Assembly (NCBI GenBank): GCA_026182355.1
Contig: JAPFBL010000164.1
Location: 558,001 to 622,000, forward strand
Length of the DNA stretch: 64,000 bases
Reading direction: 5' to 3'
Source: Hermatobates lingyangjiaoensis
Lineage: Eukaryota > Arthropoda > Insecta > Hemiptera > Hermatobatidae
Of this stretch, positions 1 to 64,000 are shown piece after piece; within the stretch, counting starts at the first letter, position 1, and each line of letters begins with the position of its first letter. Both the position numbers and the translations under genes were made by a program. The notes beneath the pieces were generated by a model. The model was given only the letters and a program-made list of their open reading frames with translations, was not told the DNA's origin and ran no database searches.

Positions 1-357
1 ATAAAATAAATATGTATGTGTAAATACAAAAAAGGATCAGTGTAAAAAAAGTATCGTAAAATATATACAAAATAATAGAATAAATATATAAATTAAATAA
101 CAAATCATAAGCAATAAAAACAAACTCAATTGATCATAAATAATAATAGAGAAAATAAAAAATAAATAAATACAATACAAACAAATATATCTGCAACAGT
201 AAATAAAAGGTAGAGACTAGATAAAAAATAAACATAGGAAAGTAGTTACGAATACAAGTTTTTAAGAAAAGACAAAACTAATATATACAGAAGATATGAA
301 AGAGGAAAAAAGAAATAAATACTAGGAAAAAAAATCATCTTTTAAGGTTTAGTCCAG
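1..357. other. AT-rich DNA, nothing recognised
   Basis: Very A-rich sequence without a convincing reading frame, RNA gene or repeat boundary that I can see. Confidence 0.5.
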
Positions 358-545
358 GTGCAATTACGCTCCCCGAGCAACTGGGTCGGTTACTTGCCGT
401 TGCGTCTACAACGTACTTGGTCTCCATTTCTCTGTTCTCCTCAAGAAGAATTGCCCAAAAATTTTAGTTTGTACCTGTGTTTCTTTATTTTGAGTCTTAC
501 TCTTCTTGAATTTTGAACTCGTATTGCGTCCATTTTGGATCATAG
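358..545 (+). mobile_element. Family D2 PLE-like relic, decayed hammerhead module
   Basis: Shares the stretch around TTGCCGTTGCGTCTACAACG and the end near CTTCTTGAATTTTGAACTC with the better copy at 42490..42630. The ribozyme module (about 439..462) is decayed: CTCAAGA replaces CTGAAGA and the GAAA core reads AAAA. It ends close to a TA-rich tract, as other copies do. Confidence 0.55.
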
Positions 546-664
546 TTCCGAAATTATAATTATATAATATTATTATATATTATATATATATATATATAAA
601 GATTTCACATAAACACGTGAAACAACAATCAATGATCAAACCACAATAAGAAATGGGAAAACAA

Positions 665-707
665 GACTAAGATCTTTCAACCGTAACAAGCGGTCTTCGT
701 CAGAGTC
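665..707 (-). ncRNA. Hammerhead-like ribozyme candidate, family A, left arm
   Basis: Mirror image of the module at 734..776, identical in sequence. Read on the minus strand: GACT, CTGACGA, one extra A, a GACCG/CGGTT hairpin, GAA, the palindrome AGATCT, T, then AGTC. Confidence 0.6.
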
Positions 708-733
708 AAAAACCCAACTGCAGTTGGGTTTTT

Positions 734-776
734 GACTCTGACGAAGACCGCTTGTTACGGTTGAAAGATCTTAGTC
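734..776 (+). ncRNA. Hammerhead-like ribozyme candidate, family A
   Basis: Order of parts: GACT (stem I, 734-737), CTGACGA core (738-744), one extra A, stem II GACCG/CGGTT with a 7-nt loop, GAA (763-765), self-complementary AGATCT (766-771, stem III of a dimer), T as the cleavage-site base, and AGTC (773-776), which pairs with GACT. The inserted base before stem II departs from the classical hammerhead but is constant across all families here. Activity is inferred, not shown. Confidence 0.65.
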
Positions 777-830
777 TTGTTTTCCCATTTCTTATTGTGG
801 TTTGATCATATATATATATATATAAAGAAA

Positions 831-1112
831 GAGCAAGAGTGTTGTCTTAATTTGGCAATGATAATTTTTTAAAGCTTTATAAAATATTCAAAGCTGACTT
901 CATGGCTTTTTGAAACTGAAAGTGACATTTTGAAGTATATGATTTCTTATTGTCTTTTTTGTACTCCAATATACAAAATAAAATTATGGAACTTTTTCGC
1001 ACAAAAAAGAATAAAATTCTGAATTACATGTCATAGAGAACATAGGAAAATAATAACTAATGAAGATCGATATTTTAGTCATGAGGATAAGGAGAGAAAG
1101 AGGAGGGAGGGA
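831..1112. other. Unannotated AT-rich DNA
   Basis: No supported gene or repeat boundary seen. Confidence 0.4.

Positions 1113-1164
<52 letters not shown>
1113..1164. repeat. (GA)n microsatellite
   Basis: Nearly pure GA dinucleotide tract inside a purine-rich stretch (about 1090..1180). The serine/leucine-rich reading frame on the other strand is just the translated repeat. Confidence 0.95.
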
Positions 1165-1170
<6 letters not shown>

Positions 1171-1850
1171 GAGAGAGTGAGAGAATATCCCCAAGACTGG
1201 CTTAGCATATCCGTTTCAATGATTTGTTATAATTTTTAAGAAAAAAATATTTGTTTTGTTCTGTATCCTATTATTTTTATTATTTTTTTTTAAATAAAAA
1301 TATTTTAATTGGACGTAGAATACATAATATTGTAAAAAGTAAGAAATCTATTCATAAGGCAAAGAAAGAATCTTAGTAATGCCAAAAATTTGTATCTGTA
1401 GACTGAAATAATTATATACCATTCGAAACTAACGTCTCAAGTATTATCTTAATAAATTCATCTACTCATTTGTAATGTATACAAATATCTATGTATTTTT
1501 AATGACGGATATCAATCTGCGGAGATTCACCACTCTGATGCTAAATCTCATTCGGAAGGTGGATAAAAAACTTCTGAACACTAAACATCTGCTATTAATC
1601 AAGTCCGGCTACTTCATTAATTAAACTAATATTAATTGGTACGATTAATTCAGTCCTTGTTTAATTTTCAAACATATCATTCTTTTCTTTCAAAAGTAAT
1701 CCTTATTAATTAATGTTTATTCTGTTATTATATATTTAATTTTTCTTATACACAAGTATATCTTTATACTTATAAACCTCTGTTGATCATGACTGTTTGT
1801 TTGTTTGCACTTGCTTTAAACTGAATGAATAATAAAACAATTAAGATTTT
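1165..1850. other. Unannotated AT-rich DNA
   Basis: No supported gene, RNA or repeat boundary seen. Confidence 0.4.
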
Positions 1851-1915
1851 GTGAGAATCAAACCCACGACTTTTGCGTTAGAAGTCCAACGCTATATCCT
1901 CTGCATCAAAGGGAC
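1851..1915 (-). pseudogene. tRNA-Arg(UCU)-like pseudogene fragment
   Basis: On the minus strand the segment reads like a tRNA: GATATAGCGTTGGACTTCTAA covers the D-arm end and an anticodon loop with TCT, and GTGGGTTTGATTCTCAC is a T-arm with a decayed B box. The anticodon stem has two mismatches. The 3' acceptor strand is missing, so it cannot pair with the GGTCCCT at the 5' side. It is a pseudogene or the head of an old SINE, unrelated to the main SINE family in this window. Confidence 0.6.
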
Positions 1916-2169
1916 CTTGTTGCAATAAGGTTTATTTATAATAAACCTGATATAAAATGATATAATAAAAGATAAAAATAAATGATATCACGTTTTATCT
2001 GTATAAGTCAACTAAAGAAGTATCCTTAGCTATTTGATTATCTCAATGTGCTTTTGAATATCAAACAGATTAAATATTATTAATTTTTCGATTTAAATTG
2101 TAATAATTTAACAATAATAAATTTTGAAAGAAAAAATTTAATGAATAATTGACAATATAAAATGAAATT

Positions 2170-2485
2170 CTAACGTAGTGCAATCAGTTATTATGTGGAT
2201 TTACTCATTGTAGGGTAAGAAGCTAATGAAATGGTCTCCACATATAAAAGTTTAATGGTATAAACAACGCGTTTCGAACACGTAGTGTCCTTCCTCAGGC
2301 ATTAACTAAGGATGAGTGTCTGTGGTACAACTGACGATGTATAAGTGTCTCAGTTGTACCACAGACACTCACCCTTAGTTAATGCCTGAGGAAGAACACT
2401 ACGTGCTCGAAACGCGTTGTTTATACTATTAAACATTTTTATATGTGGAGACCATTTCATTAGCTTTTTACCCTACAATGGATAA
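2170..2485. mobile_element. Family E inverted pair with two hammerhead-like modules
   Basis: Two arms face each other. The outer end CTAACGTAGTGCAATCAG is shared with the second family E locus at 6300..6320. Arms carry GTAGGGTAAGAAGC/CTTTTTACCCTAC and converge on a spacer near 2335. Minus-strand module at 2272..2298, plus-strand module at 2386..2412. Unlike most families it is not flanked by (TA)n. Confidence 0.75.
2384..2420 (+). ncRNA. Hammerhead-like ribozyme candidate, family E
   Basis: CTGAGGA, one extra A, hairpin GAACAC-TAC-GTGCTC, GAA, palindrome ACGCGT, then T. The cleavage-site base follows the no-G rule. Stem I is weak here (one G-C plus a wobble), so this family is a poorer candidate than A, B, D or F. 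Confidence 0.45.
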
Positions 2486-2489
2486 AATG

Positions 2490-3165
2490 AAATGTAATTT
2501 AACAACAAATGATACTTACTATAGTAAACCAAATCAATATAAGTAAAATATTAAAAGCATCTGTAATCAAAAAACATTTTGTTACAATGCCTATACTTTA
2601 TTTTTTTGATATATTTATTTCAAAAGTATTCGGGCCAATCAACTCGGAATGGAGAAAGATTTCTGTCAAATCATACTTAAACTATGGAAATTAGGGATAT
2701 TTCTCTATCTACATTTATGATAGATATCATAAACCATTTGATATGAAGAAGTGAATGTTTTGAATATATGGCTTCTTATTTCTGTCAAAGAGAACAGAAC
2801 TGATATGACCTAGAAGATCCATATCTGTAGCAGAGGCTGGTACCGGTAAGTACTGTGATAGCAAACCAACTGACTGATGGCCCTGATAAAAACACTGGGG
2901 ACCCAGCATGCTAACAGCCATAACCATCAGTGTTACCAACTGAAACAATATTTTAAACACCCAATAATTTTAATCAAATTTGGTTTAATCCAAAAATTAT
3001 GGAGGGACATTCATATCATTTTATTCTTATTATGTGTGTCACTCAACTTTGTTTTTTCAGGAGTGGGATGGAGAGTATACCACAAAGCTAAACCTCTGAT
3101 TCATCAAATCAATATTGTATCTTTCTACCGATTCTTGATTCTACATGGAAACTCTTAATTTTTAC
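2490..3165. other. Unannotated AT-rich DNA
   Basis: Short open frames occur on both strands and overlap each other; none resembles a known family. No repeat boundary seen. Confidence 0.35.
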
Positions 3166-3169
3166 CTAA

Positions 3170-3392
3170 CTCCAATATGGAGTTTTAGGTAATAACTCAA
3201 GGATCCCTAATTTAGAATAGGGATCTTTAACGAGTATCTGGCATTATAAAGACTCGGGAATAATGCGGCTTAACGTCCTCTCTGAGGAACGATGTTCTCA
3301 CATTTGTTCACTATTCTGTGAAAAATTCGAGGCCAGAATGACCAGACCAGGGATCTACCAGTTCAGAGGAAAGTACTCAAGCCACAGGGATA
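3170..3392 (-). mobile_element. tRNA-derived SINE, degenerate copy
   Basis: Minus-strand copy of the SINE family. The body segments GGGATCTTTAACGAGTA and GACTCGGGA.. ATGCGGCTTAACG are recognisable, followed by a decayed tRNA-like head ending near 3392. The 3' tail is altered around 3172..3205. Confidence 0.7.
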
Positions 3393-3394
3393 CC

Positions 3395-5900
3395 CTAACA
3401 TCATAACATTTAACTTAGATACTCTACTATATATAAATTACAAATCAGTTAAATTAGTGGTTTAAAGAAATAAAATCTCCTCGAATTAATTATTATTATT
3501 TTGATTGTTGCTGTTATTATTATTGTTATTATTTTTGCTCACCTGGGACTGCCAAGCTTAAATCTCTAAACAAGAGATGAGGATGTAATAGCCATGATTT
3601 ATCGGCTTCAGCTTGAATCTAAAGAAGTTACCGAGGAAACAATTATGTTAAAAATAACTTTGAATCAAACTAAAGAGCACTTCTACATCTTACTGTTATT
3701 TATAAAATATTTAAATGAAGCATATTTTATGTTAAGTCACAAAAATATTTCTCTTTGAAAGTCAGGAAAAAGAATTTATATGTTATTTAAATTAATTGAA
3801 GTGTAACAATGTTGAAAAAGACTATGTTTATATTGGAGGGGATATATATCTCTCAAGGAGGTTTAAGAGGCTTTGATAGTCACCTTACTTGGGATAGAAT
3901 GGAAGAAGTCGGCAGTAGAGTTTTTATTAGACACAAACGCCGTTTGATGATGGGTGAACGAAAAGGAAGTCATTTTATCTGATGCTTCAACGTCAAGACT
4001 CTTATTTATAGATGGATGTAAAACACAGTAAACTGGGATATTTGAAATGATTCAAGTTCATTGAGCTGGTATTTCGTTTCATATTTTTTTATCGAAATCA
4101 ATGCAAGATGCTGAGTGAGTTTTAATGCCCTCGCTATCTTCTTCAAGGCATGTCATATCCTTTACGAATAATTCTTAAATTAAAGATCCATTAAAGGATC
4201 TTTACTTGCAAAGACATTAAAGATCCATTACATGCAAATCTATTGCCCTACATTAATATGAAGGTAATTAAAAACATAAGTAAACACAAATTCGGAGTTT
4301 TAATACAGTAGTCTTCATATACTATTATATTGCCTCATTGAATTAGAAGGTAAGATCACTCCCGTCGACTATATAAGCCTGAGTGTAAATCCCTTAATCC
4401 TTGATAAGGGCACCTCTCTTTAACTCTGAAGGTCCAGTAATTCCCTTCGTCCAACGATGCGTTAGGACCTTAATTAGGGCACCTGACTTGATAAAGAAAC
4501 TAGTGACTTATAAAAACCCAAATATTTAAAATAAAAAAGATTTATATATTTTTAATATTTTCTTTAAAAGTTCACACATACGAAGGTACCTGCCCTTTTT
4601 TTAAGGTTCAGGGAAAAGTCTACAGGTTTAATGACTTTCTACTCTATCCCTCAGCTGCTATTGCACTCCTTGTAGTCATAGCCTACATGACTTCTTTCAG
4701 TTACAACAGGTTCCTTTCCGTTAAATTCAGTGTTAACGCTATATTTTGTAAATATAATAATCCGCGAATAATATTCAGTTGTATATCTACTCGCAGTATT
4801 CTCATAATTATCTGCATATTAGTTGCTATACACTGCTTAAATTGTATAATATGTATTCACTCATATATAAAATAGCAAAGTTCTATTCTCTCTACATTTA
4901 TAAACTCTGACACTAACATCACCGCTAACTATAAGGCTTGAAACTATATTCACTCTCCTTTGTGGGGCATTTAAAGTTACTTCCATCAGCTATCGAGCTT
5001 TCAGCAACATCTGTAGAACTTTAGGGCTATACTATCTCCATACCTACTCGGTTCTGGCTTGATTATTTCTATATCAGTAGAATATGGTTATATACACCCG
5101 TATATAATGGGACAAAACGTATATGGTCTCACTCCTTTATGTTCTTGAGGATGATTTTTTCTCTATATTCATAGAGGGAATATACAGGATAAAATATCAT
5201 GTATAATAACATATACAGGAATATACAGGTTCCTGTATATGTGTATCTGTTATGATGCAGCTAGATAAAAGCATGAACCGGTAAATAGTGTTTTCTCTAA
5301 AACAAGCCTTGAACATGCCAAACAACTTTTGCCGAAACTTCGGCTTATAATCAGGAGTTGTATCTTTATGACCATTCAAGAACCCCTTCTGTGAATTAGA
5401 AATATTTATTATATTCAGAACATTTAACATACATAACAGAAATGCAATCAAGTTTGAAAAGTACCAACGAAAGTTCTTGCAGTGTGATATATTGGCATGT
5501 CCCAGATGAAGGGTAGGTCAGAGTTTTATCGCCACATTTAAAAGAGATACGAAGAAAAAAAAACAAAGGCTCTCGAAGCAGAAGTGGGCTCATTCAACCG
5601 CCTGCTTTGTGTAAGCGACTTTGTCTTATAGGGACATTGCCAACTTGCCTATTGTCCTGCTATCTTTTGTCGCTTGGATTAGTGTAATGGTGAAACCATT
5701 TTCCCCTGACTCTCTCAACCAACTTTAACTAATCAGTAAATAAGCCTAATTGTCTCAAGTAATCGTCCATTATATAAGCATCTTTCAATATCAGTCTAAA
5801 CATGTCACCCAATGGCATGGTGACTCTGCAAGTATCATGCAGAGGTATCAAAATTCGTTTCTTTCCATAAAAAAGTTGATAACAAATAAATGTTTACTGA
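3395..5900. other. No gene or named repeat recognised
   Basis: AT-rich, with scattered short frames and no family resemblance. A local duplication of AAAGATCCATTA-type sequence sits near 4190..4240. GC rises slightly near 5480..5700 without an interpretable frame. Confidence 0.35.
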
Positions 5901-5904
5901 CTGT

Positions 5905-6320
5905 CGAGTAAAAAGGTAATGAAATGGTCTCCACACATAAAAATTTAATAATATAAACAACGCATTTCGAACACGTAGTGTTCTTCCTCAGCCATTAGCT
6001 AAAAAATACAATGACACCAAAGAGTTATCCATAGTATAAAGTAAATATAGTACAAAATAAAAATAAAATAAAATAAGGAAGAGAATACGAAATTATTTTA
6101 ATTTATTTTTATTTTTTACCTTATTTTATTTTATTTTTATTTTGTACTATAGATAACTCTCTGGTGTCATTGTATTTTTTAGTTAATGCCTGAGGAAGAA
6201 CACTACGTGTTCGAAACGCGTTGTTTATACCATTAAATTTTTATATGTGGAGACCATTTCATCAGCTTTTTACCCTACAATGAGTAAATATCGCATAATA
6301 ACTGATTGCACTACGTTAGA
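5905..6320. mobile_element. Family E inverted pair, second locus
   Basis: Arms share GGTAATGAAATGGTCTCCAC and its complement with the 2.2-kb locus, and the right outer end reaches the same terminus (..TGCACTACGTTAG, about 6319). The interior differs: here it is an AT-rich inverted sequence around TTGTACTATA. Modules lie at 5965..5991 (minus) and 6190..6216 (plus). Confidence 0.75.
6188..6224 (+). ncRNA. Hammerhead-like ribozyme candidate, family E
   Basis: CTGAGGA, extra A, a perfect 6-bp hairpin GAACAC-TAC-GTGTTC, GAA, palindrome ACGCGT, T. The hairpin is better paired than at 2386..2412, where one pair is lost. Confidence 0.5.
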
Positions 6321-6647
6321 TATTTACTGTTCATATTTTTATAAATTTTAGTAGCATTCCTTCCTCTTAACAAAAATTGTTAAAAATAACACCACATTTG
6401 ACTGAAGTTTGCTTCTTCATAAGTTTTTCAAATTTTAGCTAAATATGTTATTTGTTCTAATAATATTTAAATGTAAAAGCTTTGCAAGTTACTTCGTATA
6501 GTATTTATACTATAGTTATAGTACAAACATAGTATTTATTCGTTTTTGAAAAATTAAATAAAAGAATCCTTCAAATAGTTTTAATAAAAAAACAACTGGA
6601 ATTACCTACTGTGGAAGTTAATCAATATTAGTATTAATCCGAAGATG

Positions 6648-6742
6648 TAATTTACCTATGACTGAAATGGGCTCCAAATAACGAATGAGCAAAAAAGAGT
6701 CATAACGGGCTCTAATGTGAAATCCTATAAGTGTAGGGTTGA
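6648..6742 (+). repeat. Dispersed repeat R1, diverged copy
   Basis: Resembles two closer copies at 39530..39635 and 41465..41570: a CTATGACTGAAATGGG-like start, CCAAATAAC-A-AG in the middle, and TGTGAAATCCTATAA near the end. Confidence 0.5.
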
Positions 6743-6904
6743 AAAGAATTACTATTTATAGACTTGCAGTTTTCAATTTCATCATTGAAGCAAAATGCGA
6801 ATGAAAAAGTCTAAACTAAAAGTGTTACGGGAACTGGTACAGTTGACTATTTACTTTTGAAGGAGGGTGAATATTATTAAGGGTATATTAGGAGCCTGAA
6901 TAAA

Positions 6905-7900
6905 GAAATTTGGTTGAGTTAATAAGTCTCTGTTGTCATTAGTTATAACTATAACATGTTGGTTTTAACCAAAACAAAACTATATACAACAGGGGTCTTA
7001 AACCCGAGGGACGAATAAGGACTTTTAATGCTTGCAAATGTTCATCAGTAAGCCATAATCTTAAGGCATATATGTTAATCTTCATGGATGATCAGAAAAA
7101 CTGTTCACATATATATCTGTACAATAATGCATTCCTAAAATTCTCGCGGTAGCAGAGAATAACTCAGAAAACCCTTCTCGCGAAAGATATTTGTAAAATT
7201 CAGGAATACTTTCTGCATAATTTTGCTTCAGGATATTTTCAAATTGTATTGATCTTATTTGAAATTGTGGCTCCAGTTCATGAAAGACTTTGACTATTAA
7301 ATGAAATTACTGAAGTAAGATAGGCAAAATATCTGTATATTTTTTCAGGGATTTGGGTTTAACTTTTTTTTTTAATGAATTCACATTTGGGAAATGAATC
7401 AAATTGTTCATACTCATTTCTTAATACAGTGTCATAAAAAGGTTTTTGCATTTTTTACCCACTAAAATAAGTAGTCTAACACGTAATCGCAACCAGTGGT
7501 ATTTTATTGAATTTAGTCAGTAAAAATTTCACTGTTCGTGGACCGTAAAAAAAACATTTCGGGCTGCGTGTTTGAGACCACTGATATGCAACTGTAACCC
7601 TTGTGCTGTGTAGGTTAGCGGCCATGTAGTCAAATTACTCCAATTTGGTTAGGTTGGCAAGTCTTTGTACTCATTAGTTACAACTATAACATATTGGTTT
7701 TAACTAAAACAGAGAACTATATACAACTATAATTCCTATCCTGTGCCGATGAGCGGCCATATAGTCAAATTACTCCAATTTGGTTAGGTTGGCAAGTCTT
7801 TGTAATCATTAGTTATAACTATAACATGTTTGTTTTAACTAAAACAAAACCATACATGTACATCTACAACCCTAATCTTATGATGGTGAGCGGTGCATAT
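6905..7900 (+). repeat. 135-bp tandem repeat split by a hAT insertion
   Basis: Two adjacent units share CCAATTTGGTTAGGTTGGCA at 7640 and 7775, giving a period of 135 bp. A further partial unit (TTAGTTATAACTATAACATG) lies near 6940 and is continued after 7583, so the hAT element at 6990..7583 landed inside the first unit. Confidence 0.8.
6990..7583 (-). mobile_element. hAT transposon, internally deleted, with transposase C-terminus
   Basis: The left end CAGGGGTCTTAAAC and the right end, whose complement reads CAGTGGTCTCAAAC, are imperfect terminal inverted repeats of hAT type. They are flanked by near-identical 8-bp duplications (ATATACAA at 6982-6989, ATATGCAA at 7584-7591). The minus strand carries broken transposase C-terminal sequence: EPQFQIRSIQFENIL, IPEFYKYLSREGFSELFSAT, and after a frame change RLWLTDEHLQALK, which matches the LTDEHL motif of the hAT dimerisation region. 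Stops and frameshifts show it is dead. The insertion split a tandem repeat unit. Confidence 0.85.
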
Positions 7901-7904
7901 TACA

Positions 7905-8500
7905 CATTATGCCATCAATAAAAACGAATAAATAGCTGTCATTCTCAAATCATATTGGATATCCTAATTCATGTCATGTGCTGCCCTTGCTCTAGTTTTC
8001 CTCGAGAACTTTTATTTCAGGTAATTAGAATGCAAGCCTTGTTCTTGGAACACAGTTCCGAACCAGAACGAGCATCCATTCGTCATATTTAAACGACCGA
8101 TAGAACGACCACCTACTAGACTAGTTCATTCACTGCGTGCGAACCACTCCTGGATTTGATATTGGAATACAGATTATCCACCTGAGCCTACTGATCAGGT
8201 ATATTATTCTGTTTTGCCTTTTCTATCAATCAGAATTTAAAACTCTTGAATCCCCCTAAAGTTTAGTTATCTTTTATTATTACCACTCGTCTATTACTAA
8301 TAATAATAATAAAAATGAACGAATTCTTAATTAATTATTAATTAATTATCTTAATTAATAACTACCTTTACATGTGTCTGTGTGCATGTGCATGAGTTTT
8401 ATACATGTGAATATATATAAATCAAATGGTGCTGTCTATTGGATTTAGATAAAAATTATAATGGAAGTAACACAAAGATAGACACAGCTATAACTTATAT
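7905..8500. other. No gene recognised
   Basis: Mixed AT-rich sequence with a TTAATTAA-rich tract at about 8325..8365; nothing else supported. Confidence 0.4.
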
Positions 8501-8504
8501 CTAT

Positions 8505-8700
8505 TTCTATTTTTGACAATCTTCGTCATCAGGAGGTGATGTGTCCCAGAGGGAGACAGGGCGATTTTTGTAAGTCACCTCCCTGCCTTCCTGCGGGACT
8601 CTTCGCTCTTCACACATCCTGATGACGACGATGGTCGAAATATCGATGTAAGTTATGTCTGTGTCTTTCTGTGTGTTTCCTTCGTTTTGAATTTATTTTA
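8505..8700. mobile_element. Family B PLE-like inverted pair
   Basis: A decayed minus-strand module (about 8511..8532, GAAA lost) faces an intact plus-strand module at 8614..8649, with GGAGGTGATGTGTCCC-type sequence between. The plus arm continues through GTGTCTTTCTGTGTGTTTCC to a (TA)n tract at 8700. The same arm occurs at 24095..24300 and, diverged, at 11155, 29760 and 53035. Confidence 0.8.
8614..8649 (+). ncRNA. Hammerhead-like ribozyme candidate, family B (strong)
   Basis: ACATC (8614-8618, stem I), CTGATGA core, extra C, stem II GAC-GATG-GTC, GAA, palindrome ATAT, C as cleavage-site base, then GATGT (8645-8649), which pairs fully with ACATC. All conserved parts sit in the expected order. 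Stem III would need two copies to pair through ATAT. Confidence 0.7.
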
Positions 8701-8715
8701 TATATATATATATAT

Positions 8716-8990
8716 ATTTCACGATGAATCACAAACACAGAACTAAGGAACAAACACACTTACTGTCTCTAATTTTCGGTTGAAATGTCATCAGGAGAGT
8801 TGAGATAGGGACACCAAGCGCACTTGTGAAGCGACGGTTGGAGACACTCCAACTTGAGAAACTCCAACCATCGCTTTACAAGTGCGCTTGGTGTCCCTAT
8901 CTCAACTCTCCTGATGACGGTTCAACCAAAAATTAGAGACAGTAAGTGTGTTTGTTCCTTAGTTCTGTGTTTATGATTCATCGTGAAACA
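8716..8990. mobile_element. Family D PLE-like inverted pair
   Basis: Outer arms run from TTTCACGATGAATCA to its complement ending at 8988, and inner arms include CAAGCGCACTTGTGAAGCGA. A minus-strand module (8774..8794) and a plus-strand module (8911..8931) are both damaged: one has a mutated stem II, the other has GAAA changed to AAAA. Confidence 0.8.
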
Positions 8991-9132
8991 TTTGTTGTCC
9001 TTTTGGATCGTTTTCCTGTTTACAATATATATATATATATATATATATATCATGATTTGTTTTCTTGACCCAATATTTATATGATGTAATTTTCTTGAGG
9101 TTTGAGGTCCAATGATAAAAACTAGTCCATTT

Positions 9133-9170
9133 GCCGACGTTTCGACATATATTTATGTCATCTTCAGGGC
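9133..9170 (-). ncRNA. Hammerhead-like ribozyme candidate, family F, left arm
   Basis: Complement of the module at 9580..9617: GCC, CTGAAGA, extra T, GACATA/TATGTC hairpin, GAA, ACGT, C, GGC. Confidence 0.65.
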
Positions 9171-9344
9171 TACAACATGATTGTTTTACAATTAGCACTA
9201 CTATTACAACTATTTGGTAATTTATTACATTTTAATATGTTCAGTAACAAAGAGGAATTTTTTGATAAAACAGTTATTACGACTCTGGATTATTTTGTTA
9301 TACATTAACATAAGGATATTGTTATAATTCTAATATATAATATA

Positions 9345-9402
9345 TAATATATATAATATATAATATATATAATATATAATATATATAATATATAATATAA
9401 TA
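9345..9402. repeat. TAATATA satellite at the palindrome centre
   Basis: Tandem TAATATATAATATA units form the spacer between the two family F arms. Confidence 0.85.
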
Positions 9403-9579
9403 ATTCTAAAGCAATAGAATAATTATAACAATATCCTTATGTTAATGTATAACAAAATAATCCAGAGTCGTAATAACTGTTTTATCAAAAAATTCCTCTT
9501 TGTTACCGAACATATTAAAATGTAATAAATTACCAAATAGTAGTAATAGTAGTGCTAATTGTAAAACAATCATGTTGTA

Positions 9580-9617
9580 GCCCTGAAGATGACATAAATA
9601 TATGTCGAAACGTCGGC
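9580..9617 (+). ncRNA. Hammerhead-like ribozyme candidate, family F (strong)
   Basis: GCC (9580-9582), CTGAAGA, extra T, a 6-bp stem II GACATA/TATGTC, GAA (9607-9609), palindrome ACGT, C (9614), then GGC (9615-9617), which pairs with GCC. The UC dinucleotide at the predicted cleavage site is of the classical type. Confidence 0.68.
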
Positions 9618-9659
9618 AAATGGACTAGTTTTTATCATTGGACCTCAAACCTCAAGAAA

Positions 9660-9679
9660 AATTACATCATATATATATA

Positions 9680-9722
<43 letters not shown>
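9660..9722. repeat. (TA)n microsatellite between families F and G
   Basis: About 60 bp of TA dinucleotides joining two PLE-like insertions; typical of the setting of these elements here. Confidence 0.95.
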
Positions 9723-9727
<5 letters not shown>

Positions 9728-9995
9728 TGTGTTCTCTAATCGGGGTTCGGTCAATTTTCCGAATTATACTGTCTAGTCGAAGGTTTTGTCCGGTTAACAT
9801 TGTTGTTCCTTTAAATAATGTAAATTTCATTTTCTTAGTTAAAAAATTCTTACTTCTGCCTATGAAAAAGGTTTTAAATAAAACCGAAACGTTCGCAACA
9901 AGAGTTTAATTTTTATCCTGGAAAATTGACCGAACCCCGATTAGAGAACACACCTATTCTATCAAACGGTCGATATATTATTGAATCTGTTATAT
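9723..9995. mobile_element. Family G PLE-like inverted pair
   Basis: Starts with GTGTTCTCTAATCGGGGTTC and ends with its complement near 9951, followed by CGGTCGATATATTATTGAAT and (TA)n. The same outer ends recur at 26800..26995 and 51765..52225. The plus arm carries the family G module at 9857..9897. The left arm is truncated and lacks it. Confidence 0.8.
9857..9897 (+). ncRNA. Hammerhead-like module with unusual core, family G
   Basis: TGCC, then TATGAAAAA where other families have CTGANGAN, then a stem GGTTTT-AAAT-AAAACC, GAA, palindrome ACGT, T. Downstream pairing to TGCC is partly lost here (CGCA) but is intact at 51824..51864. Either a decayed lineage or a new variant of the core. Confidence 0.4.
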
Positions 9996-9999
9996 ATAT

Positions 10000-11150
10000 A
10001 TATATATTAGTTAAGTCGAAAACATAGTAAGAAATCAGAACAATGACTGATACCCTTCAACCAAAACCCATCAGGCTTTAATTTAATAAAGTATACAAAT
10101 CTAAAATTAAAAATGAAATATAAGAGTAGTATTACTTGTGAATCATAAGGATATTTTAAGGTTCTTAAAGCTATTTGAAATTCTTAAATTATGATATCCC
10201 AATCTGTAATTCTAGTACATACTGCCAATAACAGTAATAATGGCCCATAATAATTTAAAATAAGAATATTCCATTAATCCTTCGATAAATGTAACGTCAG
10301 TTTAGATGAGAACCTGTTTATTTTGCAGCAGTTTAAGGGGTCAGGCACAAGTGTAGCTAAGACATGACGTTAGATTTGAATTAATGACCCCGTAAATAAA
10401 TCAAGTTTAGCAAAGTGAGAACCGATTCTGAGTGTTTCTACTCCCTAGTGTCGGAAACTAAAACTATCTGACAGCCATACAAACTATTCTGCAATGCTAA
10501 TAGACAACAAGAACCGAGTTTTAGTTGTTAAGAATAAAACAGCTGTTGTTTTTCTTTTCTGTATAAGTCACTGTTATATTCTGAAAATACAAGTCAATAT
10601 GGAAGAGAATTTAAGTTCTGTTATATTGTATTTCATAATCTTTCACTAAAATCGATGACTAATATTTTAATAATTTTAGTTGTATAGTCTTTCTTGTTCG
10701 TAAAAAACACGTACTATGAAATTATATAGAAGTATATACAAAAGTGTCTTGTATGAATCCGTTGAATCTGAGATTGTGGATATACATCCACAACCCAAAT
10801 AAATAAATTAACTAATCCATTAATTATTCAGTATTTAATATTCTTTTAATATTAAATCAAGGCAAGTTTGATAAAAAATATAATTATTCAATCCAATTGG
10901 ATAGTGCCACTGGATCATAAATCAATATATTCAAAACAAATGTTTAAGTATCTTAGTTATATATCTGTAAACATTTATCAAATCAAATGTAGAAATAGAA
11001 GTTTATATTTCATTAAATTAAGTTTCATAAATTAAACAATAAAATTATTGGTTTCTTTAAATAATAACTGTGTTAATGGGAGAATTGAAGTTCGTAATAT
11101 GTTATATACTTGAATATAAATAACTTTGAGTTAGCTTCAGCTACTCAAAG
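10000..11150. other. No gene or named repeat recognised
   Basis: AT-rich DNA without a supported frame. Confidence 0.4.
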
Positions 11151-11154
11151 GGAC

Positions 11155-11233
11155 TACTTCTGCTCGATGACGACAAATGTCGAAATATCGTTGTGAGTCT
11201 TTTTTTGCGTGTTTTTATCTGTTTTTCTGTGTG

Positions 11234-11265
<32 letters not shown>
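11155..11265 (+). mobile_element. Family B solo arm ending in (TA)n
   Basis: Module CTCGATGA, extra C, GAC-AAAT-GTC hairpin, GAA, ATAT, C, followed by the B-type tail TCTGTTTTTCTGTGTG and (TA)n. One inserted base spoils the CTGATGA core. Confidence 0.6.
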
Positions 11266-11270
<5 letters not shown>

Positions 11271-11356
11271 CAAACCACAATATGAAATGGTAAAACAAGA
11301 CTAAGATCTTTCAACCATAATAAGCGGTCTTCGTCAGAGTCAAAAATCCAACTTAA
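11266..11356 (-). mobile_element. Family A solo arm
   Basis: Minus-strand family A copy next to (TA)n. The full module lies at 11299..11341 with AGTC/GACT and AGATCT intact; the hairpin loop differs by one base pair from the main form. Confidence 0.75.
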
Positions 11357-11359
11357 TTG

Positions 11360-12335
11360 AATAATTAAATGGATAGGAGAATCGGAATTGTTCGTTGAAT
11401 TCTTATGTGTATTTTTTTAACCTTTTTTTTTTACTTCGAATACTGAAATAGAACTTTATAATCCAAATAAATGGTTTCATTGAATTACAAACTACAAGAC
11501 AAGGTCTGAAGAATTGGTTGTAGATTTGGATTAGATTTCAAGAGGACATGTTGTTGTTTAACTGTAATATAGACAAATCCCCTAGTGTGGTTAAAGACAT
11601 GGAACAGATGTCTTGGAATACTAACACTTCAGTACGAGTCAGTAGGGAAGGCGAGGGGTCAGGAAGAATTGAGTTGAGAAAGATCAAGTCCAAACAAACG
11701 GGAGTCTCATAGGACAAATAACTCTTGTCTGCGGTCCAATTTATTATTAACTGACTTCCAGCTTAATGTCTGTAAAGTCTGGTCACTTGTTAGACATATT
11801 TCTCAACGAAAAAACAATCATTCAACAACCTTGTTAATTGAAACATACAGTTAATATAGGGCATCGATAAGTTTGTGCAAACCAACAGTGAATTAGTTTG
11901 ATTTTTACACACAAATTAACACTGCGGAATATAAAAAGAGTAACAACAAGTCATTCTACTTAAACATGATCATGAAAAACATTTAACTTGTAAGGGTTGA
12001 TTGATTTATTATTAGAAGTTAAAAACTAAAGTACATTAGTAAAACTGGCTATTTTTGCTTTAAAATGATTATTGAAAAAGTTTTGAGAATTTATAAGAAA
12101 GTTGAATAACTCAGGCAAGAACTAGTCTAAGCTGAACTAAGCTTCCGATATTTGATATCACCCTGCGCGGTCGGAATCACCAAAACTACCTCTCATTTAC
12201 TATTGAATCAGAGTGAAAGTAGTTCGATATAATTAATATTAACATATTCTAATATTAGATGGGAAGAAAACAGATTTCGGTTAAGACTCAAATTAATGCA
12301 ACCATGTTTTTGGTTAGGTTAGTATTTTATTTAGT
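11360..12335. other. No gene recognised
   Basis: AT-rich; GGTTAGGTTAG near 12313 resembles the SINE tail but no SINE body is attached. Confidence 0.35.
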
Positions 12336-12339
12336 ATCG

Positions 12340-12525
12340 ATGGACACACCGATTTTTTCCAACCATCGACGCGAGGCTGGCGTCTGGAAATGAGTTCATC
12401 GACCACTGGACGACTCAGGTGCTCACAGGGCATGGGGACTTCCGAAGTTATTTACACTGAGCGTTAAAATGTTTGGTAGTGAGGTAAATGAGCCACCTTA
12501 TACCAGGATTATAACTGCCGTTTTT
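12340..12525 (+). pseudogene. LINE ORF2 C-terminal remnant (I/jockey group)
   Basis: An open stretch reads FFPTIDARLASGN, then EFIDHWTTQVLTGHG and DFRSYLH before a stop at 12460. The TQxLTGHGxFxxYL pattern is typical of the C-terminal part of I- and jockey-like LINE polyproteins, just before their cysteine motif. A one-base frame change then gives KMFGSEVNEPPY, which may continue it. No reverse transcriptase lies upstream, so this is a short fragment. Confidence 0.65.
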
Positions 12526-12738
12526 GTTGTTTTCGCCCCCCCCCCCCCCCCTAGTACAATTGCGTGAATTAGTTAATTTAATTTTTGGTCTAATGCGCAA
12601 CGTAGAATCGTGGTGCCTGCCTCCGCGAGGTCCACCTCGGACACCCCAAGTTTTGGGTGGCAAAAACTTTGATGGTAAATTAACCAAAAAAACTTTTGGT
12701 GTAATGGCTGGAAAGCTAAGGTGCACAGCGATCAAAAC
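12526..12738. other. Poly-C tract and unidentified GC-richer segment
   Basis: A run of about 15 C at 12537 is followed by a GC-richer segment containing GGTGCCTGCCTCCGCGAGG and a self-complementary CCCAAGTTTTGGGTGG. It stands out from the AT-rich background and is probably a mobile-element piece, but I cannot name it. Confidence 0.4.
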
Positions 12739-12739
12739 A

Positions 12740-13050
12740 GGTTAGGTTAGTTTGCATTGGCTGTCCAATGAGAAAACACACACAGGAAAAAGTTTGGCCC
12801 TTTGTAATACCATGCAATGGACATTCTACATTGGGAGTCCTAAATTTTGCTTCCTTCCTTTAGAACAGGGATCTTTAACGAGTAGCTGATATAGTAAAGA
12901 ATCGGGACAGGCTTACTGCACTCTCCGAGGGAAGATGTGCGGTCAATTTTTTCTCTGTTCCCGCGTGAATAAATCAAGGGCTAGAGTGGGTATTGAACTC
13001 CGGATCTACCAGCCCACTGGTCTACGAAAGCCACTGGGCTTCCCTGGCCC
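12740..13050 (-). mobile_element. tRNA-derived SINE, type A tail
   Basis: The plus-strand left end GGTTAGGTTAG is the complement of the CCTAACC tail. The body contains GGGATCTTTAACGAGTAGCT and the tRNA-like head ends in CCCTGGCCC. The complement of TTGAACTCCGGATC corresponds to a B box. Confidence 0.8.
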
Positions 13051-13054
13051 TAAC

Positions 13055-13490
13055 TCTCCTTTGGAAGGTCGGAAGTAATTTCCCCACTTCCTTTTATCTT
13101 TTTTTATGTTAAAAGAAACAACATATTATAGAGCTTAAATATTATGCTAAACATTCAAGCTAGTTTTTAGTTTTAAAACATTGAGAGAGACCGTATCAAT
13201 TTTTTGGTCTATATTCTGATATTTAGAGCCCAGTTTACTTTTCTTGATTTGATAAATATTTATATTGAGAAATAATAACTAGACACAGTTAGGTGGAGTA
13301 GTGTGTTGAAACTCACATATGCAAGTCAATAATATATATTTCTTAAAAATTTCCTCAAAATGTTATTCACTTCTCTTGCAATGTAAAAAGAAATTTTTCT
13401 TGATTTCTATTATTTTATTTTGTTCTATTGTGAATTCTATTGTTTGTTCCCACATCAGAGAAACCATCAAAATTACAATAGAATTGCTTT
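13055..13490. other. No gene recognised
   Basis: AT-rich; the long frame that starts near 13319 runs into the minisatellite and has no family resemblance. Confidence 0.4.
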
Positions 13491-13494
13491 CCTT

Positions 13495-14135
13495 ATACAA
13501 TCAAAGTACTATTTCTCATCCTTGTAACTTTAAAAAACCTCTTCTATCACGAAATTACTATTTCCCATCCTCAAAGTACTTATTTCTACCATCTTTTTAT
13601 CAGAAATGCACTACTTTTCCTTTTTATAACCTCCTTTTTCGTATAATTCTTCCCTGAGTATTATCAAAGTGATATGCCATTATCTATCCCCATATCATCA
13701 AAGGACTATTTATCATCCTTATCATCAAAGTAATATTTCTTGTCTTTGTATCATTATGGTACTGTTTCTCATCCTTGCATGATCAAAGTACCACTTCGAT
13801 CCCTGTAACATGAAAATACTATTTTTAATTCTTTTATCATCAAAGTACCACTTTTCTTCTTGTATTATGAAACATTCTACCTTATAGTACAAAGTACTAT
13901 TCATCTTATTTTCTAATTTTTTATTTTTTGGGTAAGAAGGTGATAATGTTTCATTTACGCCAATAGTTGACTATGGCAATCAAAAATATGTATTATTATC
14001 CATCATAATACTATTTTTCATCCTTATATTATCGAAGTGCCATTTCTCATCCTTTTATCATCAAAGTACTATTTCCCGTTATTTTACCATCAAAGTATTA
14101 TTCCATACACATTTATTATCAAAGTAATTTGATAA
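13495..14135 (+). repeat. Degenerate minisatellite, unit about 32 bp
   Basis: Variants of ATCATCAAAGTACTATTTCT followed by CATCCTT recur more than a dozen times, interrupted at about 13915..13985. Any reading frame here is a by-product of the repeat. Confidence 0.8.
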
Positions 14136-14139
14136 TTGT

Positions 14140-15060
14140 TTATTTATGTTACCCCCAAGAAGTTGACACTTGGGCAAACAGAAAGAGTATGGTGATTATG
14201 TATCCCAACATTTATGATTTGTTTAATAACATTATTTATATTCATTACAAATAATAACGATTTATAATAGCAATAATCAACAAATATTGTATTGATATGA
14301 TTTTGTTACAATAATATAATTAAGATAAATTTATTATTAATAAATATTAAGGTAATTAAGTTATTGTTTAATTGTCTGCTTTAAGTTTTAAAAATAAAAA
14401 TTTAAACGCTTCAATTATAGGGTAAAGACTAAACATAAGTAGACTATATGACCATGTTATAGAAAACTATTAAGAACTAATTAAAACTAATTTAAAATTT
14501 TTTAAAAATGCTCAGAACAATTTTTGTCTAAAGCTAATATATTTTGAAATAAAGAAGTTGTAAATTGCATTAAGAGTTTTGCAAAAGGGCAATAAAACAC
14601 GGTATAGTATTAATATATTAATGTAAACAAGTAAATAAAACTCTAAAGATACAAGTAACTTGATAATAAAGATATTAAGGTAATTAAGATTATGGTGTTC
14701 TCAGTCTGATCTCTTTAAGTTTGTAGAGCAATAAGTTTACATTTAATAGAGGGGTAAAGATAGAACAAAGAGACTTTGTTGGCACCACTGGTATAAAGTA
14801 AAACCATGTAATAAGCAAGACAAGATGACAAATATTAGATGATCTTCTACGACACGCGCAATTATACTACAGCAATTAATAAGGGTAATTGTGAATGTAG
14901 TGAAGCTTAATATGACTCTCACTACTACTGAGAGAGACAGTGAGAGCAGAATTATTCTAGACATATTTGTAAGATGATACTCACACTAGCGTACATACAC
15001 AAAAACATACTTAGTTATGTATGTGCACACATATATATAAAATTATGTGAACACGAACAA
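14140..15060. other. No gene recognised
   Basis: AT-rich; nothing supported. Confidence 0.4.
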
Positions 15061-15300
15061 TTGGAATGGATAGACATACACATATGAAAAGGTTCACTAA
15101 AAACAAACACACATACATACGAATAGACACACTTTCACTCTTTCTCTCACTCACAACACACACACAAACACACACACACTTATGTGCATGCGCAAGTGCC
15201 TTCAAACGAAATTGTATTTGTAATACACATATAATCATGAGCACATAGGTTCGTATTAATGTACACACGCATATGCAAACACGTTTTACATATGTGTGTA
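15061..15300. repeat. CA-rich simple sequence
   Basis: Imperfect ACACACA and ATACACATA tracts. The long minus-strand frame across it is biased by the repeat and is not a credible gene. Confidence 0.7.
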
Positions 15301-15400
15301 AACAGTGACACACATTACGAGTATCATCTAATAATTGATAGAGAATTTTTTTTTTATTCCTCATGATTATATGTAAGTATATATTACAATTAAGACCCCT

Positions 15401-15465
15401 TGTATTTAAATACATACAGCATTTGTGTATGTATTTAAATTATTGTATAATTTAAATACATACAC
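15401..15465. repeat. Small hairpin repeat
   Basis: TATTTAAATACATACA and its complement TGTATGTATTTAAAT occur close together, with one more direct copy downstream. Confidence 0.6.
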
Positions 15466-15481
15466 GCATAAATATAGATAC

Positions 15482-15652
15482 AAGGTTTTACATAAACACG
15501 TGAAATAACAATCAATGATCAAACCACAATATGAATTTGAAAAAGTGTCATCATCAGAGTCAGTTGGGTTTTTGTCTCTGACCAAGCCCGCCTGTTACAG
15601 TTGAAAGATCTTAGTCTTTTTTTCTCATTTCATATTGTCGTTTATCCATTGA
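15482..15652. mobile_element. Family A inverted pair, diverged
   Basis: The left arm keeps TTTTACATAAACACGTGAAA and GATCAAACCACAAT but has lost most of its module. The right arm has a decayed module at about 15578..15606 (CTGACCA core, hairpin mispaired, GAAAGATCTTAGTC intact). Confidence 0.75.
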
Positions 15653-15800
15653 TAGAAATATAGGTACATATAATACAGTTAGCAACAGAACTTAACAGAC
15701 GAGTGCCAACATGATTGAAATGAAATCATGTGTATTTACACATACAGTAGTATCAACGTCTAAACACAATAATAATTTCACAAATGCAATTAATCAGAAG

Positions 15801-16049
15801 TTCTTTCAACCAAAACAACTAGTCTTCAAACTCACTCTTCAACTGTTCAAACATTTTTACAAAATGTTTGTAAAATATCACTACACTCCAGTACCCTATG
15901 TGAGTTATAGTATTCTTGATTTTATTCTTTCAACCAAAACAACTAGTCTTCAAACTCACTCTTCAACTGTTCAAACATTTTTACAAAATGTTTGTAAAAT
16001 ATCACTACACTCCAGTACCCTATGTGAGTTATAGTATTCTTGATTTTAT
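15801..16049 (+). repeat. Perfect-looking 124-bp tandem duplication
   Basis: TTCTTTCAACCAAAACAACT begins at 15801 and again at 15925; the two 124-bp units appear identical over nearly their whole length. The near-identity implies a recent duplication or a gene-conversion event. Confidence 0.9.
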
Positions 16050-16054
16050 TGTTT

Positions 16055-16845
16055 CACAGATTTGCTAGGAAATCGTGTTATATAATTGATTATAAACTGA
16101 GTTGTACAATTTTTTTAAATTTAAATAATAGTTAATAATGTGTTGACTGACTATATACAAACCCATTACAAGCCTAGTCAATACTTCAATAATTTCTGAC
16201 AGAAGATGCAGGCAAAGTCTAACCTCTCTATTTCAAAACACATTGTTATCACAGAAAGAATAAGCATTCTATGTAACCAAACAAAAATTGAGCATAATTA
16301 TGTTAAGTATAGAACTGCCAGTCACTTTGTCACCGACCATTAGTGGTAAAATAAGAAAGAAATTAAAATATATGTTATTATTTTATGTTGAAGAAAATAT
16401 GAAATATGAAAAAATATGACAAAAAAGATTAAAAAGACAAATATAAAGAAAATGAAGAAAATTGATCTAAAAATAAAAAGAAACATTAAAATTAAGTTGA
16501 GTTCGCTAGCCATTCAGACACTATAAGGAGGGTTATAAGTGACTATATTTACATACATTTCTAGTAAGTTATTACTGGAGACAGGTATTTCTTCCTGTAT
16601 GCATTTATTTGTCCAGTAATTCCATTTTTTTCTTTTAGTTTTGTTAATTTTGTATAATTATTATTATTTTGCCAATTCTTTATTGAAAGAGTGTTGGAAT
16701 TTTGTTGTTTGCATTAACGTGATTTTTTTTGTTTTCTGTGCGCTCAGCTTTAGGTCAATGTCAATTACATATTCATGAATGAATAATTAATGAATAAACC
16801 ATTATTGAAGGCTTTGCAAATATTATACTTTCAAGATAGTGTCTG
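16055..16845. other. No gene recognised
   Basis: AT-rich; nothing supported. Confidence 0.4.
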
Positions 16846-16847
16846 GT

Positions 16848-17065
16848 TTTAGGTACCTCTGAATTTGTATCAAACAGTGTTGCAGTTAATGAAGGATACC
16901 TTATTGACGTGTTACGTGTGACCACAGACCAGTTATTTGTATCAGGTACCTCTGAATTCGTACTAAACAATGTAACCTTTATTATGGGGTACCATATTAA
17001 CGTGCTACGAGTGACCTCAACCCAGGTTCGGTACCATATTAATGTGTTGCGGGTACCACAGTCCA
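16848..17065 (+). repeat. Tandem repeat, unit about 90 bp, degenerate
   Basis: GGTACCTCTGAATTTGTA at 16852 recurs at 16945, and ACGTGTTACGTGTGACC recurs as ACGTGCTACGAGTGACC and ATGTGTTGCGGGTACC. Frames open on both strands over the repeat are a side effect. Confidence 0.75.
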
Positions 17066-17069
17066 ATAA

Positions 17070-17495
17070 TTTGTTCACTGAATGGGTGAGTGGTTATTAT
17101 GTGAGGCTTATAGATGTGAATGTTTAGGAGAGAAAAGGTCCGTATGACTGGAAAGAAAACCTGGTATTCAAATTTGTTTCGGCAATACTCCAGCGGAAAG
17201 GTTTGACTGATATGTTGTTAGGTGTTCTTCTGGTAAGGCAAAAGACTGTATTTTCTTACCTAAGCCACCGGTAGAATTGTAAAATTAAAGTTTCCGCATC
17301 ACCGTAACAACCTACAGTGATAGTTACAGTTTAGTAGGGACCTTTTGAGAAGTTCTTTTCTAAAACATTGGAAGTCAGGTTCACCTGAGCTATTGAACTG
17401 GGACCATCACCACATAGCATGACCAAGAAGTTTGTTTATAACCTAATCCTTTACAAAACGCAGCTTAAGGTATAGCTGCTCAACAGTAAGAGAGT
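17070..17495. other. No gene recognised
   Basis: Slightly less AT-rich; no frame or repeat recognised. Confidence 0.35.
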
Positions 17496-17579
17496 GTGTA
17501 AGTGTATGTGAGTGTGTATGTATGTAAGTATGTGTGTGTGAGTGTGTGTGTGCGTGTGTGTGTGAGTGTGTGTGTGCGT

Positions 17580-17630
<51 letters not shown>

Positions 17631-17645
17631 TGTGTATGTGTTGTA
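17496..17645. repeat. (GT)n microsatellite with interruptions
   Basis: TG dinucleotide tract with GA and GC interruptions. Confidence 0.95.
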
Positions 17646-17649
17646 TGTT

Positions 17650-19435
17650 TGTAGATACTATATAAACCTAATATAATGCAAGGTTTAAAAGTGAAGTTAT
17701 CCATAGAACTACTCTCTACTATAATTACATAATTACATTTCATTATCTTCTCTTCAGTAATAAATCTTAAATTGTTTCTGAATATTTTTGCAAAAAGTGA
17801 TTCAGAAAGCTGGCATAATATATAAGTAAATTATACAAGATCGAAATTTAATATTTGATATATATATATATATTTCAAAGTTCTTGATTTTAAGTACTAC
17901 TTTTTGATTTTCCCAAATAATAGTTAACCAGTTTTATCAGATCTAAATTTCCGAGTCGATCTTGAAAAGTTGTTTTTGATCCAGTTCAATTGCAACTTGT
18001 CGTAAAAACAACCTGTTCTAATTAAAGTGAAGGAAGTAAAATTGAGGGCATCCCGTGTAAAGTTAACTCTGTTATACGACGTCTAACCTAAAACGAGAGA
18101 AGACTCCGCTAGTCGTAAACTACTCGAATCTGTAAACTCTTGAGAACGTTAGGCGCTAAAAATTAACATTTATCCTTTCACAATAATTAAAGAAAATTAA
18201 AATGTAAATTCAGGTAAAAAACATGATTACTTAATTAATAGTCGTCTCACATTCTAGCATCAAAATATAAAATTATCACTCTTGTTTAGAAAATATCTAA
18301 CTCATCTATATTTGCAAATATTATTATATAAATATTTTAAATTCACAGAAAGAAGACATGAGATTTCAGCATGAACATCAATAAAATATTTTGAATGACT
18401 ATTGTTAGAAACTTTTAATTATATAGCATAAACATGAATGTTTTTCAAACTAGTAATTAACATAATAATGCACACCTCAAATTAAAATTATGTTTTAGTT
18501 GAGCACATAAAAGAAACATAACAACAAAACAGAAAAATAATGAATATACAATAAATAAAATGGCAATACAATCAATGAATTATTAATAAAACGAGAAGAT
18601 AATAAATATAACGGGAATACTCTTTGGAATAAATTTACCAAATTTACCAGAATGATATCAGTTATTAGACAAATAGTCTCTTGCTGTTCTATATGATGTT
18701 TTTGTTGATGTTGTTCCATATGATCTAGTGATTCTAAGTACAATACTGTTTTGAATTAAGGTATTATCACATTTTTGCTTTTGTTTTCTAAATATTTGCT
18801 TCATACAATTAAATCGTACGATATAATTGGTAAGAGAGCCCTCTTACAGTTGGTTCTTAGTGATTTAGAGCTATTTTTCCATTTTATTTTACTAATCCTT
18901 GCTAATTGTTTCTTTATTTCCAATACATTTGCACACATAGATACACACACAAACTGTAAGGCTTTTAGCTTTTGGTATAGTTTTTAGAGGGTGGAAACTG
19001 TGATTAAAATATTATTAAGCACTCATTTTAGTTATGTACAAACCATATTCCCGGGTTGTTTCTATATCGAATATGTTAAATTTTGCATCACTAACGTTAC
19101 TGTATCAAGTTGAAGGATCTTCAACGGCTACTTAAAATCTTATTAGATTGAAACCAATAACTTGATGTCTTCTCCAGGAGTCGGTGTTTACAAAATTTTC
19201 ATCTCCTACATAAAAAATGTCAGATCATAGCTAAGATTTGAACCTCAATCTTGATTGTCAATCAATCAGAATTGAAAACAAACAATTTTAAATAATATTC
19301 ATATTTTATATGAAAACTGTAATATTCAAGTTAAATATACATTTAGTGAAAAAAGAAACAAAACAGCAAATGAAGCTTGAATCTCACATTTCAATTCTCT
19401 TAGTGGTCAAGAAGTGATTTGAATTTCAAGTGACG
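17650..19435. other. No gene or named repeat recognised
   Basis: AT-rich, with a short (TA)n near 17859. Short frames only. Confidence 0.4.
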
Positions 19436-19444
19436 ATGAAAGCC

Positions 19445-19495
19445 ATAGCTGTTCACAATATTTTGACGACTAAGCTAGTCTTCTGACAAGAGAGA
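19445..19495 (-). mobile_element. Very decayed PLE-like module
   Basis: On the minus strand CAGAAGA, CTAGCTTAGTCGTC and AAAATATTGTGAAC keep the spacing of the family B/C module, with GAAA changed to AAAA and CTG to CAG. Low support alone. Confidence 0.3.
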
Positions 19496-19703
19496 AAACG
19501 AAGCGAAGAAGAAACAATGTAAATTAAGAAGAATGGTAGAAAAGGTATGTAAAGTATATACTTTATAACAAGATACAGGACAATAAAATGAAATATTATT
19601 AAAAGAGGAGTATGTAATTTCGGTAAACAATAAAATGAGCCAGTACAGTTTACTTATACCTTATTTCTGTTCAGCTGGAGGACTATTTCACATACATTGA
19701 TAT

Positions 19704-20351
19704 TAGGGTTTATACAAAAACCGACATTTTAGAAAACCAGTTTTCGAATAGTATTTTTTCCAGAAAACAGGTTTTAAACGGTTTCGAATTTTTATAAAAA
19801 AAAATTTTTTCTCGAATATTCTGTAATTCGAACAAAAAATTTTAACAGAAAATTTAGAGTGATTAAAAGCAGTTTTTGACTGAAATTATTTACTATTCAA
19901 TTGTATTAATAGTAAAATTTTTTCATGCAATTTAATAGAACAAAGAAATAATAATTGATCAGGATTAAATAACTTTGAAAACAATTATTCGTTGTTTATG
20001 CATAATTTTCATATATAAGGATGTAAATATTATTTATAATAGTGAAAAATATTATTTATTCAGCAAAGGGTTCGAATAAATAAAAACAATATATTTTCAT
20101 ATTTTTATAATAACAATATTATTTTATAACCATATAATATTTATAATAACCATATTATTAAATGTGACTGATATGATTCCAAGAACCAAACCGCTTGCAA
20201 CAGTGTTTTCATCAATCGGGTACATTTGGCTACATTTGTCATTTTCAAATTTTATTTAAGCGTTATTCATACATTGAAAACCGATATTTTCTACAAAAAA
20301 AACCTGTTTTCGAATTTCATAATTTTCTACAAAAAAAACCAACAAACCCTA
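19704..20351. mobile_element. Non-autonomous hAT element with perfect 8-bp target duplication
   Basis: Ends are TAGGGTTT and AAACCCTA, extended by imperfect inverted repeats: TAGGGTTTATACAAAAACC on the left, and the complement of a right end holding CCAACAAACCCTA. ATTGATAT flanks the element exactly on both sides (19696-19703 and 20352-20359). An inner TTTTCGAAT motif is also repeated in inverted order near each end. The 648-bp interior is AT-rich and has no transposase. The 8-bp duplication fits the hAT superfamily; the subfamily is unknown. Confidence 0.85.
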
Positions 20352-20354
20352 ATT

Positions 20355-21590
20355 GATATTTTATATCTTAAGTATAAAAACAGAAATGGTAGTCATGTTT
20401 CTTTGTAGTGAGACTTTCGACCCTTAACAGTAGATTTAGGTTACTAGTTTGCTAAGGGTCTGGTAAAGAGTTGATTGCTCTTCAAGTGGGTCCTGCTTCC
20501 ATTGAAACATATATATTTCTAATTCGAATGCTATAACTCAGGTCTCAAAATCATCGCAGTCATTCAACTCTTTGATTAGTAAAATCTGTTCATTTAATTG
20601 TAGTTAAGCTTGTCATTCAACTATTGAATCAGTAGCATCAGCCTATGTATTATAAATGTACTTATAAAAATAGAAGTATTAATATAAGCTGTATTAGTTT
20701 TTTTAAGAACATTGTGCAAGAAAAAAAACCATGCCAAAAGGAATCCATTGGGAAAATTGTATGAATACAAAACTGTGATAAGAGATTAAGAGAACTGAGA
20801 GAGTGTACAAAGGAGTAATCGGGAGGATTGGCTCGAACCACTGAGGAACTAATCACATCAAAAGGAAGCCACCTTGGTCTGTACAGTCCTTGTAATCCTC
20901 TTAGCCATTCCAAAAGGTAATCCCAAGCAACAAATGACGGTTCTCTACCCTTCAATTAATGTCTTTTCAACAAGTCACTTTTAATATTTGCAATCTTTTT
21001 TTTTTCATGCACACCCTAATATTGTAGTTCTCTTGCGCACACTTATATGAATTTTATATACAATCAGGATATCTCTCTGGTATAACAGACGGTCAAAAAT
21101 TATTATAATTTGAAATATGTTGCTTTAATATGAAAGTAGCATACGTCTTTTATCATTTCTGTATCTTTAGGTGCTCAATTTCAAGGAAATCCTAATTGTT
21201 TTCAGATTAAACTATCAAACAATCAATATAACTACTATTAAAAGATCAAATGGATAAATGAATTTATTATTACACCCTTGAATTTATAAAATGTTATATT
21301 AATTAAATAATTACTTCTAATTAACCCTCATATTTAGTTATTTCATTTATTGGATTAAAGTGAAAATTGAACTGAAATATAATATAATAAGGTTAACAAA
21401 AATTAATATATATCTAGTGCATACAAATACTTTAAAATAAAAAAAAATATTTCAAAAGTGCTACTGGGCAATTATAGATATATTTATGTATTATTTCTTA
21501 AACAGAATTACACTGATGTTAGATATGTTTCTCAGAAGTGAGACCTTGATACCTAACAGTAGGTTAAAACGCTATAATTTAATAAATAAA
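20355..21590. other. No named feature
   Basis: AT-rich. A somewhat GC-richer piece at 20790..20960 opens a 97-codon minus-strand frame with no resemblance to a family I know. Confidence 0.35.
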
Positions 21591-21608
21591 TATATATATA
21601 TCTATATA

Positions 21609-22316
21609 CACCGCCCTACTAAGTGATCGTAGGAATACTACCCCCTTCATATCTACCTTTTTCTCTGGCTCCCACAAACTCGGCACTGTTATTAGGAAGT
21701 TCTTTCCTATACTTTCCTCTTCTTCGTCTACTTCTCCCATTTTCAGTCAGCCCCCTACTTTTTCCCACTGTAGACCTTCCAACCTTAAATCCATTTTCTC
21801 CCATATTTCCAACAGCCCCTACGCTAGAGGGATGCAGCGATGTGAACGCCGTAACTGCCAAACCTGTCCCCTAATTAACTCCAGTCCTTACTTTACTTGC
21901 CCTCTTAGTAACAACTCCTATCCTGTTCCTTCTGATACACATTACACTTCCTGCAACTGCATTTACGGTTTCGATTGTACTCGATGTGATGCTTTTTACG
22001 TTGGCTTGGCTTCAACCAAGCTGAGCCTACGTATGAACAATCACAGGGCGTTGGTCCGTCCGTTGGTCAGCTCAGTGACTTACCCATAGCCATTCATGCT
22101 AATTCCCGTGACCTCCGTTTTAATTATTGCTTCAGGGTACAAATCCTCAAACAAATCCCCGAGTCTAACTCCCATGTCACCCTTAGAGCTTCTGAAGAGG
22201 TATTTATATGCCTCCTTGGGGCTCGCTCTCCTCCTGGTCTTAACCTCTACTGTTACTTAATTTTTTGTATTATTATTTTTTAAAATAATATTTTTTTCTT
22301 TACCCTATTTTATATG
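21609..22316 (+). mobile_element. 5'-truncated Penelope-like element, GIY-YIG endonuclease end
   Basis: The frame is open from 21610 and reads TVIRKFFPIL, then the cysteine cluster CERRNCQTCP, then SCNCIYGFDC-TRCDAFYVGL, the GIY-YIG core, and LSLRMNNH. It breaks at 22089. One frame over, from about 22072, it resumes as LPIAIHANSRDLRFNYCF and LRASEEVFICLLGARSPPGL to a stop near 22283, the usual PLE C-terminus. The order linker, CCH cluster, GIY-YIG matches PLE ORFs; the reverse transcriptase is missing because of 5' truncation. A 14-bp direct repeat, TATATATCTATATA, lies at 21595-21608 and 22317-22330 and is the likely target duplication in a TA microsatellite. Inactive. Confidence 0.88.
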
Positions 22317-22319
22317 TAT

Positions 22320-22640
22320 ATATCTATATATTATTATTATTATTTTATTAATTCTCATTGTTTTTATTTTTCATTTCTTTATTTTTATTTTCATACTTCA
22401 TTATTATTTCATAACATCTTTTTTATCTGGTTTTATAAATAAATATTAGAAGGATCTCTCTTTTTCCTCTCTTCCGCTGTTAGGCAGCACTGCAGTGTTT
22501 CTACGAGTTTCTCTGGAGGCCAGTTGCACATTGCAACCTAACAATGCTAAATGGCTCGTAGTTCCCTACAATCCATGCTTAAAAGTCATATCATCCCTCA
22601 TGAAAAAAGTAAAATATCTTAGTTCTATTTAATATTGGCG
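22320..22640. other. T-rich stretch between two PLE remnants
   Basis: TTATTATTATT-rich DNA, then a GC-richer piece near 22470..22560 with GTTAGGCAGCACTGCAGTG. Possibly PLE-derived, but not shown. Confidence 0.3.
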
Positions 22641-23060
22641 ACGTCAAACAGGCTGGTTTAAAACTCTAACAGTAGCCAAAAATGACTGTTCTGTATACAG
22701 AATACCATGCAGGGATTGTGGAACAGCTTACATTGAACAGACAGGCAAAACTCTTTTCACTAGGATAAAGCAGCATCAGTCCTCTGTTAGAAGAGAGGAT
22801 ATAAAAGTTCTTTGTTTATACAGATTCAAAACAAAAATTATATAATCAACTGGGAAGAAGCAAAGGAATTGGTATTTATATTTTTTGAAAGAAGAATAAA
22901 CATCATTGAAAGCCCCCCCCGTAAAGAACTGTTATAAGAGTTTAGTCAACAATAGCCTAGATGTTTTTAAATTGTATGAAAATTTAATTAAAGGAATCGC
23001 CAACCAGATCAAGACTAGTATTAGTTTAATGGGTTTAAACACAGTTATTGCTGCCAATTT
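22641..23060 (+). mobile_element. Penelope-like GIY-YIG endonuclease remnant, second lineage
   Basis: Reads VAKNDCSVYRIPCRDC, then GTAYIEQTGKTLFTRIKQHQ, a clear GIY-YIG module (AYIEQTG for the usual YIGQTG) without the long cysteine linker of the neighbour, so a different PLE lineage. After a short deletion and a stop the frame resumes as INWEEAKELVF and ERRINIIES, corresponding to the IDWENA and KRLFLES segments of PLE endonucleases. Several stops and a poly-C run follow. The reverse transcriptase is absent. Confidence 0.8.
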
Positions 23061-23104
23061 CCAAATTGCATAACTTGTTCTTCTTTATTTACTACCTACT
23101 TGAA

Positions 23105-23150
23105 TTCACTTGCTCTATGACAACGTGGAAACGAAAGACTTAGAGCGTAA
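23105..23150 (+). ncRNA. Possible hammerhead-like module downstream of the PLE remnant
   Basis: GCTC, TATGAC, AAC, a short GT-GGAA-AC hairpin, GAAA, GACTTA, then GAGC, which pairs with GCTC. The TATGA core is like family G, not CTGANGA. It sits on the same strand and about 130 bp past the endonuclease remnant. Weak stem II. Confidence 0.3.
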
Positions 23151-23154
23151 TCAA

Positions 23155-24034
23155 CTACTCTTTGTGGGTTGTTTCCCATAGGAGTGTTTCCCTAGAAGTC
23201 TGTACAGTAATAAGAATCGTAAATTATTTTAAATTCCAAATCACAAATAGATTTAATTAACAAGTATTAACATATTTACTGTAGTTATTTTTTGGTGTTT
23301 CAAATTAATTTAAAATTATTTCTCCAAACTGCATTTTTCTTAACGTAAAGTAGTACTTCATGTATATCGTAAAATAATGAAGTGTATGTACATTAAAATT
23401 ACTTATAATTTTATTTAATTTGTAATTACGATTTCTTTTTTATATCTAAAGTTAGTTAAACCACCTAACTTTTTTCCGCTGTTTACAAATTTATTTTTGT
23501 ATAAATAGGCTAACAAATTCTTTAAAATACATTTATTTCAAGAATAAAATGTCCATGTTTCTTTGAAAATTAAATCTGTATAAATTTATTATCTATAATT
23601 TATCAATGAGTTTGACAGTGTATTTGAGTTTTGATTTGAAATGTGTCCAAGTAAATGTTTAAAAGAAGTTATTTTATAATTTAAAATTAACGAAGTGAAA
23701 CAATTTAATTTTATCTGTTTGAACTCTGTGTTTGCAGGAATCTTAAATATAACTTGATTTCAATTCTACCGTCTAACCGGACTTTTGGATTTTATAGTAA
23801 GCTGGTGACCCACCATAGCTTCGAGCGGTGAGAAAAAACTATTCTAATATTATAAACACAAAGCAGTGACTGTTGCTGGACTTTTTGAGTCTTGTCTGGT
23901 GAAAAATTCAAATCTTTAATCCAATGTTTTGAAAAGTAATATTTTTATTTTCAAGGTTACATGAAGAAATATAATCTGTTCTAGTCAACAAAAAAAAACA
24001 TGAATAAGAACAATGAAAATAATTTAACCAAGCA

Positions 24035-24078
<44 letters not shown>

Positions 24079-24085
24079 TATATAT
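23155..24085. other. No gene recognised
   Basis: AT-rich. GCTGGTGACCCACC at 23802 and the preceding sequence faintly recall an LTR/leader junction, but no partner LTR or ORF was found. Confidence 0.35.
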
Positions 24086-24094
24086 ATATATATC

Positions 24095-24300
24095 ACCACC
24101 AGGCGGTGACACCGCTCTGCCTTCCTGCGGTACTCTTCGCTCATCACACCTCCTAATGACGACGATGGTCGAAATATCGATGTGAGTTATGTCTGTGTCT
24201 TTCTGTGTGTTTCCTTCGCCTCCTGATCACGACGATCGTCGAAATATAGAAGTGAGTTATTTCTGTGTCTATCTGTATGCTACCTTTGTTTTAATTCGTA
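24095..24300 (+). mobile_element. Family B with two modules in tandem
   Basis: Starts next to (TA)n. The first module (24153..24174) has CTAATGA, GAC-GATG-GTC, GAAATATC, GATGTGAG. After GTGTCTTTCTGTGTGTTTCC a second module (24233..24254) has CTGATCA, GAC-GATC-GTC, GAAATATA. They are 80 bp apart on one strand. Each has one core change. Confidence 0.75.
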
Positions 24301-24304
24301 TTTA

Positions 24305-25730
24305 TTTATAATAATATAAATAAGACATAATATTTCAACTAGTTGATCACTTTACTATAAACAAAGCAAAACGATTGTTAGAAAAATCGATTCTAGTGCT
24401 ATAATGTAATATACGTTTTGATATCTACTGATATATTTTCCATATTATTTTGTTCATTTCTTGATAACTTTGAAAACGAACAGCTTTCAAAAATGTGTTG
24501 ATTTAACTTTTACTCAGTCCAATAGTTCAACATCAATTGGGAATATAAGAATTTAAGACACAAGTAAATTTGGAAGTGAATGGTGACAAAGAGTCGATTT
24601 ATGTCAAATAAATATTTATAGGTTTATAATTATATAAAAAGTTTTAAATTAATTCTCAAAAAGAATAATAATATTTTTTAACATATTTTGGGTCAAAATT
24701 GTATTTTTTTCACCAATGTAGTAATTATTTTTGAATATTTACAACTGCATGTTCTCAAAGCTCTTATTATCAATTCAAACAATAGATGTGTTTGTAAATT
24801 AATAAGAATTATTGATGCAAAATTTATTTTTCTTCTAGGAGGACAAAAATAAATGTATTTTCATTTTGAATGTCTCTCTCTAATTATGAATATAAGTCAG
24901 GGTTTGTTTAGCTTGGACCCTCCAATGGTCCACATTGCAAGAACGCATGCTCTTACGGCTTCTGCTACATGCAACTTCAGTTTTAATTAACTGTACGTAG
25001 CAGACGTACAGGTACACTACCCATATATGTCAGCGTACGCATACACACATATCAAAACACAAACATCACTAACAAACTAAGAACGACCTAAGCTTTAAGA
25101 AAACAAAACATACCCTAAACTTGTTTCAAGAAAACATTAGAAACCTATTAACAATTAAGTTTATTGAATGAATGAATAACCATATGGGAAAATAAAACCT
25201 AGGCATATAATCATTCCTAAAATCAGTTTAAAAGATCTCAAAACATAAAAACAATCAAAATCCCGAAAATGTTAAATTAAGTGTCATAAATAATATAAAT
25301 AATTATATACTATTAATACTTTTACTATTATACATAAAAAGCAAATATGGAAGGGTTAACACTCAATATTATTGCAAATTAACAAAATTGCAACAATTTC
25401 AAACTAACAAGTTTGTTTTTTTCTATGTCTCTGTTCTATTTAATTAAACTTGTCGCTCTCGTGAACTGATTCATTATATCATTTTATATATATATATATA
25501 TATAAAATATCAATCTATTAGAACAACTCATAAAACGATTAAGAGAAAAGAACACCGAAAAGCAGCAGCAGAACTCACTTCAACGTTCCCACTTCGTCAT
25601 CATAATGAAAAAAGAGCTCTTCTTGTCTGAAAAACAGCAACTGTATTGCTTTTGTTAGTATAATATATTTAGTTGAATCAGTATAGTTATTAAAACTTTT
25701 CTGGTTCAAGTTGTTTTGTGTTTTACCTCA
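24305..25730. other. No gene or named repeat recognised
   Basis: AT-rich; one (TA)n near 25487. No supported frame. Confidence 0.4.
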
Positions 25731-25739
25731 ATGTTATTG

Positions 25740-25918
25740 TGAGACCCTCAAACCGTCTCTGAACCAGTGCGCTTGGTTTCCCTCTCTTATCTCTCCTAAA
25801 GACGGTTCAAACCAAAAATAGAGACTGTAAGTGTGTGCTTTTGATTTCTCTATGTTTCTTTGTCTGTATTGAACTATATTTGTCCGTTTTGGACCGTATT
25901 TCCATCGAAAAAGTGTAT
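25740..25918 (+). mobile_element. Family D solo arm ending in (TA)n
   Basis: Has AGTGCGCTTGGTTTCCCTCT, a decayed module at 25796..25817 (CTAAAGA, GGTTCAAACC, AAAA) and the long family D outer arm TTGTCCGTTTTGGACCGTAT ending at TATATATA. Confidence 0.75.
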
Positions 25919-25921
25919 ATA

Positions 25922-26095
25922 TATACTGGCATAAATAGGCAGCAGATCCTCTTTTAAACAGATATCATTAAAATTAACCGCAGTCTCGGCATTCACGATC
26001 TTAAGACTGAGAGATTTGATCCTACGAACTAACCTCCTGCTAACAGGGTTCAACTGGAAAAGGAGTTGGCTAAGTGAGATGTTAAATTAAAATCG
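25922..26095 (-). pseudogene. Penelope-like ORF N-terminal fragment, cut at (TA)n
   Basis: Minus-strand frame without stops for about 55 codons: SQLLFQLNPVSRRLVRRIKS, LSLKIVNAETAVNFN, DICLKEDLLPIYA, then (TA)n. The pattern FN-x-x-C-x-x-E-x-L-x-P matches the start region of PLE ORFs and is shared with the pieces at 27005..27195, 37680..37830 and 56745..56900. The frame stops at the microsatellite. Confidence 0.68.
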
Positions 26096-26283
26096 ATGAC
26101 TCATGCTTAGTCATTGCTATAAATAGATTAAAAGGATATAACAGGCTAATATAAAGAGAAGGTCAAAGGTCAATAATGAACAAGAAACAAGCGGTTAGAA
26201 TAAAAGAGTTGAAAGGTCAACGGTATAACTGGACTAATAAAGAATAAATAGATTAAGAATATTAAAGTAAATGAAGGATGAAA

Positions 26284-26286
26284 GAT

Positions 26287-26322
<36 letters not shown>
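26284..26322. repeat. (TA)n microsatellite
   Basis: TA dinucleotide tract flanking the family A insertion that follows. Confidence 0.95.
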
Positions 26323-26460
26323 ATTTCACATAAACAGATTTCACATAAACACGTGAAACAATAATCAATGATCAAACCACAATAATAAATGGGAAAACAA
26401 GACTAAGATCTTTCAACCGTAACAAGCGGTCTTCGTCAGAGTCAAAAACCCAACCGGATA
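26320..26460 (-). mobile_element. Family A solo arm between two (TA)n tracts
   Basis: AGATTTCACATAAAC occurs twice in tandem at the outer end, then the standard arm. Complete module at 26401..26443 (minus): GACT, CTGACGA, extra A, GACCG/CGGTT, GAA, AGATCT, T, AGTC. Confidence 0.85.
26401..26443 (-). ncRNA. Hammerhead-like ribozyme candidate, family A
   Basis: All parts of the family A module intact and identical to 734..776. Confidence 0.62.

Positions 26461-26461
<1 letters not shown>

Positions 26462-26508
<47 letters not shown>
26462..26508. repeat. (TA)n microsatellite
   Basis: TA tract between families A and C. Confidence 0.95.
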
Positions 26509-26509
<1 letters not shown>

Positions 26510-26529
26510 ATGATCAACGGAAACGGTCC

Positions 26530-26800
26530 GGCAGGACAGATTACACTTAAAATAAACAGTGACACATAGAAAGAATCATAACAAAGACTCACTTTTCAAT
26601 ATTTCGACCGTAATGGCGATTGAATGCATGTTGAATTGATGGAGGGACGACAGTCAACTCAGTTGACAGTTGACTGTCGTCCCTCCGTCAATTCACTACT
26701 TCTCCTGAGGAAGATCGTCATTACAGTCGAAATATTGTAAAGTGAGTCTTTGTTATGTTTCTTTTTATGTGTCACAGTTTATTTTAAGTATATATATATA
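26530..26800. mobile_element. Family C PLE-like inverted pair
   Basis: Outer arms share ACTTAAAATAAACAGTGACA and its complement, inner arms GGAGGGACGACAGTCAACT. Only the right arm has a complete module; the left arm lacks the CTGAGGA part. (TA)n follows on the right. Confidence 0.8.
26699..26742 (+). ncRNA. Hammerhead-like ribozyme candidate, family C
   Basis: CTTCTC, CTGAGGA, extra A, GAT/GTC hairpin with a long loop, GAA, palindrome ATAT, T, GTAAAG. Stem I is imperfect in this arm, but the other arm has GAAAAG, which matches CTTCTC at five of six positions. Confidence 0.5.
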
Positions 26801-27000
26801 GGTGTGTTCTCTAATCGGGGTTCGGTCAATTTTCCTGGATAAAAAATCACACTCTCGTTGCCAACATTTAGGTTTTAAATAAAACCGAAACGTTAGTAAC
26901 GAGAGTTTGATTTTTTACCCTGGAAAATTGACCGAACCCCGATTAGAAAACACACCTATTCTATCTAACGGTCGATATATTATTGAATCTATTATATATA
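26801..27000. mobile_element. Family G inverted pair, shortened
   Basis: GTGTTCTCTAATCGGGGTTC on the left and its complement on the right, with GGTTTTAAATAAAACCGAAA in the centre. The TATGA part of the module is missing. Followed by GGTCGATATATTATTGAATC and (TA)n, as at 9970 and 52205. Confidence 0.8.
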
Positions 27001-27004
27001 TATA

Positions 27005-27195
27005 TATTGTTGAAATGTACCGCAGCTTCGGTATTAACAACTTTTAAACTAAGCTGTTCCAGTCTCCTGACAGTCTTACGAATACAAGGTGGTAATTCCC
27101 AAATGAGTGGGTTTCTTCCAAGACCTGAGCTGCTCTGTCGTGTGTTTTAAAATTAGTATAGGTTGGCAGCAAATCTTCTTGGAGGCATACTTTTT
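27005..27195 (-). pseudogene. Penelope-like ORF N-terminal fragment, order swapped
   Basis: On the minus strand the piece starts after (TA)n with VCLQEDLLPTYTNF and KTHDRAAQVLEETHSFGN, then shifts frame into LPPCIRKTVRRLEQLSLKVV and NTEAAVHFN before the next (TA)n. In the homologous piece at 25922..26095 the VRRI..LSLKIV..FN part comes before CLKEDLLP. So the two halves are in reversed order, as if a short circle or tandem unit had been opened between FN and C. Confidence 0.65.
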
Positions 27196-27199
27196 TGTA

Positions 27200-27712
27200 T
27201 TATATATATATATATAAAACAGTTGTGTGATAGATTATACTAAAATTAATCTAGTGTCGATCAGTTTTCTAGATTCAAATCGAACACTCATATCAAACAA
27301 GTGCTAATAATCTTGCTTATTTAATAAATTTACCAATATATATGCAAGAATACTTACCTAATGAATCAGCAAATCGGATGGGCCGGATTAGACCCGTCTC
27401 ATTTTCCATTATCCTTTAGTCTTCATGACATCTGGGGAAATAAACGCTCATTTAATTATCAGCTATATATATAAGTTTACATTGTATATAGCATATAAAG
27501 TTTATTGTATGTTTGAAGGTAATATTTTTGTCTTTTAAAATCCAGAGATATAGATTGGATAGATTTATACAGAATACACATAAAAATATTTAGAAATTAA
27601 AGAGTCAAAAATGATTATATATGTATAATATAACGAAAAAAAAACAATTGAAACGAGCAACTAAAGTTCAATATAAACCAGATACATAGATATAATACTT
27701 ATAGCCTATAAT
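27200..27712. other. No gene recognised
   Basis: AT-rich; nothing supported. Confidence 0.4.
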
Positions 27713-27714
27713 AT

Positions 27715-28015
27715 TTGGTTTGAACCGCCATTAGAAGAAAAGAGAGAGGGAATCCAAGCACACCGGTGCAGAGACGGTTTGGAACTGTTTGAAGAGAAGG
27801 TCACAGTAAACTGTGTGTAGTAGACATGGGCCGGGGTAAAGCCTTTGTTAAATAAATTTAAAAAGTTTTGATGAAGGGTTACAACAGTAGATCGTTTATT
27901 GTAGTTGGGCCTCTATTGGTCTCTGTGTCAGTGGGTTTGGTTTCCCAATCTTATCTCTCCTGATGAGAGTTCAAACTGAAAATTAGATACTGTAAGTGTG
28001 TGTGTTTTCATTAAC
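27715..28015. mobile_element. Family D inverted pair, diverged
   Basis: The left arm has a decayed minus module (about 27718..27735) with the GGTTTGAACCG inverse and CCAAGCACACCGGTGCAGAG. The right arm has CAATCTTATCTCTCC then the module at 27956..27989. About 110 bp of unrelated sequence lies between. Confidence 0.7.
27956..27989 (+). ncRNA. Hammerhead-like ribozyme candidate, family D, with a compensatory change
   Basis: TCTC, CTGATGA, one extra G, hairpin AGT-TCAA-ACT, GAA, palindrome AATT, A, GAT. Other family D copies have GGT/ACC in stem II; here both strands changed to AGT/ACT so pairing is kept. Confidence 0.58.
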
Positions 28016-28079
28016 TTATGTACCTTTGTTTATACTGGTTTTCATAGTGTTTTGCTTCTATGGAAACAACTGGAAAATA

Positions 28080-28080
<1 letters not shown>

Positions 28081-28131
<51 letters not shown>

Positions 28132-28145
28132 TCTCTCTCTCTCTC
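28081..28145. repeat. (TC)n microsatellite
   Basis: CT dinucleotide tract of about 65 bp. Confidence 0.95.
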
Positions 28146-28307
28146 CACTATCTAGTCTCCTCTTCTTGAACAACCTTTCAAAATGAAGACCATAGTAAGT
28201 GTGTTTTTTTCTATACGTGTCTTGTATGTAATATCTAGTTTTGGATAAGTATGTTCAGATCGAATCTCAGAATTTATATATTTATCTATTCACTTATTTA
28301 TTACTAA

Positions 28308-28620
28308 TTTAGGTTGCAGTGGCACTCCCTCAAAAAGCACAAATAGTCCGAACATTGGCTCTTTGTGATACCATACAATGAAGAATAATTCTACATTGAG
28401 AGTTCTAAATTTTGCGTAACTCAATTGTATTTAGAGTAGGGATGTTTAACGAGTACCTGACATCAGACAGGGATGGATGGCTTATAACGTTCTCTTCGAG
28501 GGACGACGTACTCAGATTTATTTACCTTCTGCGTGAATAAATCAAGGGCCAGTGTGGGTATTGAACCCCAGACCTACCAATGTAGAGGCAAGAACTTTGC
28601 CACTAGGCTAACCTGGCCCT
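28308..28620 (-). mobile_element. tRNA-derived SINE, type A tail
   Basis: The left end AGGTTGCAGTGGCACTCCCT is the complement of the SINE tail. The body (GATGTTTAACGAGTACCTGA) and the tRNA-like head ending CTAACCTGGCCCT are clear. Confidence 0.85.
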
Positions 28621-28679
28621 CCAAAAACCACAACAACTTTACTGGTAGGTTTTGAACTGTTAATACTTTTAGTAGTCCA

Positions 28680-28790
28680 GTAATGTAAAAGTTCATACTC
28701 AATAAATTCTTACTTTTACATGTAAAAAAAGATTTTAAATAGTGACCGAAAAGTTAACCTTTGAACTTTTGCCAGGTTCAAATCAAACTT
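28680..28790 (+). mobile_element. Family G relic
   Basis: TTCTTACTTTTACATGTAAA, then AGATTTTAAATAGTGACC, GAAAAGTTAACC, and a CCAGGTTCAAATC tail follow the order of the family G plus arm with many substitutions. Confidence 0.45.
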
Positions 28791-28794
28791 TCAA

Positions 28795-29755
28795 ATGCTA
28801 ACTTTTTTGTTATTATTTTAACTCTTTTCTTTATAGTCAGGAGTAAACATTTATTGACTAAGAAAAACTATGGTCTTTTAAATTACTGGACTACTAAGAA
28901 TGCAAACTGTGCAAAACCTTTCAGTAAAGTTCTAGTAGGTCTCGAAGTTTTCAAATGGCAGAAGGAATAACCAGTAGCAGGAATGTTATTGTGGTGACTA
29001 CCGGATGACAGGGATTATTCATTGCTGGTTTATTAAGTAATGTAGTGGTTGGGCCCATACAGAATGCAATACCAACTATAAACGCAGTTACTAGAAGTAC
29101 AAGAGCAAACAAAATTAAGAGAAGAATTAAGGTTACTTATAGGAGAAGTGAAATGATGGTCAGAGTTAATAATAGGACAGGTTAGGCAGTTAACACTAAG
29201 AACAGGAACATAATGAGTCTAATGATGATAATCATAGGTAATAAAGATAATCACCCAGCAGGAGATACAAGATTTGGTGAAGATATTACGTGTGGATAGC
29301 GAGGAAGAAAAAATCAAAAATAGTTCTTTAATAGCTTATCTAATTTATTAGAACAAGGGAAGAAAGTAATTCTGAGGTAATAGTCCTATAGATAAATCTG
29401 AATGGTTAAACATTTGTGATGAACTTAAGCGTTTGTCAATCGAATTCAAAAATTGTTCGCATAATGTTACAATGTGAGATCAATTATTTTATATTTTACT
29501 AAAAATCAGGGAAACAACAAGAGATGTATTAGCATCACATGAGGAGTGGCAGCTATTGTTTAAGGCTGGAGTTGTTTAAAACGCAGAGATTGTCAAACTA
29601 TCATTGTCCAAGATTATGTTGACGTCAAAGAAATTTATAGATTGTAAATAAACTGAATAGGTAAAAGGAACTGATTTTCAAAAGGAATTGAATAGATGAA
29701 AAAAGTATTTGATTTGAAATTAAAATTTGAAGGAAACAAGTTTAAAGGACTGGTT
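28795..29755. other. Unidentified, less AT-rich segment
   Basis: Runs of 30 to 65 codons open in different plus-strand frames (for example near 29400..29570), as if an old coding sequence had decayed. I cannot assign a family. Confidence 0.3.
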
Positions 29756-29789
29756 GTCTGCTTCGAGAGATGATAGCTCCTTAGCCGGT

Positions 29790-29850
29790 CAATCTTTCTA
29801 CTGATGACGACAGGTGTCCAAATATAAAAATGACTTTATCAGGAAGGTAA
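29790..29850 (+). mobile_element. Family B module, decayed solo copy
   Basis: CTGATGA (29801), extra C, GAC-AGGT-GTC hairpin, then CAAATATA: the G of GAAA is replaced by C. Confidence 0.5.
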
Positions 29851-29984
29851 AAAAATACCGTTGTTAGTGATGGGGCTTTCACTCTCACTGATCTTGAATG
29901 TATTCTGGGACCAGGATTCAAGCAAGGATTAATGTTGTTTAAAGTTGCAGTCGGACCAGAAGGAACACTTTTATTTACACTATT

Positions 29985-30175
29985 ACGGCCCTGACCTTGA
30001 AAGTACTCTGTGAAGTATGTTGGTATCTGATTAGGTTAACGCGGCAGTGGATTATGGAAAGCCCTTTCACTCTCCATGTCTCAACCCTGACCTTGAAAGT
30101 TTTCTGTGAAGTATGTTGGTATCTAATGTAGTTAACGCGACAGTAGGTTAGACTAATATTGCCAACTTACAAAAA
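29985..30175 (+). repeat. 96-bp tandem duplication
   Basis: CCCTGACCTTGAAAGT begins at 29989 and again at 30085; both units continue with TCTGTGAAGTATGTTGGTAT and GTTAACGCG. Confidence 0.85.
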
Positions 30176-30395
30176 TAAATAACTAAAAAAAAAATTAAAT
30201 TACTAAAAAAATAATAACTAAAAAAGGATGAATAAAATAGCTAAGAAATAAGACAGCAATAACCACCAAAGTAAACAAAGTAATAATACAAATTAATCTG
30301 TAATATAACAATAGTAATCATTAATGGTTTAGGTTGAGGCCAGCGTTAGAACGAGCTTTAAGGATGTAAATATGTGCTCTTAGATTAATACGGTG

Positions 30396-30548
30396 AATGA
30401 ATGAATGAATGAAAATTCTTTATTGGGGATTACTCCCAATTTACAGATTTCAGGGGTAGCCGTACGGGGACACTAAGTGTCGTCCACCGGGCTTTTTCCC
30501 CTATTGTACAATCTATCTTACAAACTAATAACTTAATCCTAAGTCTTA

Positions 30549-30604
<56 letters not shown>

Positions 30605-31806
30605 AGTTATGTATAATAATAATATGGTGAGACTACTAATAAGAATAATATCACTAATAGTAGTTTAAATAATAACAACAATAATAATAATAATATAACT
30701 TATTAACTGTATTAATAACTATAAGAACAATAATAATATATTAACTTATTATTAATAATAACTATAATAACTACTATATTAATTATGATAGTAGTATAAA
30801 ATATAAATATAGTGGTAATGTACTATTAATAATATATTATTCGTGTAAAATATAACAAGGTCAGTAATTTTGTTGAAGAATCCGTGTCAAATCTTCTGAG
30901 TCTTCCTCTATCTCAGCCGAAGCCACAGCTCTCCTCGGCAGCTGATCTTGTTCATTCTGAACATCTTCAGTGAGGAGTGTCTTGATGCTCGTTACCAGCG
31001 GGTTAGTGGAGTCCGCGTTGCTACAATCTTCCTTAATTCCCAAATTTCGAATAAACCTGGACAGGCGCTCCAGTTTGACCTCGTGGTGGAGGAACTCGTT
31101 CGGGGCGTAACGGGGTGCATCTAGGATAATCCGGAGGGTTTTATGCTGATATGCGTAAATACGCCTCATCAGCTTACCAGCCGGTTTAGTCCAGGCAGTC
31201 ACCCCGTACGTGATTATTGGCCTCAACAGTGCCTTGTATAGATTGACCCTGGTTCCGAGAGACAGTCCAGAGCCAGGTTTTATAAGGTGATAAATGACAC
31301 TCCTGGCCCCATAAGCTCTGCCAAGAGTTCCATGATCCCTTAAGGTAATTCCAGAATCGATGTTGACACCAAGGTACCTAAATATTTTTGTAGTTGGTAT
31401 GTCTTGATCGTGTATGCGCAGTGTAGGTGTGTATCCGAGCCTCTTGCGCAGGTTGACAGTGAAAGTGCATTTGGATGGATTGATATCCATCCTCCACATC
31501 TTAGTCCACTCCACTATCCTGTCAACATGTTGTTGGAACTGTCTTAGAGGGGTTTCTATGAAGAAAGACCTGCACGAGACCAATATGTAATCTGCATAGA
31601 TCCCCTCTAGTGTTTGCATGTTTCTGTTATTTTTATTCCACTTGGGAAAGTCCTGTAAATAAAGGTTGAAAAGGATGGGACCAAGACAAGAGCCTTGGGG
31701 TACACCCCTCTCAATCCCGTATTCAGAGGATAGAGTGTTTCGGGCGTTAACTCTAAAGGATCGTTCAGTTAGATACGAGTGAACGATCCTTTGGAACCAT
31801 AGGGGT
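30396..31806 (-). mobile_element. 5'-truncated jockey-type LINE with 12-bp target duplication
   Basis: The minus strand begins inside the reverse transcriptase at PLWFQRIVHSYLTERSF and stays open to 30861. Motifs in order: GVPQGSCLGPILFNLYL (fingers/palm), YADYILV where the catalytic pair should be ADD, FRYLGVNIDS (thumb), and a C-terminal LLRPIITYGVTAW with LRIILDAPRY typical of the jockey clade. Motif A is lost by truncation, and the second catalytic Asp is Tyr, so it is inactive. The 3' part holds a TAA/AAT-rich stretch, a GC-richer 3' UTR with AATAAAG, and a (CATT)n tail at 30396-30415. ATTAATACGGTG is present exactly at both ends (30384-30395 and 31807-31818). Confidence 0.9.
30546..30602. 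repeat. (AAT)n microsatellite inside the LINE 3' region
   Basis: About 19 AAT units, followed by a longer imperfect TAA-rich stretch to 30850. It lies inside the LINE copy, so it expanded within the element or was carried by it. Confidence 0.95.
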
Positions 31807-31819
31807 ATTAATACGGTGG

Positions 31820-33230
31820 TCAATATCAGGAATTTGTTTTAGGACTTGGACATGGAAGCTGCGAGTATAATTAAATCCCAGTCCATTTTGAATGGATGGC
31901 GAAAGGTAGGTTTTTCGTAGATTTTATCCTTCTTCACTTTATCTATTCAATTTGGTTAAATAATAGTAGAATAATTATGAATATGTAATATATTTTCGAG
32001 TTATTAATATAATTCTTTCTTTAAATATAGCATATAATAACAGTATATGCTATTTTTTTGAACCAGCATAAGTATAGATTTTTCCCTTCTTAAGATAATT
32101 GGGATTATTTCTCTGTTTTATTTTTATATATATTACAGTGATATCAGAAAAAAAATTAGATTTTTACAAATTTACTTCTTAATAAAACCACTAAATTCAT
32201 CTTTGAGGGTGCCAGGCTGCTTGTAAATTGGTGCATATGTATTGAAAACATTAAAAGACTCCACAAGTCCCACCTTTTGACAAATCATACAAATTTGGTT
32301 TAGTATTCAAAGTATAGTTGAGTGTATGCCAAACCAGATTTCATATTTTCCTATAGTTTTACATGTTATTCTTTTCCATAATTTGTTTTTAATATTTATA
32401 AATATAAATTAAAACGTTAAAATAAAGAAATAATGGATAGATACATACACAAAAGTTTCTAACTTTTGTGTAACCGATGACGGTAGAACAGAAAATTTAC
32501 AGACAAAAGTATCTATATCTATGATTATTGACCTATAGTTTATCATATATATTTACGTGTGTCTATATTACTTCATTTATATTTATATTAAGAGATGCAA
32601 TCTGTGCAGACAGACAATTTATGACTACGAGTATGCCTCATTTGTCCAACGACTCTGATAAGAAGTTTTATTGCCTCTGCAATTAGAAGTACATTTACAT
32701 CATTTTTATAACAGAATATTCTTTATCAAAAAATTGCTGACTCCTTCTTAACGCTTTAGGTAAGGAGCACATATGCTTAAGTCTTACTGGCCTTCATTGA
32801 ATATATTCAGGGCGAACAGGCTTTACTACTGCTGATAAAATTAGAATAATTTTGAATACCTTCAACAAAATCATCATTTGAAATTCTAATACTGGCAATA
32901 ATTTACGGTAATTTAATGCTCAAGAGACTCAATTTACTCCAAGTTGTTACAAGCTACGATAAATCTGTTTTAACATTTTCTTTTTTTTTTATTTTTTGAT
33001 TCTATTTCTTACTTATATAACTTTCTATGATGATTTTCAAATATTATAAAAAATAATAAAAAAAAAAGATTGAATACCCAATAATGCAAAATAGTTTAAT
33101 AACTATTTATAAGTTCAGAAGTAGCAGAATTGTTATTCTTATTGCTGAATCTCTAAAATTGTTTATTACCAAAAAGGCGTTTTTCATCATTCTTTCACTA
33201 TATTTCTCTGTTTCATCACTCACTCCACCT
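31820..33230. other. No gene or named repeat recognised
   Basis: AT-rich; no supported frame. Confidence 0.4.
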
Positions 33231-33231
33231 A

Positions 33232-33508
33232 GGGGCTTCGTTAGCCCAGTGACAGCGTGCTCACCTTTGGACTGGTAGATCTATGGTTCAATACTCACTC
33301 AGATCTTAGGTTTATTCATGCGGTAGCATCCCAAGCCTGTGCGATGCCAGGTACTCCTTCAGATCCCTAGTCTATATAACCTTGAGTTAGGCAACATTTA
33401 GGACCTTCATTGTGAAATCAATCTTCATTTTATGATATCACAAATTGCCAATGTTTGGGCCTATGTATGTTCCCTAGAGGGACTGCCACTGTAACCTAAC
33501 CTAACCTG
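33232..33508 (+). mobile_element. tRNA-derived SINE, type A tail
   Basis: Head GGGGCTTCGTTAGCCCAGTG (A-box region), TATGGTTCAATACTC (B-box region), body GATGCCAGGTACTCCTTCAG, and tail ACTGTAACCTAACCTAACCT. The head has several changes from the best copy at 60501. Confidence 0.85.
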
Positions 33509-33509
33509 C

Positions 33510-34460
33510 TCATTCCATCTACTTATATGTCTCTTAACATCTTTCATGAAATGATTCTTCTTTCCCTCCCTCTCCCTTTCACTCTCTCTACATCTCTTAC
33601 TCTATCATCTCCTCTCACTCTTTCCTGCTTCTTCTTCTCACTCTCCACGGAGAGAGGGAGTACTGTTTTAAAGTTGAGAAAACAGTTATACTTTACGTTC
33701 TAAAAGATGAGTCGCAAAGGCTCATTTGTGAAGTGAAAAATTTTACTTCTGAAATTTTATGCCCATTTCAATACTGAAATATAACTAATAACTAATTTCC
33801 TCTTACCCTTATGCTTTGGTTTCTTACAAATACGTTTTTGTTAGTAGTTTTTCTTTTAATATGCAGTTGAATTAGTGGTATCAATAAGATATTCATTATC
33901 TATGAACTCCAAACGATTCTTTTTATTAAGCTAAAAAATTCCAAAGTCTAAATAATTCTTAATCAGATCTAATTTTTAGTTATTCTCAATCTTATTTTGG
34001 ACAGGAATGTTTTCCACGCTTAATGGGATAGGCATTTAAAAACTTTGTGGCCTGTTGGACGATATCGTACGCACGATATTTCACGTGATTCATTTCTGAA
34101 ACCAAAATATTTAAAAATAGAGCTAATTATGCTAACAACTACATCACATCTGTCCAAGAAATGGGAACAAACAATAAAAATATCCTTGCGTGTGTAATAT
34201 GACATGGATGCCCTGTATTTTACTGACAGCAGACTTAAATTATAACCGTCCCAATGCGTAAATATTTATTTCTTTCAAACGCTATTGTATAGACTGGAGA
34301 TAATATAAACTTATTAATTTGAAGACTATTCTGTTGGCAAATGTATCAAACATACTGGCTCAAAAAATGTGGATTCTTTGAAATCTACATCTGCAATAAA
34401 TTATAAAAAAATTAAAAACTTCACACTTCTGTTCTTAATGTCAAAGTAAAAATGTTAAAT
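33510..34460. other. No gene recognised
   Basis: Pyrimidine-rich at 33540..33650, then AT-rich. No supported frame. Confidence 0.4.
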
Positions 34461-34461
34461 G

Positions 34462-35035
34462 TTTTTTTTTATTTATTTGTTTAAAGTCACAACAATGTAA
34501 GTGTTACATTACCAGTGACACTGATAACACAGATGTATGAGGGAAGAAACACAGGAGGGAAGAAGCAATCCAGTGACTACACTTCCTGGCGTGGGTCTAA
34601 GTAGGAGAAAAAAAAGTAAATAAATAAATAAAAAATAAAAAAAAATCACTTAGAACGGTTCATAGTAATAAGTCTCTTGGCCAGATCCTCTTCAGACGTC
34701 TTCTGGGATTTCCTTGAAAGCTTGTGGAGGATAATGTTAGGATTAAGGGATTAATATTTTTTGGAAGTTTTTTGTGAAACGTTTTATAGCGGGATATTGC
34801 TACCTGCTGAACTGTTGGGAACTTCAGGTCGGAATAAATTGTTTGGTTCGATATATAGTAGGGACAATGAAGAATTTTACGAAGGATTTTTGTTTGAAGA
34901 GTTTGTATCCTCTGAGAATTAGTTTTCTTTGTTGTTCCCCATATCTCAATGCCGTATGTCCAAATAGGCATAATCACAGTTCTGTAAAGTAATAGTTTGT
35001 TGTGAGTCGTTAATTTTGAGCGTAGATCCATTAAG
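34462..35035 (-). mobile_element. 5'-truncated jockey-type LINE, C-terminal end with poly-A tail
   Basis: A minus-strand frame of 123 codons (35031 to 34660) starts in the thumb/C-terminal region: SKLTTHNKLLLYRTVIMPIW, TYGIEIWGTTKK, QTKILRKILHCPYY and a C-terminal FPTVQQVAISRY. This is the usual C-terminus of insect-type jockey LINEs, downstream of the catalytic motifs. A 3' UTR of about 190 bp follows, ending in a short poly-A (poly-T at 34462-34470). The frame has no stop before its natural end, so it is younger than most remnants here. It is a different family from the LINE at 30396. Confidence 0.85.
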
Positions 35036-35074
35036 TGTAGTAAAAGTTTATACCGTCTGTATTGTTCTGTTCTT

Positions 35075-35192
35075 TCTTGGTCTCTCTTTCTCTTTCTCTC
35101 TCACTTTCTCTCTTGCGCTCTCTCTCTTTCGCTCCCTCTCTCTCTCTCTTTCTCTCTCGCTCTCGCTCTCTCTCTCTCTTACATACACACAC
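35075..35192. repeat. (TC)n-rich microsatellite
   Basis: CTCTCTTTCTC-type pyrimidine tract directly beside the 5' end of the LINE copy. Confidence 0.9.
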
Positions 35193-35394
35193 CACAGATG
35201 TGAGTGTCTTTTATATGTGTTCTTTCTGTGATCTAGTTTTCGTATGTATATAAATCGAGCTCAAAAATATAACTTAAAAAAAATTACAAAAATCACCTTG
35301 ATATTTCAATGAATCATCGTCATGAAGAGGAAAATTAAGAGCACCAGATATTGACATATCAAGATGTAATCCTAGAAATGTTCGTGCAGGTGTT

Positions 35395-35660
35395 ATGGAA
35401 ATAGAGAACGAAGAGTTATATGAGCTATGCTCTATTATGTATTGCAATAGTTATTTTATCCATACATTTATTAGGCAATATATTTATAAACTATGTTATT
35501 TTATGTCTTATGAGAGTTATATGAGTTTGAACACATATAAGCAATGTAGGTTGTATGAGCTATTTTATTTTGAGAGTTCTGATAGTTTTGTGAGAAGTGT
35601 TCTTGTCAGTTATGAGATCTGTATGAGATATGTACACATATGAGTAACGATAGCTATAAA
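35395..35660 (+). repeat. Degenerate TATGAG-type minisatellite
   Basis: GTTATATGAGCTAT, TATGAGAGTTATATGAGTTT and similar phrases recur, which keeps an 82-codon frame open. I read the frame as a by-product of the repeat. Confidence 0.5.
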
Positions 35661-35726
35661 ATCATTATTACATTATGAGTTAGCTACTTGACATCGGTTA
35701 TTTCATAAGTTTTATTGTTTAAACTT

Positions 35727-36012
35727 ATCCCCTAGCGGGTGATAACGTCAACTGTTTACCGCCTTTTTGTTTGATTGGTGATTCTATAGATTCTACATTG
35801 GGAGTACTGAATTTTGCCTAACTCAAAGGTATTTTGAGTATGGCTCTGATATCGTATAGGCTCGGGACCGACGGCTTTACGCCCTCTACGAGGGACGACG
35901 TACTCAGATTTATTCACCTTCTGCGTGATTAAATCGTGTGCCAGGTGGAGATCTAATCCCGGACTACCAGTCCAGAGGCGAGTACGTTAGCCACTGAGCT
36001 AACCTGACTCTC
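35727..36012 (-). mobile_element. tRNA-derived SINE, type B tail
   Basis: Shares body and tRNA head with the other SINEs, but its 3' end differs: on the plus strand it starts CCCCTAGCGGGTGATAACGT, then CGCCTTTTTGTTTGATTGGT. The same end closes the copy at 60501..60793. Confidence 0.85.
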
Positions 36013-36304
36013 TTTATTTCATGAGTTATGACAGTTACATGATATAACAGTTTTTTTAGTTTGAATCCATTTTATTTGGGTACCCAAGATGGGAGGTCAT
36101 ATAGTTTTGGACTCTCAAATAAGCCAAAATACCAACTAAAACATCCTCTTTCCTTTTAGGACACTAGCCTGGAACCGTCTTTCACGTTACCTCAGACTAG
36201 GCCGGCCATTCGTTTTCTTAGATAAAGCAGCCTTACTTAAGAATTACTTATGCCAACTCTTCTAAGAGTCACTTTTTGTTAACAATTACTCTGAAATAGA
36301 GCAG

Positions 36305-36528
36305 CCGTTCATTGAGAACACTACGCACACTTAGGCCAAAGATCGGCTCTTTGTAATACCATATAATGAATACTCTACTAAATGGGAGCTCTAAATTTGG
36401 CCTAACACAAGTGTTGTCAGAATTGTTTCACTTCTCAAGTGAATAAATCAAGAACCTGAGTGGGTATCGAACTCACGGATATACCAGTCCAGAAGCGAGA
36501 AAGCAAGCCACTGAGCTACCCTGGCCCT
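36305..36528 (-). mobile_element. tRNA-derived SINE with internal deletion
   Basis: Tail side ACGCACACTTAGGCCAAAGA, then the body is shortened between the ACACAAGTGTTGTCAG and TGAATAAATCAAG segments, then the tRNA head ending CTACCCTGGCCC. About 80 bp of the usual body is missing. Confidence 0.8.
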
Positions 36529-36529
36529 T

Positions 36530-37420
36530 AATTATATATGTATCGGTATTTTGATATCATCATTTTAAGTAATATTAAAAATAGTAACAATAACAGAAAC
36601 TATAATGATAATGACAGTAAAACTTATGCTAATAGTACTAATAATAGTAGTAGTAATAATAAAAACAACAGTTTCAGTGATAGAATGATAATAATGAAGA
36701 TTTAAACAATAAGAATGTTAATCACGGCGACACTGGAGATGTTCTGTGGTCCCGACTCAGTTAAATCCGGCCAGAGGGGGGGGGGGGGGGTTAGAGGTTG
36801 GCAGTCAGTCAGCCCCTGTCTTATGTAAGCTGTCCCTCAACTGCCGCCAAGCTATATCATCTGTTCCCTTGAGCTTCCTGCTTTCCCTGTCAATGTTAAA
36901 CCAGCATTGCTGCTTATCAGAATATCTTACGCCTATAGGATATTCCCAAGTATCCTAAATATTTAAGCCACACAATGAATTCAGGAGAGTTTAGTGAATT
37001 GTTTTCTAAACCTAAAGGAAAATTTAGGGAGACGTTTCAGTTTGACATCCTTATAGTGAAAATCCTTTGGAAAGGACCACAGTGTGACCAAGAAATGAAT
37101 AAATGCTAGTAATCGACTAACCAGCTGGCTCAGCCAAGTCTTTCAGTCAGTACAGTTTGATCTTTGTTCGAAGAATGACAAAAATTATGAAAAGAAAATC
37201 AACTGGTAACTCTGTATAGATCTGTTTAAATCGGAATGTCTTTTAAGCTCCCATAACCTTCTTTAATCCAGAATCTCTTCTGTGACACTTTTAAAATCAA
37301 ATAAGAATTTGTCTGAGCCGACCAACAACTTTCATTTACCTCGCTGCAAACTAGTTAGCTGCCTCACCTTTCAAAGGTAAAGAAAAAAAATGATAGTTCG
37401 CTTTATTCTTATTTACACAT
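36530..37420. other. No gene; poly-G tract at 36776..36790
   Basis: A G run of about 14 bases lies in a GC-richer piece (36740..36910) that I cannot identify. The remainder is AT-rich without a supported frame. Confidence 0.4.
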
Positions 37421-37421
37421 A

Positions 37422-37426
37422 TATAT

Positions 37427-37482
<56 letters not shown>
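37422..37482. repeat. Compound (TA)n(GT)n microsatellite
   Basis: About 24 bp of TA followed by 38 bp of GT, directly abutting the left arm of family H. Confidence 0.95.
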
Positions 37483-37484
<2 letters not shown>

Positions 37485-37840
37485 ATTGAATTTACGGCCT
37501 ATTGTTTTTTTAATTAATTTTTCGGATAACTTTTCCAAAGCCCTTAAGAGTATTTTAAATTCACGAGGAACCAGGTACATCAACTCACCATAGGGTTTGT
37601 TTTCAATGATTATATTTCTTTCGACGTTTCGGTCGTCTTCGACCATCTTCCGAAAGGTCGGAAGAAATATAATCATTGAAAACAACGCATAAGCTGTGAG
37701 TTGATGTACCTAGTTCCCCATGAATTTAAAAGACTCTTAAGGGCTTTGGTAAAGTTATCCGAAAAAATAATTAAAAAAACAATAGGCCGTAAATTCAATC
37801 TCACATGTATTAAGGAGGGACTGTTTCCTAAATATATATA
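37483..37840. mobile_element. Family H PLE inverted pair with ORF start in both arms
   Basis: Each arm carries the start of a PLE reading frame. Minus strand, left arm: ELMYLVPREFKILLRALEKL, SEKLIKKTIGRKFNLT, ending at (GT)n. Plus strand, right arm (about 37695..37830): MYLVPHEFKRLLRALVKLSE, KIIKKTIGRKFNLTCIKEG, LFPKY, ending at (TA)n. The FNxxCxxEGLxP pattern places it in the N-terminal region of PLE ORFs. A hammerhead-like module lies upstream in the same sense as the left-arm frame. The right-arm module is lost at the turn. Confidence 0.78.
37618..37656 (-). ncRNA. Hammerhead-like module, family H, altered core
   Basis: CTTTC, GGAAGA, extra T, a GGTC/GACC hairpin, GAA, ACGT, C, then GAAAG, which pairs with CTTTC over five bases. 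The CT of the CTGANGA core is replaced or missing if the five-base stem I is used. Confidence 0.42.
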
Positions 37841-38034
37841 TACTGATACATGTATTTTTCTATAACAGATTTCAATTTAACCATAATTTGTTAGAATTAA
37901 AATATCAAATAAAAATGAAAATTATTCATACTAGTGAATGTTTATCTACGACTGTATGAATATATACTTAGTCTAAAAGAAAATAATTCATAACGATTAC
38001 TCTTAAATAGATTGCTGTCCAACATGACAACAAA

Positions 38035-38575
38035 CATAGGCTAAAGATTGGACCAAAAAAGAATGGGATTAGTATGGAAGGTTTTAACATATGTTGGTAT
38101 GTTTACAACTCTGGAGTTGATATACAAAAGAAAGACAAGTTATGGAATAGTACAATCTTTATAGCAATCAGCTACGACAGTAAAACTTGGACAACACAAG
38201 AAATAGTCACTAAAATGATAACTCAAGTGTGGAAAATTAAAAAGAGTATATTTAGTGTTTGACGCAGAGAGAGAATATTAATCGAAAAGGTAAAAAAAAA
38301 AATACTGGGAAGATATGAGACATGCAATCCTAGCAAGAGAATGGAAATTGAAATATCATAAGAACTAAAGAGAAAAGATGGTCGAAGTATAGATTCAATA
38401 CCAGTAACAAGAAAAAAAGGGGATAAACCAAAAAGGAGAATGGGGCGAAAAAGCGGAAAAAAATTTCTATGGGGAAACATGGGTAAACAGCAAAAAACAG
38501 AATGAAATAGAAAACACTTGAAGCTGAATACATTTAAAAATAGCAGCACAAATGGAAAAAATACTTTATAAATCA
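38035..38575 (+). pseudogene. Decayed RTE-type LINE reverse transcriptase C-terminal remnant
   Basis: LWNSTIFIAISYDSKTWTTQ corresponds to the YGSETWT thumb/C-terminal landmark of RTE-group LINEs, followed by IKKSIFSV. After stops, KKGDKPKRRMGRKSGKKF and LWGNMGKQQKTE follow the RTE pattern G-x-P-x-x-R-W...W near the end of ORF2. Three or more stops and frame changes occur. The catalytic domain is absent. Resemblance is by motif order only. Confidence 0.6.
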
Positions 38576-38579
38576 GATG

Positions 38580-39525
38580 GTTTAAAATTAATGTTTTGAA
38601 CTTTATGTTTAACATGAAATTAGGTTGAACAGTAATATGAGTAAAAAAGTGTTCAATCCTTAAAACTTAAACCTTTAAAATCCGTAAAAGTAATCGGTAT
38701 TGGACTTGGAAAGACCCAATCGAATTCAAAAGCCCCATCTAGACAAAAGCTCTGCTGATATGTCTTTGTAAATAATATTGGTTATTATTATAGGACTTTA
38801 TTATTGATAAAGTGCCTGTCTGAGTTACTTAATGTTGCTAATCTTTCGGTTACCCTCTTGTATTGTATCTACTAAGACCCTGATATGATGTCTAAAATAT
38901 GCCACTTTACATTTCTTTGTTTACTAATAAATAAAAGAATACTGCTAGTGACACTGAGGTTACTATACTATGTGAATGAACGTATTGCGATTAGCAGTCA
39001 ACTATTTTCAGACACTCTCCATCCTCAAGAGTTGAATTAAAATCTACATCAGGTACCAGTTAATTACTCCACATAATAAACAAAGGGAAATATTTTCAAA
39101 CACTTGTTAATAACCTATGACCTATAATCTTGTAAGGAATAGGATTAATAGAATTTAAAAATTTGCTGTTCAACAAAACATAAAAGAAAATCTTTAAGAC
39201 TAATTTGATTTATGAGAAAGATTTAAGACAAGCGATTGAGAAAAAGACTAATTCAGGACCAGTATAATTAGAAAAAATGACCTATTCAGATGCAATATGT
39301 CTGGGTGGGAACTTGAAGACATTTAGATACTACAACTACTTTATTTTTTTTTATAAATACTATCCTAAATTTATTTAAATAATGTCAGGTGAGGTCAAAT
39401 TGTTGAGTAATTGCCTCTTATATTGAAGATCGGAAGCTGTAGTTTTCGCAATGACTATAGTTTTCCTTTGTGACATGAGAAATATTTTTCTTTCTGTAAA
39501 CAGTAAAACTGTTTACTCTCTGTAA
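38580..39525. other. No gene recognised
   Basis: AT-rich; nothing supported. Confidence 0.4.
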
Positions 39526-39529
39526 ATAG

Positions 39530-39635
39530 TTATATTGTCCGCTTATGATTAAAATGGGTGCCAAATAACAAAGGAGCTAAACTTTTCACCTATAAAATAT
39601 TGAATGTGAAAGCCTACAACTGTGAACACTGAAAA
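39530..39635 (+). repeat. Dispersed repeat R1
   Basis: ATATTGTCCGCTTATGATTA, GGGTGCCAAATAACAAAGGA and ACCTATAAAATATTGAATGT match the copy at 41465..41570 closely. Confidence 0.8.
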
Positions 39636-39879
39636 CTACTTAACACTACTTAATAAAAATAAACATCACTACTTAAGTGATATTTTTCAATGCCACCAAT
39701 GAAATACTCTTCAAACTAGTTAAACATTATAGATAACGAACTGAAAAACATAATTTAAACCGTGATCGTTAAGATGATTTACATCACGCTTTGATGTAAG
39801 TGTATGTTAATTTGATACCAAGTATCGCTTTTAATAGAAATTAGGTATCTAAGAAAGTGTGTTCTCTAAATATTCATAT

Positions 39880-39955
39880 ATATATATAACTATATATATA
39901 TATACTTAAAATAAACAGTGACACATAGACTGAAACATAACAAAGACTCGAAAAC
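39880..39955 (-). mobile_element. Family C outer-arm fragment beside (TA)n
   Basis: TATATACTTAAAATAAACAG then TGACACATAGACTGAAACAT match the family C outer arm at 26535..26590; truncated before the module. Confidence 0.7.
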
Positions 39956-40049
39956 TGTAGAGCGAATAATGAGCTATTCAGTTCTCGTTATAGATTTCTA
40001 CTCTAATAAATATTAAGGCCAAACCAAGAACTCTCTAAGTACCTGATCA

Positions 40050-40155
40050 AATTGTTTACCTATAAATAAATAGGTGCCAAATATCAAATGAACCACACAT
40101 TCCACCCATCCCTATTAACCTGAAATCCTATAACAGTGGTTTTTCAAAACAAACA
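40050..40155 (+). repeat. Dispersed repeat R1, diverged copy
   Basis: AGGTGCCAAATATCAAATGA and CTGAAATCCTATAACAGTGG follow the R1 order. Confidence 0.5.
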
Positions 40156-40159
40156 ACCT

Positions 40160-41030
40160 ATAGTAAAATAAACATATTCTATAGTTGTGCAGTCTGTCAT
40201 TATATTATATTTATAATTGCGTGCAAACAATGGGAAAAGACTCCATATAAACAATATATAAAAAATATTCCAAACATGAAGTATTCTTGTTTAAGGTTTT
40301 TTTTTCTGGTAATATCAAAGTAGAAATTGTAAGGAAGATAAGTATTTACTATTTATAATTTCTTGATAAATTTTCCTATAATTGTGTAGTCAGTCCATCA
40401 GTTTTGTCTTGGAAAACATTGTGTGTGCCTTTTAGTTTGAGCGTCTATTTAACTTATAGTAATTAAATTATGTAATTAGTAGTTCAAATATTTTATAGTA
40501 AAAGCATGTAACTATGGCTAATTAGTAGAGACGTTCAAATGGAACTAAAGGAGAAAGATGGAGCGATAAATTAGAGGGAAGAAGTTGAGGTGACTATTAG
40601 GCAAAGTGGAGATACAGTGTGGCGTGTATAGGTGACAGCCAGCCTGAGAACTGTCCATAATACTAAATCAACTAGCGGTCCAGCTAAGGATTAGAGCGTT
40701 GCGTAACGCAGGTTGTTGATAATTATGCACCTAAGAGGACGGTGGGAAGGATTTATTAGCACAAAAGAAGATGCAGAAGAGCCGGCCGGCTTTATTGCAC
40801 CGTACCAAGCTGATTTGGTATCAAGCAAAGATTTGAAGCCGGTTTCACGAGGGCAAGTCTTGTGAAATATTTTCATGGTATGTGGGTTTAAATTTAGGAT
40901 TAAAATCTTGCATAGGTGGTGTCAACTCAAGCGACACACGCGAAGGGTTTTTATAGTGTAGAAATTTAATATAATGCTTTCTGAGGATTTAAATACAACG
41001 GCCTACAAATTTTTCTATATAATACCATAG
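40160..41030. other. No gene recognised
   Basis: A GC-richer stretch at 40560..40880 opens short frames on the minus strand; no family resemblance. Confidence 0.35.
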
Positions 41031-41034
41031 ACTA

Positions 41035-41240
41035 ATTTCAGCAGCACAAACTACTGCTAAATTTCTGTCTAATTATAAGTGACCAAATCAGCAGTACTTA
41101 TTAAATAGCAAAAGAATATGTTATCAGAAAGTATAACTTGATCTTATAACCACACCATAATCCTACTACTTCTGAATTACTGTCTAGTTACAAGTAAACA
41201 AATCTGTACTGTGTAATTCAGCAGTAGTAGGCCTGCTTGA
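41035..41240 (+). repeat. Imperfect tandem duplication, period about 125 bp
   Basis: CTGTCTAATTATAAGTGACC near 41068 and CTGTCTAGTTACAAGTAAAC near 41181 head two related units. Confidence 0.55.
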
Positions 41241-41464
41241 TATCCTCTTGATCAGGTCACCTCTGCTATGATAGTCATTAGTTTGGCCTTAACATATACT
41301 GAAATAGGTATCTGTAACGAGAACCTAAGAGTAAACCGTTAGACAACTGTTTTACTGCTTAACAGTGAGAACAATACTTCTCATGTCACACAGGACAAAC
41401 TATAGAGTTGTTACAATGCGTATGAACTTAGAGAAGAATATATTTTAATAATTAGTATTAATAC

Positions 41465-41572
41465 GTTATATTGTCCGTTTATGACTAAAATTGGTGCCAA
41501 ATAACAAAGGATCTAAACTTTTGACCTATAAAATATTGAATGTGAAAGCCTACAAGTGTGAACACAGTTATA
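41465..41572 (+). repeat. Dispersed repeat R1
   Basis: ATATTGTCCGTTTATGACTA, TGGTGCCAAATAACAAAGGA and GTGAAAGCCTACAAGTGTGA. Confidence 0.8.
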
Positions 41573-41582
41573 AATCATATAT

Positions 41583-41735
41583 ATAAAAATTTTACATAAA
41601 GAAATGAAATAACAATCAATGATCAAACCACAGTATGAAATGGGAAAACAAGACTAAGATCTTTCAACCTTAACAAGCGGTCCTCGTCAGAGTCAAAAAC
41701 CCAACTTGTTACGGTTGAAAGATCACAGATATATA
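41583..41735 (-). mobile_element. Family A arm with short inverted end
   Basis: Minus-strand copy with a full module at 41652..41694 (loop one base different), joined at its inner end to a short inverted piece CTTGTTACGGTTGAAAGATC. Confidence 0.8.
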
Positions 41736-41741
41736 TATATA

Positions 41742-41960
41742 AAAAGATTTCACATAAACACGTGAAATAACAATCAATGATCAAACCACAATAAGAAATC
41801 GTGGTTCTTATACCACTCTTCCCTCCCACTCTTCTCAACTCCTCACCAGATGTTTTCTGCATCTAGTGTTCAGTTGGGTTTTTGACTCTGACGAAAACCG
41901 CTTGTTACGGTTGAAAGATCTTAGTCTTGTTTTCCCATTTCTTATTGTGGTTTGATCATA
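41742..41960. mobile_element. Family A inverted pair with foreign spacer
   Basis: The left arm stops after GATCAAACCACAATAAGAAA. About 75 bp of unrelated pyrimidine-rich sequence (CTCTTCCCTCCCACTCTTCT) follows. The right arm is complete with a module at 41884..41926, where the hairpin reads AACCG instead of GACCG. Bounded by (TA)n on both sides. Confidence 0.8.
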
Positions 41961-42039
41961 TATATATATATATGATATATATTACATATATTATATACAT
42001 ATATTATGATCATATTACATATGATCATATGATTTATAA

Positions 42040-42150
42040 AGAGCATATGATTTCACTTCCAGACGAAGAACTTCAGTTCGAAATATTGATCCAGTAAGTT
42101 TTCTCGTTTCTTGTATGTGTTCTATTTTTCATTTATATATATAAGATGTT
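42040..42150 (+). mobile_element. PLE-like solo module related to families B/C
   Basis: CAGACGA (T to A in the core), extra A, GAA-CTTCAG-TTC hairpin, GAA, ATAT, T, GATCC, then TTCTCGTTTCTTGTATGTGT and a (TA)n end. Module at 42060..42092. Confidence 0.55.
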
Positions 42151-42244
42151 AGTAATATTTCTGTATTTCTTACAGAGGTTTATACGCTATTTTCTTTGAC
42201 ATTTATTTACTGTGAAATCTTATATATATTATATATATATATAA

Positions 42245-42480
42245 TATATGTAAAGATTTTACATAAACATGTGAAATAACAATAAATGATCAAACCACAA
42301 TATGAAATGAGAAAACAAGTCTAAGATCTTTCAATCGTAACAAGCAGTCTTCGTCAAAGTCAAAAACCGAACTAAAAAACCCAACTGTTGGGTTTTTGAC
42401 TCTGACGAAGACCGCTTGTTACGGTTGAAAGATCTTAGTCTTGTTTTCCCATAAGATATTGTGGTTTGATCATTGATATA
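42245..42480. mobile_element. Family A inverted pair
   Basis: The left arm (minus module 42329..42357) has TTGACGA for CTGACGA. The right arm module at 42398..42440 is intact. The arms meet at CCCAACTGTTGGG. (TA)n on both sides. Confidence 0.85.
42398..42440 (+). ncRNA. Hammerhead-like ribozyme candidate, family A
   Basis: Identical in all module parts to 734..776. Confidence 0.62.
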
Positions 42481-42489
42481 TTTATATAT

Positions 42490-42626
42490 ATTACTTGGTT
42501 ACTTGCCGTTGCGTCTACAACGTGCTTGATCTCTCTTTCTCTTTCCTCCTGAAGACGGATTACCCGAAAATTTGAGTCTGTAAGTGTGTTTCCTTAATCT
42601 GTGTGTTACTCTTCTTGAATTTTGAA

Positions 42627-42635
<9 letters not shown>
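42490..42635 (+). mobile_element. Family D2 solo arm ending in (TA)n
   Basis: ACTTGGTTACTTGCCGTTGC, then the module at 42546..42576, then GTGTGTTACTCTTCTTGAAT and a long (TA)n. Better preserved than the copy at 358..545. Confidence 0.75.
42546..42576 (+). ncRNA. Hammerhead-like ribozyme candidate, family D2
   Basis: CTC, CTGAAGA, extra C, a two-base-pair GG/CC hairpin with a long loop, GAA, AATT, T, GAG, which pairs with CTC. Confidence 0.5.
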
Positions 42636-42674
<39 letters not shown>

Positions 42675-42879
42675 ATATTGATTCTTAGTTAAACTTTTAC
42701 GAGCAGAAATATATTACACTTCTATTTAAGAATTGATTACTGCTGATTATAATAAGTTTAATTTAAAATATTTACAGTAAATCCACTTAACTATTCATAT
42801 ACATATATACTTTTCGGAGTTGTGGGGAAAATTTAATTTTAGGGAAGCATAATTTTTTTTTAAATTAATTTCTATAACA

Positions 42880-43315
42880 GGCCATCCGGTTTATAATAAT
42901 AAAATATAATTTCCAGGTACTAACCAGCTCCCAGGATTTGGCCCACTACAACAGATTACTCAAATTTGCTAGCCCTGAGAGGTTGACAAGAGGGCCAATT
43001 GCTTCCCACGGTCGTTAAAACACTTTATACTTTCACACAGCTGATTTATCCAAAACTACATTGAATCGTTGAAATACATCTAATTGAGAAAATATTTTAA
43101 AAAAAAATTACAGTGTCAAATTTAAAAAAAATATAAATACCCGATAAATAATTTTATAGAAAAGAAAACAAATCAGTTATTTGTATATTTTGGGCAACAT
43201 ATTCATTTTTTTTTATCATAACTGAGCACATTGGTTTTGCATTTATGCAAGCTTTTTAAATTATTAATATATCTAAATCATCCATTTCTTTATTCCACTG
43301 AAAGAATGAGTGTTA
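42880..43315. other. No gene recognised
   Basis: A GC-richer piece at 42885..43015 is not identified; the rest is AT-rich. Confidence 0.35.
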
Positions 43316-43319
43316 TATA

Positions 43320-43430
43320 ATCAAAGAAAAGAGTGGCATAGAGATAAACATCGAAAAATACTCACAACAATATTTCGACATTTATCTTCATCATAAGCAG
43401 AAATAGACTATGTCTCGGTTTGCCTTTTAA
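43320..43430 (-). mobile_element. Decayed family B/C-like solo arm
   Basis: On the minus strand CTTATGA, extra T, GAAGATAAATGTC, GAAATATTGTTGTGAG at 43373..43397. Core CTG changed to CTT. Confidence 0.45.
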
Positions 43431-43584
43431 GGCACAAATATCTTGTTCTAATGCGATAAATGTCGATTAAACTTATTATTATGATAAAAATCTGTCATAC
43501 CTTGTGAATCATTGTTGTAGAGGCCCAACTGGACTCATACTTTGTACATCTTAAGTGGAGCTAATAATAGTCGAAAGACCCTAT

Positions 43585-43672
43585 TAAAGGTTTTAAATAA
43601 AACCTAATACGTTTAATTAAACCCTATTAAGAGAGTTTAATTTCAACCTGAAGAACTGAAAGAGTCCTGATA
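43585..43672 (+). mobile_element. Family G relic
   Basis: AAAGGTTTTAAATAAAACC, then AATACGTTTAATT in place of GAAACGTC, then an AGAGAGTTTAATTTCAACCT tail. Confidence 0.5.
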
Positions 43673-43679
43673 ATATTAT

Positions 43680-44760
43680 TTTGTTTCTACTTCAACGTCA
43701 ATATTTTTATCAAGATATATTTAACGAAAAATATATACATTATCATTTGGTCAGTTTTTCAGGTTCAAATATATATAGCATAGGACCTGAAGTTTTTATT
43801 CTGAGGTAATTTGATTAAGATAAATTAACTGGAAATCATTCAGAATGTGTCACCATACATGTGTTCACTCGAATTGTATGTCACCATAAATTTAAACTAT
43901 TTGAGAAATTAATTAAAAATTTTGTGTGAATCATTTTGAAAATTCTTTAAAAAAAGAATAATATTTAATGGTATTTTAAATTAAATAAATTATTAGATAT
44001 GTAAAGATACTAACGGAAGAACAAAAGGAGTTTGAGAACAATTGTAAAACGCTTTCACATTACCATATTATATTTCAATGACTTTTTTGTTTAAATAGTT
44101 ACAATCTTACTGTAAATACTTTTAAATAGCTGTATTTTGAGGTTACTGCAAATAGAAGTTTGACAGAATATATAGCGTACCCTCCTTTACCCTTGATGAC
44201 GTCATTTCCCCCACCCTTTTTAAAAACTACACGAAGTTCTGAGTAGGCAATATTAAAGGAGGAAGATGGCATGCGTATATAGTTTTCAATCACAGAGAAC
44301 GATAATATCAAAAAAGTTAACTCAAGTCATGCACCTGAAGCAATGACAGTAAATAGGGAAAGTTCTGAGAGGGCCTGATTGGAGTTAATATGGTAAAGAT
44401 GTATAGTATCTAAGGTCAGATGGGAATTTCAGGGTTATGGGTGTCTCTGAAGAAAGGATATTCAACAACTAAAACCTAAGACAACCTGATTGCAAGGGAA
44501 AGGTGAGACAGGAGTATAGGTCAAATCAAAGGATAATATCACCAAGAAGTCTGATATCCTGGAAGTCTGAAGGAAGAAATGTAAATGAAGCAAACCTGTG
44601 ACTGATTGACTTGGGGAGAAACATGGAACATAACTATGTTTTTATAAAGTAAGCTCCCTTCGTGTACTATAGTATCTGTTATTCTAGAATTGGCGAGTGG
44701 ACAATCAGGTGAATATGATAATTGTTTCCGGTAAAAATTATTATTAGACTAAGAAAACAT
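43680..44760. other. No gene recognised
   Basis: AT-rich, less so at 44330..44640, where no long frame survives. Confidence 0.35.
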
Positions 44761-44764
44761 TAGG

Positions 44765-45119
44765 AGCACTTTATCCAGTGTCAAAGTGATCGCCTCTGGA
44801 CAGATAGGTCAGGAGTTCAACGTCCACTCTGGCCCTCGATTTATTCACATGGAAGGTAAATAAATCTGAGCACGTTGTCCCTCGGAGAGGACGTCAAGCC
44901 GTCGGTCTCAAGTCTGTTCGATGTAAAGTACTCGTTAAAGATCCCTACTCTAAAAACACTTGAGTTCAAGAAAATATAGGGCACCCAATGTAGACTTTTC
45001 ATTGTGTAGTATCACAAAGGGCCAATGATTTATATGAAAAAAACTTATACAAAATTGAAAAAGTTTTTAATTGGCTTATGTGTGTACTCTTGTAAGAATG
45101 CCTCTGCAACCTAACCTTA
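44765..45119 (+). mobile_element. tRNA-derived SINE, type A tail
   Basis: Decayed A-box region, GTGATCGCCTCTGG, B-box region GGAGTTCAACGTCCAC, a full body (GTACTCGTTAAAGATCCCTA) and tail GCCTCTGCAACCTAACCTTA with a small insertion near 45040. Confidence 0.85.
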
Positions 45120-45124
45120 CATCA

Positions 45125-45835
45125 ATTATAATTGCTTAGGTTCGGCTGCTCGGTTCTTGAAACTGAACTGGCCATAGCCGAGCTTCAAATTTAGGACAGC
45201 GCTGAATCTCTAAAAGTAATAATCTGCCAGTTTGAGTTTTGGTGGTATAAGCATTAAATTTTAGTATAATAGTGATAATTTAATCTAAATTTAGACGTAG
45301 ATAATAACATTTTTTGTCCTGACTTAGCATTAACATGTAGTGAATCTTGTTCCAAAGTGTCTAGCCTAACTACCTCTTGAAGGAATTTATAGCTTCATCA
45401 TTACAATTTTAAAAAGTTGGTTACTAATTTATTGAAGTAACAAGTAAATCTGGTTTTATTGAATGGTAAGAATAAGCACCAGCAGGGGGTCAATTACGTA
45501 AGCTGTTGGGGCCCCAAGGACCACTCGACCATTGACAAGTCTTACTGGAGAGCACTCAGTGAGGTCTCCTCTCATAGCACTCTGGCGCAATCAATCCCAT
45601 ACCCCCTGGGTGGTCGCCCTCGCCATAAATAACACCCTCACACCCACCTTTCCTTCTTTTGCTTTTGTTCAACTACTGTCTTTCTTATCGCTATCAACGC
45701 TTAAGTCTTCCGCTCAATCAGCAACACAACTCCACTTAGGCAAAAGTCTTCAATACTAAACAAACACACATGAATATAATTATTATATATAAATGAATTA
45801 TAAACACTATATATATATATATATTATATATATAT
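45125..45835. other. No named feature; GC-richer block
   Basis: 45480..45740 is clearly GC-richer (GGGGTCAATTACGTAAGCTG, GGGTGGTCGCCCTCGCC). Possibly a piece of a retroelement leader; no coding match. Confidence 0.3.
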
Positions 45836-45930
45836 ACTAGATTCACAAAAAGAACCCACATAAAAGAAATCACAGAAACTCACTACTAAACTTCGATTAC
45901 CTTGTCATCAGGAAGATAATGAACAAGTGA
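45836..45930 (-). mobile_element. Decayed family B-like solo arm
   Basis: The minus strand has CTGATGA, CAAGGTAATC, GAAGTTTAGTAGTGAG next to (TA)n. GAAA is changed to GAAG. It resembles the copy at 50554, and both lack a good stem II. Confidence 0.5.
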
Positions 45931-46009
45931 CATGATCATTCAAAGTAGACAGTTTTTGCTGAAATCCACAGACTGTTTTCTTTGTAAAATTATCTCTAAT
46001 GTAATACTA

Positions 46010-46165
46010 AGTTTTTTTGGTTCATAATTTTATACCTCTGCTTATGAAAAAGTTTTTAAATATTAACTGAAACGTTGGCAATGAGACTTTAATTTGAACC
46101 TGAAGGACTGACCGAGTACTGAAAAACTTTAATTTTGTTATATATATATATATATATATATATAT
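46010..46165 (+). mobile_element. Family G relic with (TA)n end
   Basis: CTGCTTATGAAAAAGTTTTT, TATTAACTGAAACGTTGGCA and AATTTGAACCTGAAGGACTG keep the family G order, including the TATGAAAAA core, ACGT and GGCA. Confidence 0.6.
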
Positions 46166-46369
46166 AATGTTTCACGCACACTGCAGCTACTAGGTGACCA
46201 ACCACCAGCTACTCACCAAGCCAACAGCCAGTCACCGCCCAGTATTCAGACCAGCAACAACTAAGGATATGCATATGAGACAAAATGCCGTAGGGAAGAA
46301 TCAAAATGAAGAAAAATAAGCTCTGATGCCTTCTAAACTATCTTGTCAGAGAGCTACCACAAATAATAT

Positions 46370-46709
46370 ATATATGAGCCGTATTATTTTGAAAGTGGCC
46401 TAATTCCATTTATCCAAAAAAATTGTATGCTATGTGCTAATTTCCAAATAGATTACAGTATTTACGTATATCAATTTACCTTTGTAGATAACAGCATGTA
46501 ATTGTAAAAGCAGTAAACTTTATGTATAAAACTAAGCTAAATTTTAGTTTTGTGGAAGGGAACAGAATAGTTGATAGGCGAGATCAAGAACTCGACGAAC
46601 GTACTTCTCTGGTATTAATTCTTGCTACAAACGCAAAACCCTTAAATTTCTAGATTTATAACCCTAAGATGGACATTAGGCCACTTTCAAAATTAAGCGT
46701 CATATATAG
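46370..46709. mobile_element. Candidate DNA element with terminal inverted repeats
   Basis: ATTTTGAAAGTGGCCTAAT (46386-46404) has its exact complement at 46675-46693. Imperfect pairing extends outwards through TATATGAGCCGTATT and the complement of TTAAGCGTCATATA. No transposase frame lies inside, so it is non-autonomous if real. No clear target duplication; superfamily unknown. Confidence 0.55.
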
Positions 46710-46794
46710 TACTTAGTATGTCTGTGTGTGTAGTATTGTATGTCCTGCGTAGTTGGTCCACATCAGGTTACTAGTATATTGTTAATATCAAATT

Positions 46795-47040
46795 TACTAT
46801 AATGGATAAGAATAACATCTATGTATATTTAAAAGGCAAGTAAACATTATGGTATAAACTAAGCTAAAATTTTAGTTTTGTGGAAGGGGAACAGGAAAGC
46901 AGGAAGGGCGAGTGTCAAGACTCCCGATCGAACGAACTTCTCTGAGGTACTTTCTTCCTTTCTCACAAACTGAAAATTATTTTTTAATATTATTAACCCT
47001 AAAGATGACATTGAACTCATTATTTTCAAAATTTATACAA
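46795..47040 (+). repeat. Diverged second copy of the 46370 element interior
   Basis: TTAGTTTTGTGGAAGGGGAA, CGAACGAACTTCTCTGAGGT and AACCCTAAAGATGACATTGA match the interior and right side of 46370..46709. Confidence 0.65.
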
Positions 47041-47249
47041 AGACAGTTGTGTTTGGTTTTAGAATTGTGATTCCTTCAACTAGTTGGTCAACCATGAGTT
47101 CAGTACCGAGGTCTTTCTTGGAAGCCTCCGCTGACTGATCAAGAGTCAGATAACATGGTCGCAGTATTCCTAATGTAACATTCCTAAATGTTCAAGGCTT
47201 CACAGTTCTCTGTCAAGTGTATTAGTACACTAGGTGACTAAGTGTACTA

Positions 47250-47900
47250 GTGTACCCCCCCCCTCAATGTGCCTTTACCTTGTCGTGGTGGGGGGGGGGG
47301 GGGCTTAACATGCATGGGTGATTGTTTCCTCGTGGCATGAACAAAGAAAGGCACAACCGGGCGAATGGTTAAACTCAGTTGGCGTCCGCGAGTGGAGAGT
47401 CCGCTAGATCACACGCTGGCTTAGGAGGCTGTCCGTCCTTATCAGTCTAGAGTGGCTTCAGCCTGTCTTTTTTTAAAACTTTCTCTTCACTGCGAGGCTT
47501 GGTGGGGCGAGCTGTCAGGATAGGACGAGTGGAAGGTCTGCTCGTTTGGTCTACAGCCTAGGAAGTCGCCCGCTCCTTCTAGCTCGTTTTTTGAAAACTG
47601 CATGTCTTTTCTTTTTCAAGTTTTCTTTTCTCATTCACTGCTGTTCCATGACAGCTGCTTTATTTAAAGACACTGTCTTCTTAGACTGGCACCCAGGGGT
47701 CGAAAACCCGTTGGGTCGTGTCCTGGTTTGAGTGCTACTGGCGTCTGTCTCTTTGATCATTCCCGCCAGCGCTTGTCTTTCTTAAGACTTTTTCACCCTT
47801 CAATGGGAATTAGTAGCTTTTGTTACCCATAAGGCATAAGATCTATGTAAACTTGCTTATCTGTGGCCGCTTGTCTGTGACATACGTAAGTTTGTTTAGC
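47250..47900 (+). other. GC-rich block with poly-C and poly-G, probable retroelement leader
   Basis: Starts with runs of C (47256) and G (47289..47303) around GTGCCTTTACCTTGTCGTGG, then AAAGGCACAACCGGGCGAAT and CAGTTGGCGTCCGCGAGTGG. It stands out sharply from its AT-rich surroundings. Such sequence resembles leaders of non-LTR elements, but I found no ORF that belongs to it. Confidence 0.35.
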
Positions 47901-48074
47901 CATTCTAGGTATGCGTAGCCTTTGTATCCTACTCCTTCCTCTTTCTGTTATCTTTCTCTTCTATCTCTTACCCACTCTCATACTTGCCTATTTCTTCCTA
48001 TCATTCATGGCTTCCAATTTTCTCTCTTCCATTGTTTCTTTCATTTTTCAGCTGCTGTTTTAGACTGCTGCTGC

Positions 48075-48130
48075 TCCGGAGAGCACTTCTACCTGATAAC
48101 AACGCCTCTCGAAATATACAATAGTACTGA
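48075..48130 (+). mobile_element. Decayed PLE-like module
   Basis: CTGATAA (48093), AACGCCTCTC, GAAATATACAATAGT keeps the module spacing, but stem II does not pair. Confidence 0.35.
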
Positions 48131-48164
48131 GTCTTCTATGCCTATGTTTATGTTTTTCTATTTT

Positions 48165-48960
48165 CATTATTGAGTTCTATATATAAAAAAAGGAAGTGTG
48201 TTTAGTCAGTTACATTATGTGTTCATTTCTCAATGTTTTTAAGTGCTTTTTCCTTTTCAAGTAATATAAAATTGATTTATAATATATAATTTCTTGATAT
48301 ATCCGGTTTTCTCGTACATCTCATTTTTTGTGGGGCTAGTTCCAACTAGGGCACGATACCGTTGGTGTAGTGTGAAGCAAGTGAATAAACGAGTGTTGAT
48401 GAAACTACCAGTTTATCTTAATAGAAAGTGTTATTATCGTAGGCAATGTATGACACAGTCGGTATTGTTTGTCTATTAGATTGTATCAGAAAACTGAGAC
48501 TAGTCAAACTTACTAGGTGGTTATGAAGCAACAATTCGAGTTCTTAGGCTGAATAAAGAAGGCAACACAAAATGAAAACATCATTCAAATCTGCTCCAAG
48601 CATGATACATAGCTATACACACAGAGGTTATATATGAGAAATGAGATAAACGACATGTCTTGCCATATCCTCAAGCCAGAGGTCCCTACACTATCACTAT
48701 TAATCATGCATATTACATCACAAAAATCATTTCGTTCTTCCAACGTGCTAATTTTCGCTAAAATTAATTCATTTTTACTTCTACTTAAAAACTTTAGAAA
48801 AAAGGTTAAGTTTGTTCATTGGCCAAAGGTAACGGTTTTGCTAATACTCAAGTCTAATCGGTAATGAGCTCAGTCCTGAGAAAATATTTTCTGGTAAGGG
48901 CACCTTTAGTATGACTGATTCCATAAATGTATAGGGCTTTGCCTCTAAGTAAAATACCTT
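48165..48960. other. No gene recognised
   Basis: AT-rich; short frames only. Confidence 0.35.
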
Positions 48961-48965
48961 TCAGA

Positions 48966-49202
48966 TCAGAGGTAGTAATAACAAAGTAGGTTCCAAGGTA
49001 GCTCGGCGTCCAGAAAATCATTTATGCTGTAAAAATCTACCAATTTGCTGATGTCAACACCAATTGTGGGCTTATTAGGGTTATTCATATATCTTTGTAC
49101 ATTATTTATTACAGTATATATAAGGTTTTCGAAGACATTTTCTACGTCTTCACTGATTAGGACTTCCTTTGAGGCAGACGAGTATTTTCCTCTTGTAATC
49201 AC
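48966..49202 (-). other. Open frame of unknown origin abutting (TA)n(GT)n
   Basis: A 78-codon minus-strand frame: KEVLISEDVENVFENLIYTV, INNVQRYMNNPNKP, GVDISKLVDFYSIND. Composition is protein-like and, unlike most frames here, not repeat-driven. It begins directly beside a microsatellite, as the PLE fragments do, so it may be another element piece. I do not recognise it. Confidence 0.3.
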
Positions 49203-49229
49203 TCCTGGTTGTAAGACTTATCTTACTTG

Positions 49230-49230
<1 letters not shown>

Positions 49231-49295
<65 letters not shown>

Positions 49296-49435
49296 TGTGG
49301 TGTGTATGTGTGTGAATGTGTGTGTGCGTGTGAGTATGTGAATGTGTGTGTGTGCGTGTGAGTGTGTGTGTGTGTGGTGTGTGTGTGTGTGTGTATGTGT
49401 GTTTGTGTGTCTGTGTGTGTTTGTGTCTATGTAAC
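49231..49435. repeat. Compound (TA)n(GT)n microsatellite
   Basis: About 20 bp of TA then about 180 bp of interrupted GT. Confidence 0.95.
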
Positions 49436-49439
49436 AAGT

Positions 49440-50195
49440 CTTTAAAACCCATAAATAATGTTTAATTTATTAGTGAGTCATCTTTTGATAAAAGACAAAA
49501 TTTATACTTTATGATACAAATGCTATTGCGAGTCAACAGGAAAAATTCAGAAGGAATTTTAATCAACTAGTGTAGTTTAAATTTCAACACGCTATAGAAT
49601 ACTTTTCCTCCCTTAAATTAATCAAGCTAATATCACCTCCTTTACTCTCTGGGGTGAATTCTTACTTTTAATTGTCTAATTAACATACATATGTTGTGAA
49701 AATAACATATGCAAATATAAATGGTCAATAAAGAAATAAACATAATACCTCTTAGCCTGCATTATATTCAAGGTTAAAGTTCAAACATACGTATGTATAA
49801 TAACCCTAAGAAAATATTACTAAATTTATTTTTTCTTTAGTTTCTCAGTTATGAAATTATATTAAATGAATTTATATCATTAGTAGCATGGGTATTCTTA
49901 TATTTATAATTGTTCCAATTATTTTAAATATATAGAGAAAATAGTAGATAATGTAAATAAAAAAGGACACAAACACACTTCGTCAAATACACACACGAAC
50001 ACACTCACTCACACACACTCACAAAGCACTGTCTCACTCACTAATAAATTAGGGAAAGAAGACCATGATCTCTCAACAAAATTAGAACTTGACAAAGTTA
50101 ATATTGAGCCAAAATATCTTCGTTTCATTTTTGAACATATATATTCATATATAAGAAATATTTTAGTCTTTTCCCCATTTTATTATTATTCTTAT
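49440..50195. other. No gene recognised
   Basis: AT-rich; a short ACACAC tract near 49990..50030. Confidence 0.4.
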
Positions 50196-50199
50196 ATAA

Positions 50200-50262
50200 C
50201 AAAGATCTTAGTCTTTTTTCCCATTTATTATTGTGGTTTGAACATATATATATATATATATA
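50200..50262 (+). mobile_element. Family A end fragment plus (TA)n
   Basis: AAAGATCTTAGTC, TTTTTTCCCATTTATTATTG and TGGTTTGAACA match the distal half of the family A arm, starting inside the module. Confidence 0.7.
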
Positions 50263-50409
50263 ATATCGGTATATATTGGTATATTACAAGCATATGTTAC
50301 CTACTACAATAAGGAAAAGGTAGTCCTTCAGGAGTGGTTCGAATCCGTTTTTGAACATGAAAATTGGTCCACGTTGAAAGCAGAATATTTTGATCATTTA
50401 TCGAATAAA

Positions 50410-50410
50410 G

Positions 50411-50441
<31 letters not shown>

Positions 50442-50545
50442 AGATTTCACATAAATACGTGAAATAACAATCAATGATCAAACCACAATGATCAGTTGGG
50501 TTTTCACTATAACGAAGACCACTTATACGGTTGAAAGATCTTAGT
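50410..50545. mobile_element. Family A inverted pair, shortened
   Basis: After (TA)n, the left arm ends at GATCAAACCACAATGATC. The right arm has a damaged core (CTATAACGA), then AGACCACTTATACGGTT and GAAAGATCTTAGTG. Confidence 0.75.
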
Positions 50546-50640
50546 GTTTTTTTCTGATGACAAGGACATCGAAATATAGTAGTGAGTTTCTGTTTCATTT
50601 CTGAGTGTTCTTTGTGTCTATATAGTTTATATAAATATAT
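50546..50640 (+). mobile_element. Family B-like solo arm fused to family A
   Basis: CTGATGA (50554), CAAGGACATC, GAAATATAGTAGTGAG and the tail TGAGTGTTCTTTGTGTCTAT. It joins directly to a family A arm without (TA)n, so it is a composite. Stem II is weak. Confidence 0.55.
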
Positions 50641-50644
50641 ACAT

Positions 50645-51570
50645 ATAAGTTACACAACCCTTATGCATAGATTAAATATATTGTGTGTGTATACTCATAT
50701 ACGTTTAACTCTTTTGAAATCCTTTAGTTTATTTATAATAACAAGATTTCATAATAAATCATATAATGAAAATTCACGGCTGAATATAGTATAAATTCAC
50801 ATATAGTTTGAGGTTTAGTGACTGAGTACTTGTTTAAAAAGTAAGTAGGAAATGCATAGTATATTAAAATAGACTAAATGATTATCTACCATACAAGGAT
50901 AGATAAACTGTATCTTTTGAATCACACATAGCTATGGATACGGGCTACCTTCCTAGTACATGGAAATCCGCTATACTAAGAAAAACCTGGTATGGATAGT
51001 AAGTAGACGTCAATGGTATTCATGAGTTTCTACTATGAATTGCATGACTAAACTACATTTCAAAACCGTACTCAACTGTGGATGTCAAGTATTAATCTAG
51101 AACATTTTCATTGAATGCTCAAACTACCTACTATTTGGAATTCAATTATTCTAGGTTAAAAGAAGAATGGATAATATGTAAACATGGTTTAATTAAATTT
51201 GAATTAATTGAATTCAAAAATACATTATCAAATTTGTATCCATGAACAAACATCACATTCCAAGTACATGAAAGTGTTTATACCCACATAACCCATGCTG
51301 GGGTCCTAAACAACAGTCGGCTCACAGATGGTCTATTCACTGTACAAGGTGTGGCGAAGCCATGATTTTTAAGGCACAGACAGCACTATACATGGGCACC
51401 TCATAGACTAGGTAACACCTAAATGGGCTCGCGAATCGGACAATGTTCTATGCGTGGGCGCAGTCTATTCTAGGAGGGAGCTACTATAACTCTCAAACCA
51501 AATGCGTCTCTTTGGTATTGAGTAACTTCTAACAAGGACCACATTTTGCATATGAACTACTAATCACAGT
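50645..51570. other. No gene recognised
   Basis: 51280..51560 is GC-richer (GCTCGCGAATCGGACAATGT) without a readable frame; the rest is AT-rich. Confidence 0.3.
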
Positions 51571-51589
51571 TCAATATACTTGGTTTACT

Positions 51590-51765
51590 TATATATATAT
51601 ATATATATATATATGATCAAACCACATTGGGTTTTTGACTCTGACGAAGACCGCTTGTTACGGTTTAAAGATCTTAGTCTTGTTTTCCCATTTTCTTATT
51701 GTGGTTTGATCATTGATTGTTATTTCACGTGATTATGTGAAATCTTTATATATATATATATATAT
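51590..51765 (+). mobile_element. Family A arm between two (TA)n tracts
   Basis: A short inverted start GATCAAACCACA joins directly to TTGGGTTTTTGACT. Module at 51637..51679 with GAAA changed to TAAA. The outer hairpin TTTCACGTGATTATGTGAAA is intact at 51723..51742. Confidence 0.8.
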
Positions 51766-51823
51766 AGGTGTATAATGTAATCGAGATTCGGTCAATTTTC
51801 CAGGATCAAAGTCAAACTCTCAA

Positions 51824-51864
51824 TGCCGACGTTTCGGTTTTATTTAAAACCTTTTTCATAGGCA
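51824..51864 (-). ncRNA. Hammerhead-like module with unusual core, family G
   Basis: TGCC, TATGAAAAA, stem GGTTTT/AAAACC with an AAAT loop, GAA, palindrome ACGT, C, GGCA. Stem I pairs fully (TGCC/GGCA). Only the core differs from the other families. Confidence 0.45.
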
Positions 51865-52090
51865 GAAGTCAGAATTTTTGAATTAGAAAAATGATGAAAT
51901 TTACATTATATAAAATGAAGTAACAATAGATAGTTAGTGAACTAACATCTTAACAGGTCATAAACTTGGTAAGTCAAAGTCTGGTCCAAGTTTTTGACCA
52001 GTTAAGATGTTAGTTCACTAACTATCTATTGTTACTTCATTTTATATAATGTAAATTTCATCATTTTTCTAATTCAAAAATTCTAACTTC

Positions 52091-52131
52091 TGTCTATGAA
52101 AAAGGTTTTAAATAAAACCGAAACGTCGGCA
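52091..52131 (+). ncRNA. Hammerhead-like module with unusual core, family G
   Basis: As 51824..51864, with TGTC for TGCC, which still pairs with GGCA through a G-U pair. Confidence 0.42.
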
Positions 52132-52223
52132 TTGAGAGTTTGACTTTGATCCTGGAAAATTGACCGAATCCCGATTACATTATACACCTATTCTATCCAA
52201 CGGTTGATATATTATTGAATTTG

Positions 52224-52224
<1 letters not shown>

Positions 52225-52279
<55 letters not shown>
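52225..52279. repeat. (TA)n microsatellite
   Basis: About 54 bp of TA between family G and the PLE on the other strand. Confidence 0.95.
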
Positions 52280-52284
<5 letters not shown>

Positions 52285-52285
<1 letters not shown>

Positions 52286-52982
52286 TTACAGCTAGAGAAC
52301 ACAAGAAAAAGGACTAACACTCACGAATCTCGATAATTTCGGCGTCTTGCCGACTTCAGGAGAGAAGAAGAAAATAAAAAGGAGAAGGAATGAAGGAACG
52401 GAGACGTAAATTCGTCCACTGGCCGATACAAACAACGAAACAATGACACGCAGTGCAGCCACCTTACCAACGTGGACCAGTTTAGGCTTTAGTAAATAAA
52501 ATTATAAAAGTGATATTTAAGTAAAAGGGAGGAGAAAAGTAAAAAAGAGAAAGGAAAGGAGAAAACATAAAACTAAAATTAAACAAATAAACGAGGCTGA
52601 AAAAAAAACCAGGAAATCATCTGATTAAATTTAGACCAGGGGAATTTCTTGCACCCAAATAACCAAATGAAGGCTTCCTCAGAAGCCCTTAGAGTGGTCT
52701 GGGTGTCATGAATTGAGAGTTGTCTTAATACATGAGCCCTGAAGCAATCGTTGAAGGGAAGGTTATGGAGATTGTCATGGGTGGCAACAGGGAACTGCTT
52801 GCGTTGATCAACGGATTACCTGTGACCATTCATACGGAGGCTAAGTGACGTGGAAGTCAGGCCCACGTAGAATGAGTCACATTGTCTGCAGTCCAGACGA
52901 TAAACACAATTGCTGGATGTGCAGGAACTAGCAAAGGAGAGAGGGTATGAATGGTTGTTAGCTGTTGAGATGAAATATCTAT
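52285..52982 (-). mobile_element. 5'-truncated Penelope-like element with GIY-YIG domain and 3' ribozyme module
   Basis: The minus strand enters from (TA)n at 52982 into an open frame: CTSSNCVYRLDCRQCD, SFYVGLTSTSLSLRMNGHR (the GIY-YIG core), a TAA stop at 52818-52816, then in the same frame QFPVATHDNLHNLPFNDCF, RAHVLRQL and LRASEEAFIWLF to a stop at 52579. It aligns part by part with the PLE end at 21609..22316 but is a separate lineage. A pyrimidine-rich 3' region of about 200 bp then leads to a hammerhead-like module at 52328..52363 on the same strand and to the 3' end at (TA)n. The cysteine cluster and reverse transcriptase are absent by truncation. Nearly intact frame, so relatively young. 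Confidence 0.9.
52328..52363 (-). ncRNA. Hammerhead-like ribozyme candidate in the PLE 3' region
   Basis: TCTC, CTGAAGT (last core A is T), extra C, a GGC/GCC hairpin, GAA, ATTAT (A to T self-complementary apart from a central T-T), C, GAGA, which pairs fully with TCTC. On the coding strand and about 215 bp past the endonuclease stop. Confidence 0.58.
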
Positions 52983-53005
52983 ATATATATATATATATAT
53001 ATATC
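52982..53005. repeat. (TA)n microsatellite
   Basis: TA tract at the 5' side of the PLE. Confidence 0.95.
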
Positions 53006-53024
53006 GCGTAGAAGTTTGCTTCTC

Positions 53025-53133
53025 AACGTGAGTACTTCGCACTTCTTCCCTATGACGACGGATGTCGAAATATCGAAGTGAGTTCTGTACTGTCTTTCTG
53101 TGTTCTTTCCTATGTGTTAAAGTTTATATATAT

Positions 53134-53175
<42 letters not shown>
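53025..53175 (+). mobile_element. Family B solo arm ending in (TA)n
   Basis: CTATGA (one base shorter than CTGATGA), extra C, GAC-GGAT-GTC hairpin, GAAATATC, GAAGTGAG at 53050..53082, then the family B tail and a long (TA)n. Confidence 0.65.
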
Positions 53176-53177
<2 letters not shown>

Positions 53178-53179
53178 GA

Positions 53180-54165
53180 TACATAGATATAGCATCATCA
53201 TCATATCATCAGTATCATTAAAAAGACAACAAACGTTTCACAAAAAAACAACACATGGTTTAAGTATACTTGAAATTTAACGTATTTGAATTTTCATGAA
53301 AACCTTCTTCACTCTCCTTTTATCTTTGATACCATGAAAGAGTCTAAAAATCATAAAATCTTCCTTTCTTGGTATTTAATACATACATTTTAGTCACTTA
53401 AACATATTTCTCTTATATGTTATCATGTTACCAAATAAAGATTTAATCTAAAGACAATATCTCCTCAAATACCTAATTTTATTTGGCTCAATATTTCAGC
53501 TATTTATATGGCCCTATAAAGTTAGCATATGATCTGTATAATAACTGATTAGTTTTTCATTGCATCTTATTTTTTATTAGAATGAAGGAAAGAAACACCA
53601 ATCTAAACAAAAAAGTTTTTATGCAATGTCAACGCGCTTCGAACACATAGTGTTTAAAAATAAAAACAGTGTGTGAAATCTTTTCTGTAGAGATTTGGAG
53701 TTTCTTCCCCTCATTCTAATCATGAATAAATACTATACAATAAAATATTGCATAGTTCGTGACATCTTATTTAATAGGTAAAAACAAACGAAATTAAAAA
53801 TACTTATAAGTATTGAAATAATTTATTGTGTGATATTTATTCATAATTGGAATAATACGGCAAAATTAAATCTCTACAGAAAAGAGAATCATTGTAGTGT
53901 TGTCTTTTGTCTAAGTTAAAAGTAACTTATTATGTACATATTTTTGTTTTAATTTGTATATATTTTCAGTTTAGCTATATTTGATGGATTGAGCTATCGA
54001 CAAAGGAATAAAAAATAATATTTTGACTAGTAATGCATTTTACCTCGAATTATGTTTAGGGAATTTGATCGGTTTTGGATTTTCCTACATGCAAAACCGA
54101 ATAGCACCACTTAACAGGACCAGCAAGCAGTACTCAAAATTTTAACTCACTAACTGTGCAGTGTT
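53180..54165. other. Mostly unannotated; small family E fragment at 53625..53665
   Basis: CAACGCGCTTCGAACACATAGTG is the palindrome-and-hairpin part of the family E module on the minus strand, isolated in AT-rich DNA. Confidence 0.45.
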
Positions 54166-54169
54166 TACT

Positions 54170-54610
54170 GGTGATTAGAAAGAGGGAAGAAGCGTCAAGT
54201 CTACACAAAGAGTGTATCAAACATCGACGCGTTTCGAAAACAGTGTTCATCGTCAGGTTACATCTATAATGTAAAAAATATAAATAAAAATTTTGAAATT
54301 AAATACAGGAAGATAAAAAAAAATATAAACTAATGCAAAATAAGAAGAGTTACATAGCTGCCTCAGTAAGAGGATGTTGGATGTTTAGGACACTGAGGGA
54401 AACAGTAATATGGGAATTCCTTGGCATTCCTTCTGTCTTCCCGCATTACTCTTCTTTCCCTTTATGTCCTAGGACTCCCTAATCACCTAACATCCTCCTT
54501 ACTGAGGCAGCTATGTAACTCTTTTCTTTTATATTGGTTAATAAGTTTGTTGTTTTTCTGTATTCAATTCCAAAATTTGTATTTATATTTTTTGTATTGT
54601 AGATATAACT
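54170..54610. mobile_element. Family E-like inverted pair (E3)
   Basis: The left arm holds a minus-strand module at 54232..54256 (CTGACGA, extra T, GAA/TTC-type hairpin, GAAACGCGTC). The arms then pair through GTTACATAGCTGCCTCAGTA and AGGATGTT with their complements at about 54475..54530 and further AT-rich arms. The right arm lacks the module. Confidence 0.7.
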
Positions 54611-54829
54611 TGGCAATGAATATTAAGTATCCGAGAGCATCGATGCTGGATAAAAATTTGTTTCCTGTTTTATCCCCTTTTTAATCAAGTGGTTAATATA
54701 TAACAATGTTAATAGTTTTTTTTTATTATATGAATAAAGATCATAAATGTTTATTATATAATATATAATAATTTAAACTTGATATAGACTGCCTAAAGTT
54801 GTATGGGGTAGTAATGGAATGACTATGTG

Positions 54830-55580
54830 CCTCTAATAGTCTCTAGAACTCAACTCCAACTTTCGGCTTCACGAGGTTACCCTGTTAACCTGCTATATGC
54901 AGGGACAAACGAAAGAGGAGGAGAAGGTGACCAGGGGTTGGGCGTGGCCACTTCCCTTTCACATCCTTCCAACTTCCCAAATCCTCTCCTCTTATCCCAG
55001 CACCAATTCAAGGCGTAATGCAATCCGTACGGAAGGATGGATGATACAGGGGTTATGTATTATGAACAAAGCCTCAAGGGTAGCCTTAGGGTATATAGCC
55101 TTACTCCGGTATGCGGTGCTCTGCCGGAGCGGACAAAATACTACCGATAGAGATACAGGGATTTTCCCCTTTATGATACTAAGGAGAAGGAAGTACGAAG
55201 ACCATCCTCCGGAAGCGCAGAGGGTCCAGAACTGCTAACTAGCGGGAGCCAACCTCCCACAAGTGCAACTAAGGACCCGAAGAAGACTGTGCCGAAGAAG
55301 GAGAAAGGATGGCTTAATAAAGGCTCGTAGGGAGCCTGAATGATGGTTTGTGCAAATTCTGGAGGAAGAAACACAGTTGCAACTGCTAGCTGACTGTCAG
55401 GCAACTTTGCTGTACAAAGGTAGGTGTTTCGGGGCACTCAGCAAAACCATAGAAAAACTTTTACCACTGGACCCAGCAAAACTGTTGAACTTCTTGGAGG
55501 GGTTGAAGATAACTGCTGGGTACTTAGAATACAGAAGGAGGCAAGTACAATAGTTTTTAAGACGCAGTGCTATAGTCACC
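54830..55580 (+). other. GC-richer block of unknown identity
   Basis: About 750 bp with composition unlike its surroundings. Frames of 60 to 110 codons overlap on both strands. The cleanest plus-strand piece (about 55350..55553) reads TIEKLLPLDPAKLLNFLEGL. Not recognised. It may be a decayed element or an old host sequence. Confidence 0.3.
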
Positions 55581-55584
55581 CTCT

Positions 55585-56600
55585 TATAATAATAATAATA
55601 ATAATAATGCTGTATACTAATAATAGTTTAGATATATTGCCACAGTTATTATTACTTTTTTTGAAGATTTTAATCCTGGTTCGTTAAATTCAATAAAGAC
55701 GAAGTTAGATACCAGAATGTTGTCTCGGGAGTTTGGCACATTTCTGTATATTTTCATGTACATGACAGAATACTATTAATAATCTCGTAACGAATAGGTT
55801 TTTGTTTAGCACTGTTAACTATTATATAACTTTTATAAAGATTACGAACGACTGCTTTATAATAGTGAAGTTTAACTTTATCTAGATTGCTTAACATGGT
55901 AGACTGAAATTAGATGAAATACATCATTTAATATTAGGTTCGGTGGAACTTAAAACTTTAGCACTTATAAACTCGTAACTATTTAAACCGTTATTGCCTC
56001 ATAATAACTATTAACAATTAAGCAGCTCTTAAGGTAAGTTTAATATGAATACATTTGAATTAGGATCCATTTAAATTAAATTTACCTAGTGACTCATTAC
56101 TTAAACCGATTCAACCATAAAAGTTACAAAGATGAAAAATCCATTATTTTGAAAGTTAGTAAGTTTGAATTTTAATAAAGGCGAGAGAGAGTGGGAGATG
56201 GTTGAGATAGAAGGCAGTAAATTCAGTTAGAAGTAAGTTATCTTGACGTAGACTAGTTGTGAGGGGAATTGCAGCGGTGAAAACTTGACTGTCCCCAGTG
56301 ACTGTTTAATAGCACTACTGTTGCCCGTTGCACAAGTGCAAACCAGTATATGCTCAACCGTCTTCTATAATAACACCCGAAAACACCTCAAGTATAATAA
56401 TTAGTTCAGCTTTGGCGCTATTTTATGTACAACTATGAAATGTCTTTATTAACATTACTATTTGAAGTTGTTTTAAACCGCAGAACCGGGAAACATTGCA
56501 GCTTATTAATTGCATAATAATTATTCATTCCCTTTATGACTATTTTAGTTAAACCAACTAAATATACTAAGAGCTATAGTTTCCGTTATATTGTTTATAT
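55585..56600. other. No gene recognised
   Basis: A short TAA repeat at 55588..55607, otherwise AT-rich. Confidence 0.4.
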
Positions 56601-56604
56601 ATAT

Positions 56605-56740
56605 ATATATATAAAGATTTCACATAAACACGTGAAATAACAATCAATGATCAAACCACAATAAGAAAATGGGAAAACAAGACTAAGATCTTTCAACCGT
56701 ATCAAACGGTCTTCGTCAGAGTCAAAAACCCAACAGTTGG
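56605..56740 (-). mobile_element. Family A arm joined to a PLE ORF start
   Basis: After (TA)n, a minus-strand family A arm with a module at 56681..56723 (two bases of the hairpin loop region changed). It runs straight into the plus-strand ORF piece at 56745 through AACCCAACAGTTGGATTATT, the position where other copies turn into their inverted partner. Confidence 0.85.
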
Positions 56741-56744
56741 ATTA

Positions 56745-56900
56745 TTGGAGAACCTTCTCCAACGTTTGGATGAAGGAAAGAAGAAGGTATTCAGAAACCT
56801 TGAAAAACTTGTGAAGAAAATGACATCAGTGAAATACAGTCAGTTGTTCAATCAAATATGCTTAAATGAAGGACTGCTTCCAAATTTTATATATATATAT
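56745..56900 (+). pseudogene. Penelope-like ORF N-terminal fragment, cut at (TA)n
   Basis: Open plus-strand frame: ENLLQRLDEGKKKVFRNLEK, LVKKMTSVKYSQLFN, QICLNEGLLPNF, then (TA)n. It matches the FN-x-x-C-x-x-E-x-L-x-P pattern of the pieces at 25922, 27005 and 37700. It lies next to a family A arm, which links family A to a PLE. Confidence 0.7.
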
Positions 56901-56917
56901 ATATATATATATTCGAT

Positions 56918-57080
56918 GGAAGTATGATCTGAAACGGACAAATATAGTTCAGTGTACAAAAAGAAACATAGAGAAATTAAAAACACATATTTAGAGTCTC
57001 TAATTGTTGGTTTGAACCGTCTTCATGAGAGATAGGAGAGGGAAACCAAGCGCATTGGTTCAGAGACGAGCTTCCAAAAC
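56918..57080 (-). mobile_element. Family D solo arm
   Basis: Starts at (TA)n with ATTCGATGGAAGTATGATCT, then AGAGTCTCTAATTGTTGG, a damaged module (57005..57028, CATGAAGA and CAACA for GAAA), and AACCAAGCGCATTGGTTCAG. Confidence 0.75.
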
Positions 57081-57139
57081 AAACAAAACATGTAAGTTGA
57101 AATATTCAAGTTATTTACCCAACATAAAATAACATTAAT

Positions 57140-57240
57140 GAAAATGACCGTTTGTTATGGTTGAAAGATCTTAGTCTTGTTTTCCTATTTCATTTGTGGT
57201 TTGATCATTGATTGTTATTTCACGTGTTTATGAGGTTTAT
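57140..57240 (+). mobile_element. Family A distal fragment
   Basis: GACCGTTTGTTATGGTTGAA, AGATCTTAGTCTTGTTTTCC and the outer TTTCACGTGTTTATGA. The CTGACGA core is missing and there is no (TA)n. Confidence 0.75.
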
Positions 57241-57244
57241 ACCC

Positions 57245-58810
57245 TTTTATAGGTATTCTGTTCAACCTTTTACATTAGATACTCGTACCTTAAACACGAC
57301 CACAATAGTTATGGCATAAGTATACTAAACTTTTTTACTGCATGATTTATATCAACTTTTATCACTGAATTGTACAGTTTTTTTTTGTTCAAATGAATAC
57401 ATAAGATACCTGTCTAGTAGATTATACTTGAATAGTGTATATGTAATGAATAAGGTAGGATTATTCAGTAGGGAATAAAGGCAAAAGGAAGGAAATGTGT
57501 AAAGTTATTGAAAACTAAAGTTTGAGCCCTTAACATTAACTCCGACACCCAACTGGAGTTTTTCAAAGCCTTTGCTAAGTTAAATCCTTTTGGGGTTACA
57601 AAGACATTAAAGAAAGAAAGAATACCTTTCAAAGAATATTCATGCTTGTACATACAGAAGAGTTTACAAGTAACAATATCAGAATGCAGACATCTTTAGG
57701 ATTAACATATTTTATGGAAATATAATTTAATATTTAAATATAGTATAGTATAATATAATTAGTTAATAATATAATTATAAATTATATACTATAATCTTAT
57801 AATATAATTAGTATAATATAATAGAATAGAATAATTTATACTATTTAATAGTATATTACTTTTTTGGTTATATTATATTCTGAGAAATATTTAAATATTT
57901 TTATAAATATATCTTAAGTGTTGACACAGAAAGATTGTAATCAGTTTGTTATATTTTTGCTTCATAATAAAATTGGATTCATTTTGATCTACTTGTTTTT
58001 AGATCATCTAAGAATTCAATATTAATTAATTATAATATAACTCATTCATTCAGATAAACTTTCCAATATAATAGACTTATCTTAGTTTTATAATATATAA
58101 ATATTATTGATTCTCGCCTACTGAGGCAATAATAAATGTATTAACACTTTCTTTTATATAATATGTATTATATTTAAAACAGATATTATTTTATGTAATT
58201 ATAATAATAAATTACAAATAGAGTATTGCAATAAATAAAAGCCATATACATTACTTTGTAAATATGTTTCATATTTATTTATTAGCTATTCATTTTATTC
58301 ATTCATTATTTATTCATTTTATTTTTATTTATTAAATATCTCCCTGAGAAGTATTACATGCATAAGAATTTTATTTAATTGTATTTTATAATTAAAATAG
58401 TAGTTATTGCAAAATAACTAGCAAATCACATCCAGATTGACGTCTGATTGGTGCAAACCACGTAACAACATTAATAAATTACAGCATTTCTAAAATATAA
58501 AAAGTTCGTGATATTTAAATGTAGCAACTCATTCTTGGTACTAATTTCAAAAGAAATTAAAGAAATTTTCATTGAAATGATGGAATAAACAAATTGTTCA
58601 AAGTGTTAAGATATTTTTCGATTTAGTATACAAATATGGAATAAATTAGTTATTTATATAAATTAAAATGAATAAATAATATTATATAATAAATTAAATA
58701 TAAAAATATAAATAGATAAAATATATGTCTTTTTTAAGTAAAACTGCACTCATAATTTGAGATATACTTTATTAAAACCTACTATGGTTTAGGTTCTTGC
58801 GTAAAAAATA
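57245..58810. other. Extremely AT-rich DNA, no gene recognised
   Basis: 57700..58760 is almost only A and T with ATATAATTA-type phrases. A 62-codon minus-strand frame near 57465..57653 has no family resemblance. Confidence 0.45.
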
Positions 58811-58814
58811 TAAG

Positions 58815-59235
58815 TAAATCAGACTATTGTATATCTATTGTGATTTTGTGTTAAGAGTAAGTACGCCGTACACTAACGTACTGTTGTATATCTACAATGA
58901 TTTCGTACTAAAAGAAATTAGGCCTTACATTATCGTACAATTGACTATCGTGATTTGGTACCAAGATGAATATGCAATATACTCTCGTACATCGTATGTG
59001 TATGGTATCGTACATGTATGTATAGTAGACAGTACACTATCGTACTTTAATATATTTATTGTGATTAGATACTAATGTAAATAAACCATACACTCTCGTA
59101 CTATCCACTGTACTAAGGGTAGATAAGCCATATACTATCATAAACTCAATGTGTATCGTTATTTAGTACAAAGACGAAGTAGACCTACAAAATAATACTA
59201 ACGTATGCCTTTTGTGATTTGGTAAAATCGACTTA
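58815..59235 (+). repeat. Degenerate minisatellite, unit about 65 to 75 bp
   Basis: Phrases like TATCGTGATTTGGTACCAAG and CATACACTCTCGTAC recur about six times with variation. The 82-codon frame over it is a by-product. Confidence 0.75.
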
Positions 59236-59259
59236 GAAATGTATTTATAATAAAGTAAT

Positions 59260-59572
59260 GGGCCAGGTTAGCCTAGTGGGAACGTGCTCTCGTCTCGACC
59301 CTTAGGTCCATGGTTCAATACCTACCTTCGATTTATTCACGCGAAAGGTGAATAATTCTGATAACGTCGTCCGTCGAAGAGGACATTAAGCTGTCTATCC
59401 CGAGCCTATACAATGTCAGGTACTCATTAAAGATTCCTACTCTAAATAAATTTGACGTAGGCAAAATTTAAGACTTCTAATGTAGTAGAATGTTCATTGT
59501 ATGATATCAAAAAGGGTCAATGTTCAGCCTATATGTGTTTCTTGTTGACTACCACTGCAACATAACCTAAAC
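59260..59572 (+). mobile_element. tRNA-derived SINE, type A tail
   Basis: Head GGGCCAGGTTAGCCTAGTGG, B-box region ATGGTTCAATACC, body TCAGGTACTCATTAAAGATT, tail ACTGCAACATAACCTAAACT. Confidence 0.9.
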
Positions 59573-60500
59573 TATAGAAAAGTAAAAATCTATACATTGA
59601 CAGGTGAAAATCAAAATGCAAACAAACTATAATAAAGTGAAAGAACGTTTTATAATTCCGTTTTTAACCTTTTAACTGATAACCAATTTAACTTACCTAA
59701 AATATTACCAATGATAACCTAAACAAACATGTCAAACTACATTTGGACTCTATGGAAAACATTCAGTTAAAGAGAGAGCATTATATGTAAAGATGTTGAC
59801 TTCTTTATTATTGTTATGTGCACAATATGCTGACTTAATATCAACAAATTAATTACAATTTTTCTTTATCAACTTTTAAGAACTTTTTAAATATATGAAT
59901 ATATTTCATAAGATATCTTTATTATACTTGTGGTGAAGAAACAGCAAACATATTCTTGCGGTAAACATATCATAGTTAACTGTTCTTGGTGATAAACAAC
60001 TCTCTTAGTCTGGGAACTGAATTAATAACAATAATGAATATGTCAGCATTTCTAGTCTTATAAGCTAAACTTTAATTTAAAGAATTATTAATTATTTCAA
60101 ATGTTCACATCAAAATGATGAACAACAAACAACTAAAAGGTAAAAAATAAAAAAAAATTAAGAACATGGTTCTATGATTAGCATAGATAAATAGGTGAGA
60201 GATGAAAGGGCATTCTGAACTGATGAATACGTAATGAAGACAGTGAATGTTAGGTTGAGACACTGACTATGGGAGAGAAAACGAGTTAGATTATATGTGG
60301 GAGGCTAATGTATACAACTTACGATCGTGTGGTATTGTTTATCAACTCAGTAGAAACGTTTTATTTTAATAATCTTAAGTAATTGTTAGAAATATGTATT
60401 TTTTACTCCACATCCATTCTTGGTCACATATATTCCAGGAGGATATTTCTTAAATGATTTAGCCTAGTTAATTTTATGCTTTAGTAATATCAGGCAGAGG

Positions 60501-60793
60501 GGGCCAGGTTAGCTCAGTGGTTAAAGTGCTCGCCTCTGGGTTGATTGTGGGGTTCCATCCCCACCTGGCTCTCGATTTATTCACGCGGAAGGTGAATACA
60601 TCTGAGTGCGTCATCCCTCGGAGAAGATTTTAAGCCGTCGGTCCCGAGCCTGTACGATATCAGGTACTCGTTAAAGACCCCCTACTCGAAATGCACTTGA
60701 GTTAGGCAAAATGTAGGACTCCCAATGTAGAATCTGTAGAATCACCAATGAAACAAAAAGCCGGTAAACCACTGACGTTATTATCCACTAGGG
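60501..60793 (+). mobile_element. tRNA-derived SINE, type B tail (best head)
   Basis: The head GGCCAGGTTAGCTCAGTGG (A-box region), GTGCTCGCCTCTGG and GGGGTTCCATCCCCACC (B-box region) is the most tRNA-like in the window. The body is standard. After AATGTAGAATC it ends in TAGAATCACCAATGAAACAA and GTTATTATCCACTAGGGG, the type B end. An internal RNA polymerase III promoter is expected from the two boxes. Confidence 0.9.
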
Positions 60794-60799
60794 GATTGA

Positions 60800-62935
60800 T
60801 TAAAAATAAAAAAAATTAGGCAAGCCTGATAAATACATTGTACAGTGTAAATCACTTGTTGCTCACTGTGGTCACTGTTCAGAGTGGCCGACAGGGAGAA
60901 TCTGTTGCATATCTCTTTTAAAGAACTCCTTGCAGATAACCATGACTGGTCCATGAACAGTATCAGGTTACAGCCATGCACCTTAAACCATTCTGTGTAC
61001 ATTCTTGGTTCATCCAATATGTGTTCCCACTTGCAGCGTCTGTTGTACCATCAGCCGGTGAATACTCCACCTTCTTGTTAGAGCACTGAAGTTATTGGAG
61101 GACAGGACTACTCACTCCTTGCAATTTTAGGATTACCCTAGAATATATTAGGATTTAGTCGTTCCCCCTTATGGAAAATGCCCATTATCCCGGGACCAGG
61201 CCTCTCCTAAGTGAGTACCAGTTTTCAACTCCAACTGCCTAAGTATGGACAATGATAAAGGTTGAGGGTCAAGTTCCCTCTTGTTGCTTTACGATCTACC
61301 TCCCGAGAACATACTCTTTCTCAATCATCGACTACCTAGAAGTCTACCCTTCCTGGGTGAAGAACCAAAGATACAATGAGTCCAACACGAAGGAAGAGGC
61401 ATGCAGGACAACATAACAAGTCCCACCTAGGCTACCCCCGCCCCCATGATACCGACACGAGCTCTCGGCAAGTTATTAACACTGAGGACAGTTATTGGGT
61501 GGAGGGAAATTCTTGGCATTAACACCCTCGCCTATGCAACTCGCCGTATAGATGGATACCTAACCGATAATAAGCCATACTCTAAGTCCCTAGTACAATT
61601 CAAAAGGTGTTAAATATGTATGCCATAAAATTATAGGAAAAATAATTAAATACTTACGATATATTACCTAGAAAATCTATTCTCCTGATAATTTTAGGTA
61701 AAAAATTCTGAGTGGCCTACACTAATTTTTACTATAAGTAAACATAATATTAAACTTGTTGGCAATCAATTGAGTACTGGTTCTATTTTATTGTGACTAA
61801 CGTACGACGTAATATCAAACTCTTCAATTATCAGCAATGGCTTCATTTGTTTTAATGTGGCTATAGTAATTTCATCGGTTATTACAAATAACCGATCCAG
61901 AACAATCTGATATGTCATCATTATTATTATTATTGAACTGAGGTCCTGAATCTCATCGGCTTGTGCTACTGTGGTCATACACAATTCGATATCTATATCT
62001 GTATTTATAAAATAAGCTCAAAATATTTTTTTGTGTAAGTATTTTTGAAATTGATTGTGTTAATTTACTTTTGCGGTGGGTATAGTTTCCCTTATGGAAA
62101 TGATTATTTAGCTGAAATTTATCAGTTTTGTTAAAATAGAACTTTTATCATTTCTAATGTAATAGAACTTTTCCAATATTGTAAGCTCATGAAAAATTAT
62201 AGTTTTTAACTTAATAGAAAAGTTTAAGATCATCGACTCATTGGAGAAGTGGTTTACATGTGATAGTCTTGTTGTCATAAAAAACTGAAAAAGCACCTCC
62301 CCCATGCTCAGTTATTACCCAAAATTAATAAAACTCTCAAACAGACAAAGGCTAACAACTAGATTTAATGACTGACAACTAGAGAGATTAATTGCAACAT
62401 TCTCTCTAAACAAACACCCTTCACTCTGGAGAATGCCATAAACTATATGGTTGTTTGGTTTATGCTTATATAGTTCTGAGCATTTTATTGTTCTTACTTA
62501 TCATAATCAAATCATTAAAAATCCTTTCTTTAAATTTCTTTTATTACACCATAAAAGAGGAATTCTGTTGTTTTTATTTTGAAAAAAAATGTTTAATTAA
62601 TTGTAAACAAATCCGTCAATTGCAACAGGTACTGTTGTAATTAATGAGTTTTCAGTTTGTATTTCCTTTCAAATATGTTTCCTTTTGGAGTAATCAGAAT
62701 TTTTTGAAACTTTTTTCGAGCATGCTAATTTTATTTTATTTCCTTATAAAATTGTCTACACCTACAATTAGCCGCTATGCGTTAACAAAAAAAATCTTGT
62801 TAAATAGTAAAATTTACCAGAACTACCATTTCCTATTTACATAATTTAAAAAAAAGAGTACTAAGTTCATATATTTCTACATATTTAAATTCCTTTTTAT
62901 TTATTTACACATGAAATAATATCATTTTTCTAATT
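60800..62935. other. No gene recognised; GC-richer block at 61000..61600
   Basis: 61000..61600 is GC-richer (CCACCTAGGCTACCCCCGCC) with no frame longer than about 70 codons. A (TTA)n tract lies at 61918. The rest is AT-rich. Confidence 0.35.
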
Positions 62936-63016
62936 TCTTATATTGGTTTAGGCATTGGTATGTATATATATATATATATGAAGTTTAAAGGACAATTCTT
63001 CAAAAATACGAATATA

Positions 63017-63017
<1 letters not shown>

Positions 63018-63066
<49 letters not shown>
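63018..63066. repeat. (TA)n microsatellite
   Basis: About 48 bp of TA, with further TA-rich tracts at 62959 and 63140..63190. Confidence 0.95.
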
Positions 63067-63067
<1 letters not shown>

Positions 63068-63191
63068 CCTTAAATTACACAAAGCACGACACAGAAAAGA
63101 GAATAAAAAGAACACTTACAGAATTTAATATTTCGAATATATATTATATATATATATTACTTGTATTATTATATTACATGTATATATATAT

Positions 63192-63430
63192 ACACTTTTT
63201 CGATGAAAATACGATCCGAAATGGACAAATACAGTTCAATGTACATAAAGAAACATAGAGAAATTAAAAACACAAACTTACAGTCTCTAATTTTCGGTTG
63301 AACCGTCTTCAGGAGAAATAAAGAAGGGAAACCAAGCGCACTGGAAGACGGTTCAACCGAAAATTAGAGACTGTAAGTTTGTGTTTTTAATTTCTCTATG
63401 TTTCTTTATTTACATTGAACTATATATATA
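63192..63430. mobile_element. Family D inverted pair
   Basis: The left arm runs from (TA)n through TCGATGAAAATACGATCCGA to the minus-strand module at 63284..63316 and CCAAGCGCACTGGAAGACGG. The right arm repeats the distal half (GACGGTTCAACCGAAAATTA) and ends at (TA)n near 63421. The right arm has lost its CTGAAGA start (CTGGAAGA). Confidence 0.85.
63284..63316 (-). ncRNA. Hammerhead-like ribozyme candidate, family D (best copy)
   Basis: TCTC, CTGAAGA, extra C, hairpin GGT-TCA-ACC, GAA, palindrome AATT, A, GAGA. Stem I TCTC/GAGA, stem II GGT/ACC and all core bases are intact. Confidence 0.65.
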
Positions 63431-63434
63431 TTAC

Positions 63435-64000
63435 AATATTATATTGTACAGCACATCATGTGATTTCAAAGTGGGGTTTTGGTAAGTCCCTATCTGATAC
63501 AGTTAGCTACTAGAAAGTTAGAAGGTGTAAATTTTAGTCAGCGGGATTGTCTTTGATCATATGTTTCCCTTTGACCACAGCAAATTAACTAAGCACCCAA
63601 TCAAACTTCCCTTTCCCTTTACATTTCAGTCAAATACTCTCCATCTGCCTTTCAACAGTATCGATTAAATGGTACCAACATCGAAAATCACATTACTCGT
63701 TTTCTTTTAATTATAGGTTTGAAGAAAAAAAACTACTTTTTATTTTGATATAATAATTTAAGTATATAAATTTAACTCATCTATCATATTTATCATTATT
63801 TTGTTATAATAAAGAATGATTCATCTATTTTTATATACATATTAAAAAAAACATCTGGACCAGGACTTTTAGAATTATACACTATTTGATATCATCGATA
63901 TTTGCATATATGACAGATTTTTTTAATTATTGGATAAAACAGAATCAATGTTTAGACCATTCCAACTATTGTTCTTTCTTTTTATATACCTACTTATTTA
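63435..64000. other. No gene recognised
   Basis: AT-rich; nothing supported. Confidence 0.4.

Follow-up and report, generated by a model that had tools for sequence, protein, structure and literature searches.

The window, as we call the whole 64-kb stretch of DNA analysed here, holds many copies of one short hammerhead-like module. A strict type I descriptor (stem I of at least 3 bp, CTGANGA, 0-2 extra nucleotides, stem II of at least 3 bp, GAA, a perfect palindrome with a final T, then H17) found 12 matches in it, eight in family A, one each in B and D and two in F, against 0.017 expected from 60 first-order Markov simulations of the window that gave one strict match in total. A relaxed descriptor gave 21 window matches, each with one extra nucleotide, compared to simulated means (n=12) of 1.17 at any spacing and 0.17 at one extra nucleotide. 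A covariance model (CM) trained on 10 modules returned 25 window matches at E<0.1, including the 10 training modules and a doubtful match at 5303+ (E=0.054) that was not accepted; families A and E, with their 6-nt palindromes, mostly escape it. An Rfam 15 scan of the window detected no hammerhead family at E<=10. Our hand-curated inventory comprises 50 modules or relics in nine families (A 14, B 10, D 10, E 5, G' 5, F 2, C 2, H 1, J 1), and window copies are often decayed, with broken stems or cores. The proposal of the initial annotation that many families share one module is upheld, with corrections; its estimate of about 35 copies or relics was too low. Modules and endonuclease relics are listed below (+ and - denote strands; features without a single strand are given none).

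632-809, family A palindrome, its two modules facing outward with cores at 703- and 738+, AGATCT as stem III; strict descriptor; 178-bp inverted repeat, 100%
2200-2486, family E palindrome holding 2298- and 2386+, with ACGCGT and just 2 bp in stem I; relaxed descriptor; inverted repeat
5890-6291, family E palindrome, modules 5991- and 6190+; relaxed descriptor; inverted repeat
8469-8677, family B pair, 8532- decayed, 8619+ intact with ATAT, then GTAAGT; strict descriptor (8619+); CM; 66% inverted repeat
8714-8991, family D palindrome, modules 8794- and 8911+, AATT, then GTAAGT; CM
9025-9715, family F palindrome, modules 9167- and 9583+, ACGT; strict descriptor; 91% inverted repeat
9856-9899 (+), family G' module with altered core; inventory
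11158-11195 (+), family B relic; CM E=0.00043
11298-11342 (-), family A module; strict descriptor, inventory
21586-22280 (+), GIY-YIG-like endonuclease relic in two frames; Pfam match weak (E=0.19) when the frames are joined, none in single frames
22633-22842 (+), GIY-YIG-like endonuclease relic of a second type; PF01541 below cut-off (E=0.11); motif
24147-24254 (+), pair of family B modules in direct orientation, separated by 70 bp, with GTGAGT after each; CM E=3e-08 and 2.8e-07 (both in training set)
26400-26444 (-), family A module; strict descriptor, inventory
26542-26792, family C palindrome; its modules, 26600-26634 (-) and 26699-26742 (+), are decayed, then GTGAGT; 82% inverted repeat; CM E=0.012 (+ copy)
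27703-27991, family D pair, 27734- (relic) and 27960+; relaxed descriptor; CM; 70% inverted repeat over 79 bp
37617-37658 (-), family H module, core CGGAAGA, ACGT; relaxed descriptor; CM training set
41619-41959, two family A modules lying head-to-head, 41690- and 41888+; strict descriptor; arms 94% identical
42054-42093 (+), family J module, core CAGACGA, ATAT, then GTAAGT; relaxed descriptor; CM training set
42282-42477, family A palindrome, 42357- (relic) and 42402+; strict descriptor; inverted repeat
42543-42579 (+), family D module, then GTAAGT; relaxed descriptor; CM training set
51602-51680 (+), family A module, core 51641+, TAA replacing GAA; relaxed descriptor
51764-52191, family G' palindrome whose altered cores lie near 51860- and 52095+; 95% inverted repeat
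52326-52365 (-), D-like module, core CTGAAGT, then GTGAGT; CM E=0.0015; endonuclease motif 462 bp upstream in the same orientation
52582-53022 (-), GIY-YIG-like endonuclease relic in two frames; PF01541 below cut-off, E=0.0015 when the frames are joined and 0.049 in one frame
53043-53080 (+), family B relic in head-to-head arrangement with that endonuclease; CM E=1.4e-06
56680-56724 (-), family A module whose stem II has a sixth pair; strict descriptor, inventory
63229-63425, family D palindrome, 63312- intact (strict descriptor), 63338-63372 (+) with truncated core, then GTAAGT; CM

CTGANGA also occurs at 22192+ and 52682-, where it is coding sequence of endonuclease relics and not part of a module. 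The Rfam microRNA matches at 26796-26959, 5979-6202 and 2303-2381 all score under the gathering thresholds and were rejected; the first is an inverted repeat surrounding a G'-like copy, and the other two lie inside inverted-repeat palindromes. The largest open reading frame of the window, 30864-31838 (-), encodes a jockey-like LINE reverse transcriptase (RT), not one of a Penelope-like element (PLE).

The CTGANGA and GAA core is present in families A, B, D, E and F, and H and J each carry one core mismatch. In family G' (GGTTTT/AAAACC, the G of the initial annotation), CTGANGA was found in 0/11 copies, nine of which have TATGAAAA ahead of the hairpin; despite this altered core, G' retains stem I, stem II, GAA, the palindrome and H17. 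The view that every family holds CTGANGA or a close variant does not apply to G. The hairpins first assigned to families A, B, D, E, F and H were recovered as stated, whereas the window copies of C are decayed, its hairpin elsewhere in the genome being GACCG/CGGTC. Family J (42060+, hairpin GAACT/AGTTC) had been missed, and the description of the families as unrelated-looking does not hold for B, C, D and J, which have common features and form one group. Most modules of this group precede GTRAGT, a splice-donor consensus that follows 21 of the 24 modules with AATT or ATAT; it is a donor consensus alone, with neither an acceptor nor spliced RNA seen. Penelope elements carry introns near their 5' end.

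All 12 strict matches have a single extra nucleotide between CTGANGA and stem II. As the initial annotation had noted for its base before the hairpin, exactly one such nucleotide was seen at 74/74 sites from the window and from fetched genome stretches, and at 80/81 sites of a genomic sample; stem II does not directly follow A9 as in type I hammerheads, since the extra nucleotide intervenes. A palindrome follows GAA at 66 of the 74 sites, and H17 is A, C or U in 64/66 palindrome-bearing sites, both figures coming from a partly biased sample in which 30 loci had been fetched with ACGT. Stem III is present just as this short, family-specific palindrome, whose pairing is possible only between two modules.

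Stems I and II occur in type I order and are backed by covariation and strand-swap tests, stem I being 2 bp in E. For stem II, 97.4% of cells were paired and the covariation score was 0.915, compared to 0.415 in shuffled data (0/500 shuffles), with 22 distinct hairpins across 81 genomic sites. Stems I and II together gave 18 double-change cells against 5.9 (0/500 shuffles), so that the covariation check called for at the outset was passed. Two of the five covariation measures were not above the shuffles; the shuffle counts were 124/500 for both-sides-changed pairs and 241/500 and 392/500 in two tests of further pair types. In an energy model, an imposed double hammerhead was less stable than the best dimer in 6/6 families scored. 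The covariation data support one RNA fold kept across several families.

So many lineages within 64 kb had been thought unusual. Three patterns alone amount to 45,174 copies in the 910-Mb genome, or 3.2 per 64 kb, and the window, which has 8 exact matches to them, is thus ordinary for its host genome.

Same-family neighbours in the window lie head-to-head in 13/14 pairs and those of the genome sample in 16/18, and of the 13 pairs examined 10 were palindromic, mostly as long palindromes. The layout is that of inverted, head-to-head pseudo-LTRs with a palindromic junction, which a published account gives as PLE anatomy (PMC3846280). Direct pairs, required for a dimer within one transcript, are rare (1/14; 1/18), which counts against the explanation that we favour below; the exception to the near-absence of direct repeats is a G' array of three 209-bp units from which the core is absent. 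The pairs are flanked by AT repeats, (TA)n. A search for target-site duplications at 13 pairs revealed no common flank word of at least 7 in 11 of them and unconvincing words in 2; at the A pair 15557/15578, it picked an unrelated 41-bp repeat.

Elsewhere in the genome, one locus (L232) carries an RT, a GIY-YIG endonuclease and G', in that order, with profile matches that are both below Pfam cut-offs (RVT_1 E=4.3e-05; PF01541 E=1.9e-04). At L240, G' is preceded by an endonuclease of the L232 type, and the endonuclease of L233 scores above the Pfam cut-off (E=6e-05). Searches for homologues returned 12 unnamed proteins for the L232 RT piece and nothing for the endonuclease relic at 21586-22086. 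Within the window, an endonuclease relic lies between a B and a D-like module (52326-53080); for families A-F, H and J the endonuclease link is one of proximity only, and G', with its altered core, is the only family cleanly tied to a PLE open reading frame. The Penelope-like origin first suggested is supported by these sequence comparisons as a clean assignment for G' and as a circumstantial one for the rest.

We think it likely that the modules are minimal type I hammerheads, or decayed copies of them, residing in the pseudo-LTRs of several PLE lineages and of their non-autonomous derivatives; judging from sequence, they are probably dimer-acting PLE hammerheads, mostly decayed. Each module would run from the first strand of stem I through CUGANGA, a single additional nucleotide, stem II, GAA, a palindrome of 4 or 6 nt and H17 to the other strand of stem I, the palindrome (A15.1 to U16.1) standing in for stem III. 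Because a single palindrome would not give a stable stem III, two modules would pair into a double hammerhead, either from tandem pseudo-LTRs in one transcript or from two transcripts, and cleavage after H17 would free unit-length RNA. Most head-to-head copies are expected to be inactive, since the sense module of such a palindrome would fold back onto its antisense arm. We infer PLE membership of the families other than G', dimer action, cleavage and the role of cleavage.

A rather unlikely alternative is that the fold persists because PLE RNA uses it non-catalytically, for instance to bind the RT/endonuclease or to mark the start of reverse transcription, cleavage being incidental or lost. 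It would account for G', which keeps the fold with an altered core and has 8,399 genome copies matching one 32-base pattern exactly, and it agrees with a lizard PLE whose RNA was still inserted in vitro with a dead ribozyme; however, families A, B, D, E and F have all retained CTGANGA despite their differing stems, which a purely structural role would not demand. We regard it as highly improbable that the module was picked up by palindromic DNA transposons of a foldback or MITE-like kind with TA-rich targets: long palindromes, (TA)n flanks and short copies without an open reading frame would fit, but a constant target duplication is absent from the 13 pairs, RT and GIY-YIG endonuclease adjoin G', and the layout is that published for PLEs. 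That the modules have no RNA function, being inherited sequence of ancient repeats or chance, is hardly credible, for the many copies with broken stems or cores are outweighed by strong enrichment over chance and by compensatory differences between families, and the covariation tests already contradict it.

Within the preferred explanation of PLE-borne hammerheads, we put forward, tentatively and as a doubtful proposal, a joint reading in which the modules are a distinct one-insert PLE hammerhead subtype with a splice-donor branch and a core-less amplified branch. The fixed nucleotide between A9 and stem II would track the palindrome, being mostly U where that is ACGT, A where it is AGATCT and C where it is AATT or ATAT, and in one branch the module would end a few nucleotides before a 5' splice donor. 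If so, ribozyme cleavage and splicing would compete on one RNA, and in G' the hammerhead fold would have outlived its catalytic core, serving PLE RNA beyond cleavage. A review terms the role of PLE hammerheads unknown (PMC7761336). The genome is a natural experiment, with many lineages bearing compensatory stems, 45,174 copies of three patterns, a splice-donor branch and an amplified altered-core branch; transcript ends and activity, compared across these branches, would tell whether the role is catalytic or structural. It also holds an abundant hammerhead-like form unmatched by Rfam models in this window.

Hammerhead variants that cleave as dimers were reportedly described by Lunse et al. in 2017, and De la Pena and Flores are said to have described, in 2001, a viroid hammerhead with an extra core nucleotide. 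Hammerheads from a virus collection likewise include 87 sites with an extra nucleotide at the same place, 29 of them with a complete type I fold, but there the extra nucleotide alternates with the standard spacing, seen in at least 120 stretches, and stem III forms a proper hairpin. One source implies that insertions of one or two nucleotides before stem II are known (PMC10085705). Among candidate PLE hammerheads of other eukaryotes, stem II reached at least 4 bp in 0/38 sites scored (viral contigs, 0 and 1 stretches; genome contigs, 37). Metazoan non-LTR retrozymes have type I hammerheads and are thought to be mobilised by PLEs (PMC7761336, PMC7229834); their canonical hammerheads lie in direct tandem repeats of about 150-400 bp, whereas copies here are head-to-head.

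PAc, a PLE of Anolis carolinensis, resembles our elements (PMC11167929) in a hammerhead at the pseudo-LTR/ORF junction, an RT with GIY-YIG endonuclease and AT-rich targets. Its ribozyme, tested in vitro, was inactive without protein, and RNA with a dead ribozyme was inserted there, the ribozyme being dispensable in that assay. Hammerheads in PLEs are already known (PMC7761336, PMC7229834, PMC6155905 and PMC6466107), and as there described they share with ours the type I order, a very short or absent stem III, location in pseudo-LTRs, expected action as dimers and many sequence families per genome. The modules analysed here differ in the extra nucleotide before stem II at all 74 sites, in a branch followed by GTRAGT and in another branch without the core; the invariant extra base, the splice donor next to the module and the family with an altered core may be novel.

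A strict type I hammerhead descriptor matched the window (31.7% G+C by base counts) 12 times, eight times in family A, twice in F and once each in B and D, and all 12 matches carry exactly one extra nucleotide between CTGANGA and stem II; 60 Markov-simulated versions of the window together gave a single match. A relaxed descriptor gave 21 matches, all with one extra nucleotide, and on 12 simulations a mean of 1.17 matches (0.17 with one-nucleotide spacing). A covariance model trained on ten modules with 4-nt palindromes, and with families A and E mostly beyond its reach, returned 25 matches at E<0.1, of which ten belong to the training set and another (5303, plus strand) is doubtful. Our hand-curated inventory of the window holds 50 modules or relics, and an Rfam search of it returned no hammerhead match up to E=10. 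In place of stem III the modules have a palindrome, which reads ACGT, AATT, ATAT, AGATCT or ACGCGT.

The initial annotation had proposed that one fold is shared by families of differing sequence, and covariation now supports both stem I and stem II. In 13 modules, 97.4% of stem II cells are paired, with a covariation score of 0.915 versus 0.415 after shuffling; in the ten-module set, whose palindromes are 4 nt long, 18 double-change cells were counted across stems I and II, versus 5.9. Neither value was reached in 500 shuffles. Two other measures did not exceed the shuffles, namely further pair types (observed value reached in 241/500 and 392/500 for the 13- and ten-module sets) and pairs changed on both sides (124/500, 13-module stem II set). 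Since shuffle controls leave relatedness in, strand exchange was run as an added test with one module from each of seven families, and the observed pairing was reached in 24 of 5040 permutations for stem II and 4 for stem I. Among the first 100 genomic places matching the ACGT pattern, 81 have a stem II of at least 4 bp, comprising 22 distinct hairpins, with one extra nucleotide in 80 and three in the other. The full 100 places have 29 distinct arm pairs, in which 3.07 of 4 positions pair versus 1.99 when shuffled (maximum 2.69 in 10,000 shuffles).

We then surveyed spacing over 223 kb, comprising the window and partly overlapping stretches fetched from the same genome, with repeated sites removed. 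Exactly one extra nucleotide is present at all 74 sites where CTGANGA precedes a stem II of at least 4 bp, and spacings of 0, 2 or 3 nt were absent among them, a result unbiased by the way the loci were fetched. A palindrome follows GAA in 66 of the 74, a figure partly biased because ACGT was used to fetch stretches L202-L231. As the extra nucleotide, AATT/ATAT sites mostly carry C (17/19), AGATCT sites A (18/19) and ACGT sites T (23/24). At least one of the 74, at 30970 on the minus strand, is probably a chance match, lying inside the following ORF:
30864-31838, minus strand, jockey-like LINE reverse transcriptase ORF (RVT_1 E=1e-16)
The ORF at 34663-35100 (minus strand) resembles another LINE piece by eye and has no Pfam match.

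The families also divide into two groups, which the initial annotation did not notice. GTRAGT, the 5' splice donor consensus, lies at most 16 nt after the palindrome in 21 of 24 AATT/ATAT modules (B, C, D and J) and in 0 of 51 A, E and ACGT modules. Examples, among others, are:
24153-24260, GTRAGT following AATT/ATAT module
42566-42590, GTRAGT following AATT/ATAT module
63282-63372, GTRAGT following AATT/ATAT module

Family G', the family G to which CTGANGA had been ascribed, lacks that motif in all 11 copies seen; 9 of them read TATGAAAA at the core position, while stem I, stem II, GAA, palindrome and H17 are retained. G' is more simply explained by a structural role. In L280, a stretch outside the window, positions 4070-4520 (G000:C4) hold three direct G' modules in near-identical 209-bp tandem units, an array without the hammerhead core. 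A long hairpin at 26796-26959 surrounds a G'-like copy and directly adjoins a family C palindrome; it matched several Rfam microRNA families, all below their gathering scores.

The window has 14 pairs of same-family neighbours less than 1 kb apart, 13 of them head-to-head and one direct; less than 1.5 kb apart among 100 listed genomic places, 16 of 18 are head-to-head, one direct and one tail-to-tail. Of the 13 head-to-head window pairs, ten form palindromes with a single centre (66-100% identity over 178-704 aligned bases), the arms of two are set apart (94% and 70%), and for one the arm search landed on an unrelated repeat. The palindromes include:
632-809, family A, inverted arms 100%
8714-8991, family D, inverted arms 91%
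9025-9715, family F, inverted arms 91%
51764-52191, family G', inverted arms 95%
In four copies, one from each of families A, C, D and E, the palindrome extends 37-69 nt past the predicted cleavage site; in several copies it stops at (TA)n. No convincing target-site duplication was found at the 13 pairs. A 124-bp unit is tandemly duplicated at 15801-16056 (99% identical).

Three relics of GIY-YIG-like endonucleases occur in the window:
21586-22280, plus strand, frames joined, Pfam E=0.19
22633-22842, plus strand, Pfam E=0.11
52582-53022, minus strand, two frames joined, PF01541 E=0.0015, below the family cut-off
The last lies head-to-head with a B module (53043-53080), and a D-like module follows 462 bp downstream in the same orientation. 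On the minus strand of L232, outside the window, a reverse transcriptase (RVT_1 E=4.3e-05, below cut-off) precedes a GIY-YIG endonuclease that narrowly misses the cut-off (E=0.00019), and 573 bp beyond the endonuclease motif comes a G' module. The endonuclease in L233 is above cut-off (E=6e-05). A second G' module in L232 is preceded by an endonuclease-like fragment, and a third, in L240, by an ORF with the same motif. By eye, four endonuclease sequence types lie near modules. Only G' is cleanly tied to an ORF of Penelope-like element (PLE) type; the remaining families are linked circumstantially, through common module, layout and proximity.

By analogy with established dimer hammerheads (PMC6155905, PMC7761336, PMC6466107), the palindromes of two modules would pair and so re-form stem III across the dimer, and each module would cleave its partner's H17 site; such mutual cleavage would cut tandem PLE transcripts to unit length. 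The energy model counts against dimer action, favouring other dimers over the double hammerhead in all six families scored, and dimer cleavage is further disfavoured because direct pairs are rare (1/14 in the window, 1/18 in the genomic sample). Head-to-head copies in the window would fold sense onto antisense, and most are therefore expected to be silent. Also against a role for cleavage, a lizard PLE study reports that RNA with a dead ribozyme was still inserted in vitro (PMC11167929).

The initial annotation had considered so many lineages within 64 kb unusual, which instead is near the norm for this 910-Mb genome (1629 contigs). The pattern CTGANGAN{8,19}GAAACGT has 18,373 copies versus 196 reversed, and the family D pattern CTGANGAN{8,19}GAAAATTAGA has 18,402 versus 7. 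A 32-base G' pattern has 8,399 versus 0, a count that is no proof of absent CTGANGA copies since the altered core was fixed in the pattern. Combined, the three average 3.2 copies in every 64 kb; exact matches in the window number 8 (2 ACGT, 3 D, 3 G').

That PLEs carry hammerheads is already known, as are the minimal stem III and the dimer action of these ribozymes. In a coral, over 6000 type I hammerheads, for the most part minimal, have been recorded and fall into 16 sequence families (PMC7229834). The head-to-head palindromes match the anatomy published for endonuclease-bearing PLEs, with inverted pseudo-LTRs (terminal repeats), palindromic junctions and a head-to-head arrangement most often (PMC3846280). 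On an extra nucleotide in PLE hammerheads, the passages searched state nothing either way. A 2023 paper implies that insertions of one or two nucleotides at the CTGANGA/stem II junction are known (PMC10085705), and an extra core nucleotide has been reported for a viroid ribozyme. In the IMG/VR virus collection, a GGC/GCC stem II pattern occurs with one extra nucleotide in 82 stretches (87 sites; U in 75) and without it in at least 120 (123 sites among the matches listed). Complete type I folds were obtained for 29/87 and 81/123 listed sites, respectively, versus 2/87 and 0/123 after downstream shuffling, so the insertion exists in sequences whose fold is in other respects that of a hammerhead. 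Many hammerheads at IMG/VR loci have one extra U before stem II, alongside others without it. Whereas that collection holds both forms, the unusual aspect of this genome is that the extra nucleotide occurs without exception among the 74 sites.
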